DNA from: Saccharibacillus sacchari DSM 19268
Lineage (GTDB): Bacteria; Bacillota; Bacilli; Paenibacillales; Paenibacillaceae
Assembly (NCBI RefSeq): GCF_000585395.1
Contig: NZ_KK073875.1
Span: forward strand, 1 to 64,000
DNA length: 64,000 bases
Direction: 5' to 3'
Part shown: one piece after another, positions 1 through 64,000 of the stretch
Numbering within the stretch: position 1 is the first letter of the stretch
Layout: the number at the start of each line of letters is the position of its first letter
Translations under genes and position numbers: made by a program
The notes under the pieces: model-generated
What the model saw: only the letters and a program-made list of their open reading frames with translations
Database searches by the model: none
Told to the model about the DNA's origin: nothing

Positions 1-328
1 CCAGTGTGGCCGTTCACCCTCTCAGGTCGGCTACGCATCGTCGCCTTGGTGAGCCGTTACCCCACCAACTAGCTAATGCGCCGCAGGCCCATCTCTCAGT
101 GACAGCTTGCGCCGTCTTTCCTCATCCTCCGATGCCAGAAGATGATGTATTCGGTATTAGCATCCGTTTCCGGAAGTTATCCCAAACTGAAAGGCAGGTT
201 GCCTACGTGTTACTCACCCGTCCGCCGCTAACCTCGGTGAAACAAGTTTCACCTTAGTCCGCTCGACTTGCATGTATTAGGCATGCGGCCAGCGTTCGTC
301 CTGAGCCAGGATCTAACTCTGCATTAAG
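1..328 (-). rRNA. rrs: 16S ribosomal RNA, 5' part, cut by the window edge
   Basis: The reverse complement reads through the classic 5' region of bacterial 16S rRNA: a variant of the 27F site (AGAGTTAGATCCTGGCTCAG) at about 309-328, then the TAATACATGCAAGTCGAGCGG block, GGCGGACGGGTGAGTAACACG and GGCCACACTGG at the window edge. Roughly the first 325 bases of the gene are present; the rest lies left of base 1. Two differences from the usual Firmicutes sequence are visible: GTTAGATC instead of GTTTGATC, and GGCCGCATGCC where GGCGGC(G/A)TGCC is usual. Confidence 0.97.
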
Positions 329-515
329 GTGGCGACCGAAGTGGCCGTTTAATAGAAAGCACGATGTGCTCGTTTAAAACGTTGGCGATTCTTGATTGCT
401 CAAGAATCTTATATTCTCACGATGATCTTCATCATCGCGACTCACTTACTGTTCAGTTTTCAAGGAGCAAACGGTGTTTCTCGTTTCTGCCGTTCAGCGT
501 TTCGCTCGCAGCAGC
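329..515 (-). other. rrn operon leader with boxA-like element and hairpins
   Basis: This is the transcribed leader between the rrn promoters and 16S. It contains a boxA-like antitermination sequence, TGCTCCTTGAAAACTG (minus strand, about 455-470), followed by CAGTAAGTGAGTC as in Bacillus rRNA leaders. Hairpins visible on the minus strand are GATTCTTGA/TCAAGAATC (387-408), CGATGAT/ATCATCG (about 419-436) and a UUCG-capped stem at about 328-345. These probably serve antitermination and RNase III processing. Confidence 0.75.
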
Positions 516-524
516 AACTCTTAT

Positions 525-553
525 ATATTAGCACGTTCGTATTCGTTGGGCAA
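525..553 (-). promoter_or_regulatory. rrn promoter P2 (proximal)
   Basis: On the minus strand TTGCCC (548-553) is separated by exactly 17 bases from TAATAT (525-530). It is the nearer of two tandem promoters for the 16S gene, the usual arrangement for Bacillales rRNA operons. Confidence 0.7.
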
Positions 554-664
554 GTCTTTTTTTGAAATCTATTTTTCAGCTTCGTTTGAAGCTTCCTTTT
601 CGATCTCCTGTTGACTCGCTCACTTGTTCGAACCGCACCGGCGCTCTCTCAAGGCCGTCTACAG

Positions 665-693
665 AATATACCACGCTCAAAGCTGTATAGCAA
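665..693 (-). promoter_or_regulatory. rrn promoter P1 (distal)
   Basis: On the minus strand TTGCTA (688-693), a 17-base spacer and TATATT (665-670) form a good vegetative promoter about 140 bases upstream of P2. A weaker TTGATA/TATACA pair overlaps it slightly further upstream. Confidence 0.65.
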
Positions 694-699
694 GCATTT

Positions 700-897
700 T
701 CTATTTATCAAATTCACCTCGCTAATGTATAAGAATATTTACAAGTGTAAACCTATAATCGTCGCTTCTTAATTTAGGTTATAATAAGAAAAGGATTCAA
801 TTCAACCACATAAGAGCGCCTAGTATAGTAATAATCCAATTTCGCCCAAATTGAAACGCTTTCATTTTAATTCCCCTTGTTATTTCACATTTTGTTC
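700..897. other. AT-rich gap with no gene seen
   Basis: This divergent gap lies between the rrn promoters and the AI-2E permease. It is AT-rich and presumably carries rrn upstream elements and the permease promoter. I see no open frame with a ribosome binding site and no structured RNA in it. Confidence 0.5.
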
Positions 898-910
898 AAA
901 GGAGGCTCTT

Positions 911-2020
911 ATGTTTAAATCCGATCGTTTTATGAGAACCAGTCTACATATCATTTTCGTTTTGATCATTCTATTCCTGCTCACTCAGATTCCAAGTATC
1001 CTCGCACCGCTCAAAGCCGCTTTCAGCTTAATCTTCTTTCCTATTGCAATGTCGCTTTTTCTCTACTACTTATTCAGACCCACGATTCGGAAATTGCACG
1101 ATTGGCATATTAAGCGTCCCTGGTCGATTTTAATGTTGTACGCCGCTGCGGTTGGGGTGTTTGCGGGTTTCGCAATTTGGGTGTGGCCGATCTTGCGCTC
1201 GCAATTTCTCAACTTTAGCGACAACCTTCCCCAACTTGCGCAAAACTTTTCCACCCAGCTACAATTGCTCATGCTTAAAGTTCAGGAGCAAGAAATTTGG
1301 GGCACGCGCATAAACGATATCGACGTGGGAATTGATATTCCGCAGCAATTATCGGGTTACCTTGAAAATGTATTGAATTCAATTAGCAACTCACTGACGA
1401 GCGCATTGTCTACAGTGGCGTGGATCTTCCTTGTGGTTTCTACGGTTCCTATGATTCTTTACTTTATGCTGAAAGACGATCGTAAAGGATACGCCTTCTT
1501 GCTTAAAGCCGCTCCAATGAAAATCCGCCCTACATTCCGCGATATGGCGAAAGACATTGATTCAGCACTAAGCGGATTTATTGTCGGTCGCGTTTTGCTG
1601 GCAGCTTGCGTAGGAGTCTTCGACTTAATCGGTTTCCTCATTGTTGGCGTTCCGTATCCTCTCCTTTTGGTGTTGTTTATCATTTTGACTGACATGATTC
1701 CGTATATCGGCGTATATCTCGGAGCGATTCCTGTTGTAATTGTAGGTTTCATTGATTCTCCGACTTCTGTGATCTGGATTATTGTCGTCATCGTTCTGGG
1801 ACAAATGCTGCGCAATAACTTATTGTCACCGATGATTTACGGCTCTGCGCTGGATATTCATCCTTTGACTACGGTATTTCTTCTTTTAAGCGGCGGTGCG
1901 ATTGGTGGCTTCATTGCCATTTTGATCATTATTCCTTCCTATATGGTTGTAAAAATCGTAGCAGTTCATCTGTACCGATACTATCGGAGTTCAAAGTTAA
2001 CGCGTCCGGATCTTCATTAA
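911..2020 (+). CDS. AI-2E family transporter (PerM-like membrane permease)
   Basis: A 369-residue integral membrane protein of the AI-2E transporter/PerM (formerly UPF0118) family. The start at 911 is chosen because AAAGGAGG at 898-905 lies six bases before it; an upstream in-frame ATG at 851 has no such site. Hydrophobic segments lie near residues 10-30, 35-55, 70-90 and 160-185, with a further cluster of helices from about 225 to the C-terminus. The central soluble part contains the family-typical PQLAQNF-like region, and the VGRVLLA...D(M/L)IPYIG block precedes the C-terminal helices. Members export signals or act as cation antiporters; the substrate here cannot be told from sequence. It stands alone, convergent with odhB across a shared terminator. 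Confidence 0.88.
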   Translation: MFKSDRFMRTSLHIIFVLIILFLLTQIPSILAPLKAAFSLIFFPIAMSLFLYYLFRPTIRKLHDWHIKRPWSILMLYAAAVGVFAGFAIWVWPILRSQFLNFSDNLPQLAQNFSTQLQLLMLKVQEQEIWGTRINDIDVGIDIPQQLSGYLENVLNSISNSLTSALSTVAWIFLVVSTVPMILYFMLKDDRKGYAFLLKAAPMKIRPTFRDMAKDIDSALSGFIVGRVLLAACVGVFDLIGFLIVGVPYPLLLVLFIILTDMIPYIGVYLGAIPVVIVGFIDSPTSVIWIIVVIVLGQMLRNNLLSPMIYGSALDIHPLTTVFLLLSGGAIGGFIAILIIIPSYMVVKIVAVHLYRYYRSSKLTRPDLH

Positions 2021-2060
2021 AAGAGTACGATTCACCTTATCCGGCATGTCTGTACACAAA

Positions 2061-2097
2061 AAGATCCCATTCGACCGCGAGGTTCGAACGGGATCTT
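2061..2097. terminator. Bidirectional terminator between the permease and odhB
   Basis: AAGATCCCATTCGACC and GGTTCGAACGGGATCTT form an imperfect 15-bp stem between two converging genes. Short A/T runs on each side suit termination in both directions. Confidence 0.7.
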
Positions 2098-2129
2098 CTT
2101 TATTGCGCATTTGATTCGAATATCAAGTT

Positions 2130-3437
2130 TTAGCTCTCAATCAACAAGCTTTCCGGATCTTCCAGCAGTTCCTTCACTTTTACAAGGAATCTTACCGCTT
2201 CCGAGCCATCAATGATCCGGTGATCGTAAGAGAGGGCGATATACATCATTGGACGATTCTCCATACGCTCTTCATCTATCGCTACCGGGCGTAGTTGAAT
2301 CTTGTGCATACCGAGAATCCCCACCTGAGGCGCATTTAGGATCGGCGTGGACAGCAGTGAACCGAAGACGCCGCCGTTCGTGATTGTAAAGGTTCCGCCT
2401 TGCAGATCAGACAACGCCAATTGATTATCGCGCGCTTTCGTAGCCAGTCCGGCGATCGATTTCTCGATTTCGGCGAAGCCCAGGCGATCGGCGTTACGAA
2501 CGACCGGAACAACCAGACCTTCTTTGGCCGATACGGCAATGCCGATATCGTAGAATTTCTTGTAAACCACTTCGTCGCCGTCGATCTCCGCATTAACCGC
2601 CGGGAACGCTTTGAGCGCGCCGACGACTGCTTTAGTGAAGAAAGACATGAAACCGAGGTTTACATCGAATTTTTGCTTGAAGTTGTCTTTCCGGCGTTTC
2701 CGTACATCCAGAATCGCTGTCATGTCGACTTCATTAAATGTTGTCAGCATAGCTGCGTTATGCTGAGCTTCAACAAGACGAGTCGCGATCGTCTGACGGC
2801 GACGCGACATGCGTTGGCGTTCAACCGGCTTCAACGGGTCGACCGCCGCCGGTGCTTTCGGCGGTGCTTTTGGCGGAGCAGCCTGGGGCTGCGGCGCCGC
2901 TTGAGGTTGCGAAGTCGGAGCGCCTTCCGCGAACGATTTCACATCGCCGGAGTAGACGCGGCCGATAGGGTCCGCGCTCGGCACGCTGCCCAGTTCGACG
3001 CCGCGTTCGCGCGCGAGCTTGCGCGCAGCCGGCGAAGCTTTGGTTCCGGCGTCGCCGTTTTCCGCAGGAGGCGGGCTGGCCGCCTCGGCAGCTTTCGGGC
3101 TTTCCGGAAGCGAAGCCGACGGAGCCGATGCTTCGGCTGCGGCAGCAGGGCTTTCTTCGCCTTTCGGCGCGGAAGCCGTTCCTGTCGTCGAAGATGCAGC
3201 GTCCCCGGTACGGATGCGGCCGATCACTTCGCCGACCTGAACCGTATCGCCTTCTTGACGCAAACGGGTCTCGATCAAACCGCTGGATTCTGCACTGACT
3301 TCCAGATTGACTTTATCCGTTTCCAGCTCTAGCAGTACGTCGCCTTGTTGAACAGCGTCGCCTTCCGCTACCGTCCAACGCAAAATCGTGCCTTCGGTAA
3401 CGGACTCTCCCATTTCCGGTACTTTAATGTCGCTCAC
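2130..3437 (-). CDS. odhB: Dihydrolipoyllysine succinyltransferase, E2 of 2-oxoglutarate dehydrogenase
   Basis: A 435-residue E2 component that transfers the succinyl group from lipoyl-lysine to CoA in the TCA cycle. Residues 1-75 form a lipoyl domain with the lipoylated lysine at K42 (ETDKVNLEV). An Ala/Pro/Glu-rich hinge follows, then a peripheral subunit-binding domain at about 135-170 ([14 protein letters not shown]), a second Pro/Ala/Gln linker and the catalytic acyltransferase domain from about 205, ending with the active-site HRIIDG motif. The start is GTG, preceded by GGGGAGGTAACGCC. That ribosome binding site overlaps the stop of odhA, and only four bases separate the two genes, so translation is probably coupled. 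Length and domain order are normal for OdhB/SucB. Confidence 0.96.
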
Positions 3438-3441
3438 GGCG

Positions 3442-6324
3442 TTACCTCCCCAAACTCATTTGATTTTTTTTCGACGTATTCTGATTCTGGCCAAGGGCCG
3501 TCTGAATGATCTTCTGCTGCTCAAAAGTATGGATGTGTTGGTAACCGCTCGCCGGGCTGGAACGCTCCGGTCTGCCCGTGTAGCTCACTTCAACGCCCTT
3601 TGGTGCCACAGACCGAATGTTCGGGTCGATGTAGCGCCAAGCGCCCATGTTATGCGGTTCCTCTTGGACCCAATAAATCTCTTCGAGATTGTTGAATCGT
3701 TCGAGGAAGTCCGACACTTCGCGCGCAGGGAACGGATAGAGCTGTTCGATTCTTAAAATATGCAGCCAGCTCCAGTCGGCTTCGGTATCTTTTTCGATCG
3801 CGTCTTCCAACTCGACCGCGATCTTGCCGCTGCACATCAGCACGCGAGTGACACGATCCGGAGCGTCGCCCAGTCCCGCTTGTTCGATGGTCGATTTGAA
3901 GCTTCCGTCCGTAAAGTCGGAAGCCGATGAAGCCACGCGCGGATTGCGGATCAAGCTCTTCGGCGACATCACCACAAGCGGCTTGGCATCCTCGCGGGTC
4001 GTCATCGCGGCTTGTCTGCGCAGCAAGTGGAAATACTGCGCCGCGCTGGTCAAGCTTACGACCGTACAGTTGTTTTCTCCGGCCAACTGAAGGTAACGCT
4101 CCAATCTTGCACTGGAGTGCTCCGGTCCCTGACCTTCGTAACCGTGCGGCAGCAACATGATCAGACTCGACTTTTGCGCCCACTTGGAACGTCCCGGCAT
4201 AACGAACTGGTCAAGAAGAACCTGACCGGCATTCGCGAAATCGCCGTACTGCGCTTCCCAAATGACCATCGTTTGCGGCGAGTAGACGTTATAACCGTAC
4301 TCGAAGCCGATGACCGAAGCTTCAGACAGCGGACTGTTGTGAATGGCGAACGAAGCGTTGGCTTCAGGCAACTCATGCAGAGGGCAGTAAGTCTCTCCCG
4401 TTTGCGAATCGTGCAGAACCAAGTTGCGATGCGCGAAGGTCGCGCGTTCGACGTCCTGGCCGCTGATGCGGATCGGCGTTCCGTCCGACAGGATCGTGGC
4501 GAAAGCAAGCGTCTCCGCTTGGCCCCAGTCCACTTTTTCCCCGTCGTCAAAAGCATTGGAACGACGTTGCAGGATACGCTCCAGCTTCGGATACACGTTG
4601 AACGTCTCCGGGCGTTTGAGCAGATTTTCGTTGATTGAACGAAGCTTATCCAGCTCAACCGAAGTTTTCACGGATTCCAAAGGGGTTTCATCAATGCTGG
4701 AAGCAAACGGGAACGGATGGCTCGCGCCCTGCTTGCCGTTTTTCATCTGTTCATACTCTTCCTTGAAAACAGCCACGATCTTTTCGCGAAGCTCTTCGAG
4801 GCCTCGCTCGCCAATCAAACCGCTTTTATGCAATTTTTTAGAAAAAATAGTCGCGGCGGTATCATGAGCTCTGACTTTTTTGTAAATGAGCGGTTGAGTC
4901 GTTTCCGGATCATCCGTCTCGTTATGACCGTAACGGCGATAACCGATCAGATCGATAACGAAGTCTTTTTTAAACGTCATGCGATACTCGCAGGCCAAAC
5001 GGACGGCGGCAATGCAGGCTTCCGGATCGTCGGCATTAACGTGAACGATCGGAATCTCATAGCCTTTCGCCAAGTCGCTTGCGTAATGCGTGGAACGGGA
5101 ATCGCCGCTTTCGGTGGTAAAACCAAGCCGGTTGTTGGCAATGATATGTACCGTTCCTCCGTTTTGATAGCCCGGAAGCTGATTGAAGTTGAGCGTCTCC
5201 GCCACAACCCCTTCACCGGGGAAAGCCGCGTCGCCGTGGACAAGAATCGATGCCGCGCTATTCGTGTTCTGCTTCGGATAGCCGGGCTGACTGCGGTCTT
5301 CCTGCGCCGCGCGCGCAAAGCCTTCGACAACCGGATCGACGTATTCCAAGTGACTCGGGTTGTTCGCAAGCGTAAGCCGCGTTTTGCCTTCCTCGCCGAT
5401 CGCTCGTTTTTCGCCCAAGTGATACTTCACGTCGCCGGTCCAGCCGAAGTTGATCCCCATGGAGCCTTCGGAAGGCATCAGGTCTTTATTCGGCGCATGG
5501 TGGAACTCGGAGAAAATTCGACCGTAAGGCTTGCCGAGCACGTGTGCCAGCACGTTCAGACGTCCGCGGTGGGCCATGCCCATCAAAACGTGTTCCGCGC
5601 CCGCTTTGGAAAATCCGCGTACAAGTTCATCCATTACGGGTACAAGCATATCGATCCCTTCAATGGAGAAACGCTTTTGCCCGACGAATGTACGATGCAG
5701 GAATTCCTCGAATTGCTCGACCTGCACGAGGCGTTCCAGCAGTGCCTTACGTTCTTCAGGCGTCAGTCCGCCGTTAGCCGTTTGCAGTTCGGCACGTTGA
5801 TTCAGCCAATCTCGTTCTTTTTCGTCATGCACATGCGAAAATTCATAGGCAGTCGTTCCGGTATACACTTCCCGCAACCTGCGAATCGCATCCAATCCGG
5901 TTACGACGCCTTCCGGCGCTTCTTCCCAAATCAACGATGCCGGAAGCGATGCCAGATCCTGTTCCGACAAACCGACTTCTTTCGGCTCCAGGAACGACAC
6001 CTGAGGTTGTTCATCCAATCCGATCGGATCGATGTCGGCGGCCAAATGCCCGTAGGTACGAATGTTCCATACCAGCTTGCTTGCTGCAACCGCTTTCTTT
6101 AATGATTGCGAATCAAGGGCCGTTCCTTCCGATTCAAAAGAAGCCGGGACATTCGAAGCGCGATACTGCGGCGGCGCGCCGAAGCGTTCGAATAGTTCCC
6201 GATAGGAAGCTTCTACCGATGCAGGGTCCTCCTGATATCGCTCATATTGCTCCTGTACGTATCCTAGGTTCGGACCGTAATACTTTTCCCATGGCTCATG
6301 CGTGCTCGAAATTTGTTTCGTCAT
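3442..6324 (-). CDS. odhA: 2-oxoglutarate dehydrogenase E1 component
   Basis: A 960-residue thiamine-diphosphate decarboxylase that feeds OdhB. The TPP-binding region shows [16 protein letters not shown] near residue 375 and the preceding [16 protein letters not shown]. The N-terminal Trp/Tyr-rich segment ([18 protein letters not shown]) is typical of the OdhA/SucA family. The ATG at 6324 is preferred over an in-frame GTG at 6333, because GGAGG lies nine bases before it while the GTG would sit inside the binding site. It forms a two-gene operon with odhB. The third component, dihydrolipoamide dehydrogenase, is not in the window. A promoter and a possible CcpA site lie upstream. Confidence 0.96.
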
Positions 6325-6392
6325 CGCTGCCACCCTCCGTCTTGTGTTTGCAAAAGCCGATTCCAGTTGAGTAGTTTTTTACAAATTGGTGA

Positions 6393-6407
6393 ACAAAGCG
6401 TTTACTT
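6393..6407 (-). promoter_or_regulatory. Possible CcpA (cre) site at the odhA transcription start
   Basis: AAGTAAACGCTTTGT on the minus strand matches the cre consensus WTGNAANCGNWNNCW except at two positions. It lies just downstream of the odhA -10 box, where binding would block initiation. Catabolite repression of TCA-cycle genes is known in Bacillales; this site is an inference. Confidence 0.3.
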
Positions 6408-6411
6408 CTCG

Positions 6412-6440
6412 ATTGTACCCCTTTTTGCTAGCGAGTTCAA
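6412..6440 (-). promoter_or_regulatory. odhAB promoter
   Basis: TTGAAC (6435-6440), a 17-base spacer and TACAAT (6412-6417) on the minus strand, about 90 bases before the odhA start. Confidence 0.65.
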
Positions 6441-6591
6441 TTTATTCGGCACGTTACTTGCTAAATTTTTAACTGACCTTACAGCCACGTGTAAGCGTTC
6501 GCTTTTTCCAGTTGGATCGACGCTTCGGTCACTCATGAAACCGCCGGGTCAATTCCTTGTTTTTACAATTCGAAAAGAAGTTCGCGCTGCT

Positions 6592-7464
6592 TTATTTCTT
6601 CGTCTTCGGGTTTTTGCTTTTTTTGAAGTTTCCGGCCTCGTTATCCCGCTCATCGTAAAGTTCAGGCAGAAGGTCTTGCAATTCGGGAACGGGAGGCGGA
6701 AATTCAAGATCAAGCTTTTCCAAAGTATCCACCGCAATACGAAGCACAGCCAGATCGCGCATCGCTCGATCGTCGGCAGGCACGACGTGCCACGGAAGAT
6801 CGGAGCTCGCGCATTCGGTCAAAACATCTTCGTAGCAGGCCTGATATTTGTCCCAATGCTTGCGTTCCGCCAGATCGCTGGGATCGAACTTCCAATTTTT
6901 GTCCGGATTTTCGATGCGGGCAATCAACTTATCCAGTTGGAAGCTTTTCGAAATATGCAAAAAGATTTTAACGACGACGATCCCGTTCTCCCTAAGCATG
7001 TTCTCGAAATCGTTAATTTGCGCGAAACGCTTCTTGGCTTTCTTATCCTCGATGGTACCGTGAACGCGAGTAATCAGTACATCTTCATAGTAGGAACGAT
7101 TGAATGCCGCAATATAGCCGCGTGCCGGGACATGCCGATGCGCACGCCAAAGATAATCATGCTCCGTTTCTTCGTCTGTCGGCGCTTTGAAGCTATGCGT
7201 AAGCACGCCTTGCGGATTCACTTCGGAGAAGACGTGGTTGATCGTTCCGTCTTTTCCGCTGCAATCCATCCCTTGAAAAACAAAAAGCACCGCATGGCTC
7301 CGGGAAGCGAACAGTTTTTCTTGCAGGTGTTCCAATTTGCGATTCAGTTTCTTCTTTTTGCGAGCAATTTCGGGCGCATCAGGTCGGTCTTCCGCAGGAT
7401 AATCGGTAGCGATCTGATCCAGGCTAACCTTTTCTCCGGTGCATAGCTGCGTCTTTGTTTTCAT
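6592..7464 (-). CDS. Polyphosphate kinase 2 family protein (PPK2)
   Basis: A 290-residue single-domain PPK2-type P-loop kinase, which moves phosphate between polyphosphate and nucleotides. The Walker A-like motif GMDCSGKDG is at residues 65-73 and the Walker B region FNRSYYEDVL at 121-130. A charged lid region (HRHVPARGYI) precedes it. Length and single-domain form suit the short PPK2 classes; the short N-terminal extension resembles class III enzymes, which phosphorylate AMP or ADP, but class cannot be fixed by eye. The start ATG follows AAGGAGTGA by about 11 bases. It is upstream of odhA on the same strand but separated by 267 bases with its own promoter, so probably not in that operon. Confidence 0.9.
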   Translation of the reverse strand: MKTKTQLCTGEKVSLDQIATDYPAEDRPDAPEIARKKKKLNRKLEHLQEKLFASRSHAVLFVFQGMDCSGKDGTINHVFSEVNPQGVLTHSFKAPTDEETEHDYLWRAHRHVPARGYIAAFNRSYYEDVLITRVHGTIEDKKAKKRFAQINDFENMLRENGIVVVKIFLHISKSFQLDKLIARIENPDKNWKFDPSDLAERKHWDKYQACYEDVLTECASSDLPWHVVPADDRAMRDLAVLRIAVDTLEKLDLEFPPPVPELQDLLPELYDERDNEAGNFKKSKNPKTKK

Positions 7465-7673
7465 TGGTTTACGTCACTCCTTCGCATTATCAATACCCGT
7501 TTTCAGGCATTTTGCCGCCATGTTTGCAAACAAAGACGCGAAGAAAACAAAAAGAGTATCGGATTTTCAAGGTGTCGTTTCAAAAAAAAGCCCCGTGGTA
7601 ATAATTGCTCAGACCGTGATTAAAGAATATACAAAAAGTGGAAAACAAAAATTATAGAGAAGGAGGTCCGGTC

Positions 7674-7994
7674 ATGTTTTTAAAACGAAATTGCCTCTGT
7701 GGTTCTTGCTTCCAGACTTTTGAATGTACCGGAGCCTTCAGCCCCGACAGCGATCGCTATATCAAAGGTGCTGTAGCGTGGATGAAGATCGTCGCCCGAG
7801 AGCCGGGACGCTTGCTGATGGAAGGTCATACTTTATGCACGTATTGTTCGAACCCGCATCAATTTCTGGTCGAATACGATTGCGTAAAAGATCAATATAA
7901 TGAAGCTTCCGATTTGAGTCCGAGTCAGCCGTTCATCCCCCGCTCTTCTGAAAGAACTCAATCAGGGCGTCCAAGCCCTTCATTCGGATTTTGA
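7674..7994 (+). CDS. Small zinc-ribbon-like protein of unknown function
   Basis: A 106-residue protein that I do not recognise. The start at 7674 is fixed by AGAAGGAGGTCC just upstream. It carries two Cys-x2-Cys knuckles, CLCGSC near residue 7 and CTYC near residue 57, with an extra Cys between (FEC), which suggests a structural zinc site. The C-terminal 25 residues are Ser/Pro/Arg-rich and probably disordered. It has no signal peptide or membrane segment, stands alone, and is divergent from the PPK2 gene. A hairpin ending in a T-run follows it at 8034-8062. Confidence 0.7.
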   Translation: MFLKRNCLCGSCFQTFECTGAFSPDSDRYIKGAVAWMKIVAREPGRLLMEGHTLCTYCSNPHQFLVEYDCVKDQYNEASDLSPSQPFIPRSSERTQSGRPSPSFGF

Positions 7995-8033
7995 CGGATG
8001 CGCGCAACTCCAAGCCAATAAATACGGGCAAGT

Positions 8034-8062
8034 AAAAAAACGGACTCCTCGTTCGTTTTTTT
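8034..8062 (+). terminator. Terminator after the zinc-ribbon-like gene
   Basis: AAAAAAACG pairs with CGTTTTTTT across an 11-base loop, and the descending arm supplies the T-run. It lies 40 bases after the stop. Confidence 0.55.
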
Positions 8063-8072
8063 ATTGAATCGT

Positions 8073-8101
8073 TTGCATATTTATTCTATTCGTTGTATAT
8101 T
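8073..8101 (+). promoter_or_regulatory. carA promoter with an ARG-box-like overlap
   Basis: TTGCAT (8073-8078), a 17-base spacer and TATATT (8096-8101) lie about 100 bases before carA. The reverse complement over the -35 and spacer, CGAATAGAATAAATATGCAA, has the GAATA-rich look of an ArgR (AhrC) operator. The promoter is fairly clear; the operator is speculative. Confidence 0.5.
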
Positions 8102-8205
8102 TAATTAAACAAAATTTGAAGAGCCTCATGCCTGCCTGACACTTGTCAATAACGGCGAAAGGGCCTTACGCATACAAGCAAGCGCAGCCCAGGGAGGGAA
8201 CGACG

Positions 8206-9432
8206 ATGAAAGCCAGATTACTATTGGAAGACGGGACATTATTCACAGGAATTTCATTCGGCAGCGATAAACAGATGACCGGTGAAGTGGTCTTTAATAC
8301 AGGGATTACAGGTTACCAGGAGGTCTTATCCGACCCTTCTTATTGCGGGCAAATCGTGACGATGACTCAACCGCTAATCGGGAACTATGGAATTAACCGC
8401 GAGGACTTCGAAGCGATTCGCCCTTGGATTCACGGATTCGTGGTGCGTCGTCACGAGACAGCACCCAGTAACTGGCGTTCCGAATACGACCTCGGTACAT
8501 TATTGAAGGAATACGATATTCCGGGCATTGCTGATATCGATACGCGGATGTTGACTCGCCGTCTGCGTAACCAAGGTACATTGCGAGGTCTGATTACAAC
8601 GGGATCGGCCAGCACGGAAGAACTGTTGGAGCAATTGAATGCTGCATCAGCGCTGCGTGATCAGGTGAACCAAGTATCCACGCCGCGCGCCTATCGCGTG
8701 CCGGGCACCAAACAACGCGTCGTGGTCATCGATTACGGCAGCAAAGCGGGCATTGTGCGCGAATTGGGCGATCGGGGTTGCGATGTGATCGTTGTCCCTC
8801 ATACATCGAGCGCGGCGGAAATTAACCGTTACAACCCGGACGGGGTGCTTCTGTCGAACGGCCCCGGAGATCCAAAAGACGTGCCGCAAGCCATTAATAC
8901 CGTTCGCGAACTGATCGGTCAACTTCCGCTATTCGGCATTTGCTTGGGTCATCAGTTATTCGCTCTGGCTTCGGGCGCGGATACGACGAAGCTTAAATTC
9001 GGGCATCGCGGCTCTAACCACCCGGTCAAGGAAGTCGCTTCTGGACGTTGCCTGATCACCTCGCAAAACCATAGCTATTCGGTATTGGAAACGACTTTGG
9101 ATAATACGGATCTTGAAATTACGCATGTCAATAACAATGACGGAAGCGTAGAAGGACTTAAACATAAGAGCGCTCCCGCCTTTTCCGTACAGTTCCATCC
9201 GGAAGCCGCACCGGGGCCTATGGACAGCAATCGCTTATTTGACGAGTTTTTACAAATGATTGACGAGTTCAAAGCAAGTCGTGCGCCATTCGTCTCCTCG
9301 ACGACGAAGTCGCGAACAGCCGCTGCCGTGGCAGGTGCAAGCACGGTCGCTTCCCATCAACAGATAAAAACCAAAGAAGCGGACGTCGCGACTCCCCCTA
9401 TGGAGAAAGTGCTTGCTCCGTCCGCCTTTTAA
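8206..9432 (+). CDS. carA: Carbamoyl-phosphate synthase small subunit (glutaminase)
   Basis: A 408-residue glutamine amidotransferase subunit, which releases ammonia from glutamine for the CarB large subunit in arginine and pyrimidine synthesis. The N-terminal small-subunit domain begins ARLLLEDGTLFTG and includes GYQEVLSDPSY. The class I glutaminase domain carries the nucleophile C246 in GICLGHQ and the His/Glu pair in VQFHPEA. The start at 8206 follows AGGGAGGGAA. Two things are odd. About 50 extra residues rich in Ala, Ser and Thr follow the normal C-terminus (from about residue 356). And carB does not follow: the stop is 14 bases from the converging stop of rsgA. Confidence 0.94.
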   Translation: MKARLLLEDGTLFTGISFGSDKQMTGEVVFNTGITGYQEVLSDPSYCGQIVTMTQPLIGNYGINREDFEAIRPWIHGFVVRRHETAPSNWRSEYDLGTLLKEYDIPGIADIDTRMLTRRLRNQGTLRGLITTGSASTEELLEQLNAASALRDQVNQVSTPRAYRVPGTKQRVVVIDYGSKAGIVRELGDRGCDVIVVPHTSSAAEINRYNPDGVLLSNGPGDPKDVPQAINTVRELIGQLPLFGICLGHQLFALASGADTTKLKFGHRGSNHPVKEVASGRCLITSQNHSYSVLETTLDNTDLEITHVNNNDGSVEGLKHKSAPAFSVQFHPEAAPGPMDSNRLFDEFLQMIDEFKASRAPFVSSTTKSRTAAAVAGASTVASHQQIKTKEADVATPPMEKVLAPSAF

Positions 9433-9446
9433 ATCAAGATTCTGAA

Positions 9447-10646
9447 TTATTCTTCATGCAGCCAATTCTTATCACGCCGTTCCTTACGCTGGTCCCGCTT
9501 GCCGTTCCCGGCATTGCGACCCGTGGCGGAACGGCTTTTTTCTTTGCGTTCCAGAAAAGCCAGCTCACGCTGCGTTTTGCGGTAGCTGCCCAGGCGACCA
9601 GAGTCCAGCTCTCCATCGTTCATAGCTTCTCTAACGGCACACCCTTCTTCACGGTTATGCGAGCAATCGCGGAAACGGCAATTGCCGGCCAAACTTTCAA
9701 TATCCGAGAACGTGCCCGACATGCCGTCCTCTTCGCCCTCCCAAAGCTGAAGTTCGCGCATTCCGGGGGTATCGATCAACACGCCGCCGCCCGGAATCTC
9801 GAACATTTGGCGATGCGTCGTCGTATGCCGCCCGCGGCTGTCGTCCTCGCGAATATCGCTTGTACGTTGTACGTGTCCTCCCGCGAGGTAATTGGTCAAT
9901 GTAGACTTGCCGCATCCCGACGTTCCGGCCAAGGCGCAGCTGCGTCCGCCCGCAAAGTATCCCGCTGCTTGCTCCATTCCTTCGCCGGTCTGCGCACTAA
10001 CAATATGAAACGGAACGCCGGGAGCCGCCAGCGACACTTCGGACAAGGCTTGTAAACGGAATGCTTCATCGCATAGATCGGCCTTACTTAACAGGATCAC
10101 GGGCTGTGCGCCCGCATTCCAGGCCATAATCAAGTATCGCTCCAGACGACGAATATTCAGATCATAGTTTAGCGAAGTGACCAAAAATAACGTATCGACA
10201 TTTGTGGCAATGATTTGTTCACGAACCGGATTTCCGGCCGCTTTACGTGAAATCTTGCTGCGACGAGGCAATACGCCATGAATGCGCGCCCGACGTTCTC
10301 CGGGTAAACATTCAGCCGCCAACCAATCTCCGACAGCCGGAAGTTCCGCGCCGTGCTCCGTCGAATGTCGCATTTTCCCACTGGTTTCCGCCGTATATTC
10401 CCCTGCTGCCGTGGCAACTTTGAACTGCTGCCCGAAATCGGCCGTCATGCGGACAGGGGTCAGGCCTGCGGCTTCAAATCCGGCCGCGAGCCACGCTTCT
10501 TGCCAGGACGAGTCCCAACCGTAAGCTTCCTGGAAAATGCGCTCCTCCTCGGTCTTTTTTATAGCCGAAACGCCTGATTGTTGCATGTCTTGCGTATCGG
10601 CAGAGTTATTTACGATTTCGTTAATGCTCTTCATTGTTTTATTCAT
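9447..10646 (-). CDS. rsgA: Ribosome small subunit-dependent GTPase A (RsgA/YjeQ type)
   Basis: A 399-residue circularly permuted GTPase that assists late 30S maturation. After an N-terminal extension and OB-like domain come, in permuted order, the G4-like motif LSKAD, the P-loop GTSGCGKSTLTNYLAG near residue 240 and the G3 motif DTPGMREL. A zinc knuckle follows (CRFRDCSH...C), then a basic tail. It is longer than the usual 290-300 residues, with about 60 extra residues at the N-terminus, and resembles a second, divergent RsgA copy rather than the one next to prpC-prkC. That is inferred, since the rest of the genome is not visible. The start ATG has GGAGG six bases before it. An attenuator-like leader lies upstream. 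Confidence 0.88.
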   Translation of the reverse strand: MNKTMKSINEIVNNSADTQDMQQSGVSAIKKTEEERIFQEAYGWDSSWQEAWLAAGFEAAGLTPVRMTADFGQQFKVATAAGEYTAETSGKMRHSTEHGAELPAVGDWLAAECLPGERRARIHGVLPRRSKISRKAAGNPVREQIIATNVDTLFLVTSLNYDLNIRRLERYLIMAWNAGAQPVILLSKADLCDEAFRLQALSEVSLAAPGVPFHIVSAQTGEGMEQAAGYFAGGRSCALAGTSGCGKSTLTNYLAGGHVQRTSDIREDDSRGRHTTTHRQMFEIPGGGVLIDTPGMRELQLWEGEEDGMSGTFSDIESLAGNCRFRDCSHNREEGCAVREAMNDGELDSGRLGSYRKTQRELAFLERKEKSRSATGRNAGNGKRDQRKERRDKNWLHEE

Positions 10647-10732
10647 GATTCCTCCGAATTTATGGGATTTGGGTTGTATTCAAAAATGACTCAACGACTC
10701 TCTCCCCATTCCAATCGATCCGGCAAACCACG

Positions 10733-10966
10733 CAAAAAAGCCGGGGAGAGAACTCTCCCCGGCTGCCTGAACCCGCGCTAAAATCCGCAACAGGCAGCAT
10801 CCGTCAGCACATACGCTGCGAAGCGCCCATGTTCGAACTCTTGATGAACAAGATTAAGAACGCGTGCAATCCGTCCGTATCACTGATCTTGGAGAGAGCT
10901 TGCGACCTCTAACAACAATCGAATGTAAAGTTCCCATAGCTCATCTCTCCCTTCATCAGTATTTGC
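10733..10966 (-). ncRNA. Structured leader RNA or sRNA with intrinsic terminator, upstream of rsgA
   Basis: A strong promoter (TTGACA, 18 bases, TAGAAT; 10972-11001) starts a minus-strand transcript of about 230 bases. It ends in a very stable hairpin (AGCCGGGGAG/CTCCCCGGCT, 10739-10764) and a T-run, 93 bases before rsgA. Within it ACTGAT...GGGAGAG...AGCT pairs with AGCT...CTCTCC...ATCAGT to form a long interrupted 5' stem. A second stem is GCTGCCTG/CAGGCAGC, just before the terminator. The CTCTCTCC strand of the first stem (10891-10898) could instead pair with GGGGAGAG of the terminator (10753-10760), giving the two-state design of a riboswitch or attenuator. It has no T-box, SAM, lysine, FMN or 6S hallmarks that I recognise. 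It could also be a free-standing small RNA. Confidence 0.6.
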
Positions 10967-10971
10967 CACTC

Positions 10972-11001
10972 ATTCTAGCGGAGCCTAAAATAGATTGTCA
11001 A
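10972..11001 (-). promoter_or_regulatory. Promoter of the rsgA leader RNA
   Basis: A perfect -35 TTGACA (10996-11001) and TAGAAT (10972-10977) with an 18-base spacer on the minus strand. Confidence 0.7.
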
Positions 11002-11043
11002 GACTTTTTTCTCAAGATTGTAACAAGCTTTATAGCAGGCCGG

Positions 11044-11073
11044 TTGGACGAAGCGACCGCTTTGCGCGATAAT
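11044..11073 (+). promoter_or_regulatory. ypdA promoter
   Basis: TTGGAC (11044-11049), an 18-base spacer and GATAAT (11068-11073), about 80 bases before the ypdA start. It is divergent from the rsgA leader promoter. Confidence 0.5.
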
Positions 11074-11153
11074 AAACAAGAGCGCCGTCCGCGTGACGCA
11101 GGCAGCGACAACTGCAGTTTACACATACAATCAAGGGGGAACAAGCACCTATC

Positions 11154-12161
11154 ATGGAAAAAGAAGACGTTCTGATTATCGGAGCAGGACCGTGCGGATT
11201 ATCCGCCGCAATCGAGTGCGGCCGCCGCGGGTTATCTGTTCGGATCATCGAAAAACATAATGTGGTCCACTCGATTTATCTGTATCCGACGAATATGCAG
11301 TTTTTCAGCACGGCCGAACTGCTCGAAATCGGCGATGTGCCTTTTACTTCGCCGAACGAAAAGCCTTTCCGTCACGAAGCATTGGCTTACTACCGCAAGG
11401 TGGCCGATCGCTATAATCTGCGCATTTCTTCTTACGAGGAAGCGTTGGCGATCAAACCGCAGGAAGACGGAACTTTCAAAGTGGAGACACGCGACCGCGC
11501 AGGCAACGAGCGTGAATATGCCGCCGGCAGCGTTGTCGTTTCCACCGGTTATTTCGACCATCCGAACGAGCTGGGCATCCCCGGTGAGGAAAAGGATAAG
11601 GTCACTCATTATTTCCGCGAAGCACATCCGTATGCCGGCATGAACGTAGCGATCGTCGGAGGCAGCAATTCCGCCGTCGATGCCGCGTTGGAGCTGATCC
11701 GCGTCGGAGCCAAAATCGATATGATCTATCGACGAACCGAAATTTCCCAGCATATCAAACCTTGGGTGCGTCCGCTGTTCGAGGGCATGATCGCCAAAGG
11801 CAAGATTACGCTGCATCTCGGCTCGAAGCTGACCGAGATTGGCGAAGATTACGTCGTTGTTCAAGGACCCGAGACCGAATCGCGCATTCACAACGACTTC
11901 GTGCTCGCGATGACCGGTTTCCGTCCGGATCGCAAACTTCTGACGGAAGCCGGGGCTCAAATGTCTGATGACCTGGACAAACCCGTCTTTGATGCGGAAA
12001 CGATGGAAACGGGCGTGCCGGGTCTGTATGTAGCGGGCGTCATCGCTTCCGGTCGCAATGCCAATGAAGTGTTTATCGAGAGCGGACGTTTGCATGGCGG
12101 GTTCATTGCCGATCATATCGCCAAGCGGGCAAATGCAGAGGAAAACTCTGTAAAAGGCTGA
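11154..12161 (+). CDS. ypdA: Bacillithiol-disulfide reductase YpdA
   Basis: A 335-residue FAD/NADPH flavoprotein that recycles bacillithiol disulfide in the BrxA/BrxB redox pathway. The N-terminal dinucleotide fold GAGPCGLSAA contains C14, the conserved active-site cysteine of YpdA proteins. The family block with TNMQFFSTAELLEIGD and PFRHEALAYYR follows. The NADPH-binding motif is GGSNSAVDAALEL near residue 168, and the C-terminal FAD contact is GLYVAGVIASG. The lack of a CxxC pair separates it from thioredoxin reductase. The ribosome binding site AAGGGGGAA is somewhat far (about 12 bases). An unknown gene follows at 93 bases, possibly cotranscribed. Its presence implies the organism makes bacillithiol. 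Confidence 0.93.
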   Translation: MEKEDVLIIGAGPCGLSAAIECGRRGLSVRIIEKHNVVHSIYLYPTNMQFFSTAELLEIGDVPFTSPNEKPFRHEALAYYRKVADRYNLRISSYEEALAIKPQEDGTFKVETRDRAGNEREYAAGSVVVSTGYFDHPNELGIPGEEKDKVTHYFREAHPYAGMNVAIVGGSNSAVDAALELIRVGAKIDMIYRRTEISQHIKPWVRPLFEGMIAKGKITLHLGSKLTEIGEDYVVVQGPETESRIHNDFVLAMTGFRPDRKLLTEAGAQMSDDLDKPVFDAETMETGVPGLYVAGVIASGRNANEVFIESGRLHGGFIADHIAKRANAEENSVKG

Positions 12162-12254
12162 TTTCACTGTCCGCTTGTGCTATACTTCCCACATACAGGA
12201 TTTGGCCGGGTTGATTGCAAAAGGGTTGCCAGGCCGCTAGGAGGACCGCTATTT

Positions 12255-12761
12255 ATGTCTCAACGTTTTGTCATTGAAGCCGTCATGGTCGCCATCTACG
12301 GGCAATTGCTCTCGGCGAACCGTCCGGTCGAATATATCGTTCCGTACACGACCGTATTGGAACTTTACGAATTCGAAGAAGGTGCGGAGCCGCTGATGAA
12401 CGAGCCGGGCGACGACCAACATGTCAAAGAAAAAGTAAAAGAATTAATCGCCTATTTCGAAGAGCCTTTGAACAAGAAAAAAATTCAGAAGGCACTTACG
12501 ATTCCTTGGGCAAAAAGCGCACCGATCTTGCTGGGTGACCAGATTAAACTCAGCGTAATCAACGCCGTGGATAATGCGCATTACGGCGAGCTGTTCGATC
12601 CGATCGAAACGGAAGTCCTGCTTTCTTCGCTGAAGGAAGAAGCGCCTGTTCTGACCGACCAGCTTGAGATGATTCAACGGATTATCTCGGCTGCGGTACC
12701 TATTCAGGTATTCGATATCGACGACTTCGAATTTGCTTTGGAAGGAACGGCGCATTTGTAA
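12255..12761 (+). CDS. Conserved hypothetical protein
   Basis: A 168-residue acidic, soluble protein that I do not recognise. The start at 12255 follows GAGGACCGCTATTT; an upstream in-frame start at 12177 has no binding site. It lacks a signal peptide, membrane segment or cysteines. Predicted mainly helical, it has a patterned N-terminus (FVIEAVMVAIYGQLL) and Glu/Asp-rich segments. It lies 93 bases after ypdA and ends in a bidirectional terminator shared with the YneR-like gene. A link to bacillithiol metabolism would be speculation. Confidence 0.75.
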   Translation: MSQRFVIEAVMVAIYGQLLSANRPVEYIVPYTTVLELYEFEEGAEPLMNEPGDDQHVKEKVKELIAYFEEPLNKKKIQKALTIPWAKSAPILLGDQIKLSVINAVDNAHYGELFDPIETEVLLSSLKEEAPVLTDQLEMIQRIISAAVPIQVFDIDDFEFALEGTAHL

Positions 12762-12780
12762 CGGATTGAAGGCTGCGCAT

Positions 12781-12824
12781 AAAAAAGACGAACGACCGAG
12801 CATATCGGTTCGTTCGTCTTTTTT
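12781..12824. terminator. Bidirectional terminator
   Basis: AAAAAAGACGAACGA pairs with TCGTTCGTCTTTTTT with an inner CCGA/TCGG stem, giving A- and T-runs on both sides between converging genes. Confidence 0.85.
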
Positions 12825-12828
12825 GTTC

Positions 12829-13122
12829 TTACTCTTGCTCGTAAGCGTACAAGATATCGTCATGCTCCGGCAAATACGTCACGTTCAGGCGGTAACCGTC
12901 GAGATACCAGAGATCTTTTTCCTCCATGTAAAACGTGATGCCTTCCGACGACTGCGTCAACCCCGGACTGCTTGGCATCTCGGTCGCAATCCCGAGCGAA
13001 AATCCCGGATGAATGTCGCTCGTGTTGCTGTATCTGGCATAAAAGCGAATATAATCACCCGATTGCAGACCCAGCTCTTTCTTGTACCAGTCTGCGGCTT
13101 GCTGCGTGACATTGAGACTCAT
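12829..13122 (-). CDS. HesB/YneR-like protein lacking cysteines
   Basis: A 97-residue protein resembling Bacillus YneR and the HesB/IscA-like fold. It begins with LNVTQQAADWYKKEL, and the SLGIATEMPSSPG stretch follows at the place where HesB proteins carry their loop. No cysteine is present, so it cannot be an A-type iron-sulfur carrier; the function of YneR proteins is not established. The start follows GGAGGGAACCCAAG. It is monocistronic and shares a terminator with the preceding unknown gene. Confidence 0.8.
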   Translation of the reverse strand: MSLNVTQQAADWYKKELGLQSGDYIRFYARYSNTSDIHPGFSLGIATEMPSSPGLTQSSEGITFYMEEKDLWYLDGYRLNVTYLPEHDDILYAYEQE

Positions 13123-13316
13123 CTTGGGTTCCCTCCTTCGCGCGATAACGGGACTGTTGAAAAGCGTCCCTTTTCCCTATTCATCATACCGCAGAAAAGC
13201 TCCTCCGACAAACCAAAATGCTTGCTTTCAATCTTTTTTCATTACGTTTTCTTGGTTGCGACTCCTGTTCGCGTTTATTCATGTTCACATTTCGTTCACA
13301 ATCTAAAACTTTTTCG

Positions 13317-13346
13317 TTGACTTTTTCTGAGAGACGGTGCTAAAAT
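13317..13346 (+). promoter_or_regulatory. Promoter of the leader peptide / ABC exporter operon
   Basis: TTGACT (13317-13322), an 18-base spacer and TAAAAT (13341-13346) preceded by TGC, an extended -10. It drives the leader ORF at 13401. Confidence 0.7.
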
Positions 13347-13400
13347 CGGGAGCATACGAGATCATTTTGCGATCATCAAAATTAGGAAGGAGTGAATTCG

Positions 13401-13523
13401 ATGTCTACGTTCAAGGAAAGCTTTGCCGTTCGCCCTCAAGAGGTTTATCGTCCGCTGCGCGCCCTTTCCCAACTTCATATCGATGAAGCTTCCGTCCGTT
13501 GTCTTCCGGCACGCAATTCCTGA
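13401..13523 (+). CDS. Leader peptide upstream of the ABC exporter (BmrB-like position)
   Basis: A 40-codon frame (begins MSTFKESFAVRPQEVYRPL, ends ASVRCLPARNS) with an excellent binding site, AAGGAGTGA, nine bases before the ATG. It sits between a good promoter and an intrinsic terminator (13611-13637), ahead of two ABC half-exporter genes. In B. subtilis the bmrCD exporter is controlled by translation of the small bmrB leader through ribosome-mediated attenuation. Gene order, exporter lengths and the intervening terminator match that layout. I cannot confirm sequence similarity to BmrB. The peptide lacks a signal sequence and is probably regulatory, not functional as a protein. Confidence 0.7.
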   Translation: MSTFKESFAVRPQEVYRPLRALSQLHIDEASVRCLPARNS

Positions 13524-13552
13524 TCGTTCGCGGTCCGGGTTCTGCCCCGCAA

Positions 13553-13643
13553 GACAAAAAAACGCGACGATTGGTTTTGTCCTATCGTCCGCCATATGAA
13601 TCGTTTTTTAAAGCATATCGCGCACCGCGATATGCTTTTTTTG
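13553..13643 (+). terminator. Attenuator between leader peptide and exporter genes
   Basis: A strong terminator hairpin (AAGCATATCGCG 13611-13622 with CGCGATATGCTT 13626-13637, then a T-run) precedes the first exporter gene by about 60 bases. Upstream, two overlapping hairpins exclude each other: GACAAAA/TTTTGTC (13553-13581) and GACGAT/ATCGTC (13566-13589). Inside the leader ORF, CGATGAAGCTT (13481-13491) can partly pair with the ascending terminator arm, and TTCATAT can pair with ATATGAA (about 13594-13600). This is what a translation-dependent attenuator needs. Confidence 0.7.
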
Positions 13644-13700
13644 CGGTTTTTCGCAAATTTGATTGGTAAATCTATCGTAACGAAGAAAGGAAGTGATGGA

Positions 13701-15473
13701 ATGTTTTCCGTCCTTCGCAACCTCGGCTGGTTTTTCCGGCAGGAAAAAAGGCGTTATCTGATCGGCATATTTTTCCTCGTCATCGTCGGCATTATTGAAT
13801 TGCTGCCTCCTCGGTTGATCGGTATCGCCGTCGACGATATCGCCGGCGGCCTGATCACGACCGAGCGGTTGTTCATGTACATCGGTGGCATCTTGGCCCT
13901 GCTTGTCATCATGTACGGAATCACGTACATATGGATGCGCCAGCTCTTCGGCGGCTCCAATCTGGTAGAACGCCTGCTCCGCAGCCGCTTCATGGCTCAT
14001 TTGCTGCGCATGACGCCTCCGTTTTTTGAACGAAACCGCACAGGCGACTTGATGGCTCGCGCCACCAACGATCTGCGCGCCGTCGCCATGACGGCCGGAT
14101 TCGGGATGCTGACGCTGACCGACTCTACCCTTTTCCTATTGACTGTATTGCTCGCCATGGGCTTTATCGTCAGTTGGAAACTTACGCTCGCCGCCTTGAT
14201 CCCTCTTCCGTTCATTGCGATCGGCATGAGCATCTACGGCAAAATTATTCATCAGCGCTACACGGTAGCCCAAGATTCCTTCGGCGACATGAACGACCAG
14301 GTGCTGGAATCGGTAGCCGGGATTCGCGTTATTCGCGCTTATGTGCAAGAACGGCACGACGAGAAACGGTTTTCCGATATCACCAACGACGTGTACAAAA
14401 AGAACCTGGCCGTCGCGCGCGTCGATGCCGTGTTCGAACCTTATATTCGGCTATGCGTCGGTCTTAGCTACCTGATCGGTCTGGCGTACGGCATCTATCT
14501 GGTGTTCCGCAGCGAGCTGACGCTCGGCGACCTGGTCACGTTCAATATGTATCTGGGCATGATGATTTGGCCGATGTTCGCGATCGGCGAGCTGATCAAT
14601 ATCATGCAGCGCGGCGGGGCTTCCCTGGATCGCGTCAATGAGGTCTTATTCACCAAAGCCGACATTGAAGACCCGCAGCATCCGACCGATGTCGCGGCTC
14701 CGGACACGATCGAGTTCCGCGACGTCACGTTCCGCTATCCGACGTCGACGGTGGACAATCTGGAGCAGGTCAGCCTGAAACTCCGTGCCGGACAAACGCT
14801 GGGCGTCGTCGGGCGCACAGGCAGCGGCAAGTCGACTTTACTCAAGCAGCTCTTGCATGAGTATCCGACAGGCACAGGCGATATTCTGTTATCCGACACG
14901 TCTATCGAATCACTAAGCAAAGATCGACTGCATAGCTGGATCGGGTATGTGCCGCAAGAACAAATTCTATTTTCCAAGACCGTTCGCGAAAATATCCGTT
15001 ACGGCAAATCCGATGCGGACGAAGCCGAGATTATGGAAGCGATCCGAACGGCTGCTTTCGAAGGCGATCTGGAAACGCTCTCCGACGGTCTGGAAACCAA
15101 AGTCGGGGAACGCGGCGTCTCTCTCTCGGGCGGCCAAAAACAACGCGTTTCGCTGGCACGCGCTTTTATCGCCGAGCCGCAGATTCTGATTCTCGACGAT
15201 GCGCTGTCTGCCGTCGATGCACGGACGGAAGCCCGCATCATTCAAAATATCCGCGAGAAACGTGCTGGTAAAACAACGCTGATCTCGACTCACCGTTTGT
15301 CTGCCGTCGAACATGCCGATCATATCGTCGTGCTGGAAAAAGGACGCATCGTCGAAGAAGGCACGCATGCCCAGCTTGTTGCATTAGGCGGCTGGTATCG
15401 CGAACAATTCGAACGGCAGCAAGTTGAATCCAATCTCTCCTCCGAGGAGGTGCAAAACGATCATGGAGTATAA
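13701..15473 (+). CDS. Heterodimeric multidrug ABC exporter, subunit C type (degenerate ATPase site)
   Basis: A 590-residue half-exporter: six membrane helices in residues 20-300, then a nucleotide-binding domain. Walker A is GRTGSGKST at about 371-379, the signature LSGGQKQR is canonical, and Walker B reads LILDDALSAVD. The catalytic Glu is therefore replaced by Asp, the mark of the subunit carrying the degenerate site in pairs such as BmrC/BmrD or TM287/288. The start at 13701 follows AAAGGAAGTGA. Length equals BmrC-type proteins. It overlaps the next gene by 11 bases, so the two are coupled. Probable role: efflux of drugs at the plasma membrane, induced by translation inhibitors if the leader works as in Bacillus. 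Confidence 0.88.
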   Translation: MFSVLRNLGWFFRQEKRRYLIGIFFLVIVGIIELLPPRLIGIAVDDIAGGLITTERLFMYIGGILALLVIMYGITYIWMRQLFGGSNLVERLLRSRFMAHLLRMTPPFFERNRTGDLMARATNDLRAVAMTAGFGMLTLTDSTLFLLTVLLAMGFIVSWKLTLAALIPLPFIAIGMSIYGKIIHQRYTVAQDSFGDMNDQVLESVAGIRVIRAYVQERHDEKRFSDITNDVYKKNLAVARVDAVFEPYIRLCVGLSYLIGLAYGIYLVFRSELTLGDLVTFNMYLGMMIWPMFAIGELINIMQRGGASLDRVNEVLFTKADIEDPQHPTDVAAPDTIEFRDVTFRYPTSTVDNLEQVSLKLRAGQTLGVVGRTGSGKSTLLKQLLHEYPTGTGDILLSDTSIESLSKDRLHSWIGYVPQEQILFSKTVRENIRYGKSDADEAEIMEAIRTAAFEGDLETLSDGLETKVGERGVSLSGGQKQRVSLARAFIAEPQILILDDALSAVDARTEARIIQNIREKRAGKTTLISTHRLSAVEHADHIVVLEKGRIVEEGTHAQLVALGGWYREQFERQQVESNLSSEEVQNDHGV

Positions 15474-17598
15474 TTCCGAACAACCCGAGAACATCTCTTC
15501 GACGCCTAAAAAACAAACCGCGCGAAGATTGTTCCAATATGCTCTAACCGCAAAAGGAACCTTTATCGCAGCTATTATCGCGCTTGCGATCGGGGTTGGC
15601 GCTGAACTAGCCAGCCCGTTTATCGCCAAAATGATGATTGACGATCACATGATGGGGATCGAAAATCCTCATTATCAAACAACCGAAGCCAGCGAAGACG
15701 CAGTTGCTTACCAAGGTGCCTACTATAAGCGCGGCGACCGATTCGCGGAAGGCGAGACCCGAGGCGAAGAAGTTCGCATTCTCCAAGTCGGGCGAAGTTT
15801 CGTATTTGTCGAAGAGCCTGTAACGACGCCCGAAGGCGATCGCAGCTTCGCGGACGGCACGTTGTCTATTCGGACGAACAGCGGCACGGATACGTATCCG
15901 GCGCAGCAATTATCCAAAGAAGAGCTGTTCGACTTTTATTCGCCTGAAATTCCGGGCATCATCAATCTCGTCTTGCTCTATCTGCTTTTCTTGGCGATCT
16001 CGATCGTGATGGAGTTCGGTAAAACCTATTGGCTCCAATCGTCCGCCAACCGGGTCATTCAAAAGCTTCGCCTGGATCTGTATGCGCAGATTCAGCGGCT
16101 TCCGGTCAATTTTTTCGATAATCTGCCCGCCGGTAAAGTTGTCTCTCGTGTCACCAACGATACAGAAGCGGTAAAAGACCTGTTTATCGCGGTATTGTCC
16201 AACTTTACAACCGGTATCGTGTACATCACAGGGATCTATGTAGCGCTGTTCATTCTGGACCCGCGCTTGGCGGCAGTCTCGTTGTTCATCGTGCCGCTGA
16301 TTATTCTGTGGATCTACCTGTACCGCAAAGTCGCGACGAAATACAACACGATCATTCGTTCACGCCTGAGCGAACTGAATGCGATCATCAATGAATCGAT
16401 CCAAGGCATGTCGATCATCCGCGTCTTCCGTCGGGAAAAACAAACGGAAGCCGAATTCGAAGAGTTGAACGGCGACTATATGAAGCACCAGAACAAAATG
16501 CTGAATCTCAACTCGTTCACGTCCCATAACTTGGTTAACGTGCTGCGCAATATCGCGTTTACCGTGGTCATCTGGTACTTCGGCTCCTCGACCATCGACG
16601 GTGCCGCATCCATTATCTCGTTGGGTGCCCTGTATGCGTTCGTTGACATTCTCGGTCGTTTATTCCAGCCGATTACCGGCATGGTAAACCAACTGGCCGC
16701 GCTCGACTCCGCCATGGTATCCGCAGGGCGGGTGTTCGAACTGCTGGACGAAAAAGGCGAGAACGTCACCGACGGCGGCATGCCGCGCTACAAAGGAAAC
16801 GTCGCTTTCGACAATGTTTCTTTTGCCTATAACAAAGATTATGTTTTGAAAAACATCTCGTTCGAAGCGAAGCAAGGACAAACGGTCGCCTTGGTCGGTC
16901 ATACGGGTTCCGGCAAAAGCTCGATCATTAACCTCCTGTTCCGCTTCTACGATCCGCAAAAAGGCACGATCACCATCGACGGTCAAAGCGTGCGCGATCT
17001 GCCGAAGCAGCATATCCGTCAGCATATGGGCATCGTGCTGCAAGATCCGTATCTGTTCACAGGCACGATCGCTTCCAATGTCAGTCTGGGCGATGAGCGG
17101 ATCAGCCGAGAGCGCGTGGAACAAGCCCTTAAAGAAGTCGGCGCAGACAAGATTCTTTCCGACCTTCCCGGCGGATTCGACGAACCGGTTATCGAAAAAG
17201 GCAGCACCTTATCCGCGGGCCAACGCCAATTGATCTCATTCGCCCGCGCACTCGCTTTCGATCCGGCGATCTTGATCCTGGATGAAGCCACTGCAAATAT
17301 CGATACGGAAACCGAAGCTTTGATCCAGTCCGCCCTGAATGTCCTGAAACAAGGCCGTACTACTTTCGTCATCGCCCACCGCTTGTCCACGATCCGCAGC
17401 GCAGACCAAATCATGGTTCTTCACCGCGGCGAAATCGTCGAACGCGGCAACCATGACGAGCTGATGGCCGTAGGCGGACGTTACTTCCAGATGTACCAGC
17501 TCCAACAAGGCGGCGGCGATTCCATCACCCCCGTCACCGGCAAACCCGAATCCGGCTTCGACGCCCGTCCTGCTTTCGGCGGCGCGAACGGGGATTGA
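15463..17598 (+). CDS. Heterodimeric multidrug ABC exporter, subunit D type (catalytic Glu, extracellular insert)
   Basis: A 711-residue partner half-exporter. An approximately 95-residue insert between the first two membrane helices (about residues 63-160) is predicted to lie outside the cell, as in BmrD-type subunits. The nucleotide-binding domain has Walker A GHTGSGKSS and Walker B LILDEATANID with the catalytic Glu; the signature is LSAGQRQL instead of LSGGQ. That non-canonical signature pairs with the partner's degenerate site, so one of the two ATP sites should be weak. The ATG at 15463 has GAGGAGG upstream inside the previous gene. A short polar tail follows the ATPase domain. A bidirectional terminator follows. 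Confidence 0.9.
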   Translation: MEYNSEQPENISSTPKKQTARRLFQYALTAKGTFIAAIIALAIGVGAELASPFIAKMMIDDHMMGIENPHYQTTEASEDAVAYQGAYYKRGDRFAEGETRGEEVRILQVGRSFVFVEEPVTTPEGDRSFADGTLSIRTNSGTDTYPAQQLSKEELFDFYSPEIPGIINLVLLYLLFLAISIVMEFGKTYWLQSSANRVIQKLRLDLYAQIQRLPVNFFDNLPAGKVVSRVTNDTEAVKDLFIAVLSNFTTGIVYITGIYVALFILDPRLAAVSLFIVPLIILWIYLYRKVATKYNTIIRSRLSELNAIINESIQGMSIIRVFRREKQTEAEFEELNGDYMKHQNKMLNLNSFTSHNLVNVLRNIAFTVVIWYFGSSTIDGAASIISLGALYAFVDILGRLFQPITGMVNQLAALDSAMVSAGRVFELLDEKGENVTDGGMPRYKGNVAFDNVSFAYNKDYVLKNISFEAKQGQTVALVGHTGSGKSSIINLLFRFYDPQKGTITIDGQSVRDLPKQHIRQHMGIVLQDPYLFTGTIASNVSLGDERISRERVEQALKEVGADKILSDLPGGFDEPVIEKGSTLSAGQRQLISFARALAFDPAILILDEATANIDTETEALIQSALNVLKQGRTTFVIAHRLSTIRSADQIMVLHRGEIVERGNHDELMAVGGRYFQMYQLQQGGGDSITPVTGKPESGFDARPAFGGANGD

Positions 17599-17722
17599 GA
17601 AGTGAAGTCGGCAGGTCGGTTATCGACTTGATTTAATGAACGATAAGCGACTTGTCTAACTTGCTTTCAATCTTTGTGGAGCGGATTGATGTTATCTCTT
17701 CCTCCCCTCATTAGGCAAACAA

Positions 17723-17751
17723 AAAGAGCGCCCCGAATCGGAGCGCTCTTT
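17723..17751. terminator. Bidirectional terminator between the exporter and SLH genes
   Basis: AAAGAGCGC pairs perfectly with GCGCTCTTT across an 11-base loop between converging genes, with A-rich and T-rich flanks. Confidence 0.8.
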
Positions 17752-17766
17752 GCTTTGCCTAAACTC

Positions 17767-18702
17767 TTATTTCAATAGTTTCGCATCCGAAGCGCCGGTT
17801 TCTCCGCCCGTTTGCTCAGCCACGACTTCCGAAGGCGTACCCGTCAGATAAGTCGAGACTTCCGCATCGGTGATCACCTGCGGATACATCATGCCCGCTT
17901 CAGGCTTCGTGATGCTGTATTGAATCGTCGCTTTGCCGCCATCGTATTTCACATCGTCGATTTTCAGACCGTAGCCCGGATTCGGCAGCGAAGCTTTCAA
18001 CGTTGCTTTCACCCGTCCGTCGGCTTCTTTCGCTGTTGTCACGCTCACTTCCGTTACCTCCGTTCCTTCGCCGGCATTATCCGCATTTCCGCCGACTTTA
18101 TCGATGAACTCAATAGCATTATACACCAATTCCGCGGCTTCCATTCGAGTAATCGGATCTTGCGGACGGAACTCGCCGCCAGGGGAGATAATGCGCATGT
18201 TGCCGAGCGTTTGGATCGCGCCCAGATGGTCGCCCGTGAATTCTTTTTCATCATCGAAGAAAATGTACATTTTGGTCGTCGGATATTGCCCTGTCGTGTT
18301 AATACCTTCAAGGAGCAGACTTGCGAATTGTTCACGAGTCATTTTTTCGCTGACCGAATCCGTTTTAGTCACGGTCTTGATTCCGTTGTGCAAGGCAGCT
18401 TCATAAGCTGGAGCGTACCAAGCGTCATTGTTGAAAGAAGGAACCGGAATGTAATCCACGCCCGGATCCGTTTCAAGGCCAAAAGCATTTACGATCAATT
18501 GAACGGCTTGAGCATTGGTCAGATCGACCGAAGGAGCGAAAAGATCTTGCCCGATTCCTTTCATCACACCCATCTGCTGCAAGGATTGAGCGATCTTGGC
18601 GTTATCTTCATTTGAAATGTCGCTGTACGCGGATGCCGAAGCGGCGAATGCGAACGATCCTGCCATTACCAGAGCTGCACAAGCTTTTACTGTCTTTTTC
18701 AT
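17767..18702 (-). CDS. Secreted SLH-domain protein with a PrcB-like C-terminal domain
   Basis: A 311-residue exported protein. Residues 1-25 form a signal peptide (basic start, hydrophobic core, ASASA cleavage region). Three SLH motifs, the second degenerate, fill about 25-200 (AYSDISNEDN; WYAPAYEAALHNGI; MRIISPGGEFRPQDPITRME), which would anchor it to the cell-wall polymer. The C-terminal domain at about 225-285 (NPGYGLKIDDVKYDGGKATI... PQVITDAEV) looks like the PrcB C-terminal domain found in protease-complex subunits. That is pattern recognition, not a search result. The start follows GAGGTGACCTACCC. A long palindromic repeat separates it from argS upstream. Confidence 0.85.
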   Translation of the reverse strand: MKKTVKACAALVMAGSFAFAASASAYSDISNEDNAKIAQSLQQMGVMKGIGQDLFAPSVDLTNAQAVQLIVNAFGLETDPGVDYIPVPSFNNDAWYAPAYEAALHNGIKTVTKTDSVSEKMTREQFASLLLEGINTTGQYPTTKMYIFFDDEKEFTGDHLGAIQTLGNMRIISPGGEFRPQDPITRMEAAELVYNAIEFIDKVGGNADNAGEGTEVTEVSVTTAKEADGRVKATLKASLPNPGYGLKIDDVKYDGGKATIQYSITKPEAGMMYPQVITDAEVSTYLTGTPSEVVAEQTGGETGASDAKLLK

Positions 18703-18781
18703 GGGTAGGTCACCTCTTGTATGATTTTCTCTTTCTCACTCTTCCAGACGCAGCGTGTTTCGAAAAGGTTGCAGGGAAAAG

Positions 18782-18983
18782 AAAAAGTCCTGTTCGGAAA
18801 ACCGGTAACCGAAGCTGCGGGAGAAATTCGTTCAAAACGCTGTCTCACTCATAAAGCCTTCGGCTTTACGAGTTCAAAGGCGTCAACATAGTGCTGAATG
18901 TTACCGCAGGTTTTCTTCGAAATCCTGTAATTCACCGAATTTCTCCCTCCGCTTTGGTTTCGGTTACGAACAGGGATTTTTCT
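18782..18983. repeat. Long palindromic intergenic repeat, copy 1 (insert subtype)
   Basis: An imperfect inverted repeat of about 200 bases filling the gap between argS and the SLH gene. The outer arms share CCTGTTCG, AACCGAAG and GGGAGAAATTCG; the inner arms share AACGC/GACGCC and a short CGTAAAGCC/GGCTTTACG tip. The right arm has an extra block of about 50 bases (18885-18935) that recurs in copy 3. The stretch 18824-18850 matches 26 of 27 bases of copy 2 (21192-21218). Confidence 0.75.
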
Positions 18984-19021
18984 GAGAGATAGGATACAGA
19001 GATAAAAGACAAACAAGACTA

Positions 19022-20725
19022 TTAAATCTCTTCCGGCGAACGAACGCCGAGTAAATTTAGTGCCCAACGAAGTCTCTCGGCGGCTAAGCGGGTCAGTTCC
19101 AGGCGAATCTCCTTGTCTCCTGCCGCAGCGCTGAGCACCTTGTTATGGTGGTAGAAGCGGTTGAACAGTTTAGCCAAATCTAGCGCGTAGCGCGCAATGG
19201 TCGAAGGTTCGTGGCGTTGTATGCCCCGGTGAAGCTCGGTTTGATGATCGCACAGCCGCTTGAGCAATTCCCAGGAAGCTTCGTCCCATTCGTATGACGC
19301 TGCCTCTCTTTTTAACATACCGAGGTCTGCCGTTCCTTCATTCACTTCGATTCCCTCTGCTTTTGCTTTCCGCAGTACGCTCCGCGCCCGGGCATGCGTA
19401 TACTGCACATAAGGTCCGGTCTCTCCTTCGAATTGCACGGCTTCTTCGATCGAGAAATTGATCTCGCCGATCCGGTTGTTTTTCAGGTCTCCGAACACGA
19501 TGGCTCCGATCCCGATCGCTTCGGCAACAGCGTCGCGATTTTGCAGTTGCGGATTTTTTTCTTCAATAATCGCAGCTGCTCGCGCTACGGCCTCGTCCAA
19601 TACCTCTTCCAAAAAGACGACTTTACCTTTGCGCGTCGACATCTTTTTCCCTTCGAACTTCATCAAGCCGAACGGGATATGCCGACAAGCCGATGCCCAA
19701 TCCCGTCCCATCTTGTGCAACACTGCGAAGACTTGCCGGAAATGCAGCGTTTGCTCCGCACCGACCACGTAGAGCAGCTTATCCGCTTCCAGCACGTCGT
19801 GTCGATAGATAGCAGTCGCCAGATCGCGCGTCGGATAGATCGTCGTTCCGTCGGATTTCAGGATCAGGCAAGGCGGCATGTCCGCTTCGTCCAGCCGGAC
19901 GACCTGCGCGCCTTCGCTTTCTTCCAGCAAGCCCTCGGCCCGCAGCTCGTCGACGACGGCTCCCATTTTATCGTTGTAAAAGCTCTCGCCCAGCACTTTA
20001 TCGAACGAAACGCCCAAGCGTTCATACATCCGGTCAAACTCGCTTAAGCTCACATCCACGAAATACCGCCAAAGACCCAATGCTTCTGCGTCTCCGCTTT
20101 CCAGCCTACGGAACCAATCCCTCGCTTCGGTCTCCAGCGTCGGATCGCTTTCGGCTTCGTCGTGGAATCGAACATAAAGGGACAAGGATTCGCGGATCGG
20201 TGCAGCTTTCAGGCGCTCTTCGCTGCCCCAACGCTTATAAGCCGTGATCTGTTTGCCGAACTGCGTGCCCCAATCGCCCAAATGATTAACGCTGATTGCG
20301 TGATAACCGGCTTCCGCGTACATTCGATACAATGCCGCTCCGATCACGGTTGAACGCAAATGACCTACGCCGAACGGTTTGGCAATATTGGGCGAAGACA
20401 TATCGATCACGACAGTCTCCCCCTTCGGAGCGACGGCCTGCCCTTCAGCTTGAACCAATAGCGCAGCCGAATGAAGAGAACGATCCAATCGGAAATTCAA
20501 ATAAGGTCCTGCTGCCGTGGCTTCTGTACCTTCCAACTCAAAACGTTCTGCCAAATCGGATGCGATCTGCTGCGGCGCTTTGCGAAGACTTTTCGCTAAT
20601 GCGAAGCAAGGAAAAGCAGCGTCCCCCAATTCCGAGTTCGGCGGCAGCTCCAACATAGACTCCGCCGTTCCTTTTTCCCATTCCAATAGGATGTCCAATA
20701 CTGCTCCGATCTGTGCTAAACTCAT
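19022..20725 (-). CDS. argS: Arginyl-tRNA synthetase
   Basis: A 567-residue class I synthetase that charges tRNA-Arg. The N-terminal additional domain begins LAQIGAVLDILLEW. The HIGH-type signature occurs as PFGVGHLRST near residue 120, in the SPNIAKPF context typical of ArgRS. The KMSKS loop reads GKKMSTRKG, and the anticodon-binding DALR domain ends the protein with RLRWALNLLGV. The ATG at 20725 is chosen because AAGGAGG lies upstream; an earlier in-frame start lies inside the terminator region. Expression is controlled by an arginine-specific T-box. Confidence 0.96.
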   Translation of the reverse strand: MSLAQIGAVLDILLEWEKGTAESMLELPPNSELGDAAFPCFALAKSLRKAPQQIASDLAERFELEGTEATAAGPYLNFRLDRSLHSAALLVQAEGQAVAPKGETVVIDMSSPNIAKPFGVGHLRSTVIGAALYRMYAEAGYHAISVNHLGDWGTQFGKQITAYKRWGSEERLKAAPIRESLSLYVRFHDEAESDPTLETEARDWFRRLESGDAEALGLWRYFVDVSLSEFDRMYERLGVSFDKVLGESFYNDKMGAVVDELRAEGLLEESEGAQVVRLDEADMPPCLILKSDGTTIYPTRDLATAIYRHDVLEADKLLYVVGAEQTLHFRQVFAVLHKMGRDWASACRHIPFGLMKFEGKKMSTRKGKVVFLEEVLDEAVARAAAIIEEKNPQLQNRDAVAEAIGIGAIVFGDLKNNRIGEINFSIEEAVQFEGETGPYVQYTHARARSVLRKAKAEGIEVNEGTADLGMLKREAASYEWDEASWELLKRLCDHQTELHRGIQRHEPSTIARYALDLAKLFNRFYHHNKVLSAAAGDKEIRLELTRLAAERLRWALNLLGVRSPEEI

Positions 20726-20760
20726 CTTTTTCTCCTCCTTGGTTGTACTGAAAAGCGCGC

Positions 20761-21088
20761 AAAAAAGCCCTCGTCTCATAAAGAGACGAGAGCTTGAATT
20801 CCCGCGGTACCACTCTTGTAGTCCTCTGCCTTTTCATGCTGAAATCGACATGGACCTCTCGATCGACGATAACGGCGCCGTATCCGGTCGACTCTACACG
20901 GAAGCAGCTGCTTACGCAACCCATTCGTTCAAATCGACGTCTCCCGGGTGCGCTTCTCCGATTGCCGCAGTGCCGGCTCCCACCTCCCCGGCTCGCTGTT
21001 CCCGCTATGGCTGATTCGGATACTCTCCCGTTCAAAGACATTGTCTGAATAAGATCAACTCCGCTGAAAAAAAGGACTGATCTGTCTT
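20761..21088 (-). promoter_or_regulatory. T-box riboswitch, arginine specifier (CGC), controlling argS
   Basis: The leader has the T-box sequence GTGGTACCGCGG (minus strand, about 20806-20817) and a terminator hairpin CTCTCGTCTC/GAGACGAGGG with a T-run (20761-20796). Stem I has the GGGAGAGTA element, and its specifier loop reads GAAG-CGC-A, placing the Arg codon CGC at 20950-20952, followed by a purine. Uncharged tRNA-Arg would stabilise the antiterminator and switch on argS. Confidence 0.93.
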
Positions 21089-21094
21089 TTTGCC

Positions 21095-21123
21095 ATTATA
21101 GAGGGTTGGGTAAAGAGAAGCAA
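21095..21123 (-). promoter_or_regulatory. argS T-box promoter
   Basis: TTGCTT (21118-21123), a 17-base spacer and a perfect TATAAT (21095-21100) on the minus strand. Confidence 0.75.
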
Positions 21124-21146
21124 GCGATTTTAATCGCTACAGGTTG

Positions 21147-21338
21147 CTCTTGAAAGTTACGTAGGCGGGGGAAGCGAGAAGACTGCGAGAAAAATTCGGT
21201 CAAAACGCTGTCTCACTCGGAAAGCTGCTGTGTAGTCATTCAGGGAGAAACTTTCCGAGTTCAAAGGCGTTTTGACCTGAATTTCTTTTTCCGTCTTCTC
21301 ACTTCCAGCTACGTTAGTATTTCTCGACACCTTTAAGG
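21147..21338. repeat. Long palindromic intergenic repeat, copy 2 (short subtype)
   Basis: The left arm (about 21154-21222) and right arm (about 21249-21317) pair over about 55 positions with few mismatches, closing on CGGAAAG/CTTTCCG. A 22-base block at 21169-21190 is identical to copy 4 (53836-53857). Both copies also share the tail containing TCGACAC and TTTAAGG. It sits directly upstream of the argS T-box promoter. Confidence 0.78.
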
Positions 21339-21450
21339 GATTCCGATCGCTGTATTCAGTATGATGTTCGAAAATGATTATTCGATCGAACCGATCATTC
21401 TTCCTCACATATAAAAAAACCGCTTCAGACTAAGCGATCTTTTGAAGTGA

Positions 21451-21655
21451 ATTTCTATTCACTTCGGAGCGTTAGGCGGAGGGAGAAATTCAGTGAAATA
21501 CAGGATTTTGAAGAAAACCTGCGGTAACATTCAGCATGATGTTGACGCCTTTGAACTCGAAAAGCCACTCCCTAGAAATACCGTCCAGCAGCTTTTCGAG
21601 TGAGACAGCGTACTGAACGAATTTCTCTCTCCGCCGCTCCCACGAATCGAAATTT
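21451..21655. repeat. Long palindromic intergenic repeat, copy 3 (insert subtype, reversed)
   Basis: Inverted arms GGAGCG..GCGGAGGGAGAAATTC and GAATTTCTCTCTCCGCCGCTCC enclose an inner CGAAAAGC/GCTTTTCG stem. Compared with the reverse complement of copy 1, the stretch 21478-21559 has only about five differences, including the 50-base insert. It abuts the stop of the cysteine-rich protein gene. Confidence 0.78.
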
Positions 21656-21998
21656 AAGCGGTCACAAGAACGCTCCGGCAGATGCTCGCACACTCCCGGC
21701 AGATTTCTACGCATTCTTGGCAATGTTCATGCTTGTGCTTCATGCACTCGTCGGCGCAAGCATCGCAAGCTTTTGCGACCAGTTCGCAAATTTCGGCCAC
21801 GAACGGGCTGTTGCGCGTCATCGCTTGAATCGCCACCGCGCACAGATCCGCGCATTCGCGGTCCAATCGCAGACACTCGCGCAATTCGAAAATATCAAGG
21901 CCTTTCAGGCTCGAAACATAGCTGACATTGCAGACGTTCATGCAGCGGATGCAGGCGTCGATGCACTCTTTATATGTAGTCACGGTCAATTGGGTCAT
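21654..21998 (-). CDS. Cysteine-rich four-helix-bundle copper-binding protein
   Basis: A 114-residue protein with 16 cysteines spaced as C-x3-C, C-x2-C and C-x6-C along helices (YKECIDACIRCMNVC near the start; HCQECVEICRECASIC near the end). This is the pattern of the Csp / DUF326 copper-storage family, in which inward-facing thiols line a four-helix bundle and hold many Cu(I) ions. A short His-rich turn (HKHEH) lies before the last helix. No signal peptide, so it is predicted cytosolic (Csp3-like). The start follows GGGAGGATCACAAC. A palindromic repeat begins at its stop. The next gene upstream encodes a metallochaperone GTPase. Confidence 0.88.
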   Translation of the reverse strand: MTQLTVTTYKECIDACIRCMNVCNVSYVSSLKGLDIFELRECLRLDRECADLCAVAIQAMTRNSPFVAEICELVAKACDACADECMKHKHEHCQECVEICRECASICRSVLVTA

Positions 21999-22095
21999 GT
22001 TGTGATCCTCCCGGTTGTAAGTTGAGGCTTGTCAGCCTTTGATGATCCTTATTACCCGAAAGATTACAAAATTGAAACCCTCGCCGCCTACTTGC

Positions 22096-23070
22096 TTATG
22101 CCTGCGCTTCTTCTGCTTCTAACGCTTCCAGCTTCTCGCGCAGCTCGGCGGCCGAAAAATGTTCGCCGATAAATACCGCCATATCATCCAACTTCCCCTG
22201 AGGCGTAACTTTAATGAAATCAAGTTCCCGGAAAGCATATTGGAACAAGAAACGGCTTGCCGTATCGGAGAACGTTAATAATCCTTTTGCCCGATAAATT
22301 TCACGCGGCAGCGAAGAAATCAGCGCTTCAAACCTTTCGCTATCTACCGGATTTTTAAAACGATGCGTATACGAAGTCACGTGTTCGTGCCCGGAACCCA
22401 ACATATCGAAGCGTCCGCCCGGCGTCTTTTTTAAAGGTCCATTCTCTACTCGCTCTGCCGCAAAGCCGATATTCAATAATGCTTCAAAGTCTACCTCGCA
22501 GCGAATCGCGCGGACTACGGGAGCATACGCATTCCATTCGGTGATCGCTCGCTCTAGCTCTTCGGCCTCCCGTTCACTGACCCGGTCCATTTTATTCAAA
22601 ATGATCACGGATGCGCAGCGAATCTGATCCTGCATCAGAGCATACGTGCGTCCTCCGCGATTGCGGTACATCTCCAGCAGATGAGCGGCGTCGGCTACGG
22701 TGATCAATCCTTTGATATCGATCCCCGCGTACATCGCCGTCTCGGTCGCGGAGTCCAGCAGATCGATCGGATTGGCAGCGCCGGTAGCTTCGATCAATAC
22801 TACATCCGGCCGATCCCGCTCCACCAGCATCGCCAGCTCTCCCGCCAAGTCTTCGCGCACGGTACAACAAATGCAGCCGCCCAGCAGCTCCGCTGTCGGA
22901 ACCTCGGAGTCGACCAGCATGCCGTCCAAATTCACGTCGCCCAGTTCGTTAATGATGACGCCGGGTTTTAAGCCTTGACCCTGCCAATAGGCAACTAACT
23001 TTTGAAGTAACGTGGTCTTGCCGCTGCCGAGGAAACCTGACAGCAAATATACCGGTACATCCTTATTCAT
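22096..23070 (-). CDS. CobW/YjiA-family GTP-dependent metallochaperone
   Basis: A 324-residue G3E GTPase. The P-loop GFLGSGKTTLLQKL is at about 12-25, the metal-binding CxCC motif occurs as GGCICCT near residue 64, Walker B/G3 is VLIEATGAANP and the G4 motif NKMD. The C-terminal CobW_C domain spans about 230-315. COG0523 proteins insert or deliver zinc, cobalt or iron. No Zur or Fur box was evident upstream, so the metal is undetermined. The start follows AGGAGGTATACATAG. Its neighbour on the same strand is a copper-binding protein 97 bases downstream, suggesting a metal-handling pair. Confidence 0.88.
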   Translation of the reverse strand: MNKDVPVYLLSGFLGSGKTTLLQKLVAYWQGQGLKPGVIINELGDVNLDGMLVDSEVPTAELLGGCICCTVREDLAGELAMLVERDRPDVVLIEATGAANPIDLLDSATETAMYAGIDIKGLITVADAAHLLEMYRNRGGRTYALMQDQIRCASVIILNKMDRVSEREAEELERAITEWNAYAPVVRAIRCEVDFEALLNIGFAAERVENGPLKKTPGGRFDMLGSGHEHVTSYTHRFKNPVDSERFEALISSLPREIYRAKGLLTFSDTASRFLFQYAFRELDFIKVTPQGKLDDMAVFIGEHFSAAELREKLEALEAEEAQA

Positions 23071-23202
23071 CTATGTATACCTCCTGTATGCGTGGATTGA
23101 AATGTTTAATCGCGAAGCGCGTGCCCGAGGATTGAGTCTACTACAGCAAGACGGGAAGTGCAACGAGCAAGCAGCAAAATCAGCGGGCAATCACAGATAA
23201 CG

Positions 23203-23233
23203 CAAAAAAAAGCATACGAAAAGATCGCATGCT
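23203..23233 (-). terminator. Terminator after the YhdH-type reductase
   Basis: AGCATACGA and TCGCATGCT form a nine-base stem with one mismatch, followed on the minus strand by a run of eight T. Confidence 0.65.
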
Positions 23234-23294
23234 CAAGCTGTCGATAAGGTCATATGTGAGATGGACTTCATAGACATGTTGATGAAGAACCTTA

Positions 23295-24299
23295 CTATTC
23301 CGCCGAAACCTTTACCAATTGCCGCCCTACCGCTTGTCCTTTTAAAATACGGTCAAACGCTTCAGGAAGTTGTTCAAGCGATACTTCATGTACCGCTTGC
23401 TCGAACAGAGATTCCGGCTTCCAATCCGTCGCCAGCTTGTCCCATACATCCAAACGTAACGGCAGCGGGCATTGAACCGAGTCGATTCCGGCCAGCGTCA
23501 CGCCGCGCAGAATGAACGGATGCACGCTTGTTCCGAAATCGCCGCCGCCTGTAAGGCCGGACAAAGCGAGTACGCCGCGGTAACGAATCGCTTTCAGACG
23601 TTCTCCCGTGCCTGCTCCGCCCACCGGATCGACGATTGCCGACCAGAGTCCTTTACCCAAAGGTCCTTTGGACGGAGTCTGGGCTTCTTCGCGGGAGATC
23701 GTGTGTGAGGCTCCCAAACGCTTCAACAACTCCCACTCCTGCTCTTTGCCGCTGCTTGCCGTGACTTCAAAACCCAGTTTCGCCAGGATCGACACCGCTA
23801 CGCTGCCTACCCCGCCGGATGCGCCGGTAACCAGGATCGGACCGCTTTCCGGGGTGATTCCCGCACTCAGAATCGCTTCTACGGACATGCCTGCCGTAAA
23901 GCCCGCTGTACCCAAAATCATCGCTTCGCGCAAAGTCAGCCCTTCCGGAAGTTTAACGAGCCAGTCTGCCGGTACGCGCGCCTGTTCGCTGTAACCTCCA
24001 AAATGCGATACGCCTAGACCATAGCCCGTGCACAACACTTGATCGCCGATCGCAAAACGCGAATCTTCGCTAGCGACAACCTCGCCGGCCAAATCGATTC
24101 CCGGAATAAACGGATACTCGCGTACGATCCGACCTTCCTTGATACTGGCCAACCCATCTTTATAGTTGACGTCGGAATAACGAACCCGAACGAGGACTTC
24201 ACCTTGCGGCAGGTCGTCGGTTTCGATTTTCTTCACTGCTCCCGTTACGCCGGTTTCTGTTTCCTCCAGCCAAAATGCACGAAATTTCTCTGTCATCAT
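23295..24299 (-). CDS. YhdH/YhfP-family quinone (acryloyl-CoA-type) reductase
   Basis: A 334-residue medium-chain dehydrogenase/reductase without catalytic zinc. The N-terminal GroES-like domain has VRVRYSDVNYKDGLA and PFIPGIDLAGEVV; the NADPH site is GASGGVGSVAVSILAKLG near residue 155; the typical LSGLTGG block follows. This subfamily includes AcuI acryloyl-CoA reductase and YhdH quinone reductases, so the real substrate is uncertain. The ATG at 24299 is preferred because GGAGGCGATC lies just before it. Single-gene unit with its own terminator. Confidence 0.88.
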   Translation of the reverse strand: MMTEKFRAFWLEETETGVTGAVKKIETDDLPQGEVLVRVRYSDVNYKDGLASIKEGRIVREYPFIPGIDLAGEVVASEDSRFAIGDQVLCTGYGLGVSHFGGYSEQARVPADWLVKLPEGLTLREAMILGTAGFTAGMSVEAILSAGITPESGPILVTGASGGVGSVAVSILAKLGFEVTASSGKEQEWELLKRLGASHTISREEAQTPSKGPLGKGLWSAIVDPVGGAGTGERLKAIRYRGVLALSGLTGGGDFGTSVHPFILRGVTLAGIDSVQCPLPLRLDVWDKLATDWKPESLFEQAVHEVSLEQLPEAFDRILKGQAVGRQLVKVSAE

Positions 24300-24451
24300 G
24301 ATCGCCTCCACACTTCGTTTCTGATTGATCTCTATAAGAACGGATCGCCTCCGCTCTCTCCTTTTCCATCCTACTCCAACACCCGGCGCGATGCCAGCAA
24401 GAAGCTCACACTCGAACTCAGATCTTCGTGACGCAGTGCCATTCTCGACGC

Positions 24452-24483
24452 AAAAAGGCGGTCGATACGAGATCGACCACCTT
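24452..24483 (-). terminator. Terminator of the 2-oxoacid oxidoreductase operon
   Basis: AAGGCGGTCGA pairs with TCGACCACCTT (one mismatch) around a seven-base loop, with a T-run on the minus strand, 29 bases after the stop at 24512. Confidence 0.75.
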
Positions 24484-24511
24484 CCATGTATTCGATAGCA
24501 TTGCGAAACTT

Positions 24512-26818
24512 TTAAAGATCCGGGTGCTCATGTCTAGCTTTCAAACGGCTCCAACGCCGCTCCACTTCGCGTTCGAACTCATGAAGTGCATCTTCATTTT
24601 CAGATTTCAACAAATGGCGTGTCTTGCCCATTCGTTTGAGCCATTCCGAGACGGGAACTTTTTTGTTTTTGTCTTCAGGGTTATAGGTGATCGCCGTAAC
24701 GCCCTGCTCGACTTCGTACAACGGGAAGAAGTTCGAGCTGACGGCGGCATCCACGATATTGGCACCTTGATCGTCCGGCGACATCCAGTTGAGCGGACAG
24801 GCGATCAGAATCTTGCCGTACACCAGCCCGACATTTTGAGCGTACCATTGCGCTTTCGCCGCTTTTTTAACCAAATCCTGCGGGAAAGCTTCACTGCCTG
24901 TAAAGACATACGGAATACCGGTAGCGGCCATAATCTGAGCGGTATCTTTATGGTGGAACGACTTGCCTTGCTGCGTCTTCCCGACGCCGGAAGTCGATGT
25001 GCGGTGTCCCAGCGGCGTGGAGTACGACATTTGAGCGCCGGTATTCATGTACCCCTCATTGTCGTATTCGACGATGATCATGCGATGCCCGCGCAACGCG
25101 GCGCCGATCGCCGGGCCCATGCCGATATCCATGCCGCCGTCGCCCGTAACCATCACGAATGTGAAATCTTCCTGTAGGCCGAGTCCTTCGAACTCGCCGC
25201 GGCGCTTGCGTTCCCAGAACATTTCGACCAGACCGGACAATGTGGCCGCGCCGTTTTGGAACAGGTTATGGATATACGTCGCTTTGTGGGACGAATGGGG
25301 ATAGCCCGTCGTGGTTACCATCGCGCATCCGGTATGGAATAACGTGACGATATCGCCTTCGATTCCTTTAAAGAACAATTCAAGTCCCGAGAAAATGCCG
25401 CAGCCCGGGCAAGCCCCGTGTCCGGGAGCAAGGCGTTTCGGCTTTTTCGTCAACGAACGCAGCGGCGGAATCTTGACGGCCAGTTTCCCTGTTTCTTCAT
25501 TTGGCGTAACGGTGATCAGACCTGTTTTCAAATCCTCAAAGTTTAAAGGCTTGAGCAGACGCTTGGGTGCTTTCGTTGGATCGCCAGGTGTATGACCATA
25601 GAAATCAAACGGAATGTTGACGGTCTGCTTCTCTGCTGCCTCAATCGCCAATTCGAAGAAGTGACGTCCGTCTTCGGCCCCGAACTCTTTGCCTCCCAGA
25701 CCATATACACGGCCAATAACCTGCGTATCGCGATTACCGTGCGTGAACAGCGCAGCTTTGATTTCGTTCAACATATTGCCGCCGTGCGCGCCGCAAGCGT
25801 CGGCACGATCGCCTACCGTGATCGCGCGGACATGTTTGAGCGCTTCGGCAATCTGGAGCTGCGGGAAAGGACGGATCATATTCGGAGCAACCGCCCCGGC
25901 TTTGATTCCCTGCAAGCGAAGCTCGTCCACGACGTCCTTAATGGTTTCCGAAGCCGAATTCATCACGAATACGGCAACTTCGGCGTCATCCATCCGGTAG
26001 AGATCAAGCATCGGGTAGTCGCGTCCGGTCAATTCTTGATATTCGGCGGCGATTCGTTCGAAGACGCCTCCCGCACGATACATCGCTTCGGACATCTGAT
26101 AGCGGTTATTGATATAATCCGGTTCATTCATGTAAGGTCCGATCGTAATCGGATTTTCACGGTCGAGCGCATTGGCGAAGCCTTCGGGCGTATACTCTCC
26201 GACAAACGCCATGACGTCTGCACGATCTTCAAACGTCTGCACGCGGCGCTTTTGGTGGGAAGTGAAATAGCCGTCGTAGGCCACCATCACCGGAAGCCGA
26301 ACTTCCGGATCTTCGGCAAGCTTAAGCGCAATCAGGTTCATATCATATACAGCCTGAGGATCGCGGCACATCAGAATCGGCCAACCTGTATTCAGGGCGA
26401 AATAAAGGTCGGAATGATCCCCGTGAATATTTAACGGCCCGGAGACCGAACGGCAGACCAGATTCAATACCATCGGGAAACGAGTGCCCGATTGAACCGG
26501 CATCTGCTCCATCATATACAGATAGCCTTGAGCGCTTGTCGCGTTAAACACGCGCCCCCCTCCTGTCGAAGCGCCGTAGCAGATCCCGGCAGAGCTATGC
26601 TCGCCGTCCGACGGCACGAGACGAATACCGTGTTTGCCTTCCGTTTTCATCAAATCCAGATGCTGCGCCACTTCTGTCGAAGGCGAGATCGGGAAATAAC
26701 CCATAATATGATAGTCGATCTGGTGAGCGGCATAGGCAGCCATCTCGTTGCCTGATTCATAAACCATCCGCTGCTTCACGCGGCCTGGAACAATTTCTTT
26801 GGAATAATCGATTGCCAT
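24512..26818 (-). CDS. 2-oxoacid:ferredoxin oxidoreductase, fused alpha-beta subunit
   Basis: A 768-residue fusion of the alpha (residues about 1-440) and beta (about 470-768) subunits of a pyruvate:ferredoxin-type oxidoreductase. The alpha part has GYFPISPSTEVAQHLD and the SGPLNIHGDHSD loop. The beta part has the cluster and TPP region: GACPGCG, HTGCAMV and GDGGMDIGMG, with the DNEGYMNTG motif of PFOR beta. CPGC, the HTGC cysteine and a later Cys (LIACPLNW) can ligate the proximal 4Fe-4S cluster. A coiled, charged tail ends the protein. The start follows AAAGGAAGGG. It is 28 bases after the gamma-delta gene. Substrate (pyruvate or another 2-oxoacid) is not settled. Confidence 0.88.
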   Translation of the reverse strand: MAIDYSKEIVPGRVKQRMVYESGNEMAAYAAHQIDYHIMGYFPISPSTEVAQHLDLMKTEGKHGIRLVPSDGEHSSAGICYGASTGGGRVFNATSAQGYLYMMEQMPVQSGTRFPMVLNLVCRSVSGPLNIHGDHSDLYFALNTGWPILMCRDPQAVYDMNLIALKLAEDPEVRLPVMVAYDGYFTSHQKRRVQTFEDRADVMAFVGEYTPEGFANALDRENPITIGPYMNEPDYINNRYQMSEAMYRAGGVFERIAAEYQELTGRDYPMLDLYRMDDAEVAVFVMNSASETIKDVVDELRLQGIKAGAVAPNMIRPFPQLQIAEALKHVRAITVGDRADACGAHGGNMLNEIKAALFTHGNRDTQVIGRVYGLGGKEFGAEDGRHFFELAIEAAEKQTVNIPFDFYGHTPGDPTKAPKRLLKPLNFEDLKTGLITVTPNEETGKLAVKIPPLRSLTKKPKRLAPGHGACPGCGIFSGLELFFKGIEGDIVTLFHTGCAMVTTTGYPHSSHKATYIHNLFQNGAATLSGLVEMFWERKRRGEFEGLGLQEDFTFVMVTGDGGMDIGMGPAIGAALRGHRMIIVEYDNEGYMNTGAQMSYSTPLGHRTSTSGVGKTQQGKSFHHKDTAQIMAATGIPYVFTGSEAFPQDLVKKAAKAQWYAQNVGLVYGKILIACPLNWMSPDDQGANIVDAAVSSNFFPLYEVEQGVTAITYNPEDKNKKVPVSEWLKRMGKTRHLLKSENEDALHEFEREVERRWSRLKARHEHPDL

Positions 26819-26846
26819 AATACCCTTCCTTTCCCGTCAGTAGGGA

Positions 26847-27845
26847 TCAAGCTTCGACGAAGTCGAAGCGATGTTTGACCTGATTGGCATCCGCATAGCC
26901 TTCTTGTTCAAGCATCCGCGACAAGGAGTCGGTTGGACAAGCTTCTACGCATTTCAGGCAGCCTTTGCAATATTGATAATCGATACCTTGCAGCACCATC
27001 TGCATCCGGCCGCGTTTGTCCGGTTGTTCTTCCCAGACAAAGCACAGATCCGGGCAAGCCGTATCGCATTGTGCACAGTTAATGCAGGTCGCTTGGTCAA
27101 AGGCAGGCAGCATGCCCGAACGCGAAATGCTGAGGTCTTTCAACAAGCTACTCCCCGGTGTAACCACCATGCCGCCGAGCGGCTGATTTAGATAACCGAA
27201 TGGGTTTTCCGGAGCTTTTTCATAAACCTCGTCGCCCGCCTTTGCAGGAACTTCAAGCATTTCAATCTCGCTGTATCCACGCTCAAACACACGAATTGCC
27301 AATTCAACCGCCTGCGGATATTTTTTACCCAGCGATTTGGCAATAACGTCCTTCATAAACTCAGGGTCCAGGAATCCGCACAAACGGAACAATCCGCCGA
27401 GCATTGCCATATTGACTTTGTTTTTCTCTTCAAGCGCAATTCGCGTCGCATCCAAGACCGCAACCGTGCAACCGTGCAACTTTGCATCATCCGCGATACG
27501 CTGCGCGGAATGTGCCGAATTCACCAAGACAATGCCGCCTGGACGAACACCGGAGGCACCTCCTGTTCGGATCAACGCTTCATGAAAAATGCCGATGACA
27601 TGCGGATGCTCGATCGGCGATGTATCGCGAATCGGCGTACCCAGCTCGCAGAAACGGATATGCGCCTTGACCGGCGATCCTTTTTTCTCCGATCCGTACG
27701 ACGAGAAACTGACTCCGTCCATGCCCGCTCCGACGATCCCGGCTTCCGCAAGCATTTTGCCTGCCAGATTGGCGCCGAGTCCTCCGATCGATTCCAGTCG
27801 GATTTCGAAAAAGCCAAGTTTGTTTACTTCAGGCAGTACCGCCAC
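26847..27845 (-). CDS. 2-oxoacid:ferredoxin oxidoreductase, fused gamma-delta subunit
   Basis: A 332-residue protein. Residues 1-190 form the gamma domain (FFEIRLESIGGLGANLAGKMLAEAG; SSYGSEKKGSPVKAHIR), which closes over CoA in this family. Residues about 250-310 form a two-cluster ferredoxin (delta) with CINCAQCDTACPDLC and CKGCLKCVEACP, each supplying four Cys ligands. Together with the fused alpha-beta gene it makes a two-polypeptide enzyme that oxidatively decarboxylates a 2-oxoacid to acyl-CoA and reduces ferredoxin. The start is GTG with GGAGGGGG upstream. An FNR-like palindrome lies 56-71 bases before the start. Confidence 0.88.
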   Translation of the reverse strand: MAVLPEVNKLGFFEIRLESIGGLGANLAGKMLAEAGIVGAGMDGVSFSSYGSEKKGSPVKAHIRFCELGTPIRDTSPIEHPHVIGIFHEALIRTGGASGVRPGGIVLVNSAHSAQRIADDAKLHGCTVAVLDATRIALEEKNKVNMAMLGGLFRLCGFLDPEFMKDVIAKSLGKKYPQAVELAIRVFERGYSEIEMLEVPAKAGDEVYEKAPENPFGYLNQPLGGMVVTPGSSLLKDLSISRSGMLPAFDQATCINCAQCDTACPDLCFVWEEQPDKRGRMQMVLQGIDYQYCKGCLKCVEACPTDSLSRMLEQEGYADANQVKHRFDFVEA

Positions 27846-27900
27846 ACCTTTTCCCCCTCCGTATTTTGTTTTAAATTTAACAATTTACATGAGGTGTCAC

Positions 27901-27916
27901 TGTAATAAATATCACA
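27901..27916 (-). promoter_or_regulatory. FNR/CRP-type palindrome upstream of the oxidoreductase operon
   Basis: TGTGATATTTATTACA on the minus strand fits TGTGA-N6-TCACA with one mismatch. A possible -10 (TAAATT, about 27873-27878) would put transcription start near 27866 and the site centre near -42, the class II activator position. Confidence 0.45.
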
Positions 27917-28010
27917 CGCCAAGTTTGAAAAAGGTCTGCGAAAGGCCTTATTTCGTCCCACTTTCGCCTTAACCGCGCGGTTTGGTTCATTAAAACTGCT
28001 AACACGTAAA

Positions 28011-28042
28011 AAAGCGGGATCTCCCTAAGAAGATCCCGCTTT
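28011..28042 (-). terminator. Terminator after pncB
   Basis: AAAGCGGGATCT and AGATCCCGCTTT form a perfect 12-bp stem with an eight-base loop, 67 bases beyond the pncB stop. Confidence 0.85.
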
Positions 28043-28108
28043 TCCCTATATTTATCGAATCGAATTCCTGATCCGCATTTCGATATTCCCTACTATCTTG
28101 TCGACGCT

Positions 28109-29575
28109 TTAACTTTCCGGCGTACCTTCTGTTTCTTCCATATAACGATCGATCAGACCCTGCTTGAGCTGCCAAGCCTTCTCGCTGATGTTGACGCGGT
28201 AAATTTCCGGATTCAGCTTGCGCAAATACTGCGGCCAAAACTGCTTGAGCTGGGATGCGTGGTAGTCCCGGATATCGTTCAGCGAAGGCAGCTCGTACAC
28301 GAGTTTGCCTTCCTCGAAGATCGGCACCAACATCCGCTCGGCATCGTAGTTTTTCACATAGCGGCGAATGTACGTATGCAGCGGATTGAACAGCTTCAGC
28401 TGCTTGCCTTCGCTCGGCTCGTCTTCCTCCGGGAAACAAATATAGTCGGCAATCGCTTTACCCGTCCCGCGATCGATAATGCGATACACGTCTTTTTTGC
28501 CGGGTGTCGTTACCTTTTCGGGATTGGCCGATATCTTGATCGTCGGCTGCATGATTCCGTCCACTTCCCGCTCGACCAGCTTATACACGCCGCCCAGCGA
28601 AGGTTGGTCGTGCGCCGTGATTAGCTGCGTTCCGACACCCCATATATCGATGCGCGCATCCTGCGTTTTCAGCTCGGTGATCGTATGTTCATCGAGATCA
28701 TTCGACGCAACGATTTTCACATAATCAAGCCCGGCTTCGTCCAGCATTTTGCGCGCTTCGATGGACAGATAAGCCAAGTCGCCGCTGTCCAGGCGAATCG
28801 AGTTCAGACGTTTCCCGCGTTCCTCCAGCTTCTTCGCCGTACGGATCGCGTTAGGCACGCCGCTTCTGAGCGTGTCGAACGTATCGACCAGCAGCGAAGA
28901 ATAATCCGGCAGCACTTCCGCATACTTGTCGAACGCCTCTTGTTCGCTCCCGAAACTCTGTACCCACGCATGCGCATGAGTGCCTTTGGTCGGAATACCG
29001 AAGCGTTTGCCCGCCATCATGTTGGATGTGGCGTCGAAACCGGACAAGTAAGCCGCGCGCGCTCCCCAGACCGCGGCGTCCGCTTCCTGCGCGCGGCGCG
29101 TTCCGAATTCCAGCAATGTATCGCCGTCCGCAGCCTGCTTGATTCGAGCGGCCTTGGTCGCAATCAACGTCTGGAAGTTCATAAAGTTCAGCAGCGCCGT
29201 CTCGACCAATTGGGCTTCGAAAATGGTGCCTTCGACTCGAATTAACGGTTCATTCGGGAACACGACGGCTCCTTCGCGCATCGAGTGTACGGTTCCGTTA
29301 AAATGAAACGTCCGAAGCTCTTCCAGAAAAAGGGGATCGTAATTCTCCTCTTGCTCCGACAGGTAGCGGATATCGTCCTCTTGAAAACGAAGGTTCGAGA
29401 TATAATGCACGATTCGTTCGAGCCCCGCAAAAACGCCGTAGCCGTTCCCGAACGGAAGACTGCGGAAGTAAGCCTCGAATACCGCGCGGTGCTTGTGCGT
29501 ACCGTGCATCCAGTGAGCATACATCATATTGATCTGATACTTATCCGTATGTAAAGCCATTCCAGGCGTCTCCAT
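28109..29575 (-). CDS. pncB: Nicotinate phosphoribosyltransferase
   Basis: A 488-residue enzyme of the Preiss-Handler NAD salvage route, joining nicotinate and PRPP to give nicotinate mononucleotide. Recognisable parts are the N-terminal LHTDKYQINMMYAHW, the FEAYFRSLPF block, LLEFGTRRAQ in the substrate site with the conserved His-containing GTHAHAWVQSF, and the phosphate-binding RLDSGDLAYLS followed by VASNDLDEHTI. Length is typical of the longer Gram-positive PncB. The start follows GGAGGAGGGAACAGT. It is the last gene of an nrtR-pncA-pncB unit. A GC-rich hairpin (about 29608-29636) lies in the gap to pncA and may stabilise or partly terminate the message. Confidence 0.95.
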   Translation of the reverse strand: METPGMALHTDKYQINMMYAHWMHGTHKHRAVFEAYFRSLPFGNGYGVFAGLERIVHYISNLRFQEDDIRYLSEQEENYDPLFLEELRTFHFNGTVHSMREGAVVFPNEPLIRVEGTIFEAQLVETALLNFMNFQTLIATKAARIKQAADGDTLLEFGTRRAQEADAAVWGARAAYLSGFDATSNMMAGKRFGIPTKGTHAHAWVQSFGSEQEAFDKYAEVLPDYSSLLVDTFDTLRSGVPNAIRTAKKLEERGKRLNSIRLDSGDLAYLSIEARKMLDEAGLDYVKIVASNDLDEHTITELKTQDARIDIWGVGTQLITAHDQPSLGGVYKLVEREVDGIMQPTIKISANPEKVTTPGKKDVYRIIDRGTGKAIADYICFPEEDEPSEGKQLKLFNPLHTYIRRYVKNYDAERMLVPIFEEGKLVYELPSLNDIRDYHASQLKQFWPQYLRKLNPEIYRVNISEKAWQLKQGLIDRYMEETEGTPES

Positions 29576-29669
29576 ACTGTTCCCTCCTCCGATACCGCCT
29601 AACAGACGGCCGCGCCTCCGTTAACGGAGCGCGGCGTGCCTTGCAGCAATAAGTGTTGATCCGTCAAAG

Positions 29670-30224
29670 TTACCCATTTACCTGCCATCCCGAAACAACT
29701 TTCGCCCCGAGGCTGCCTGTAAAATGTCCCAGTGCCCAATCATGCCCCGCAGCATTGAAGCTGGCAACCGCATCCTCGTGCACCACGATCTCAAACCCGT
29801 GATTGTAAGCATCCATCGCCGTGTGCAGCACGCAAATATCCGTACATACGCCGATCAGATGAACCTCGGCGATTCCGCGGGCGCGAAGGCGCAGTGCAAG
29901 ATCCGTACCTGCAAAAGCACTGTATCGGGTCTTGTCCATCCAGTAGATATGCTCTTCGTTCTGCTCATAAGCGGCTTTGAGTCCGCCGTACAGTTCCCGT
30001 CCTGCCGTGCCTCGAATATTATGCGGCGGGAAAAGGGTGCTTTCGGGATGGTGCGGATCGTTCTGCTCATGCAAATCGACCGCCATTACCGCATAATCTC
30101 CGTTTGAGGCGAACTGCGTCGTCAAATCGATCATTCTCTGTTCAATCTCGATAGCGGGCTGTCCGACCGGCAAACTTCCATCCACAAAATCATTCGTATA
30201 ATCGATTACGATCAAGGCTCTCAT
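29670..30224 (-). CDS. pncA: Nicotinamidase
   Basis: A 184-residue cysteine hydrolase that deamidates nicotinamide to nicotinate. The catalytic triad is visible: D8 (VIDYTNDF), K98 (WMDKTRYSAF) and C131 (GVCTDICVLHTA). The metal-binding DLHEQNDPHHPES (D50, H52 and a His at 58-59) separates nicotinamidases from other isochorismatase-like hydrolases. It feeds pncB directly downstream, 94 bases away, and follows nrtR by 59 bases. Confidence 0.94.
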   Translation of the reverse strand: MRALIVIDYTNDFVDGSLPVGQPAIEIEQRMIDLTTQFASNGDYAVMAVDLHEQNDPHHPESTLFPPHNIRGTAGRELYGGLKAAYEQNEEHIYWMDKTRYSAFAGTDLALRLRARGIAEVHLIGVCTDICVLHTAMDAYNHGFEIVVHEDAVASFNAAGHDWALGHFTGSLGAKVVSGWQVNG

Positions 30225-30283
30225 CGCTTCCGTTCACGCTCCTGTCACTGGGATGCTTTAACCCGCCGGGATGCTTTAACCAA

Positions 30284-31057
30284 TCAAGAGTAAATCGATA
30301 ATCGCGGTACGTTGTCGAGAAACCGGTAAAGCTGAGCCGGCCGCTGCGAATACTGATTCGAGCTGATCGGCACTCCGTTTTCGTCGCGAACTTCCTCAAG
30401 AATTCCTTTGCGGCTTCGCGTAGACGTGATCTTTCGAATAAAATTGGGTTCTTCGAAGTCCGGCACGACAGCCTTAATGACCTGATAAAGTTCGCTGAGC
30501 GTAAATTCCTGAGGCAAAAATTTGCGAGCAATCGTGGTCTTAAGCATCTTCTCCTGAATTCTCCGGTAAGCATCGGCGATAATATCCCGATGGTCGAACC
30601 CCAAATCCAATTCATCCAACGCTTCCTCGATTGTGAACAATCCCACTTCTTCGGCATCGTCTGCGGCTTGGCGCTTCTCCAGTACCTCTTCCTCTACCAA
30701 AGCAAAGAAAGCATGCGAGATAATCCAACCCCGCGGGTCACGTCCCGGGTCGCTATACACGCTCAAATATTCCAAATGACGTCCCACGACGCCGGTTTCC
30801 TCTTTCAGCTCGCGCAGCGCCGTCTCGTACAGCGATTCGTCGTCCCGGGAAAAACCGCCCGGAAGCGCCCATTTCCCTGCAAATGGCCAGGAACGACGGC
30901 GAATCAGCATTACGCGCAGCTCGCGCAGCGGAAGGGTCTTGGTTACCGTCTTGCGCTCTTTTTTCGTCAACGTAAACATCACGATGTCGGCCGGAGCCCC
31001 GTCCGGAGTCCGATATTTCTTGGCATCGTATTTCTTTTGCTCATCTTGTTCGTTCAT
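30284..31057 (-). CDS. nrtR: NrtR-type Nudix regulator of NAD metabolism
   Basis: About 257 residues: an N-terminal Nudix domain with a complete Nudix box (GFSRDDESLYETALRELKEE then TG) and a C-terminal winged-helix-like domain (KFLPQEFTLSELYQVIKAVV; NFIRKITSTRSRKGI). This two-domain layout is that of NrtR, a repressor that senses ADP-ribose or related NAD intermediates. The adjoining pncA and pncB support the call. The intact box means it may also hydrolyse ADP-ribose. The start is uncertain: I prefer the ATG at 31057, preceded by GGTGATG, but ATGs at 31069 and 31063 or a TTG at 31099 are possible. A palindrome lies over the presumed transcription start. Confidence 0.85.
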   Translation of the reverse strand: MNEQDEQKKYDAKKYRTPDGAPADIVMFTLTKKERKTVTKTLPLRELRVMLIRRRSWPFAGKWALPGGFSRDDESLYETALRELKEETGVVGRHLEYLSVYSDPGRDPRGWIISHAFFALVEEEVLEKRQAADDAEEVGLFTIEEALDELDLGFDHRDIIADAYRRIQEKMLKTTIARKFLPQEFTLSELYQVIKAVVPDFEEPNFIRKITSTRSRKGILEEVRDENGVPISSNQYSQRPAQLYRFLDNVPRLSIYS

Positions 31058-31108
31058 CGGCATCACCATCGCAGCATTTGATAAATTCAGGTTATACAAG
31101 TTCCAAAT

Positions 31109-31121
31109 ATGATATTATCAT
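31109..31121. promoter_or_regulatory. Perfect palindrome over the nrtR transcription start (candidate operator)
   Basis: ATGATATTATCAT is a 13-base perfect palindrome. It touches the -10 box of the nrtR promoter and covers the expected start point, an ideal place for autorepression by NrtR. Confidence 0.5.
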
Positions 31122-31147
31122 TATGACACACTCGAATCATTTGTCAA
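31120..31147 (-). promoter_or_regulatory. nrtR-pncA-pncB promoter
   Basis: A perfect TTGACA (31142-31147), a 16-base spacer and CATAAT (31120-31125) on the minus strand. The -35 lies within the 3' end of the GNAT gene. Confidence 0.6.
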
Positions 31148-32213
31148 CCCTTCCCTGTTTAACGGTACGCAGATCACAGCCCATCTGATACAGGTCCACA
31201 GGTTCGCCTTCAATCATCAAGGCGCCGCGCATGACGCCTTCCAAGCGGAAGCCGAGCGAACGGTATAATCGATATGCCCTTTGATTCGAAGCTTGCACGG
31301 TCAATTCTGCACGCAGCACCTGCCGCCGCGCTGCCCACTCGAACATCTCTTGGAATAGCCGGCGACCCAGCCCCTTCCCTGTGCAAACTTCCAAAATGCC
31401 CACCACGATATAGATCGTATGTTGGTTCCGCCTGACCTTGCCGCCCGTAGCCTCGAGATAACCGACGACTTCGCCATCCATTTCCGCAACTAACATCAAC
31501 GAATTGGAACTGCGGAGCAGCGAACGAATTTGCTCAAGCTGATCGCCGTCGGTCAGCCGACGCTCTCCCGGTTCATAGAGCATCGAGGTTGTCTCGCGGT
31601 CCAATCGTTTTTTCATGGAAAGCAGACTGCGGCTATCCCGAAGCTCCGCCCTGCGAATCGTCGGCCTCTGCTCTACCGGTCTGTCCCCGAAGACATCGCG
31701 CAGCACCGCCTCTGACGAATTCCGCCCTTGTGCCAGTAATTCCAGCATCAACCGATCCAGGCGTCGCAGTCCGCTGCCTTCCGCTGGCGCAAGCTGAAAA
31801 TCCGCATAATAATCCGGTTCCGCCGCCACAATGCGAAACCCGGCACGCTGGCAAGCGTAGAGCAAGTCCGTTTCCCATGCCCCGATATAAGCCATCAAGC
31901 GTCGAACTCCCCGCTGTGTCCACTCCGTATCCACCTCTTGAAGCAGGCGGATCAATTGTTCGAGTTCTTCGGCTGTTCGCCCTTTTAGCGCTATATTCAC
32001 GATCTCCGCCTCTTCCGCTCCCATGCGAAGACAGCCGACGACGGCAAGCACTTCTTCGGTTGCCGCACGAATCGACCACCACTCGGCTTCATGCAGGTAC
32101 GTCTCGATGCGCCAGTCCAGAGGGTCTCCCTGTTTTAACAGCTCGATCGGCAAAGCATTCGGTTCCGATTCACGTATAACTTGTTCCATCCGGCTGATCC
32201 GGCCACGCTCCAT
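31137..32213 (-). CDS. Tandem GNAT-family acetyltransferase
   Basis: A 358-residue protein with two GNAT-like folds. The C-terminal half (about 185-350) is the better one, with the acetyl-CoA loop in CTGKGLGRRLF, preceded by LVAEMDGEVVGYLEATG and followed by TVQASNQRAYRLYRSLGF. The N-terminal half (about 30-150) keeps only the outline (LAVVGCLRMG...VNIALKGR) and may be degenerate. The acceptor is unknown. The start at 32213 follows GAGGGGGCGTTACGC; an ATG at 32189 is a weaker option. Confidence 0.82.
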   Translation of the reverse strand: MERGRISRMEQVIRESEPNALPIELLKQGDPLDWRIETYLHEAEWWSIRAATEEVLAVVGCLRMGAEEAEIVNIALKGRTAEELEQLIRLLQEVDTEWTQRGVRRLMAYIGAWETDLLYACQRAGFRIVAAEPDYYADFQLAPAEGSGLRRLDRLMLELLAQGRNSSEAVLRDVFGDRPVEQRPTIRRAELRDSRSLLSMKKRLDRETTSMLYEPGERRLTDGDQLEQIRSLLRSSNSLMLVAEMDGEVVGYLEATGGKVRRNQHTIYIVVGILEVCTGKGLGRRLFQEMFEWAARRQVLRAELTVQASNQRAYRLYRSLGFRLEGVMRGALMIEGEPVDLYQMGCDLRTVKQGRVDK

Positions 32214-32251
32214 GCGTAACGCCCCCTCTGCGCTCCTGCGAGTCCTGCCAA

Positions 32252-32282
32252 AAACAAAAGACGCGGAGACGATCGTCCGCGC
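32252..32282 (-). terminator. Terminator after ricA
   Basis: CGCGGA and TCCGCG form the base of a GC-rich hairpin, followed by TCTTTTGTTT on the minus strand, between ricA and the GNAT gene. Confidence 0.55.
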
Positions 32283-32305
32283 CTTGTCGTGGCTCCCGCC
32301 GCCCT

Positions 32306-32752
32306 TTAGCCGCAGGAAGCCGGCGGTGCGTCCGCCCCTTTTTCCACGACAATCTTTTCCGAAACTGTAGTATGGATCGCGGAGATGACCATTTGCAGCA
32401 GATCGTTAATCTCAACTTGTCCCTCCTGGTAATCGCTCACGATCGGAATACCGTCCAACTCATCTTGAAGCTCGCTCAGTTCCGCTTCGATCATGGCTGC
32501 CATTTTAGCATTTTTCATCGCTTCGAACGCTACAATTTCCTTTTGCTTCTTTTTAATCGTCGTAATCAGGTATTGAATCCGTTCATGTCCCTGAATTTGA
32601 CGTTCCGCCTGTTGAAAGATCCGAACTTCCTCGCTCGAAGAAATCAGCCCGGCCAATTCGCGCGTTTTATTAACGATGTCGCTTCGATTCCAGACGCCTA
32701 CCGGAGCGCCGACCGACATTTTTTCCGAATCTTTATTTTGCTGAATATCCAT
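32306..32752 (-). CDS. ricA: YlbF/YmcA-family regulator, RicA-like
   Basis: A 148-residue helical protein of the YlbF/YmcA family. In Bacillus, RicA works with RicF and RicT as a specificity factor for RNase Y, affecting mRNA maturation, biofilm formation and competence. The core EVRIFQQAERQIQGHERIQ and TTIKKKQKEIVAFEAMKN is recognisable, and a single Cys lies next to the C-terminus (PPASCG). YmcA identity rather than YlbF rests on position downstream of rny-ymdB-spoVS. The usual miaB neighbour is missing here. The start follows AAAGGAGGGG. Confidence 0.82.
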   Translation of the reverse strand: MDIQQNKDSEKMSVGAPVGVWNRSDIVNKTRELAGLISSSEEVRIFQQAERQIQGHERIQYLITTIKKKQKEIVAFEAMKNAKMAAMIEAELSELQDELDGIPIVSDYQEGQVEINDLLQMVISAIHTTVSEKIVVEKGADAPPASCG

Positions 32753-32982
32753 GGGGTGTGCCCCTCCTTTATTTCATGTGACTGCTATATACGTCAATCG
32801 CTTCGTGCATTCGAGAAAACGCTTTGCCTTATTAAACAGTATGCTTATACGGTAAAAAATTATATCATACTGCCACCTTTCTATCCATCGGTTTTCCCGC
32901 TCTGTCTTTTTTGCAACCTATTGCCTCTTTATGCGGTATACTGTAGAGTACTCGGGTTAACAAGACACTAGGAGGATCACTG

Positions 32983-34053
32983 TTGAAAAAGAAACGCATC
33001 GCCTTATACCTGGCCGCGACGCTGGTAGGCGCTTCGGCCGTCATGCCAGTTGCGCCGCGCGCCGCTATTGCCGCTTCGTCGGACACTTCGATCGTGTCTT
33101 CGATCACTGGCGCTTTCGAGCAGAAAAAAACGACGCTTACGGTCAATATGACCAGTTCCCAACTCTCCCGTATCCACAGCTTGCTGGATAGCGCTTCGGC
33201 TCAGTCCGATCCCTATGCCCGCTATACGCTGGATCGGGTCGACACGGAATACAGCGTTCGCGGTTCAAAAGCAACAGTTCGTTTCACGATCAGCTATTTG
33301 GAGAACAAGCAGCAGGCCGACTACGTCACAGCCCAAGCCAAAGCGACACTCAAGACGATCGTCAAGGCCGGCATGAGCGAAGAAGAAAAGGTGAAGGTCA
33401 TCCATGATTATATCGTGAAAAAATTTGCCTATGACGAGTCGATGACGCGTTACTCCGCTTATGAAGGACTGACGAAGGGAACTACGGTCTGTCAGGGTTA
33501 CGCACTGTTGGCTTATCGGATGTTCTCCTTGGCCGGAATCGAGAATCATATCGTGGAAGGCGTAGCCGGCGGACAGGCGCATGTCTGGAATAAAGTCAAA
33601 GTTGACGGAAAGTGGTACAACATTGACATGACATGGGACGACCCGACACCCGACCGTAAAAATGAAGTTTCGTATTCGTACTATCTAGTGACGGATAAGC
33701 TGTTGGCTCGCGATCATGCCTGGACGAAGAACAATCTTCCGGCCGCGACTTCCGACTACCGTACGCTGCTTGCTCAAAAAGCCAAAAACAGCGCCAAGCA
33801 CCGCAATCTGTTAGCTGCGATCGGCGGAGAGATTACGGCAAGCACCGCTGCGCTGAAACAAAAGGTCCTCTCTTCCATCGCAAACGGCAAAGCCGAGCTG
33901 ACGGTGCAACATGATTTCAATTCCAACTCGCCTAAAAGCGTATTGGATCAAATTATGAAAGCATGCCGGGAAACGGATGTTAAAAATGTCCGTTACGGCT
34001 ACCAGATTGCAGATAACGGCATGGCGATCCTCAAGTTTGCTTTCGATTATTAA
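32983..34053 (+). CDS. Secreted transglutaminase-like domain protein
   Basis: A 356-residue exported protein starting at a TTG with GGAGGATCACTG upstream. Residues 1-30 form a signal peptide (KKKRIALYLAATLVGASAV... AIAA). The transglutaminase-like core has the Cys in TTVCQGYALLAYRMF (about residue 170), the His in GGQAHVWNKVKVDG and the Asp in YNIDMTWDDP, so the triad is intact. The fold is used by proteases and peptide-modifying enzymes of the cell surface; the target is unknown. It is the only plus-strand gene in the right half of the window, lying between ricA and pduL, and may be a later insertion. Confidence 0.87.
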   Translation: MKKKRIALYLAATLVGASAVMPVAPRAAIAASSDTSIVSSITGAFEQKKTTLTVNMTSSQLSRIHSLLDSASAQSDPYARYTLDRVDTEYSVRGSKATVRFTISYLENKQQADYVTAQAKATLKTIVKAGMSEEEKVKVIHDYIVKKFAYDESMTRYSAYEGLTKGTTVCQGYALLAYRMFSLAGIENHIVEGVAGGQAHVWNKVKVDGKWYNIDMTWDDPTPDRKNEVSYSYYLVTDKLLARDHAWTKNNLPAATSDYRTLLAQKAKNSAKHRNLLAAIGGEITASTAALKQKVLSSIANGKAELTVQHDFNSNSPKSVLDQIMKACRETDVKNVRYGYQIADNGMAILKFAFDY

Positions 34054-34080
34054 GAGTTGCTTCACAGGATGCAGCATCCA

Positions 34081-34117
34081 AAAAAACGGGACCGTCCATG
34101 ATGGACAGTCCCGCTTT
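34081..34117. terminator. Bidirectional terminator
   Basis: CGGGACCGTCCAT and ATGGACAGTCCCG form a 13-base stem with one mismatch, with an A-run before and a T-run after. It lies between the converging transglutaminase-like and pduL genes. Confidence 0.8.
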
Positions 34118-34177
34118 TGCTATATTCAATCCACAAGGCCAAACATTCCCGGCCGTTGATCGGGTTGAAACAAATGA

Positions 34178-34750
34178 TTAACCGACGATTTCAGCCGTAT
34201 CGCCCGTTTTCGCCAACACCGCATTGGCTTCATCGGTGTCGATGTGCATATCGAGCGCGAACGAGTCGGATACGCGCGCAATCACGTTTTCAAACACAAC
34301 GCCACGGTCTCCGCCGAAGCGAACTTTCAACAGCTGTTGATCTTGAATGTCCCATTTTGCGGCATCCGAAGTATGGAAGTGAATGTGACGCGCAGCCACG
34401 ATTACGCCTTCTTCGATTTGAACTTCGCCAGCAGGTCCTTTGAGCAGGATACCTGGCGTTCCGGATGTTTTACCCGATTCGCGAACCGGAGCTTTGACGC
34501 CCAGCGCGAACGAGTCTGTTTGCGAAATTTCAAGTTGCGTGGCTGGACGTGCAGGTCCCAGAATACGGACTTTCGGGAACGTACCTTTCGAACCGACAAC
34601 TTCAACCGTTTCGTTGGCTGCAAATTGTCCGGGTTGCGAGAGAGCCTTCATTTCCGTCAGTTGATATCCTTGTCCAAACAATGTTTCTACGTGCTCCTGA
34701 CTAAGGTGGATGTGACGTGCGGACACGCCTACAGGTACGATTTTGCTCAT
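34178..34750 (-). CDS. pduL: Phosphate propanoyltransferase / acetyltransferase, PduL family
   Basis: A 190-residue PduL-type phosphotransacylase, which interconverts acyl-CoA and acyl-phosphate. The family begins VPVGVSARHIHLS, and the second His motif AARHIHFHTSDA marks the zinc site; both beta-barrel halves are present. No shell or signature enzyme genes of a microcompartment are nearby, and there is no encapsulation-type N-terminal extension, so it is probably a cytosolic housekeeping acetate-pathway enzyme. It could work with the ferredoxin oxidoreductase upstream to make acetyl-phosphate. That link is inference. Confidence 0.92.
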   Translation of the reverse strand: MSKIVPVGVSARHIHLSQEHVETLFGQGYQLTEMKALSQPGQFAANETVEVVGSKGTFPKVRILGPARPATQLEISQTDSFALGVKAPVRESGKTSGTPGILLKGPAGEVQIEEGVIVAARHIHFHTSDAAKWDIQDQQLLKVRFGGDRGVVFENVIARVSDSFALDMHIDTDEANAVLAKTGDTAEIVG

Positions 34751-34892
34751 TGCGAGTCACTCCTATTCATTTCTCTGGTATGGGTTTCGTTCAAGTCAAG
34801 TATTCGAAAATACTCGCGCGCCCTTTATTATACACCTTCCTTTTCAAAAGAAAAAGGATTGTCACATTCCGATCACAGATTTCACGCATAAA

Positions 34893-34936
34893 AAAGGGAC
34901 AGGTTCTCTGCCATTGCGCAGCCAACCTGTCCCTTT
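34893..34936 (-). terminator. Terminator after spoVS
   Basis: AAAGGGACAGGTT and AACCTGTCCCTTT form a perfect 13-bp stem with a smaller inner GCGCA hairpin, 64 bases after the spoVS stop. Confidence 0.8.
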
Positions 34937-34999
34937 CGTTATAAACCCGTATACGCGCCAGTCTAAGGTCTTACTCCATTCCATGCATGAATCTGTCTA

Positions 35000-35260
35000 C
35001 TATCTCGGTTCCACGATCAATTTGATCGCCGTTCGTTCTTCCCCGTCAATGACGACATCGGTAAAGGCCGGAATACAGATCAAATCTACCCCTCCCGGTG
35101 CAACAAATCCCCGGGCAATGGCTACTGCTTTGACCGCTTGGTTGAGTGCTCCCGCCCCGATCGCCTGAAGTTCGGCGGCTCCTTGCTCGCGCAGCACGCC
35201 TGCAAGCGCACCGGCAACGGAATTGGGATTGGATTTGGCAGAAACTTTTAATACATCCAT
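35000..35260 (-). CDS. spoVS: Stage V sporulation protein S
   Basis: An 86-residue Alba-like protein (MDVLKVSAKSNPNSVAGALA...), virtually textbook SpoVS. It affects sporulation and septation in Bacillus; homologues also occur in non-sporulating relatives, so presence alone does not prove sporulation. The start at 35260 follows GAGGAGGTACCTGCTC; the longer frame upstream lacks family sequence. It lies downstream of rny-ymdB as in Bacillus and Paenibacillus. Confidence 0.95.
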   Translation of the reverse strand: MDVLKVSAKSNPNSVAGALAGVLREQGAAELQAIGAGALNQAVKAVAIARGFVAPGGVDLICIPAFTDVVIDGEERTAIKLIVEPR

Positions 35261-35447
35261 GAGCAGGTACCTCCTCTGGGAAGAAGTGATGAACAGTAGT
35301 GCAGTGTATAGGATGGCGAAGCAGCAATTACAGCCTTGACTAACGACTTGCTGTTTGATAACTATTCGCGGCACTTCCGTAAAATCCTTCTTTTTCGAGG
35401 TCGAACGACAAAATATTACGAGTATTTATAAAAAAACCTGCAAAACG

Positions 35448-36245
35448 CTATTCCATTCTCCATTCGTCTTCCATAATGCGAATTTTTTCAATCTTCCGAG
35501 CACGTCCTGTATCTTCATCGATGTCCACGTACACGCCGTGGAAATGCCATTTTCCTTCTTCATCGACGTTAAATCTCGAAGGCAGTTGGGTTTTAAAACG
35601 ATACAGCACTCCTTCTTGCTGCATCCCGAGAATTCCGTCACGGGGGCCAACCATGCCTGCATCCGTCAAATAAGCTGTTCCGCCCGGCAGAATTCGATCA
35701 TCGTTGCTTTGTACATGGGTATGCGTACCGACCACGAGGGAAGCGCGGCCGTCCAAATGCCAACCCATCGCAATCTTTTCCGAAGTGGCTTCGGCATGGA
35801 AGTCGACCAGGATACATTTATGTTTGCGACGAAGCTCGTCCACGATCTCGTCAGCAGCTCGGAACGGGCAATCGATCGCCGGCAGGAAAGTGCGCCCTTG
35901 CAGATTAACAAGCGCAAGCTCTTTCCCCCCTGCTTTGACCACGGTATAGCCGCGTCCCGGTGTTCCAGGCGGGAAATTGGCCGGGCGAACCATACGAGGC
36001 TCATCATCGATGAATTCAAAAATGTCCTTGTTATCCCAGGTATGATTACCCATCGTAATGCCGTGCACGCCTTGTTCGAAAAGCTGTCTGGCAATCGCAT
36101 GGGTAATGCCTCGACCCGCCGCCGCATTCTCGCCGTTGGCAATGACGATATGCGGATTATACTTGGACTTCAGATAAGGCAAAGTTTCTTTGACCGCGCG
36201 GCGGCCCGGGCTTCCAACGATATCGCCGATAAAAATCAATTTCAT
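35448..36245 (-). CDS. ymdB: YmdB-family 2',3'-cyclic-nucleotide phosphodiesterase
   Basis: A 265-residue metallophosphoesterase. Metal-binding motifs are visible in order: FIGDIVGSPGR, NGENAAAGRGI, MGNHTWDNKDI, LVDFHAEATSEKIAMGWH and GTHTHVQSND. YmdB is a regulatory phosphodiesterase needed for biofilm versus motility decisions in Bacillus and is commonly paired with rny. The ATG at 36245 has GAGGGAG seven bases upstream, better than the ATG two codons before it. Confidence 0.95.
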   Translation of the reverse strand: MKLIFIGDIVGSPGRRAVKETLPYLKSKYNPHIVIANGENAAAGRGITHAIARQLFEQGVHGITMGNHTWDNKDIFEFIDDEPRMVRPANFPPGTPGRGYTVVKAGGKELALVNLQGRTFLPAIDCPFRAADEIVDELRRKHKCILVDFHAEATSEKIAMGWHLDGRASLVVGTHTHVQSNDDRILPGGTAYLTDAGMVGPRDGILGMQQEGVLYRFKTQLPSRFNVDEEGKWHFHGVYVDIDEDTGRARKIEKIRIMEDEWRME

Positions 36246-36274
36246 GAACATTCTCCCTCTCTATGCAAGCAAGA

Positions 36275-36317
36275 AGAAACGGCTGCCCCGTCCCGTGAAG
36301 GAAAAGCAGCCGTTTCT
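36275..36317 (-). terminator. Stable hairpin between rny and ymdB
   Basis: AGAAACGGCTGC and GCAGCCGTTTCT form a perfect 12-bp stem. The T-run on the minus strand is broken (TTCTTGCTT), so it may act as a partial terminator or as a protective/processing hairpin. Confidence 0.5.
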
Positions 36318-36371
36318 CTCGTTTTTGAACTGCGCATTGCGAATGGCTGGGTAACCGCGGGCATTGCCGTG

Positions 36372-37916
36372 TTACTTCGCGTATTCGACTGCTCGCGTTT
36401 CACGAATGACGGTGACTTTGATATGACCCGGATAATCCAGTTCATTCTCGATCTTCTTCGTGATATCACGTGCCAGCTTGAAGCTTTCGGCATCACCGAT
36501 GCGGTCAGGCTGCACCATTACGCGCACTTCGCGCCCTGCCTGAATGGCAAAAGACTTTTCGACGCCTTCGAACGACTCGGAAATCTCTTCCAGCTTTTCG
36601 AGTCTGCGAATGTAGGTCTCCAAGGTCTCGCGACGTGCTCCCGGTCTTGCCGCAGACAATGCGTCTGCTGCTCCGACCAGCATGGCGATAATCGAAGTCG
36701 CTTCTGTATCGCCGTGGTGGGATGCGATGCTGTTGATCACCACAGGATGCTCTTTGTATTTTTTGGCAAGCTCGACGCCGATTTCGACGTGCGAACCTTC
36801 CACTTCATGGTCAAGCGCTTTGCCGATGTCATGCAGCAGGCCGGCACGTCTTGCGAGCGTAACGTCCTGACCCAGTTCTCCGGCCATCAGGCCGGCCAAG
36901 TAAGCAACCTCCATCGAGTGCTTGAGCACGTTCTGTCCGTAACTGGTACGGAAACGCAGCCGACCCAGAATCTTGATCAGATCCGGATGCAAGCCGTGCG
37001 CGCCGACTTCGAACGTTGCTTGTTCGCCATATTCGCGAATACGCTCGTCGACTTCTTTGCGCGATTTCTCGACCATTTCCTCGATCCGTGCCGGGTGAAT
37101 ACGTCCGTCGGCAACAAGCTTTTCGAGTGCCGTACGTGCGATTTCTCGACGAATCGGATCGAAACCGGACAAGATCACGGCTTCCGGCGTATCGTCGATG
37201 ATGAGGTCAATCCCCGTCAACGTCTCCAGCGCGCGGATGTTGCGACCTTCACGGCCGATAATGCGGCCCTTCATTTCCTCATTAGGCAGAGTCACGACAG
37301 ACACCGTCGTCTCGGCGACATGGTCTGCAGCACAACGCTGAATCGAGAGCGAAATGATTTCTCTGGCTTTGCGATCCGCTTCCTCTTTGGCTTGCGTCTC
37401 GATGTCTTTCATCATCTGCGCGGCTTCGTGGCGAGTTTCTTGTTCCACGCTGCTCAAAATGATGGTTCTTGCGTCGTCGGTCGTCAGGTTGGAAATACGC
37501 TCCAACTCGGCCAACTGCTGCGCAAGCGTTTTTTCGATCTGTTGCTTGGTTTCTTCAATGCGTTTCTCTTTGTTCGCCACCTGTTCTTCTTTGCGTTCCA
37601 GCGATTCCAATTTTTTATCCAGCGACTCTTCTTTCTGCAACAATCGTCTCTCTAGTCGTTGATTTTCATTCCGACGTTCACGAATGTCTTTTTCAGCTTC
37701 GGTTCTGATCCGGTGCACTTCGTCTTTCGCTTCCAGAACCGTTTCTTTTTTCAGTGCCTCCGCGTCTTTTTTCGCATTTTCTACGATTTTTTCCGCGGCT
37801 TGCTCGGCACTGGAAATCTTAGCTTCAGCAAGAGATTTGCGAATAAAATATCCGATCAGGAACCCTAAGAATAAGGCTACGACTCCAACGAGAATCGCGA
37901 CCCAGAAACTTTCCAT
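36372..37916 (-). CDS. rny: Ribonuclease Y
   Basis: A 514-residue membrane-anchored endoribonuclease that starts decay of many mRNAs. One membrane helix is at about 5-25 ([20 protein letters not shown]), followed by a long coiled coil to about 190, a KH domain ([19 protein letters not shown]) at about 210-270 and an HD domain with [15 protein letters not shown] near 355. Length is within a few residues of B. subtilis Rny. The start follows AGGAGGTGAGCAGAA. A promoter about 250 bases upstream gives an unusually long leader. Confidence 0.96.
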
Positions 37917-38231
37917 TTCTGCTCACCTCCTCGTTGATTCCTCCAAGGTATTCCTCGGGATAAAACATTCGGTTTTCATACCCTCATTCGTCCATTCAAG
38001 GTCCAGCCCAAGGCTGTTCCCATAAGGCAAGACGGCTTAACGAACACCGGCTGCCGAGCCCGACTTTTGCAAGCGGGGGAGAGTCGATTAGGCAGAAGCG
38101 ACGGCTGACGAAAGCGCATTTTTGGAAGGAAAAAGGCTTTCGCTCCGAACACGTTCCTCATTTATTGTAGTCTTCGTCAAAAGTTGTTGTCAAGCTATTG
38201 CCAAATTTGCTTGGTCCGCACTTTCCCATGT
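37917..38231 (-). other. Long 5' leader of rny
   Basis: The gap between recX and rny. The promoter at its far end means nearly 240 bases are transcribed before the rny start. Small stems such as GAAAGC/GCTTTC are possible but no known riboswitch is evident, and no recognisable gene. A 61-codon frame at 37976-38161 lacks a binding site. Confidence 0.5.
38164..38193 (-). promoter_or_regulatory. rny promoter
   Basis: A perfect TTGACA (38188-38193), an 18-base spacer and TACAAT (38164-38169) on the minus strand, just after the recX stop. Confidence 0.7.
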
Positions 38232-39023
38232 TCAATCGAATTCAGTTCCCAACCCTTCGGAGTCCTCTCCTTCGCTGCTCAATACGTGGTCCAATGCTTT
38301 ACGAGCGATATCGCTGGAAAAGCCTCTCCGCATGATAAAAGCAGCAGTTTTACGTTTGCGATCCCACAGTTCTCCCTTGGTTGTACGCCACTTTTTTGCA
38401 GCCAGTTCTTCGGCACTTCGAAGCTCGGCGTCGTCTCCCATCGCTTCTAACGCATCGTCAATCAGTTCGGGATCGATGCCTTTGCGCCGAAGTTCCTGTT
38501 TAACTACGACTTTGCCTTTTTTCTTCCCGTTAATACGCTGCCTTGTCCATTCCTGCGCATAAAAGGCATCGTCAATCAGTTTTTCGTCCACCAGGCGTTT
38601 AACGGTAGCAGCAACGGCTTCCGGATCCAGTTCTTTCTCAAGCAGTTTTTGTTCAATCTCGCCGGAGGTACGCGGCTTAAAGCTTAAATAATTCAATGCC
38701 TGCGAGTAAGCCACTTGCTGCTCATTGTCTTGCACGATCTCTTGCACGGCATCTTTATCAAAAAAACTGCCTTTCGTCATTCCGTAACGAATCATGGTTG
38801 ATTCATGCACGGTAACATAATGCGGACCGAAATAAATGCGATAGCTATTCACCGGACGCCTCAGCAATTCAACCAGTGTAACCTCCTGCGATTCATCTTC
38901 CGGAAAATCGCCGAAATGATTCAGGCGCTCTTCACGACGCGCTTTTTTGTTTTCTTCCTCTTCCGTGGACTCGCTTTGTTTATAATTACGACGATTGCCG
39001 TAGCTTCTTTTCCCGAATGCCAT
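38232..39023 (-). CDS. recX: RecX regulator of RecA
   Basis: A 263-residue helical-repeat protein that modulates RecA filaments. It shows the typical triplet-helix features AYSQALNYLSFKPRTSGEIEQKLLEKEL, LIDDAFYAQEWTRQR and VKQELRRKGI (given here in separate pieces of the protein, residues about 105-200). A charged N-terminal extension of about 50 residues is rich in Lys, Arg and Glu. The start follows AGAGGGATAAC. It lies directly downstream of recA, separated by the recA terminator. Confidence 0.93.
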   Translation of the reverse strand: MAFGKRSYGNRRNYKQSESTEEEENKKARREERLNHFGDFPEDESQEVTLVELLRRPVNSYRIYFGPHYVTVHESTMIRYGMTKGSFFDKDAVQEIVQDNEQQVAYSQALNYLSFKPRTSGEIEQKLLEKELDPEAVAATVKRLVDEKLIDDAFYAQEWTRQRINGKKKGKVVVKQELRRKGIDPELIDDALEAMGDDAELRSAEELAAKKWRTTKGELWDRKRKTAAFIMRRGFSSDIARKALDHVLSSEGEDSEGLGTEFD

Positions 39024-39065
39024 GTTATCCCTCTTTTCATTCGTGTAAAATAATCAAACCAAATA

Positions 39066-39098
39066 AAGCGCCCCAAGCCACAAAAGGCCGGGGCGCTT
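39066..39098 (-). terminator. recA terminator
   Basis: AAGCGCCCC pairs with GGGGCGCTT, with an inner GCC/GGC stem, between recA and recX. The T-run is weak, so readthrough into recX is possible. Confidence 0.7.
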
Positions 39099-39131
39099 AA
39101 ATCTATTCGGCAATAAGCCTTCAAAAGACGA

Positions 39132-40193
39132 CTATTCCAGTTCCAGCAGCTCTTGCTCTTCCTGTTCTTCAGCCTTTTTGTCAGCTTCTGTCGGAGGCTC
39201 AATCGCCGTTGTCAGATTACTCGCTTCGCGAATCTTGGTTTCGATCGCGAACGCAATGTCTTTATGCTCTTTGAGGAATTGCTTGGCGTTCTCGCGGCCT
39301 TGACCCAAACGTTCGCCGGAATACGAGTACCAGGCACCGCTTTTTTCAACGATGTCCATGTCTGTACCCATATCAATCAGGCTGCCTTCTTTCGAGATGC
39401 CTTCGCCGTACATGATATCCACTTCCGCTTGTTTAAACGGAGGCGCGACTTTGTTTTTTACAACTTTGATACGAGTACGGTTACCCACTACATCATTACC
39501 CATTTTGATGGATTCGATGCGGCGTACATCCAGACGTACGCTGGAATAGAATTTCAAAGCGCGGCCACCTGGCGTTGTTTCCGGGTTACCAAACATTACG
39601 CCGATTTTCTCGCGCAATTGGTTGATGAAGATCGCAATCGTGTTCGACTTGCTGATTGCGCCGGACAATTTACGCAATGCCTGCGACATCAGACGAGCTT
39701 GCAGACCTACGTGCGAATCACCCATCTCGCCTTCGATTTCCGCTTTTGGTACGAGTGCCGCTACGGAGTCGATAACGATGATGTCAACCGCGCCGCTGCG
39801 AACGAGCGCTTCAGCGATTTCCAAGCCTTGTTCGCCCGTATCAGGTTGCGAAAGCAGAAGTTCATCCACGTTAACGCCCAGCTTACGTGCGTATTTCGGA
39901 TCAAGGGCGTGTTCGGCATCGATAAACGCTGCTTGTCCGCCTGCTTTTTGAACTTCCGCTACCGAGTGAAGGGCAACCGTTGTTTTACCCGAAGATTCCG
40001 GTCCGTAAATTTCGATGATACGGCCACGCGGCATGCCGCCCGTTCCCAAAGCCACGTCCAGCGAGATCGAGCCGGTAGGCACGACTTCAACGTTCATATG
40101 CGTGGATTCCCCAAGCTTCATGATGGAACCCTTACCGAATTGTTTCTCTATTTGGCGAAGCGCCATATCAAGCGCAGCACGACGATCTGACAA
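39132..40193 (-). CDS. recA: RecA recombinase
   Basis: A 353-residue strand-exchange ATPase that also triggers LexA cleavage. Walker A is GPESSGKTT at 64-72, the DNA-binding loop L2 region is [18 protein letters not shown], and the acidic C-tail is rich in Glu. The start is the TTG at 40193 (giving (M)[13 protein letters not shown], the normal RecA N-terminus), preceded by AAGGGTG. The much longer open frame upstream covers the promoter and is not coding. An SOS box and promoter are visible upstream. Confidence 0.97.
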
Positions 40194-40254
40194 TATATCC
40201 ACACCCTTATCTTCATAGTATTTTTCGTATTCGTTACAGCTTTTCCATACATCT

Positions 40255-40283
40255 ATCATACCGCTTTTGAACGGGTTTGCCAA
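40255..40283 (-). promoter_or_regulatory. recA promoter
   Basis: TTGGCA (40278-40283), a 17-base spacer and TATGAT (40255-40260) on the minus strand, about 60 bases upstream of the TTG start. Confidence 0.7.
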
Positions 40284-40291
40284 GCATTTTT

Positions 40292-40305
40292 CGAACATAT
40301 ATTCG
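40292..40305. promoter_or_regulatory. LexA (SOS) box of recA
   Basis: CGAACATATATTCG matches the Gram-positive SOS consensus CGAAC-N4-GTTCG at all but one position. It lies nine bases upstream of the -35. A second partial half site (ATGTTCG) follows about 20 bases further upstream. Confidence 0.75.
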
Positions 40306-40383
40306 TATTTTTTCAAGAACGACGAATGTTCGCTTATTATCCTTAATCCTTTGAAACAAGAAGCAAAAAAGCCCCCCATTCCA

Positions 40384-40421
40384 CAAAAAAACCGCGGGCA
40401 ATCTGTGGTATCGCCGCGGTT
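40384..40421 (-). terminator. Terminator after cinA
   Basis: AACCGCGG pairs with CCGCGGTT; on the minus strand the stem is followed by seven T. It separates cinA from the recA regulatory region. Confidence 0.8.
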
Positions 40422-40479
40422 CTTCCGTACCCTTATTATACCAAAGCCCGCATGCGGGGTCAAACGCCGTGCCCTTTGT

Positions 40480-41745
40480 TTAGCCTTGTTTCTCCGCCTG
40501 TACCAATCGTCTCCATAAGCGGTAAAGCAGCGTTTTTGTCGAACGCTTGCGTATCGTTTCCCGATTGCCTTTGATGCGGAGTTCGAACACTTCCGTTTTA
40601 CCGCCCTTTTCGGCTATCCCGATATACACGAGTCCCACCGGCTTGCGTTCGGAATAACCCGGGCCGGCCACGCCGGTGACGGACAGGCCGAAATCCGCAT
40701 CCGCGATCATCCGTACCTGTTCCGCCAAAACGACTGCCACTTCTTCGCTGACCGCTCCCGGCGCATCCGTGCCTTCCAAGTAATCATGAGGCACGTTCAG
40801 CAACTTTTCCTTCATTTCATTGGAATAGCAAACAATTCCGCCGCGAAGCATTGCTGCGCTGCCCGGAATCGTCGTCAGGCTCTGCATCACCATACCGCCC
40901 GTGCAGCTCTCCGCGGCGCTGACGGTCAGTCCCATGTCCGCCATCATCTTGACGATCGTCTCTTCGATGGGAACATCTTCGCTCGCATACATATGCTCGG
41001 ATAACCGGCTTTGAATCTGAACCTCCAATGCAGTGAGCCTTACGTTGGCTTCCTGGATGTTTTCCGCCTTGGTGGATAGGCGAATAGCGACCTCGCCTTC
41101 TTTGGCGTAGGGAGCGATTGTAGGGTCGGTCTGCGCATCGATTAGATCAAGCAGCTTGTCTTCCAATGCCGATTCGCCGATTCCCGCGAATTTCAGGATA
41201 CGCGAGTAGATCGGCATCTCGCCGGTCAATACCTGATGCAGCAACCAAGACTTGGCTTGATCCGCGAACATCGGTTTCAATTCGCTCGGAGGACCTGGAA
41301 GAACGATATAATGGTGCGAATCGGAACTGATCGCGACTCCCACCGCAAGCCCCGTAGCATTCGGCAGCGGCGTGCAGCCGTCGATCACAAGCGCCTGGCG
41401 TTTATTGTTCTCCGTCATGGGAACGCCCCGGTCGGCAAAAAATTCCGTAAGCTTATCCATGGCCGGACGGTCCGTGCGCAATTCGCGTCCAAGCACCTCA
41501 GCGATCGCGTCTTTGGTCAAATCATCTTGAGTCGGCCCGATTCCGCCAGAGAAAACAAGCACGTCCGCGCGCCCTTGAGCCTGTCGAATCGCTTCTTTCA
41601 GGCGCTCTTTGTTGTCGCCGACAACCGTTTGAAAATAAACATCAATACCGATCGCCGCCAATTCCTGAGAGAGATACTGCGCATTCGTATTTACGATTTG
41701 CCCAAGCAAAAGTTCAGTTCCTACTGCGATGATTTCTGCTTTCAT
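40480..41745 (-). CDS. cinA: CinA-family protein (NMN deamidase / nucleotide-repair)
   Basis: A 421-residue two-domain protein. The N-terminal MoaB/MogA-like domain starts [20 protein letters not shown] and contains [14 protein letters not shown]. The C-terminal CinA domain (about 260-410) has [12 protein letters not shown] and [10 protein letters not shown], the nicotinamide-nucleotide amidase signature. The family links competence/DNA-damage operons to pyridine nucleotide recycling. It lies between pgsA and recA as in Bacillus, 64 bases after pgsA. Confidence 0.95.
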
Positions 41746-41809
41746 AATAGGTCACACTCCAGTGTAAAAGATTGGCTTCTACCAAATATAGGGACTTTTG
41801 CGTCGGATC

Positions 41810-42385
41810 CTATTTCAACAATCGACGGTTACGAACAAAATAATCAACGCCCGTGTAAGCAGTAACGATCACGGCTGCCCAAGCAAAAATGTCCGCAGCC
41901 GGAATTCCCCACATTTCAAACGGAAGATTATTCAGCAGCAACAAAGAAATCGCAACGATTTGCAATACTGTTTTGATCTTTCCTCCTGCACCGGCTGCCA
42001 TGACCGAACCGTCCAGCAAGGCAATTTGGCGAAGGCCGGTTACGGCAAACTCGCGGCTGATGATGACAATCGCCATCCATGCGGCAAGCTTATCCATTTG
42101 AACCAGTGAAATAAACGCCGCGGAGACAAGAAGTTTGTCTGCGAGCGGGTCCATCAACTTGCCCAGATTCGTGACCAGGTTACGGCTGCGTGCAATGTAA
42201 CCGTCGATCCCGTCGGTACACGATGCAATGATGAAGATGATGCAGGCAATCAACTGCCCCCAGCCCAGTTCGACTCCCCCCCATACAAGCGGTTCCGGCA
42301 GAAACGGTAAATCTACCAGAAGAAATACCATCATGATCGGGATCATAAAAATTCGACTTAGCGTGATACGATTGGGAAGATTCAT
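41810..42385 (-). CDS. pgsA: CDP-diacylglycerol-glycerol-3-phosphate 3-phosphatidyltransferase
   Basis: A 191-residue membrane enzyme making phosphatidylglycerol phosphate, the committed step to PG and cardiolipin. The CDP-alcohol phosphotransferase motif DGIDGYIARSRNLVTNLGKL followed by MDPLAD carries the metal-binding Asp residues. Four to five hydrophobic helices flank it. Position between the ymf genes and cinA matches Bacillus. Confidence 0.95.
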   Translation of the reverse strand: MNLPNRITLSRIFMIPIMMVFLLVDLPFLPEPLVWGGVELGWGQLIACIIFIIASCTDGIDGYIARSRNLVTNLGKLMDPLADKLLVSAAFISLVQMDKLAAWMAIVIISREFAVTGLRQIALLDGSVMAAGAGGKIKTVLQIVAISLLLLNNLPFEMWGIPAADIFAWAAVIVTAYTGVDYFVRNRRLLK

Positions 42386-42531
42386 TGGTTATCCATTCCT
42401 TCCGATCGGGTCTGTGCCCGACATTCTAATTATATGTACCCCCGTAAACGCTCTAAAAGCACGAAGACATGCCGTTACAAGTATAATATCCGAAACTTTT
42501 GGTGTCAAAACGCTTGCTGGCTAAAACAAAA

Positions 42532-42565
42532 CACCCTCCGCATTCCGAAAGGAAAACGAAGGGTG
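42532..42565 (-). terminator. Terminator after yajQ
   Basis: CACCCTCCG and CGAAGGGTG form a nine-base stem with one mismatch. On the minus strand it is followed by TTTTGTTTT. Confidence 0.7.
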
Positions 42566-42579
42566 CCGATACTTTGTAT

Positions 42580-43071
42580 TTACTTGAAGTTGGTGAATTG
42601 CAATTCGATCGACAGGTCGGCTTCGCGCAGCAGCTTCATGACGGCCTGCAGATCATCTCTGCTTTTCGAAGTTACGCGGATTTGGTCGCCTTGGATTTGA
42701 CTTTTGACTTTCAACTTCGAGTCGCGAATCAATGTATTGATCTTTTTGGAGTTATCGGACTCGATGCCGGATTTTAATCCCATTTTTTGACGAACCGTAT
42801 TCAAAGACGCCGATTCGACTTTACCGAAATCGAGGTTTTTGAAAGGTACGCCGCGTTTGATCATTTTGGATTGGAGAATATCGATAACCGCTCCCAATTT
42901 ATATTCGTCATCCGAAATGATCGTCAACGAATCTTTTTCCAATTCAAAACTGGTCTTGGTATTTTTGAAGTCAAAGCGGCTCGTAATTTCGCGCTCTGCC
43001 TGATCGATTGCGTTTTTGAGTTCTTGCATATCCATTTTGGATACGATGTCCATTGAGCTTTCCGAAGCCAT
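42580..43071 (-). CDS. yajQ: YajQ-family nucleotide-binding protein
   Basis: A 163-residue protein of exactly family length with SSMDIVSKMDMQELKNAID at the start, ITSRFDFKNTKTS and a C-terminal IELQFTNFK. YajQ proteins bind nucleotides, some bind cyclic di-GMP, and a link to mRNA or phage transcription has been reported; the role here is unknown. The ATG at 43071 follows AGGAAGAGGACCC and gives the normal N-terminus. It sits between rodZ-like and pgsA, a place where Bacillus subtilis has no such gene. Confidence 0.93.
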   Translation of the reverse strand: MASESSMDIVSKMDMQELKNAIDQAEREITSRFDFKNTKTSFELEKDSLTIISDDEYKLGAVIDILQSKMIKRGVPFKNLDFGKVESASLNTVRQKMGLKSGIESDNSKKINTLIRDSKLKVKSQIQGDQIRVTSKSRDDLQAVMKLLREADLSIELQFTNFK

Positions 43072-43159
43072 GGGTCCTCTTCCTTCCCGAAGTCGCATTA
43101 TTTTGAAACAACCTGCGGAGGGCTCGCGCTAGCACGAACCCTCCGGTGCATACCTTAAT

Positions 43160-44242
43160 TTAATTAACCAAATTAACTTTGAAGCGCGAAGTGGTTTTTC
43201 CATCCGTGATCGGTTGACCGTCGATCCGAATATCCGTTACCGGCGAGTACCCGGACTTGATGTACAGCCCTTGCGCGTCCATATCGAACGTCAAAGCTTC
43301 GCCTTCCTGCGTATTCTGATAATACAGTTTCTCCCCGCTTGTGCTGCCGCGGTAAACTTCCAACCAACTCATGCCGCTCGCGTTGATCGTAACTTTGACC
43401 GTTCCGCCTTGCGCAGGCTGCGCATTAAAGACCGTCGTTTTGCCTTCTTGTCCGGCAGGCGTCACGACCGTGGATCCGCTGGTGTTCGGTGCGGTACCCG
43501 TATCTTCCGTGCCTTCTTCTCCCGTTTGCCCGGCTTCGTCGGTTCCCGGCGCGGCAGGATCCGTTCCTTCGGCCGTTCCCGTTTCGGTTCCTTCGGTTGG
43601 CGGCGTCGTGTTGTCCGCAGGAGGCGTCGCCGTTTCCGTGCCGTCAGCCGGAGGGGTTGTGGCATCGGTACCTTCCGGCGTATCCGTGCCCGGAGTCTGA
43701 ACGCCGCCGCCGGTCGTGCCCGGATCAGCCGCTTCTTCTCCAGCTGGCTCGGTCGTCGAATTGTCGGCCGGCTGCTGCGCTGTCGTTTCTTCACCCGTAC
43801 CTGCGGTTTCCGGAGCGTCTTTCGTGTTATTGAAATAGACAATGCCCACGATCAGCAAAATCAAAATCGGGAATGTCCACATCAGCGCGGTCGAAAGGCC
43901 TTTGCTGCCTTCGCCCCGGCTTCCGCCGCTGCGTGCCGGTCCTCCGCCAGCCGAAGTCCGGGCGGAGCGTTTAGTCAACACAGGCTCCATCACGTTTTCA
44001 GGCTCGGCTGCCGGTACGTCCTTAGGATGATTTTGCAGCAGCAGCTCCGGATCAAGATCTACGGCTTCCGCATAGGTTTTGATAAAGGCTCGTACATAGA
44101 AGCTCCCGGGCAGAACTTTGAAGTCCCCCTGCTCGATCGCCTCCAAATAGCGTTTACGGATTTTGGTCATTTCCTGTACGTCTTCAAGCGACAGCCCTTT
44201 TTGCATACGGGCGTCTTTTAACTGTTGTCCCAGATCGGACAT
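43160..44242 (-). CDS. RodZ-like helix-turn-helix membrane protein (YmfM)
   Basis: A 360-residue protein. An N-terminal helix-turn-helix (about 1-70; LGQQLKDARMQKGLSLEDVQ) is followed by one membrane helix at about 120-140 (ALMWTFPILILLIVGIVYF). A linker of about 120 residues is rich in Thr, Pro, Gly and Glu (PADGTETATPPADNTTPP) and predicted outside the cell. The C-terminal DUF4115 domain has GGTVKVTINASGMSWLEVYR. This is the RodZ layout; RodZ ties MreB to wall synthesis. The ATG at 44242 follows GGGGGGATGAACGGA. The linker length and repetitiveness are unusual and likely variable between strains. Confidence 0.9.
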   Translation of the reverse strand: MSDLGQQLKDARMQKGLSLEDVQEMTKIRKRYLEAIEQGDFKVLPGSFYVRAFIKTYAEAVDLDPELLLQNHPKDVPAAEPENVMEPVLTKRSARTSAGGGPARSGGSRGEGSKGLSTALMWTFPILILLIVGIVYFNNTKDAPETAGTGEETTAQQPADNSTTEPAGEEAADPGTTGGGVQTPGTDTPEGTDATTPPADGTETATPPADNTTPPTEGTETGTAEGTDPAAPGTDEAGQTGEEGTEDTGTAPNTSGSTVVTPAGQEGKTTVFNAQPAQGGTVKVTINASGMSWLEVYRGSTSGEKLYYQNTQEGEALTFDMDAQGLYIKSGYSPVTDIRIDGQPITDGKTTSRFKVNLVN

Positions 44243-44304
44243 TCCGTTCATCCCCCCTCGTTGTATTCAAAACCGTCCGGATAGCCGGATACGGTTCAGA
44301 TTCC

Positions 44305-45072
44305 CTAGATGTCGTCGGTATAACTCGTAGCGAACGTATCATAAACGATCTCTTCGTCCGGCGTGCTGCGCAGTTCGATAATCATGTCAAACTGGGCATA
44401 GTCGTAATCCGACTCGCGCATGAAAATATCCGGGTGCTCGATCACTTTCGTGCAAGGCATCGCCATGATTTCATTCAGTAATTGGTAATGCTTCTCGTTC
44501 GAACGAATAGTGCTTACAATGCCGTCGATGATAAATACATTGTTGGGATTCATCTCGTCTTCGGACATCTGGCTGCGCACCGTTTGACGCAGCAGCGTCG
44601 AGGATACGAACGTCCAATGCTTCATCGCGCATACGCTGCCGGCAATGATCGATTCGGTTTTTCCGACCCGGGGCATCCCGCGCAGACCGATCACCTGATT
44701 GCCTTCCCGCTTGAACAACTCGCCCAGAAAATCAACCAGCAGGCCGAGTTCGTCGCGCGTAAAACGGAATGTCTTGCGATCATCCGAGTCGCGATCGATG
44801 TATCGGCCGTGGCGCACCGCCAAAATGTCGACAAGTTTCGGCGGACGGAGCGCCGTCACCGTCACGCTGTCGACCTTCTTCAACATATCGCCGAGCAGTT
44901 GAATCTTCTCGTCGTCCGTCGTCTCCAGCAGCATCCCGCGGGTACGGCCTTCAACGCCGTTGATGGTGATGATATTGACTTCCAGCATCCCCAGAATCGA
45001 CGCAATGTCCCCGAGAAGACCCGGACGATTCTTATGTATGCGATATTCCATATACCATTGTTTGGTTTCCAT
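44305..45072 (-). CDS. ymfK: YmfK family protein (DUF3388)
   Basis: A 255-residue protein with an N-terminal ACT-like fold (EYRIHKNRPGLLGDIASILG, about 8-80), which usually binds small ligands. A central P-loop-like GLRGMPRVGKTES lies near residue 128, and VFIIDGIVSTIRSNEKHYQL further on. Conserved in the ymf cluster of Bacilli; its function is not known. The family is recognised by synteny and by the overall sequence. Confidence 0.85.
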   Translation of the reverse strand: METKQWYMEYRIHKNRPGLLGDIASILGMLEVNIITINGVEGRTRGMLLETTDDEKIQLLGDMLKKVDSVTVTALRPPKLVDILAVRHGRYIDRDSDDRKTFRFTRDELGLLVDFLGELFKREGNQVIGLRGMPRVGKTESIIAGSVCAMKHWTFVSSTLLRQTVRSQMSEDEMNPNNVFIIDGIVSTIRSNEKHYQLLNEIMAMPCTKVIEHPDIFMRESDYDYAQFDMIIELRSTPDEEIVYDTFATSYTDDI

Positions 45073-45238
45073 GATCCATCTCTCTTCCGTGTCACGCGCA
45101 ATTTTGAACCCTGAATCCAGGTTAAGGCTAACCCTTCAACCTTCGTCTAATGATATTAAAAATGCCGTTTAAACGCAAGAAACAGATTCTTAATCTTTAT
45201 GAGCGTCCATAAATCCAGCAATAGACGAAGATTTTCGC

Positions 45239-46015
45239 TCAGGTGATCCAACCGCCGTTCGGGCTTAAAATCTGTCCCGTCATGTACCCGCATTCCGGCA
45301 AAGCAAGGAAATGTACCGTTTCCGCAATATCGCGCGGTTCTGCCAAACGACCTACCGGAATTTCTTCTGCCAACGCGTTCAATTCCTCGGCCGATAAAGT
45401 ATCCAGCATTGCTGTTCGTACGGCTCCCGGAGCCACCGCATTTACCGAAACGCCCGACAGGGCGAGTTCTTTGGCAAGCGCCTTGGTAAAGGCGTTGATT
45501 CCCCCTTTTGCTGTAGAATAGATGACTTCGCAAGACGCGCCGCTGAGGCCCCATACGGATGACATATTGATGATTCGCCCGTATTTGCCCGATACCATCG
45601 CATCCATAAAAGCCTGACAGCATAAAAAGGTTCCTTTGAGATTCACGTTCATCACATGATCCCATTCTTCGTCCGTTACGTCCTGGAGCATCCCGTAATG
45701 CGCGACGCCAGCGTTGTTGACCAGCACATTCGGCACAAAGCCCTCTGCTTTCAATTCATCACGCATCCGCAGCACTTCAGCACGCTTGCTTATGTCTGCC
45801 CGTGCAGTCCATACTTGAGCGGCTCCAAGCGAGATACACCGATCAGCAACTGAACGAACGGCTTCTTCAGACGTTGAATAATGCAGCGCGATCCGGCAAC
45901 CGTCCAGCGCAAATCGCTCCGCGATCGCCGAACCGATACCGCCGGAAGCTCCGGTAACGAGCACGCAGGAATCGGACGGCTTTCGCCGTCCTTTTTTCTC
46001 CGCGTCCTCCATCAT
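45239..46015 (-). CDS. ymfI: Short-chain dehydrogenase/reductase (YmfI)
   Basis: A 258-residue SDR oxidoreductase. The cofactor loop is VTGASGGIGSAIAERFA, the NNAG motif is present (NVLVNNAGVAHYG), and the catalytic Ser, Tyr and Lys occur as MSSVWG and YSTAKGG. It resembles 3-oxoacyl-ACP reductase FabG; the true substrate is unknown. The ATG at 46015 overlaps the TGA of ymfH (ATGA), so translation is coupled. Upstream in-frame codons lie inside ymfH. Confidence 0.9.
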   Translation of the reverse strand: MMEDAEKKGRRKPSDSCVLVTGASGGIGSAIAERFALDGCRIALHYSTSEEAVRSVADRCISLGAAQVWTARADISKRAEVLRMRDELKAEGFVPNVLVNNAGVAHYGMLQDVTDEEWDHVMNVNLKGTFLCCQAFMDAMVSGKYGRIINMSSVWGLSGASCEVIYSTAKGGINAFTKALAKELALSGVSVNAVAPGAVRTAMLDTLSAEELNALAEEIPVGRLAEPRDIAETVHFLALPECGYMTGQILSPNGGWIT

Positions 46016-47292
46016 GCGCCGCGCACGATGGATACCGCGTGGCGATCCCAACGAATATGTTCGCGAAGGCGGGCATTAACCTCGTCCAGCGTCATGTTTT
46101 CATAGAGTTCCAGCACCGTAAACAGATCGCCGCCCGCAAACTTGTAACGGGTGAACTCGTGCGCAATGTTTTCGGGCGAATTGAGCATGCGCAGGTAACC
46201 GCCGATTTTCTTTTTGCGCGCGCGTTCGAAAGCTTTCTCGTCAAAGCCGGTCTCCGCCAGCTTAGCCGCTTCTTCGCGAATGCGTTCGATCAACAGATCC
46301 GGATCGCGCGTATCGCCGCCGATCACGGAGAACGCATACTCCGGCGTTGCGCGGAAATCACCGCCGAAACCGTCCGTGATCAAAGCCTCTTCGTACAGCT
46401 TTTGATACAGCGGCGTACTGTTTCCGAGCAGCAGATCAAGCATCACTTCCGTCGTCAGATCCAGCTTGACCAGCTCCGTTCCGCTTACCTTCGGCGCCGG
46501 GTCTTTGAACCCGAACAAGCACTTGGGCAGCGATACCGGAAGATTCAACTCTTTGCGCTCTTGGGACACTTGTTCCGGTTCCGGGTCGAAGAAACGTTCG
46601 ATTTCGGCTTGCGAACCGTAATTTTTTGCATCCTGATTGCGTTTGACCTGCTCGATTACCTTCTGGGGATCAACGCCGCCTACGACAAACAGCAGCATGT
46701 TGCTCGGATGGTAAAACGTATTGTAGCAGGCATACAGCGTTTCCTTGGAGATTTCACTGATCGATTCGACCGTGCCCGCAATGTCGATATGGACGGGATG
46801 CACGCTGTACAGCGCTTCGATCAACCCGTAATACACGCGCCAATCCGGATTATCCTGATACATCTGGATTTCCTGGCCGATGATGCCTTTTTCCTTTTCC
46901 ACATTTTCGTCGGTGAAATACGGGTTTTGCACGAAATTGATCAGCGTTTCCAGGTTTTCTTCGATCTTTTCGGTCGCCGAGAATAGGTAAACCGTCTGAT
47001 CGAAACTCGTAAAAGCGTTAGACGAAGCCCCTTGCGTCGAAAATTTCAGGAAAACGTCGCCGTCCGGTTCTTCAAAGACTTTATGCTCCAAAAAGTGGGC
47101 GATACCGTCCGGTACACGATGCTCTTCCTGCCCGGCCACCCGGAATCGGTTATCGACCGATCCGTAGTTCGTCGAAAACGTCGCGTACGTCTTCTGGAAA
47201 CCTTCCTTCGGCAGCACGTAGACGCCGAGCCCGTTATCCAGTTTTTCATAATACAAAGTTTCTTGCAGATGCTCGTAGACAATGCGCTCCAT
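46012..47292 (-). CDS. ymfH: M16 family zinc peptidase, catalytic partner (YmfH)
   Basis: A 426-residue M16B peptidase with the inverted zinc motif HxxEH as GIAHFLEHKVFEE near residue 67 and a distal Glu in the following helix. It is the active half of a YmfF/YmfH pair; its partner lies two bases upstream. Such pairs in Bacilli resemble heterodimeric processing proteases for small peptides. It overlaps ymfI by four bases. Confidence 0.92.
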   Translation of the reverse strand: MERIVYEHLQETLYYEKLDNGLGVYVLPKEGFQKTYATFSTNYGSVDNRFRVAGQEEHRVPDGIAHFLEHKVFEEPDGDVFLKFSTQGASSNAFTSFDQTVYLFSATEKIEENLETLINFVQNPYFTDENVEKEKGIIGQEIQMYQDNPDWRVYYGLIEALYSVHPVHIDIAGTVESISEISKETLYACYNTFYHPSNMLLFVVGGVDPQKVIEQVKRNQDAKNYGSQAEIERFFDPEPEQVSQERKELNLPVSLPKCLFGFKDPAPKVSGTELVKLDLTTEVMLDLLLGNSTPLYQKLYEEALITDGFGGDFRATPEYAFSVIGGDTRDPDLLIERIREEAAKLAETGFDEKAFERARKKKIGGYLRMLNSPENIAHEFTRYKFAGGDLFTVLELYENMTLDEVNARLREHIRWDRHAVSIVRGA

Positions 47293-47294
47293 CG

Positions 47295-48581
47295 TTATTC
47301 CCCCTCTTTTCCGGTCAAAAAGTAAATGGTGTCGAGTCGGAAATTCTGTGCCGCTTCGGCTACCTGCTGCGTCGTCATGCTCTCCACTTGCTCGATCAAC
47401 TCGGACACCGCGCGTTCCCGTCCCGACAGACGTCCTCCGAAGTCATGATGAATCATCTGGAAAGCGGAATCGCGAATTTCGCGCAGATCGTTACCCAACA
47501 TCGCTTGAGTTTGGCTCAGTTCCGTTTCCGTGATTTCGCCGGCTTTCATCGCGTCGAGCTGCACGCGGATGATGTCGAGCGCGCGGTCGTAGTTGCCGAT
47601 TTCGATACCCGATTGAATCGTGCCGAACGCCTTATGCGGCTCGTATTGCGACGACGCATAGTAGGCCAGGCTCGCTTTTTCGCGCACGTTTTGGAACAGC
47701 TTGGAGTGCGGGTATCCGCCCAGTACACCGTTATATACCAGTGCTGCCGCGTAACGGTCGTCCGCATAATCGATCGAGGTCTTGAACCCGATGTTCAATT
47801 TGCCTTGCGAGACGTCCATCACTTCTTTGACGATATGCGGATTGCCGACCCCTTCGTTTTTCTCGCTTCCGGCGTAGGTGTATGGGGAATGTCCCGGTCC
47901 GGCTACGTCGAAATGCTTATGCACGATGCTCCGTACTTCATCCAATGTCGTGTCGCCTACCACATAAAGATCCAGCGAAGCTTCCGACAACCATTTGCGG
48001 TAAGAGTCATGCAGTACTGCCGCGTCGAGATTTTCCAGCGCTTCGCGTTTGCCGAGAGCGTTCAAGCGATAGGATTCGCCCGCGAACATCTCCTCCACGC
48101 AGCGCACGCCTGCATAACGGGCTTTGTTGTTGATGATCGCGTCGAGCTTTTTGCGTACGTTATCGCGTTCGGCATCAACGAATTTAGGCTTGAACACGCC
48201 ATTTTCCAAAGCAGGTCGGGTAAGCGTCTCGCCGAGGAATGCCAGCGAACTCTCCAAAAGCGGCTCATCCGTGCTTACGAAAGCGTCATTAATCGTATCC
48301 ATACGGAACTGCACGATCTGACTGCCGTCTCTTTTGTATACATCAAAGCCGAATCCGGCTCCGTACAGCTCTTCCAAACGCTCGCGGAACAAGATCGTCT
48401 CCGGGTAAGAAGCGTTGCCCCGGCGCAGCACAAAAGGTGTCAGCGCAATCGGCGTTACGGTTTCTTCCTGAAGCGGGGCTCCGGCATATAAGGAAACGGC
48501 GAACGTTTTGAAGCTCTTGGTCGGCAATACATGGATACGAATCCGACCTTCTGCTGCCCGTTCAAATCCTGGGGTACTCAT
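47295..48581 (-). CDS. ymfF: M16 family peptidase homologue without zinc motif (YmfF)
   Basis: A 428-residue M16-fold protein that lacks HxxEH: the corresponding region reads ALTPFVLRRGNASYPE. The later substrate-binding R-Y-type segments are kept. It is probably the non-catalytic subunit that completes the chamber with YmfH. The start ATG at 48581 follows AAGGAGTGATA; another ATG one codon earlier is possible. First gene of the ymfFHI unit. Confidence 0.9.
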   Translation of the reverse strand: MSTPGFERAAEGRIRIHVLPTKSFKTFAVSLYAGAPLQEETVTPIALTPFVLRRGNASYPETILFRERLEELYGAGFGFDVYKRDGSQIVQFRMDTINDAFVSTDEPLLESSLAFLGETLTRPALENGVFKPKFVDAERDNVRKKLDAIINNKARYAGVRCVEEMFAGESYRLNALGKREALENLDAAVLHDSYRKWLSEASLDLYVVGDTTLDEVRSIVHKHFDVAGPGHSPYTYAGSEKNEGVGNPHIVKEVMDVSQGKLNIGFKTSIDYADDRYAAALVYNGVLGGYPHSKLFQNVREKASLAYYASSQYEPHKAFGTIQSGIEIGNYDRALDIIRVQLDAMKAGEITETELSQTQAMLGNDLREIRDSAFQMIHHDFGGRLSGRERAVSELIEQVESMTTQQVAEAAQNFRLDTIYFLTGKEGE

Positions 48582-48743
48582 CATTATCACTCCTTAGACT
48601 TTTGGCGAATTCCGCTCGAATATTTGATGCCCATTGACTCTTTAACCATTCTTGACTATTTTATACTACCGCGAAGAGCGGAATCAACTTATGAGGGGCG
48701 CGAAGCAACGAACATCGGTGAAAAGGAATCATTGAACGGATAA

Positions 48744-48801
48744 AAAAAGACTTCGACGCTGCGAAGGAAATCGGGTTCCTTTTGCAGACATCGAAATCTT
48801 T
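48744..48801 (-). terminator. Terminator after spoIIIE
   Basis: A long hairpin: AAAAAGACTTCGACG...GAAGGAA pairs with TTCCTTTTGCAGACATCGAA and the following TCTTTT with a few mismatches; T-run on the minus strand. Confidence 0.7.
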
Positions 48802-48807
48802 TCTTTG

Positions 48808-51603
48808 TTACGAATTTGCCGCTGCGCGACTCGCCTGGAGCTGTTCGATCGAAATCAGCACCTCACGCGGCTTGCTGCCCTCGTACGGGCCGACGATACC
48901 GCGGGCTTCCATCGAGTCGACCAAACGCGCGGCGCGCGTGTAGCCGACTCTCATGCGCCGCTGAAGCAATGAGACGGAGGCTTGCTTGGCTTCCACCACG
49001 ATTTGTACCGCCTGATCATACAAATCGTCTAACACTTCTTCCGGTTCAGCGGCGTTGTCGTCGATTTCCGGAACCAGATCCGTATCGTACTCCGCTTCCG
49101 CTTGTCCGCTGCAATAAGCCACGATCTCTTCCACTTCGTTATCGCTTAAGAAAGCGCCTTGCACCCGGACCGGCTTCGACGCGCCCATCGGCATAAACAG
49201 CATATCGCCGCGGCCGAGCAGTTTTTCCGCGCCGCCCATATCGAGGATCGTGCGCGAGTCGACCTGCGAGGATACGCCGAAAGCGATCCGGGACGGGATA
49301 TTCGCTTTGATGACTCCCGTGATGACATCGACCGACGGTCGCTGCGTCGCGATGATCAAGTGAATCCCTGCTGCACGCGCCATTTGAGCAAGACGGGCGA
49401 TCGCGTCTTCCACATCGCCGGCTGCAACCATCATCAAGTCCGCCAACTCGTCGACGATGACTACGATATACGGGAGAACGGCGGATGGATTGTCTTTCAT
49501 CAGCGTGTTATAGCCTTCGATATTGCGCGTTGACGATTTGGAGAAAAGTTCGTACCTTTTTTCCATCTCGACCACGATTTTTTTCAAAGCAAGCGATGCC
49601 CGTTTAGGATCAGTGACGACCGGTGCAAGCAGATGCGGAATCCCGTTATAAATATTCAACTCGACCATTTTGGGATCGACCATCAGGAACTTGACTTCGT
49701 CCGGCTTCGCTTTGTACAAGATGCTGGCGATAATGCCGTTGATGCAAACCGACTTACCCGAACCGGTTGCCCCGGCCACCAGCAAATGGGGCATCCGGGC
49801 AAGGTTGCCGACAATCGTCTGACCGGAAATGTCTCGGCCGAACGCTACGGTGAGCTTCGAAGGCGCATCGGCGAACACGGAGGTGTCCATGACTTCGCGC
49901 ATGGTGACCATCGAAACTTCGTTGTTCGGCACTTCAATCCCGATCGCCGACTTGCCCGGAATCGGAGCTTCCATCCGAATGTCTTTGGCCGCGAGCGCCA
50001 ACGCGATATCATCGGTCAGACCGACGACTCGGCTGACTTTCACGCCGACGTCGGGCTGGATCTCGTAGCGGGTAACGGCCGGACCGCGCACTACTTCCAG
50101 CACGCGCGCCCGGACGCCGAAGCTTTCGAGCGTCGTTTCCAGCTTATGCGCCGTCTGCATATAATCCGCTTGATTGGCTGATGCGTTCTCGTCTTCTTTC
50201 GGCAAGGCAAGCAATTTCAGCGGCGGCAGCTTATACGGCTTGGGCGGCGGCTTGATCGGGGCTTCCGCAAGCTCGCCGGCTGTCGCCGGAATCGACGGGT
50301 CTCCTTCGGGAAGCACGGCTTCTGCACCGACTGAGGAAGCTGCTTCTATAGGATTGATAACGCCATCGGCAACCATTGGATTTGCGGCCGAACTCGACAG
50401 CGCTATCGATTCTACAAAATCATCGGCGTCATCGTCTACCGTTAATGTCGAACCCTGATCAGACTCGGCTGTACGAGACTTCTCGGATCGGATATGTTCG
50501 AAGAAATCACGAATAATCGGGCCTTGTCGATCTCGATCGGGCAAAGCCTCGCTTGGAGCAGCAGTTGAATCAGGCTGAATTTCACTCGGTTCAACTGAAG
50601 TTTTTAAAGCTTCATTCGTTTGTCGTTCTTTCAGCTCGCTAGGTACCCGGTAAACGCCCGTAATTTTAAAACCTTCGCGCTGCGGCAAATCTTCCTGTTC
50701 TTCCGATTCTGCTGCAAGCTTTTTCTTTCGACCTCTCAAAACTCCAGTAAGGTTACGGTTTGCTTCTTCCGCTTCCTCTCCCTCGGACTTCGAAAAGGCA
50801 GCGAGGCGTTTCTCTTCAGCTTCCGCTTTTTCTTTTGCCCGAATTTCAGCTTTCTTTTCCGCTTCGATCTTGCGCTGCTGCGCAACTTGCCGTTCTTCCT
50901 TCAGACGCTCTCCGGCGGAACGCGCGGCTTCACCTGCTTTGCGACGAATCATATTCATCAAGTCGACGTACGACATCTGCGTGATCAGCATAACACCGAT
51001 AATCAGCAGCACTCCTGAAGCCAACTTCGCTCCCGTCATGCCGACCATCAGATACAAAAGAGACAGGAGCAATGCTCCGAAGTACCCTCCGCCAATCGGT
51101 CTTAAAAAGGGAGTGATCTGGCTCATTTCCGCGTTCGGCGCAATTAGGGAGCGGTGCAGATCTCCTTGTGCAGCAGACAAAATCCCGCCCGCGCTCATCT
51201 GTCCTTCCAGTTCGATATGACTCTGCGCTTCGCCGATCGAAAGCATGAGCACGCCGGCCAGGGAAACCAACAACAGGCCCGACTTGCGCGCACTCCATCC
51301 GTAAGGCAATCCTCGTCGAATCATGAGATATAATCCGGTATAAATACCGAGCACAGGAATCACCGCATAAGCTTTTCCCAACACTAATCCAAAACCTGCG
51401 GACAGCAGTTGACCGATAAAAGCTTGTCCCGACAACCCGATCACCGATAACGTAATCAGCACAATGCCGTAAATTTCGTATTTAAGGGCGCTTGCAAGCG
51501 AACCCGGTTTCTTTTTTTTGTTTTTTGTTGATGTTGTGCGGCTGCCGCTAGAACGGGCTTTGCTGCTGCCAGTCCTGGTCCCCGTACTTTTTTTCTGAGC
51601 CAC
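48808..51603 (-). CDS. spoIIIE: FtsK/SpoIIIE DNA translocase
   Basis: A 931-residue septal DNA pump. After a basic Ser/Thr tract come four or five membrane helices (about 40-190), then a long Glu/Lys/Ala-rich linker (about 215-480) with no clear fold, then the motor. Walker A is [11 protein letters not shown] near residue 615, Walker B IVVIDELADLM, and the C-terminal gamma winged helix ([19 protein letters not shown]) reads DNA polarity. The start is the GTG at 51603, preceded by GGGGGGATCGAA; earlier codons have no binding site. The linker is longer than in B. subtilis SpoIIIE (787 residues). Confidence 0.95.
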
Positions 51604-51795
51604 TTCGATCCCCCCCGGCTTTGACACACTCTTCCCATAATAGCACATAAGTTCGCCAAAAGGCAGAGAAAAACCTTCTTCTATAATCGACTTCCATAAG
51701 CTTGTTGGATCTCATGTATGATGCGACAAATCGTTGGTTTAGATTCGAACGCCTGCTTCTTATCCAGTCGATCCTATGTAAGATTTTTCGCGCAT

Positions 51796-51835
51796 AAAAA
51801 AACGGCGACGTTGCAAAATATTTCGCAACGTCGCC
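51796..51835 (-). terminator. Terminator after the RNase J gene
   Basis: GGCGACGTTGC and GCAACGTCGCC form a perfect 11-bp stem with a ten-base loop and seven T on the minus strand, 24 bases after the stop. Confidence 0.88.
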
Positions 51836-51858
51836 TAAGTTAAGCTTTGAAATTTTGA

Positions 51859-53541
51859 TTAAACTTCCATAATGATCGGCAGGATCATCGGACGACGACG
51901 CGTTTGGTCGAACAGGAAGCGTCCCAGCGAATCTTTGACGCCCGATTTGAGCGAAGCCCATTCGTTGACGTTTTCGCTCATCAGACGTTGCAGCGTGCTG
52001 GTCACGACGCGATTTGCTTCATCCAGCAGTCCTTCCGATTCGCGCACGTACACGAAACCGCGCGAGATGATGTCCGGACCGGAAACGATGCGTCCGTCCT
52101 GCTTGCTGAGCGTAACCACGACAACGAGAATGCCGTCTTGCGACAACAGTTTGCGGTCGCGCAGCACGATATTGCCCACATCGCCGACACCCAATCCGTC
52201 GATCAAAACGTTGCCGGAAGGTACTTTGCCTGCTTTGCGCGCTTCGCCGTTCTGGATTTCAACGACATCCCCGATATCCACCAGGAAGATATTATCCGGT
52301 TCGACGCCGACGGATTCACCCAGTTGCGCGTGCTTGCGCAGCATGCGGTATTCGCCGTGGATCGGGATAAAGAATTTCGGACGCATCAGGTTCAGCATCA
52401 GCTTCAGTTCTTCTTGGGAACCGTGACCGGATACGTGAACGCCTTTGTTCGATCCGCTGTAGATGACTTCCGCACCCAAACGGAATAGAGCATCGATTGT
52501 GCGGCCGACGTATTTTTCGTTGCCCGGTACCGGCGTTGCCGCGATGATAACGGTATCGCCTGGCAAAATGTCCACTTTACGGTGCGTGGAACGCGCCATG
52601 CGGCTGAGTGCCGACATCGGTTCGCCTTGGCTGCCCGTGCAAAGAATCGCCACGCGGTCCGCGCCGATGCGGTTGATTTCTTCCGGCTCGATGATCATGC
52701 CTTCCGGAATCTCCAGATAGCCGAGTTCCGAAGCAATCGCCACCACGTTAACCATGCTGCGGCCGATGACGACGATTTTACGATCTGTCGCGATTGCGGC
52801 ATTTACGACCTGCTGAATCCGGTGCACGTTGGAAGCGAACGTCGCCACAACGACGCGTTGGCGAGCTTTACGGAAGATATCTTCCAGTACGACGCCTACG
52901 CTGCGCTCCGAAGGCGTGAATCCAGGCTTCTCGGCATTCGTGCTGTCCGACAGCAGGGCGAGTACGCCTTTTTGGCCGATTTCCGCCATGCGTTGCAGAT
53001 CAGCGAACTGATCATTAACCGGCGTATGGTCGAACTTAAAGTCGCCTGTATGAACCACGTTGCCTTCCGGCGTTTCGATGCATACCCCGACGGAGTCCGG
53101 AATGCTATGGTTGGTTTTGAAGAACGTGGCGGTCAGCGAGCTGCCCAGCTTCAGTTCCGAATCTGCGTTGATCAAAATGCGCTTAGTTTCGCCAAGCAGG
53201 TTTGCTTCGCGGAGTTTGTTTTCGATCAGGCCAAGCGTGAGTTTTGTTGCATACAAAGGCACGTTCAAATGTTTCATTACGTAAGGCAGACCGCCGATAT
53301 GGTCTTCGTGTCCGTGCGTAATGATGATCGCTTTTACTTTATCGCGATTTTCCGTCAGATAGCTGATATCCGGAATAACAAGGTCAATGCCGAGCATATC
53401 CTCTTCCGGGAATTTCAAGCCTGCATCGATGACAACGATATCATCTTCATATTGCACGACATACATATTTTTACCAATTTCGCCGACGCCGCCAAGAGCG
53501 AAGATACTTAACTTCTCCGCATTATTATTTTTCTTTGCCAA
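51859..53541 (-). CDS. rnjB: Ribonuclease J (RnjB position)
   Basis: A 560-residue metallo-beta-lactamase/beta-CASP nuclease with endo- and 5'-to-3' exonuclease activity. The zinc motif THGHEDHIGG is at 75-84, HTGDFKFDHTP follows, the beta-CASP region holds VATFASNVHRIQQV, and HVSGHGSQEELK ends the catalytic core. The start is a TTG at 53541 (AGGAGGTTTACCTATC before it), restoring the family start (M)AKKNNN. Position between dapA and spoIIIE points to the B. subtilis rnjB locus, but A and B paralogues are hard to tell apart. The tepA gene usually next to it is absent. A leader of about 230 bases precedes it. Confidence 0.93.
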   Translation of the reverse strand: MAKKNNNAEKLSIFALGGVGEIGKNMYVVQYEDDIVVIDAGLKFPEEDMLGIDLVIPDISYLTENRDKVKAIIITHGHEDHIGGLPYVMKHLNVPLYATKLTLGLIENKLREANLLGETKRILINADSELKLGSSLTATFFKTNHSIPDSVGVCIETPEGNVVHTGDFKFDHTPVNDQFADLQRMAEIGQKGVLALLSDSTNAEKPGFTPSERSVGVVLEDIFRKARQRVVVATFASNVHRIQQVVNAAIATDRKIVVIGRSMVNVVAIASELGYLEIPEGMIIEPEEINRIGADRVAILCTGSQGEPMSALSRMARSTHRKVDILPGDTVIIAATPVPGNEKYVGRTIDALFRLGAEVIYSGSNKGVHVSGHGSQEELKLMLNLMRPKFFIPIHGEYRMLRKHAQLGESVGVEPDNIFLVDIGDVVEIQNGEARKAGKVPSGNVLIDGLGVGDVGNIVLRDRKLLSQDGILVVVVTLSKQDGRIVSGPDIISRGFVYVRESEGLLDEANRVVTSTLQRLMSENVNEWASLKSGVKDSLGRFLFDQTRRRPMILPIIMEV

Positions 53542-53773
53542 GATAGGTAAACCTCCTAATAAAGTCATAGTCTATTTGTTTTATAAAAGTTGGACGTTTG
53601 CTATTTTTCCGGTTTTTGGCATAGCTCGAACAAGGACTTTCATCGTTGATGATTCGAGAGGGCTTTTTGTACGCAAAAGCCGCTCGATATCATCCGATCA
53701 AGCCGATGCACGAACCTCCGTCAAATATGGTTCGTGTTGTTTTTCTATAACCCGCACCCAGTCACTTGCGTCC
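53542..53773 (-). other. Long structured leader of the RNase J gene
   Basis: From the promoter to the start codon about 230 bases are transcribed. Clear hairpins are CACGAACC/GGTTCGTG (53710-53737, perfect 8 bp) and GGCTTTT/AAAAAGCC (about 53664-53685). No coding frame with a binding site is seen. It may be a target for autoregulatory cleavage. Confidence 0.5.
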
Positions 53774-53803
53774 ATTATACATGAATGAAAACCCAAAATA
53801 CAA
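53774..53803 (-). promoter_or_regulatory. rnjB promoter
   Basis: TTGTAT (53798-53803), an 18-base spacer and a perfect TATAAT (53774-53779) on the minus strand. Confidence 0.6.
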
Positions 53804-53828
53804 GTCGAAAGCCCTGTCATTCCCTCTT

Positions 53829-54012
53829 CGGGGGCGGGAAGCGAGAAGACTGCGAGAGAAATTCGTTTCGGTCGCGTGTTGAAATCGAGAAAATGGATTG
53901 AAACTTTGATTGGTTTTTCTCGATTTCAAAGGCGATCGCTATCGCTCCTACACTGAATTTCTCTCTCCGTCTTCTCGCTTCTAGTTACTTTTGATATTAT
54001 CGACACTTTAAG
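53829..54012. repeat. Long palindromic intergenic repeat, copy 4 (short subtype)
   Basis: Arms 53829-53892 and about 53917-53987 form a long imperfect hairpin closed by TCGAGAAA/TTTCTCGA. The 22 bases at 53836-53857 are identical to copy 2, and the tail with ATCGACACTTTAAGG also matches copy 2. The inner part has diverged (GATTTCAAAGGCG in place of GAGTTCAAAGGCG). It fills the gap between the dapA terminator and the rnjB promoter. Confidence 0.75.
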
Positions 54013-54102
54013 GCTTAAGGCTTTCTTCGAAAAGCATTCAATTCTACTGAATTACCCCCTCTTCCATCCGCTCTACTCGGAGACCTATCTTCCTCAATAA
54101 AA

Positions 54103-54134
54103 AAAGCGCCGTTTCCGTGAGGAAACAGCGCTTT
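54103..54134 (-). terminator. dapA terminator
   Basis: AAAGCGC and GTTTCC pair with GGAAAC and GCGCTTT around a GTGA loop, with a run of A on the plus strand (T on the minus), 19 bases after the dapA stop. Confidence 0.85.
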
Positions 54135-54152
54135 GCTTACACCATAAGCCTT

Positions 54153-55037
54153 TTAAGCAAAATCGGCCATAAAGTGTTGAATATAACTCTTTTCGTCCTC
54201 TGTTGCGTCGACGAGCGGCAAGCGGACTCCGCCGACTTGCAGGCCGCGAAGCGTTAAAGCGTACTTGATCGCGACCGGATTGGGTACCGGGTGCGGGCAA
54301 GCGAACAGTCCTTTGAATACGGGCAGCAGCGAGTGGTAGATGCGTGTTGCTTCGCCGGCGTTGCCGCCCGCGTGCGCGGTGAGCATCTCGCTCATTTTCG
54401 CGCCGACTACGTGACTGGCTACGCTGACGATGCCGTAGGCGCCGACAGATAATGCGGGCAGCGAAGCAGCGTCGTCTCCCGAATAAATCCGGAAGCCTTC
54501 GGGTGCGTTTGCAGCGATGTACGCAACCTGATCCATCGAAGCGCATTCTTTGACCGCTACGACGTTAGGCAGCTGCGCAAGACGCAATGTCGTCGCTCCT
54601 TCGAGGTTCGAAGCTGTACGGCTTGGCACATTGTATAACATGACCGGAAGCGAAGTCGCCTGTGCGATCGCGGAAAAGTGCGCGTACAATCCAGCCTGAT
54701 TAGGTCGGTTGTAATACGGCACGACCAGAAGCAAGCCATCTGCTCCGGCGCGTTCCGCCGCTTGCGACAGCTCGATACTGTGATGCGTATCGTTGCTGCC
54801 CGTTCCGGCGATGATCTTACAGCGTCCCGCCGCATGGCGGACCGAGACTTCAAGAAGCTGGATCTTTTCTTCATCCGTCAACGTAGGCGATTCGCCCGTC
54901 GTGCCGAACACGACGATCGACTCCGTACGCTGCTGTTCAATCAACATATCGATCAGCGCGGGAACTTGGTCCCACGCGACTTCCCCTTGCTTGTCGAAAG
55001 GAGTGACCATGGCAGTTATCAAACGTCCGAACTCCAT
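54153..55037 (-). CDS. dapA: 4-hydroxy-tetrahydrodipicolinate synthase
   Basis: A 294-residue TIM-barrel lyase condensing pyruvate with aspartate semialdehyde, the branch point to diaminopimelate and lysine. The Schiff-base lysine is K163 (VVAVKECASMDQ) and the proton-relay tyrosine Y135 (MLYNVPSRT). GTTGESPTLTDEEK near residue 45 is the pyruvate-binding loop. It lies 53 bases after dapG and likely shares its operon with asd and dapG. Confidence 0.96.
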   Translation of the reverse strand: MEFGRLITAMVTPFDKQGEVAWDQVPALIDMLIEQQRTESIVVFGTTGESPTLTDEEKIQLLEVSVRHAAGRCKIIAGTGSNDTHHSIELSQAAERAGADGLLLVVPYYNRPNQAGLYAHFSAIAQATSLPVMLYNVPSRTASNLEGATTLRLAQLPNVVAVKECASMDQVAYIAANAPEGFRIYSGDDAASLPALSVGAYGIVSVASHVVGAKMSEMLTAHAGGNAGEATRIYHSLLPVFKGLFACPHPVPNPVAIKYALTLRGLQVGGVRLPLVDATEDEKSYIQHFMADFA

Positions 55038-55090
55038 TTTCCATTCGCCCCTTTTTCCTGCGTCAAGATCTCTCTATCTGCTTTTAAAAA

Positions 55091-56311
55091 TTAACGGTGC
55101 AGTTCAAAACGGGTATGCAGCGCTTTGAGCGCTTTAACCATATCGTCTTTTTTCACCAACACCCAAATGGTCGTATTCGAGTCTGCCGACTGCAAAATTT
55201 GTACGTTTTGCAGCGTCAGTGCTTCTACGATATGCGACATGATGCCCGGCACGCCGTTAATCCCTCCGCCGATCACGGACACTTTCGCACAACCGTTCAA
55301 CGCGCGCGGCTCATAACCGATTCCCCGCAGCGCGGTTAATGCACGCTCCGCCTCCGAATCGAATACCGTGTAGACGGCACCGACCGGCGTAACGTTGATA
55401 AAGTCGACGCTGATTGCATTTTCGGCCATCGCTTTGAATACGTTCAACGACAGCTGGCCGCTAGGGTCCGGCTGTTCGACCGTAATTTGCGTCACCCCGT
55501 TTACATATGCGATCCCGGTTACAAAGCGATCAATCACGCCGGCCGACACATCGGCAAAATTCTCCGGATGCGTGACGAGCGTGCCTTCCTCTTCCGAAAA
55601 CGTCGAGCGAACCCGAACCGGAATTTGCGCTTGCATGGCAATTTCCACGGCGCGAGGATGAATAACCTTCGCCCCCTGGTAAGCCATATTGCAGATCTCG
55701 GTATAACTCACCACTTCGAGCGGCTTGGCATCTTCGACCAAGCGCGGATCGGCGGTCAGAATGCCGTTTACATCCGTATAGATATCGACGATCTCCGCAT
55801 GAAGGGCAGCGCCGAGCGCCGTTGCCGACGTATCGCTGCCGCCCCGTCCCAGCGTCGTCAGATCGCCGTATTCGTTTTGTCCTTGGAACCCGGTCACGAT
55901 GACCACGCTATGATCCTGCAATTCGCGCAGGATTCGCTCCGGACGCATCTCCAAAATCCGCGCGTTGCCGAAGTGGCTGTCCGTCATGAATCCGGCTTGC
56001 GCTCCCGTCAAGACGGTTGCGTCAATGCCTTCCTGGTGCAAAATACCGCAAAGCGTAGCTGCAGAGATAATCTCCCCGCAGCCCATGAGCAGATCTTTTT
56101 CCTTGGCAGGCAGCGACTTCCCGCTTGTGGAAGCCGCCCATCCCAACAAGGTGTCGGTCGCATAAGGATCGCCGCTGCGTCCCATAGCGGATACGACGAC
56201 TACCAGCTGATAGCCGGCAGCCAACTCGCGCTGAACATGACGGACGACGTGCGCTCTCGCTTCTTCCGAAGAGAGCGACGTTCCGCCGAATTTCTGAACC
56301 CGAATAGCCAT
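55091..56311 (-). CDS. dapG: Aspartate kinase (DapG type)
   Basis: A 406-residue aspartokinase, first enzyme of the aspartate pathway. VQKFGGTSLSSEEARAHV opens the kinase fold, GRGGSDTSATALGAAL is the ATP/Asp loop, and two ACT domains occupy about 265-406 (ITVEQPDPSGQLSLNVFKAM; VSVIGGGINGVPGIMSHIVE). Position next to asd and dapA matches the diaminopimelate-sensitive aspartokinase I of Bacillus. Gap to asd is 15 bases. Confidence 0.95.
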   Translation of the reverse strand: MAIRVQKFGGTSLSSEEARAHVVRHVQRELAAGYQLVVVVSAMGRSGDPYATDTLLGWAASTSGKSLPAKEKDLLMGCGEIISAATLCGILHQEGIDATVLTGAQAGFMTDSHFGNARILEMRPERILRELQDHSVVIVTGFQGQNEYGDLTTLGRGGSDTSATALGAALHAEIVDIYTDVNGILTADPRLVEDAKPLEVVSYTEICNMAYQGAKVIHPRAVEIAMQAQIPVRVRSTFSEEEGTLVTHPENFADVSAGVIDRFVTGIAYVNGVTQITVEQPDPSGQLSLNVFKAMAENAISVDFINVTPVGAVYTVFDSEAERALTALRGIGYEPRALNGCAKVSVIGGGINGVPGIMSHIVEALTLQNVQILQSADSNTTIWVLVKKDDMVKALKALHTRFELHR

Positions 56312-56326
56312 GTTCTCTTCCTTTCG

Positions 56327-57370
56327 TTAAGCCTGCTGTGAACGTGCCGCGATAATTTCTGCGATCTGCACCGCATTCCATGCCGCGCCTTTAAGCAGAT
56401 TGTCCGAGACGATCCACAAGTTCAGGCCGGTCGGCGAATCGAGATCGCGACGCAAACGACCGACAAACACATCGTTTTTGCCCGCAGCATCGGTTGCAAG
56501 CGGATAAGCCTGATTGGCCGGATCGTCGACAACCGTGATGCCTGGTGCGTTTTCAAGCAGCGAACGCACTTCCTGCAAGTCGTATTCCGAACCCAGCTCC
56601 ACATAAACCGATTCCGAGTGTCCGTATACGACCGGGATGCGCACGCAAGTCGCCGTGACTTGAATCGATTCGTCGCCCATGATTTTTTTCGTTTCGTTGA
56701 TCATTTTCATTTCTTCGTAAGTAAAGCCGTTTTCCGTAAACTTATCGATCTGCGGAACCGCGTTGAAAGCGATCTGGTGCTTAACCGGAAGCGAAGCAAC
56801 CGGCAGCACGTCAGGGTTTACAGGTTCTCCGTTCACAATGGCCTTGGTTTGACGGTTCAGCTCGGCAATCGCCTTCGCACCCGAACCGGACACCGCCTGA
56901 TACGTCGAAACGATGATGCGTTTAAGGCCGTAGCGATCCTGGAGCGGCTTCAGCGCAGCAACCATCTGAATCGTCGAGCAGTTCGGGTTAGCGATGACGC
57001 CGTTATGCTCGAAGATTTTCTCCTCGTTTACTTCAGGGACAACGAGCGGTGCTGTCGGGTCCATACGGAATGCGCTCGTATTGTCGATGCATACCGTGCC
57101 GTGCTTGATTGCTTCCGGTATAAGAACTTTGCTGACGTCGCCGCCTGCGCTGAACAGCGCGATTTGCACGCCTTCAAAGCTCTCCGGCTTCGCTTCTTCA
57201 ACCGTCACCTCTTCTCCCTTGAACTTGAGCTTGCTGCCTGCGCTTCTCGCGGAAGACAGCAGTTTCAGGGTCTTGATCGGGAAGTTGCGCTCTTCGAGCA
57301 ATCTGAGGATTTGTTCACCGACGGCGCCGGTCGCACCGACTACGGCTACGTTAAACGTTTCATTCGACAT
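56327..57370 (-). CDS. asd: Aspartate-semialdehyde dehydrogenase
   Basis: A 347-residue NADPH-dependent dehydrogenase. VAVVGATGAVGEQILRLLEE is the nucleotide fold at residues 8-27, and the catalytic Cys is C131 in ANPNCSTIQ. Later RIPVVYGHSESVYVEL is the usual substrate-site segment. The ATG at 57370 follows AAAGGAGAG; the open frame continuing upstream runs through the promoter and is not coding. First gene of asd-dapG-dapA. In B. subtilis spoVFA-spoVFB precede asd; here dut does. Confidence 0.96.
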   Translation of the reverse strand: MSNETFNVAVVGATGAVGEQILRLLEERNFPIKTLKLLSSARSAGSKLKFKGEEVTVEEAKPESFEGVQIALFSAGGDVSKVLIPEAIKHGTVCIDNTSAFRMDPTAPLVVPEVNEEKIFEHNGVIANPNCSTIQMVAALKPLQDRYGLKRIIVSTYQAVSGSGAKAIAELNRQTKAIVNGEPVNPDVLPVASLPVKHQIAFNAVPQIDKFTENGFTYEEMKMINETKKIMGDESIQVTATCVRIPVVYGHSESVYVELGSEYDLQEVRSLLENAPGITVVDDPANQAYPLATDAAGKNDVFVGRLRRDLDSPTGLNLWIVSDNLLKGAAWNAVQIAEIIAARSQQA

Positions 57371-57431
57371 CTGGCTTGTCTCTCCTTTATATGGGGCAAA
57401 ATCGCTAAACATCAAGGTTTGCATTGTGAAT

Positions 57432-57460
57432 ATCATAGTTTGTATCCAAATAAAATGCAA
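57432..57460 (-). promoter_or_regulatory. asd-dapG-dapA promoter
   Basis: TTGCAT (57455-57460), a 17-base spacer and TATGAT (57432-57437) on the minus strand, about 60 bases before asd. Confidence 0.65.
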
Positions 57461-57494
57461 GACGTTCACGTTTGATGTCAGCGCTGCAAAAGCG

Positions 57495-57533
57495 AAAAAA
57501 GCCCGCGGCTTCTTTACTGGAAAGAAGCCGCGG
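57495..57533 (-). terminator. Terminator after dut
   Basis: A perfect 13-bp stem CCGCGGCTTCTTT / AAAGAAGCCGCGG with a five-base loop, followed by six T on the minus strand. It isolates asd from the mlpA-dut unit. Confidence 0.9.
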
Positions 57534-57551
57534 CTTCCCGCAAAAAAAGTT

Positions 57552-57998
57552 CTATTTGCCTGTATGACCAAAGCCGCCGGTTCCCCGAACCGTCTCCGAC
57601 AACTCTTCGACTTCTGTCAATGCTGTCTCCGGAATTTCCTGGAACACCATCTGCGCAATCCGCTCGCCGCGAGCGATCGTGAACGGCTCTTGCCCCAGAT
57701 TGATCAGCAGCACTTTGATCTCTCCGCGGTAATCCGCATCAATCGTTCCCGGCGAATTCAAACAAGTAATCCCATGCTTGAATGCCAGGCCGCTGCGCGG
57801 ACGAATTTGGGCTTCGAGTCCGCCCGGCATGGCAATCGCGATACCGGTAGGCACGAGCGCGCGCTGCATCGGCGCCAGTACCATCGGCTCCAGAACAGCG
57901 GCTTGCAGGTCGTAACCCGCAGCAAGTTCCGTCATTTTACGCGGCAAAGCCAGATCTTCATTACCGGGAAATCGTTTAATTTGTACTAGATGGGACAA
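57552..57998 (-). CDS. dut: dUTP diphosphatase
   Basis: A 148-residue trimeric dUTPase that removes dUTP to keep uracil out of DNA. The five family motifs are visible, including [40 protein letters not shown] and the C-terminal [11 protein letters not shown]. The start is set at the TTG at 57998 (AAGGAG eight bases before), giving (M)SHLVQIKRF; an ATG six bases upstream sits too close to the binding site. It overlaps the end of mlpA by about 20 bases. dUTPases at this place may stem from an old phage-type gene. Confidence 0.94.
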
Positions 57999-59241
57999 GT
58001 TCATCTCTCCTTAAAGCGTTAATCGCGCGATCGGAATTTCCGACCATGGCTACAGCGAACGGTTGGGCAAACAAATGATCAAGCGCAAGACGGACGTCTT
58101 TTTCCGTAACGGCTTCGACCTTGGCGATCGTCTCGTCGATACTCTCGTGACGTCCGAGCATCAGCTCGTTTTTGCCTAAGCGATTCATGCGGCTTCCGCT
58201 GCCTTCGAGTCCCATGATCAAGCTGCCTTTAAGCTGCTGTTTGCCTTTGAAAATCTCGGATTCGCTCAGCCCGTTACTTTGTATATCTTGCAGCACTTCA
58301 CGCGTTAATTGCAGGACCTCCGCGGTTTGTTTCGGTGCGGTTCCCGCATAGATCGTGAAGTATCCGCTGTCGATATGGGCACTGTGGTACGAGTAAACGG
58401 AATACGCAAGCCCACGTTTCTCCCGAATCTCCTGGAACAGCTTCGAGCTCATGCCGCCGCCGATCGAGTTGTTAAGCAAAGCCATCGCATATTGACGCGG
58501 ATCGTCATAACCGAACCCTTGGAAAGCCAAGCAAATATGATTTTGCTCGGTCTTCTTTTTCCGGTAAACAAGTCCGCCGTCGAAGGACGGAACCGTAATC
58601 GACTGCTCCTCGCCATGACGCTGAAATGATCCGAAATGCCGCTCGAGAAGCTCTCGAATATCGTCTCCGAGATTGCCTGCAATCGCTAAGATCGTATTGT
58701 TTATCGTGTAGCGCTCATTCATGAACCCCATTAAATCATCCGAAGACATAGCCTCCAGATGTTCCTGCGTACCCAGAATCGGCATCGCCAACGGATGGCC
58801 TTCGTATGCGGCTTCCACGATCAAATCATGCACCAGATCGTCAGGATCATCCAGATACATCGAGATTTCTTCGAAGATTACGTTCTTTTCGCGCGCCAGT
58901 TCTTCCGGATCGAACTTGGAATTGAAGAACATATCCGCCAATGTATCCATAGCGATCGGAAGATGCTCATCCAATACCTTGGCGTAATAGCTCGTATATT
59001 CTTTTGATGTAAAGGCATTGACATTGCCTCCGATCGCATCGAATTGCTCCGCGATCTCTCTTGCATTGTAACGGTCCGTGCCTTTGAACAACATGTGCTC
59101 GATAAAGTGCGAGATACCGTTATCGGCTTGCGTCTCGTTTCGAGATCCGTTCTTGACCCAGATGCCGAACGACACCGAGCGCGAACCCGGGATATGCTCG
59201 GCTACCACTCGCAGCCCGTTGCTCAACGTATATTTTTCCAA
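57976..59241 (-). CDS. mlpA: M16 family processing peptidase (MlpA/YmxG)
   Basis: A 421-residue zinc peptidase of the mitochondrial-processing-peptidase type. HFIEHMLF at 45-52 is the HxxEH motif, and the distal Glu lies in the [20 protein letters not shown] helix region. [13 protein letters not shown] is a conserved substrate-side segment. In B. subtilis MlpA lies next to pnpA and has been tied to control of extracellular proteases. The start is the TTG at 59241 after GGGAGGGAATAACGCT. ylxY, which lies between pnp and this gene in Bacillus, is missing. Confidence 0.92.
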
Positions 59242-59393
59242 AGCGTTATTCCCTCCCGTACACTCGACCAATAGATATCGGTTCAAATAAACGTGCAAAC
59301 TCTATCCTAGCAAATTTTCGCGTTGTACTCAACAAAGTTTGGACATCGGTATTTCCGTCGGTCGAAGTCATGTCCGCAAGACGAAGTATGCAT

Positions 59394-59429
59394 AAAAAAA
59401 GAGCCAGAACATGATTCTGCCTCTTTTTT
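59394..59429 (-). terminator. pnp terminator
   Basis: AAAAAAAGAG and CAGAA pair with TTCTG and CTCTTTTTT around a CATGA loop, 26 bases after the pnp stop. Confidence 0.8.
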
Positions 59430-59454
59430 CGTTCATTTATAAAATGTTGTTGAT

Positions 59455-61557
59455 TTAGGATTTAGCAGGAGCGTTGTTGCTCAGCAGAATCTTATGCGAA
59501 AGGTTAACGCGTCCTTGCGCATCGATCTCCGTAACTTTCACTTGAAGCTTGTCGCCAACGGCCACAACATCTTCGACTTTCGCTACGCGTTCCGCAGCAA
59601 GCTGCGAAATATGCACGAGGCCGTCTTTGCCAGGGATCAGTTCGACGAATGCGCCGAATTTTTCGATCCGGCGAACGGTACCTTCGTACACTTCGCCGAC
59701 TACGACTTCGCGCACGATGTTCTGAATGATCTCGGAAGCTTTGTTGATCATGTCTTCGTCGTTGGAAGCAATAAATACGCGACCATCCTGCTCGATATCG
59801 ATCTTGACGCCGGTTTCTTCAATGATCTTGTTGATGATCTTGCCGCCTGCACCGATTACATCGCGGATCTTATCCGGCTTGATGTTGATGATCGTGATCT
59901 TCGGTGCGTATTTCGACATTTTTTCTCTAGGCGTTTGAATGGCTTGAAGCATTTGCTCCAGGATGTGCATGCGGCCTTCGCGAGCTTGCGTCAGCGCTTC
60001 AGCCAGAATCTCGCGGCTGATGCCGTCGATTTTGATATCCATTTGGATCGCGGTTACGCCGGCTTTTGTCCCCGCAACTTTGAAGTCCATGTCGCCGAGG
60101 TGATCTTCCATGCCTTGGATGTCGGACAGGATCGACACATGGTCGCCATCCTTGATCAGACCCATCGCCACACCCGCAACCGGTGCTTTAAGCGGCACGC
60201 CTGCATCCATCATCGCCAGTGTGCTGGCACAGATGCTGGCTTGCGACGTGGAGCCGTTCGATTCCAGCACTTCGGAAACGAGACGGATTGTATATGGGAA
60301 TTCGGTTTCCGAAGGAATAACTTTCATCAGTGCACGCTCGCCGAGCGCTCCGTGTCCGATTTCGCGGCGACCCGGCGCTCTGAGCGGACGAGCTTCGCCG
60401 ACGCTGAACGGAGGGAAGTTGTAATGGTGCATAAAACGCTTGGTATCTTCCGGAGAAACGCCGTCAAGCGTTTGCGAATCGCCCAATACGCCCAGCGTAC
60501 AGATGCTCAGCGCTTGCGTTTGTCCGCGCGTGAACAGACCCGAACCGTGAACGCGCGGCAGCAGCGCGACGTCGGAGCTGATCGGACGAATTTCGGCCAG
60601 ACCGCGTCCGTCCGGGCGCACCTTGTCATGCGTAATCAGGCGGCGAACTTCTTCTTTTACGATATCGTGCAGAATTTCTTTGACGTCGTCCAATTTGTCC
60701 GGTGTTTCCAAATACAATTCGGAGAAGTGCGTGATTGCTTCTTCGCTTACCGCGTCGATCGCATCTTGACGTGCATGCTTTTCGGCAATGCGTACAGCTT
60801 CAACCAGACGCGATGCGGCAAAAGCACGTACCGCTTCGTTGACTTCAGCGTCTACGGCATGCAACTTCACTGCCATTTTCGGCTTGCCCGCTTTTTCGAC
60901 GAGCTGCTCGATGCTGGCTACGATTTCTTTGACCGCGTCGTGGCCGAACATAATCGCTTCGAGCATGACTTCTTCCGGAACTTCGTTGCCTTCCGCCTCA
61001 ACCATCATGATCGCGTCTTTTGTACCTGCAACCACGAGGTACAGATCGCTTGCTTCTTGCTGAGCCTGCGTCGGATTCACGACAAATTGACCGTCTACGC
61101 GTCCAACGGCTACGCCGCCGATCGGTCCGTCAAACGGAACATCGGAAATACTAAGCGCTGCGGAAGTTCCGATCATTGCCGCGATTTGCGGCTCGTTATC
61201 ATGATCCACGCTCATTACGATATTTTGAATTTGCACGTCGTTACGGAAACCTTCCGGGAACAACGGACGAATCGGACGGTCAGTCAAACGGCTTGCCAAA
61301 ATCGCTTTTTCGCTTGGACGTCCTTCACGTTTAATAAATCCGCCTGGAATTTTACCTACCGCGTACATTCTTTCTTCATAGTTCACGGTTAAAGGGAAAA
61401 AGTCGAGATCTTTAGGCTGGTTGGAGGCAGTCACGGTGCAGAGTACGACAGTTTCGCCGTAATGAACCATTACCGCTGCATTTGCTTGTTTGGCCAAACG
61501 ACCGGTTTTCAGCGTAAGGGTACGTCCCCCAAGCTGCATTTCTACTTGCTGTTCCAT
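59455..61557 (-). CDS. pnp: Polyribonucleotide nucleotidyltransferase (PNPase)
   Basis: A 700-residue 3'-to-5' phosphorolytic exoribonuclease. Two RNase PH-like domains (about 10-230 and 310-540; [29 protein letters not shown]) flank a helical linker. Then come a KH domain ([20 protein letters not shown], about 560-615) and an S1 domain ([20 protein letters not shown], about 625-690). The start at 61557 follows GAGGAGGAGTTTC. It lies downstream of rpsO as in most bacteria. Confidence 0.97.
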
Positions 61558-61681
61558 GAAACTCCTCCTCGGATCGTCTTCGCTCATTCATTAAGTATAA
61601 AAAACAACCTGGCTGCTGCCGTCGGCTCCAAAAAAGACCATACGGTTCACAACCAGGCTGCTTGTGCAAAACTTTTTAATT

Positions 61682-61951
61682 TTAGCGACGCAGGCCGAGT
61701 TTTTCGATCAGTGCGCTATAACGTCTAACATCATTGTTTTTCAGGTAAGCCAACAGTCTGCGACGTTGTCCGACCATTTTCAGAAGACCGCGACGCGAGT
61801 GGTGATCTTTCTTGTGCGTACGCAGGTGATCCGTCAGGTTAACGATGTTTTCCGTCAGGATCGCAACTTGAACTTCAGGAGATCCTGTATCGGATTCGTG
61901 AGTTCTGTGCTCTTCGATCAGTTGGTTCTTACGTTCTTGTGTCAATGCCAT
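61682..61951 (-). CDS. rpsO: 30S ribosomal protein S15
   Basis: The exact 89-residue S15 ([20 protein letters not shown]...), with the conserved [16 protein letters not shown] and [21 protein letters not shown] blocks that contact 16S rRNA. The ATG at 61951 follows GGAGGTGAATTGG. Between rpsO and pnp a weak ACC/GGT hairpin plus T-run may partly terminate. Confidence 0.97.
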
Positions 61952-62122
61952 CCAATTCACCTCCAAATAATTTAGAAAATCTGATCCCCAAAAGCCTCGT
62001 ATCGGCCGGTGAAAGCCAGAAACCAAGCCATGGTTAAGTTACTTACGTGAACGCAAGCAACGTAAATCAGTATAACAAACGTTTACTGAAAAGTAAACCA
62101 TCATGCTATAAAAATCGAACGC

Positions 62123-63064
62123 TTACTGGTTAAGAATGCCGCGCGCTTCATCGGCATCTTTGGCAATCTGCGCCACAAGCTCGTCAATTCCCGAAAACTT
62201 TCGTTCAGGACGGATGTACTGCACCAGGTCAATCCAAACGTCTTCACCGTAAATACTACGATCAAAGTCGAACAGATGGGTCTCGAACGTAGGCTTGATA
62301 CTGCCATCCGTGAACGTCGGCTTAACACCCACGTTCATGACGCCTCCGTAGACTTCCCCCTCAAGGCCGAAACGCACCGCGTACACGCCTTTTGCAGGGG
62401 TTACATAATGTCCTGAAGGGTCGACGTTGGCTGTAGGGAAGCCAATCGTGCGACCGCGTTTATCTCCGCCTACCACAGTGCCGCGCACCCGATAAGGACG
62501 ACCGAGCAAGCGATGGGCTTTCTCCGCATCACCGAGCTTCAGCGCAGCGCGAATCCCGGAACTGCCGACTTTCTCTTCCTCCAGTAAAAACGGAGCAACC
62601 GTCTCGACGTCGATCTTCCCGCCGCTAAGCGGGTGGATGGCTTCCGCAGTACCTTCACCCATAAACCCGAACCGGAAATCGAAGCCAACGACTGCCGTTG
62701 CCACTTGGAGCGGAAGAAGCACTTTGGTCACGAAATCAGACGGAGGAACTTTTGAAAATTCTGGCGTAAATTCGCCCACATACATATAATCCACGCCAAG
62801 CTCTTCCAGAATGCTTTCCTTGTCGCGCAGAGGCGTCAGGTAGCCTTCGTAATCGCCTTTGCCCATCACTTCTTTCGGATGGGGGTGGAACGTCAGTACC
62901 GCGACCGGCAATTGTAGGCTGCGTCCCAATTCCAGTGCACGTTGAATGACGCTCACATGCCCTAGATGAAGACCGTCGAATTGTCCGATTGCCAGAATCT
63001 GCCGCTGAACAGGGATGGTTTCTCCGACCCCGATTAAAGGATAAGTTAGCGTTATCGTCTTCAC
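62123..63064 (-). CDS. ribF: Bifunctional riboflavin kinase / FAD synthetase
   Basis: A 313-residue enzyme making FMN and FAD. The N-terminal adenylyltransferase domain has AIGQFDGLHLGHVSVIQRA and LTFHPHPKEVM; the C-terminal flavokinase domain (about 185-310) has GRTIGFPTANVDP and GVMNVGVKPTF. The start is GTG, with AGGTGATCG eight bases before it. It lies between truB and rpsO as in Bacillus, 70 bases after truB. Confidence 0.96.
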   Translation of the reverse strand: MKTITLTYPLIGVGETIPVQRQILAIGQFDGLHLGHVSVIQRALELGRSLQLPVAVLTFHPHPKEVMGKGDYEGYLTPLRDKESILEELGVDYMYVGEFTPEFSKVPPSDFVTKVLLPLQVATAVVGFDFRFGFMGEGTAEAIHPLSGGKIDVETVAPFLLEEEKVGSSGIRAALKLGDAEKAHRLLGRPYRVRGTVVGGDKRGRTIGFPTANVDPSGHYVTPAKGVYAVRFGLEGEVYGGVMNVGVKPTFTDGSIKPTFETHLFDFDRSIYGEDVWIDLVQYIRPERKFSGIDELVAQIAKDADEARGILNQ

Positions 63065-63134
63065 TTTTCGATCACCTGCATTTTCCGTCGCTTGGTCGTT
63101 CGGTCATTGTTATTCTTTGCCCAGTGCCGGACAT

Positions 63135-64000
63135 TTAAGGCAAGAACACTTTAACCGGAACGACTTTGCCGACTTCTTCGTCCCATCTGTAAATCCCGAT
63201 AAAGCGGTCATCCGGCGTGTAGAGTCTGAACTCTTTTTGCAGCCCTTCCGCGGAAGGCAGTACAGCCCAAGACGACAGCTTTTGTCCGCGCAACGCGTTC
63301 TCCAGCCTGCGCTCGTCTACCTTATGCTCAGGCATATGAACAGCCGCCTTGTCTGCCCGAACGAGCGTATCCGCGAGCGTGCCGGCTTCCATCCGCTCCG
63401 CAATCTCTTCAAAGGTCAGGCAACCATCCAGACCGATACCCGCGGACAGCGTGCGCTCCAGCTTCGCCATCGTCGACGGAACGCCCAATTTGGCGCCCAG
63501 ATCGACGCAGAGCGTCCGAATATAAGTTCCTTTTGAACATAATACGCGCAAAGAAACCTCCGGCTGATCGCCTTCTTCAAAGCCCGTGACTTCGAGTTCG
63601 TGGATCACCACTTCGCGCGCTTTGCGTTCCACGGTCTTTCCTTCCCGAGCCAGCTCGTAAAGTCGTTTACCGTCAACTTTGATTGCCGAATACATAGGCG
63701 GAGTCTGCATGATCGGACCGATAAAGTCGGCCAACGCCTCTCTCACCTGCGCTTCGGTAATTCCTGTTTCGGGCAGTTCCTCAATGATGGTTCCCGTCAG
63801 GTCTTCCGTGTCCGTCGCGATGCCGAATTTCAATACCGCACGGTATTCCTTCGGCATTTCCTGCAAATATTCGACCATCCGGGTAGCGCGCCCCAAACAA
63901 AGCGGCAGCACGCCGGTAACGGACGGATCAAGCGTGCCCGTATGGCCGATTCGTTTCATTTGAAGCAACCGCCGACATTTCGCCACGACATCGTGAGACG
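63135..64000 (-). CDS. truB: tRNA pseudouridine-55 synthase, 5' end outside the window
   Basis: The C-terminal 287 residues or so of TruB, which makes pseudouridine 55 in the T-arm of tRNAs. The catalytic Asp is in GHTGTLDPSVTGVLPLCLG. The reading frame stays open to base 64000, where SHDVVAKCRRLLQMKR can be read, so the true start and the usual KPxGxTS region lie beyond the edge. YRAVLKFGIATDTEDLTG and YIRTLCVDLGAKLG are further family blocks. The small C-terminal domain with RLENALRGQKLS is complete. Confidence 0.95.
   Translation of the reverse strand, partial: SHDVVAKCRRLLQMKRIGHTGTLDPSVTGVLPLCLGRATRMVEYLQEMPKEYRAVLKFGIATDTEDLTGTIIEELPETGITEAQVREALADFIGPIMQTPPMYSAIKVDGKRLYELAREGKTVERKAREVVIHELEVTGFEEGDQPEVSLRVLCSKGTYIRTLCVDLGAKLGVPSTMAKLERTLSAGIGLDGCLTFEEIAERMEAGTLADTLVRADKAAVHMPEHKVDERRLENALRGQKLSSWAVLPSAEGLQKEFRLYTPDDRFIGIYRWDEEVGKVVPVKVFLP

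Follow-up and report, generated by a model that had tools for sequence, protein, structure and literature searches.

Modular hairpin-forming repeats of Saccharibacillus, one subtype of which is most likely mobilised by an IS1182-family transposase with duplication of whole target hairpins

The four long palindromes in the window, the 64,000-nucleotide stretch analysed here from the start of the single-contig chromosome of Saccharibacillus sacchari DSM 19268 (6,075,237 bases), belong to a family of some 300 modular, hairpin-forming repeats amplified within the genus. The explanation which we favour, and as a whole consider likely, is that these are non-autonomous elements, one subtype of which (A) is moved by an IS1182-family transposase, the entire target hairpin being duplicated upon insertion.

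All four palindromes lie where the sequence-only reading had placed them and each is situated between genes called with a simple dicodon script, in keeping with its description of them as non-coding. They fold better than dinucleotide shuffles (z of -8.7, -6.4, -6.4 and -7.3 for copies 1 to 4, with none of 200 shuffles equally good in any case) and are related in sequence, as had also been proposed: copies 1 and 2 are 88% identical over 43 nt, copies 1 and 3 show an inverted match of 93% over 91 nt, and copies 2 and 4 are 91% identical over 35 nt. The number of copies had been greatly underestimated at four. The genome contains 318 occurrences of the motif TTCAAAGGCG (171 and 147 by strand) versus 14 of its reversed control; an apparent strand bias among the 100 motif places listed was not taken as real. 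The corresponding figures are 305 and 19 in S. endophyticus, whose ArgS protein (92% identity) is the best match among the 80 loci kept, very near records possibly having been left out. With a profile built from 30 copies, the initial 800 kb of the S. sacchari genome was found to contain 35 non-overlapping copies and the syntenic 800-kb stretch of S. endophyticus 38; a looser motif count gave 43 and 47 for these two stretches. Among 148 genomes of the bacterial family, motif counts range from 10 to 318 in Saccharibacillus (n = 14) and reach at most 46 (control 15) in the other 134. DNA similarity to copy 2 was detected in 8 of 14 other Saccharibacillus genomes, with most matches in G013 (42) and G001 (27), and clear copies were present among the loci from G001, G008, G012, G013 and G014. 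Genome G011 has 110 motif occurrences versus a single DNA match to copy 2.

The layered structure of the repeats was read from the 73 profile copies of the two species. Outermost are arms of two kinds, those of subtype A, consisting of TGTCGAGAAAG...GGAAGCGAGAAGAC and its mirror, and the rest, designated B or other. Both inner arm motifs of A are found in 9 of the 35 S. sacchari and 9 of the 38 S. endophyticus copies, and one alone in a further 1 and 2 respectively, subtype A measuring approximately 180–190 bp. The A arms are absent from 25/35 and 27/38 copies, and a AAGTCCTRTTCG-like left end is present in 17 of these 25 and 14 of these 27. The inner module is alpha in 21 and beta in 11 of the 32 S. 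sacchari copies which could be parsed (three copies from this species and one from S. endophyticus could not), and is topped by a variable tip stem. Two small inserts of approximately 40–47 nt, gamma1 and gamma2, are found in internal loops of either arm.

Copy 1 (18782..18983, plus strand) is a subtype B element with an alpha module and an outer terminator-like stem, AAAAAGTCCTGTTCG...CGAACAGGGATTTTT. Its tip-side TTCAAAGGCG motif is located at 18873..18882 (plus), and a gamma2 insert of approximately 47 nt, itself hairpin-like, lies in the 3' internal loop at 18884..18930 (plus; borders by eye). This is the additional block which had been recognised in copies 1 and 3. It is confirmed as a module in its own right by the ortholog of copy 1 in S. 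endophyticus, which does not have it and is otherwise nearly identical. Copy 3 (21451..21655, minus strand) is likewise B with an alpha module, its gamma2 insert (21499..21544, minus; by eye) resembling that of copy 1. Copy 2 (21145..21329, plus; ends by eye), which forms a tail-to-tail pair with copy 3, is a subtype A element with an alpha module, the right end of which (TTTCTCGACA) is intact and the left end decayed (TGCTCTTGAAAG). To its left is a hairpin, AGCGATTTTAATCGCT (21123..21138, plus; by eye), and 21339..21351 (plus; by eye) might be the right partner of a decayed target duplication; GATTTTAATCGCT and GATTCCGATCGCT agree at 10 of 13 positions, this pair standing outside the statistical set described below. 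Copy 4 (53829..54005, plus) is subtype A with a beta module; its right end is ATTATCGACA, its left terminal repeat is not recognisable, and it too has an ortholog in S. endophyticus. Since copies 1 and 3 are thus B-alpha-gamma2, copy 2 A-alpha and copy 4 A-beta, the two subtypes of the sequence-only reading combined two independent features. Two subtypes do exist, the distinction between them lying in the outer arms; the block common to copies 1 and 3 is a small, separate insert.

The ends of subtype A are shared with insertion sequences. Of 16 Saccharibacillus genomes searched with PF13751, 5 gave transposase matches; S. sacchari has five such matches, none of them within the window. Two of the S. 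sacchari loci, L259 and L262, carry nearly identical ISs of 1558 bp extending from TGTCGAG to CTCGACA, and one IS close to these is present in each of G011 and G003. NCBIfam NF033551 places both transposase frames in IS1182. L259 and L262 terminate in TGTCGAGAAAC and the subtype A MITE in TGTCGAGAAAG; TGTCGAGAAA is found at both ends of the MITE and of the IS, the terminal repeat being (CAGRS)TGTCGAGAAA. From this resemblance it is most likely that subtype A is mobilised in trans by an IS1182-family transposase. Several observations count against this explanation. The reading frame of the S. sacchari IS is split in two; neither S. endophyticus, in spite of its 305 motif copies, nor G001, which harbours young A copies with exact duplications, gave a PF13751 or close transposase match, a single degraded DUF772 piece being found in the former. 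Furthermore, subtype B constitutes the majority of copies (25 of 35 in S. sacchari) and is not explained by an IS1182-family transposase, IS1182-type terminal repeats being absent from it.

The second line of evidence comes from the flanks. Elements were collected by requiring both ends, with no more than two mismatches each, which drops more decayed copies; the search covered 57 S. sacchari loci, 30 loci from other species, five loci with ISs and both 800-kb stretches. This yielded 40 distinct elements, of which 5 are ISs and 35 MITEs. The best direct repeat in the flanks exceeded the 99% level of the null, 1560 mismatched flank pairings, in 20 of the 40 (4/5 ISs and 16/35 MITEs), the null maximum being 12 and the observed values extending to 31. 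The other 20 elements, including the IS at L257, showed no significant duplication, which counts against the explanation. Under other criteria, an earlier count had put 9 elements out of 22 beyond the 99% level. A first count of exact duplications, in which 4 of 55 exceeded its 99.9% level, was discarded because both the set and the null contained redundant spans. Eight elements have exact, hairpin-bearing repeats of 20–31 bp: L258 (31 bp), L264 (26), L307 (26), L295 (22), L311 (22), L259 (21), L262 (20) and L300 (20). The predicted stem-loop constitutes the whole repeat in L258, L295, L259 and L262, as also in L264, and is shorter than the repeat by one base in L311 and L300 and by six in L307. 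Twelve of the 20 repeats fold at -6 kcal/mol or lower versus 2.1 expected from neighbouring windows; the remaining flank repeats above the null are mostly short remnants. MITEs and ISs alike are located in terminator-like hairpins and share one target mode, although not every one of the 20 repeats folds. At least four A residues in the eight bases preceding the left repeat were counted manually in six of the eight exact cases, as were at least four T residues in the eight bases following the right repeat, but the two runs occur together in just four, which counts against the explanation. This mode of insertion is not peculiar to one IS, since L264, another IS of the IS1182 family, differs in its ends and also shows an exact hairpin duplication, of 26 bp.

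Comparison of the two species points in the same direction. At three subtype A sites (S. sacchari 177578 and S. endophyticus 615817 and 695074) a single hairpin in one species corresponds to hairpin-element-hairpin in the other, in a comparison confined to the two species; S. sacchari sites 21130 and 788900 have no comparable empty site, the target gaps being 3.7 and 2.1 kb. The suggestion of the sequence-only reading that the palindromes could be a non-autonomous mobile element is thus supported for subtype A, on the strength of the IS1182-family ends, the hairpin duplications and the single-hairpin sister sites. No excess of terminators was seen beside subtype A (one upstream and one downstream of 10 copies in S. 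sacchari, one and two of 11 in S. endophyticus), a count to which adjoining hairpins are invisible because its windows begin 60 nt from the profile hit.

We would propose that the (CAGRS)TGTCGAGAAA ends of subtype A are acted on in trans by an IS1182-family transposase and that gap repair copies the entire target stem-loop. With the hairpin copied to both sides of the insert, termination could survive in both directions. Alpha and beta modules, tips and gamma inserts would be exchanged among dispersed copies. The available accounts of IS1272/TnSha1, an IS1182-family element from Staphylococcus, describe targeting of stem-loops, often terminators, without sequence specificity, and insertion with loss of the stem-loop sequence and no duplication (PMC4923244, PMC5678879). 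The likeness to the present elements therefore lies in the transposase family and the stem-loop targets. Unlike IS1272, which removes the stem-loop, the Saccharibacillus elements duplicate the hairpin and have non-autonomous copies in the hundreds; the duplication resembles the possible pathway b of PMC5678879, by which a stem-loop would be copied in full if joining took place at its 5' foot. We might tentatively go further and suggest that an IS1182-type transposase recognises cruciforms formed at terminators and makes its joins at the 5' foot of each of the two stem-loops, the hairpin itself thereby becoming the duplication and termination surviving. The same structure-guided chemistry might exchange or nest hairpin tops among dispersed copies, orthologous palindromes thus keeping the base and gaining another top.

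The repeats are found preferentially at the ends of genes. For 89 S. sacchari copies (the 35 of the initial 800 kb together with 54 of the 56 other loci fetched) the context is tandem in 56 cases, convergent in 29 and divergent in 4; the 475 gaps which measure 30 nt or more in that 800-kb stretch include 330 tandem, 72 convergent and 73 divergent, genes again being called with the dicodon script. Convergent gaps are thus enriched (Fisher p 2.4e-4) and divergent ones depleted (p 0.004), and of the 56 copies in tandem gaps, 36 lie nearer the upstream gene's end than the downstream gene's start. This placement is what one would expect if the hairpins are kept for a role as folded RNA or single-stranded DNA at the 3' ends of genes (mRNA protection, processing by RNase III or bidirectional termination), mobility being secondary. 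We consider such a primary role rather unlikely, though the internal-loop blocks are conserved and the stems covary strongly. In 28 distinct beta tips the Watson-Crick fraction is 0.81 versus 0.59 (maximum 0.70) with shuffled partners, and positions 1–12 are paired in almost every case, by as many as four pair types; for alpha tips (n = 46) it is 0.75 versus 0.60 (maximum 0.65). An alignment of 30 beta copies, lower stem included, has at least two Watson-Crick types at 18 of 35 consensus pairs, and 93% of its cells are Watson-Crick versus 21–30% when partners are slid by two to three columns, a comparison favoured by the derivation of the consensus structure from that same alignment. The alpha alignment offers just 13 consensus pairs, and one invariant T-G column supplies 67 of its 73 G-U cells. 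Nevertheless, the orientation of the 56 tandem copies relative to transcription shows no significant preference (23 same, 33 opposite; p 0.23), and the beta alignment has 20 G-U and 13 A-C cells, which is little of the asymmetry one would look for under selection acting on a single RNA strand. Also weighing against a 3'-end role, and leading us to reject identity with a known Rfam family, is that none reaches the gathering score in the window but 16S rRNA. The covariation itself is compatible with selection for the fold, templated correction of the palindrome or exchange of whole tips. With this covariation and the hundreds of copies, the outcome which the sequence-only reading had named as refuting it, just four copies and no covariation, did not occur.

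That the interiors of the hairpins have been replaced is apparent from orthologous copies. In 24 ortholog pairs with parsed tips, the ortholog is the best match in 11, a paralog is better in 10 and three are ambiguous, the pool of paralogs being that of the 800-kb stretches. The ten replaced tips, of which that at 635296 is marginal, are less like the ortholog than like the best paralog in both genomes, and gamma inserts differ in 8 of the 24 pairs. The S. sacchari copy at 670441 and its S. endophyticus counterpart at 661795 have in common a lower stem, GGGAGGGATTCGTT/GAATCCCTCCC, which is unique in the two stretches, and enclose alpha versus beta interiors, with a border overlap with the usual lower stem of approximately 7–8 nt. 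Further alpha/beta swaps within alignable arms involve 535139/526614 and 324161/327109 (S. sacchari/S. endophyticus), and 649255/640794 is a replacement of the tip. A hairpin can therefore acquire a new top above an inherited base. The core parts (alpha or beta module, tip and gamma inserts) appear to be swapped between dispersed copies, perhaps by conversion or template switching. Alternatively, swapped tips and subtype B itself might have arisen through insertion of the IS1272 type, an element entering the hairpin of another and replacing its top, as the sources describe for IS1272 targets (PMC4923244, PMC5678879). Retention of the lower stem beneath a new upper part, with the 7–8 nt in common at the borders in one case, would suit such a process, for which we nonetheless hold out only a tentative case: conversion or template switching accounts for the exchange equally well, and the same kind of left end recurs among B copies in the proportions given above, so that the outer stem of B is mostly element rather than target.

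Subtype B has its core in common with subtype A, other, AAGTCCTRTTCG-like ends, and a fixed orientation beside terminators. In windows some 60–220 nt beyond the profile hit, taken in the orientation of the element, a terminator-like hairpin is found downstream of 11/25 B copies and upstream of 0/25 in S. sacchari (p 0.001), and downstream of 7/27 and upstream of 2/27 in S. endophyticus, the background being 34 of 224 intergenic windows. Neighbouring copies 100–700 bp apart are arranged tail to tail in 7/7 pairs in each species, and several of these pairs are orthologous. Three B-type sites are without a core in one of the species; since two of the core-less sites retain the B left end, the core is as likely to have been lost as gained.

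Tail-to-tail arrangement and hundreds of intergenic palindromes are also reminiscent of a REP/REPIN population moved by a RAYT, that is, a Y1 transposase, and a REP-like nature was among the possibilities raised from the sequence alone. We regard this as very improbable and have rejected the identity: Y1_Tnp (PF01797) gave no match in either the S. sacchari or the S. endophyticus genome, G010 alone of 16 Saccharibacillus genomes giving a match, and subtype A has target duplications, which are not expected for Y1 transposition. REP/REPIN, NEMIS/Correia, BOX and ERIC sequences resemble the present family in being short intergenic hairpin repeats; by their descriptions, they have other ends and other targets. 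The RAYT gene is part of the REP/REPIN system, and none was found in the S. sacchari genome. The EFAR repeats of Enterococcus faecalis are modular palindromes of approximately 170 bp, built from sequence types and inserted at stem-loop targets, most of which they delete; we know of no transposase linked to them. They are thus alike in modularity and choice of target and, going by these descriptions, set apart by deletion of the target. EFAR have been named as MITEs (PMC3733652), and in NEMIS an internal block of approximately 50 bp is described as present or absent (PMC2229807). MITEPye1 from Paracoccus yeei is a MITE which, like subtype A, has IS1182-family ends and folds into a long stem-loop (PMC11578231); it differs in being present at 1–3 copies per chromosome and in having direct repeats of 4 bp, and the account of it in PMC11578231 that we cite reports no duplication of a terminator hairpin. 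MITEs with IS1182-type ends and modular palindromes targeting stem-loops are therefore already known, the latter from EFAR. What is new here is that the target hairpin is duplicated, that the copies number about 300 and that the interiors of hairpins are replaced. Among the titles and abstracts obtained by searching the open-access literature, none dealt with a Saccharibacillus hairpin family or with an IS1182 element duplicating a whole hairpin, which is weak evidence of absence.

According to the published descriptions, IS1272 destroys the hairpin into which it inserts. The present elements leave two copies of it, an outcome drawn as an alternative in the existing model. Such duplication would explain how many copies can reside in terminators without broken termination. 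The ISs, the young MITEs with exact duplications, the decayed MITEs and the orthologs together make up a natural data set on which cruciform recognition can be tested. Lastly, the replaced tips of orthologs indicate that long bacterial palindromes can be mosaics, and covariation in repeat hairpins is therefore not directly readable as selection on RNA.

Where hairpin copies stand in pairs, 100–700 bp apart, they are oriented tail to tail in every case, that is, in 7/7 pairs of S. sacchari and 7/7 of its sister species S. endophyticus. In the former the pairs include 21130/21544, which comprises copies 2 and 3 of the window, 173421/173645, 534903/535139, 649018/649255 and 775228/775479. A terminator often lies between the two copies. 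Two decayed hairpins of subtype B, not among the profile hits, were found on the minus strand at 244292 in S. sacchari and 248444 in S. endophyticus; in the latter a mini-hairpin resembling the small insert gamma1 occupies the place of the inner module.

The window also begins with a partial 16S rRNA gene (1–327, minus strand; Rfam). The region upstream of argS (20760–21060, minus strand) holds CCGCGGTACCACTCT, in reverse complement the mark of a T-box leader; Rfam returned no T-box leader in the window at the gathering threshold.

A second IS1182-family IS, L264 (transposase at about 1356532–1357713 of the S. sacchari contig), has ends different from those of the L259 and L262 ISs, CAGACTGTTGACAAA and TTTGTCGACAGTCTG, and is flanked by an exact 26-bp hairpin duplication.

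The transposase of the L262 IS (about 533–1893 of the locus) lies in two frames, which part at an A6G-like run. The open reading frames of L259 show the same split, and the open-frame lengths given for L257 and L258 resemble those of these split transposases. The two frames may be joined by programmed frameshifting, or the gene may have decayed. Since the L262 IS copy (6055494–6057051) lies about 18–20 kb short of the contig end, a circular chromosome would place it a short way upstream of the window.
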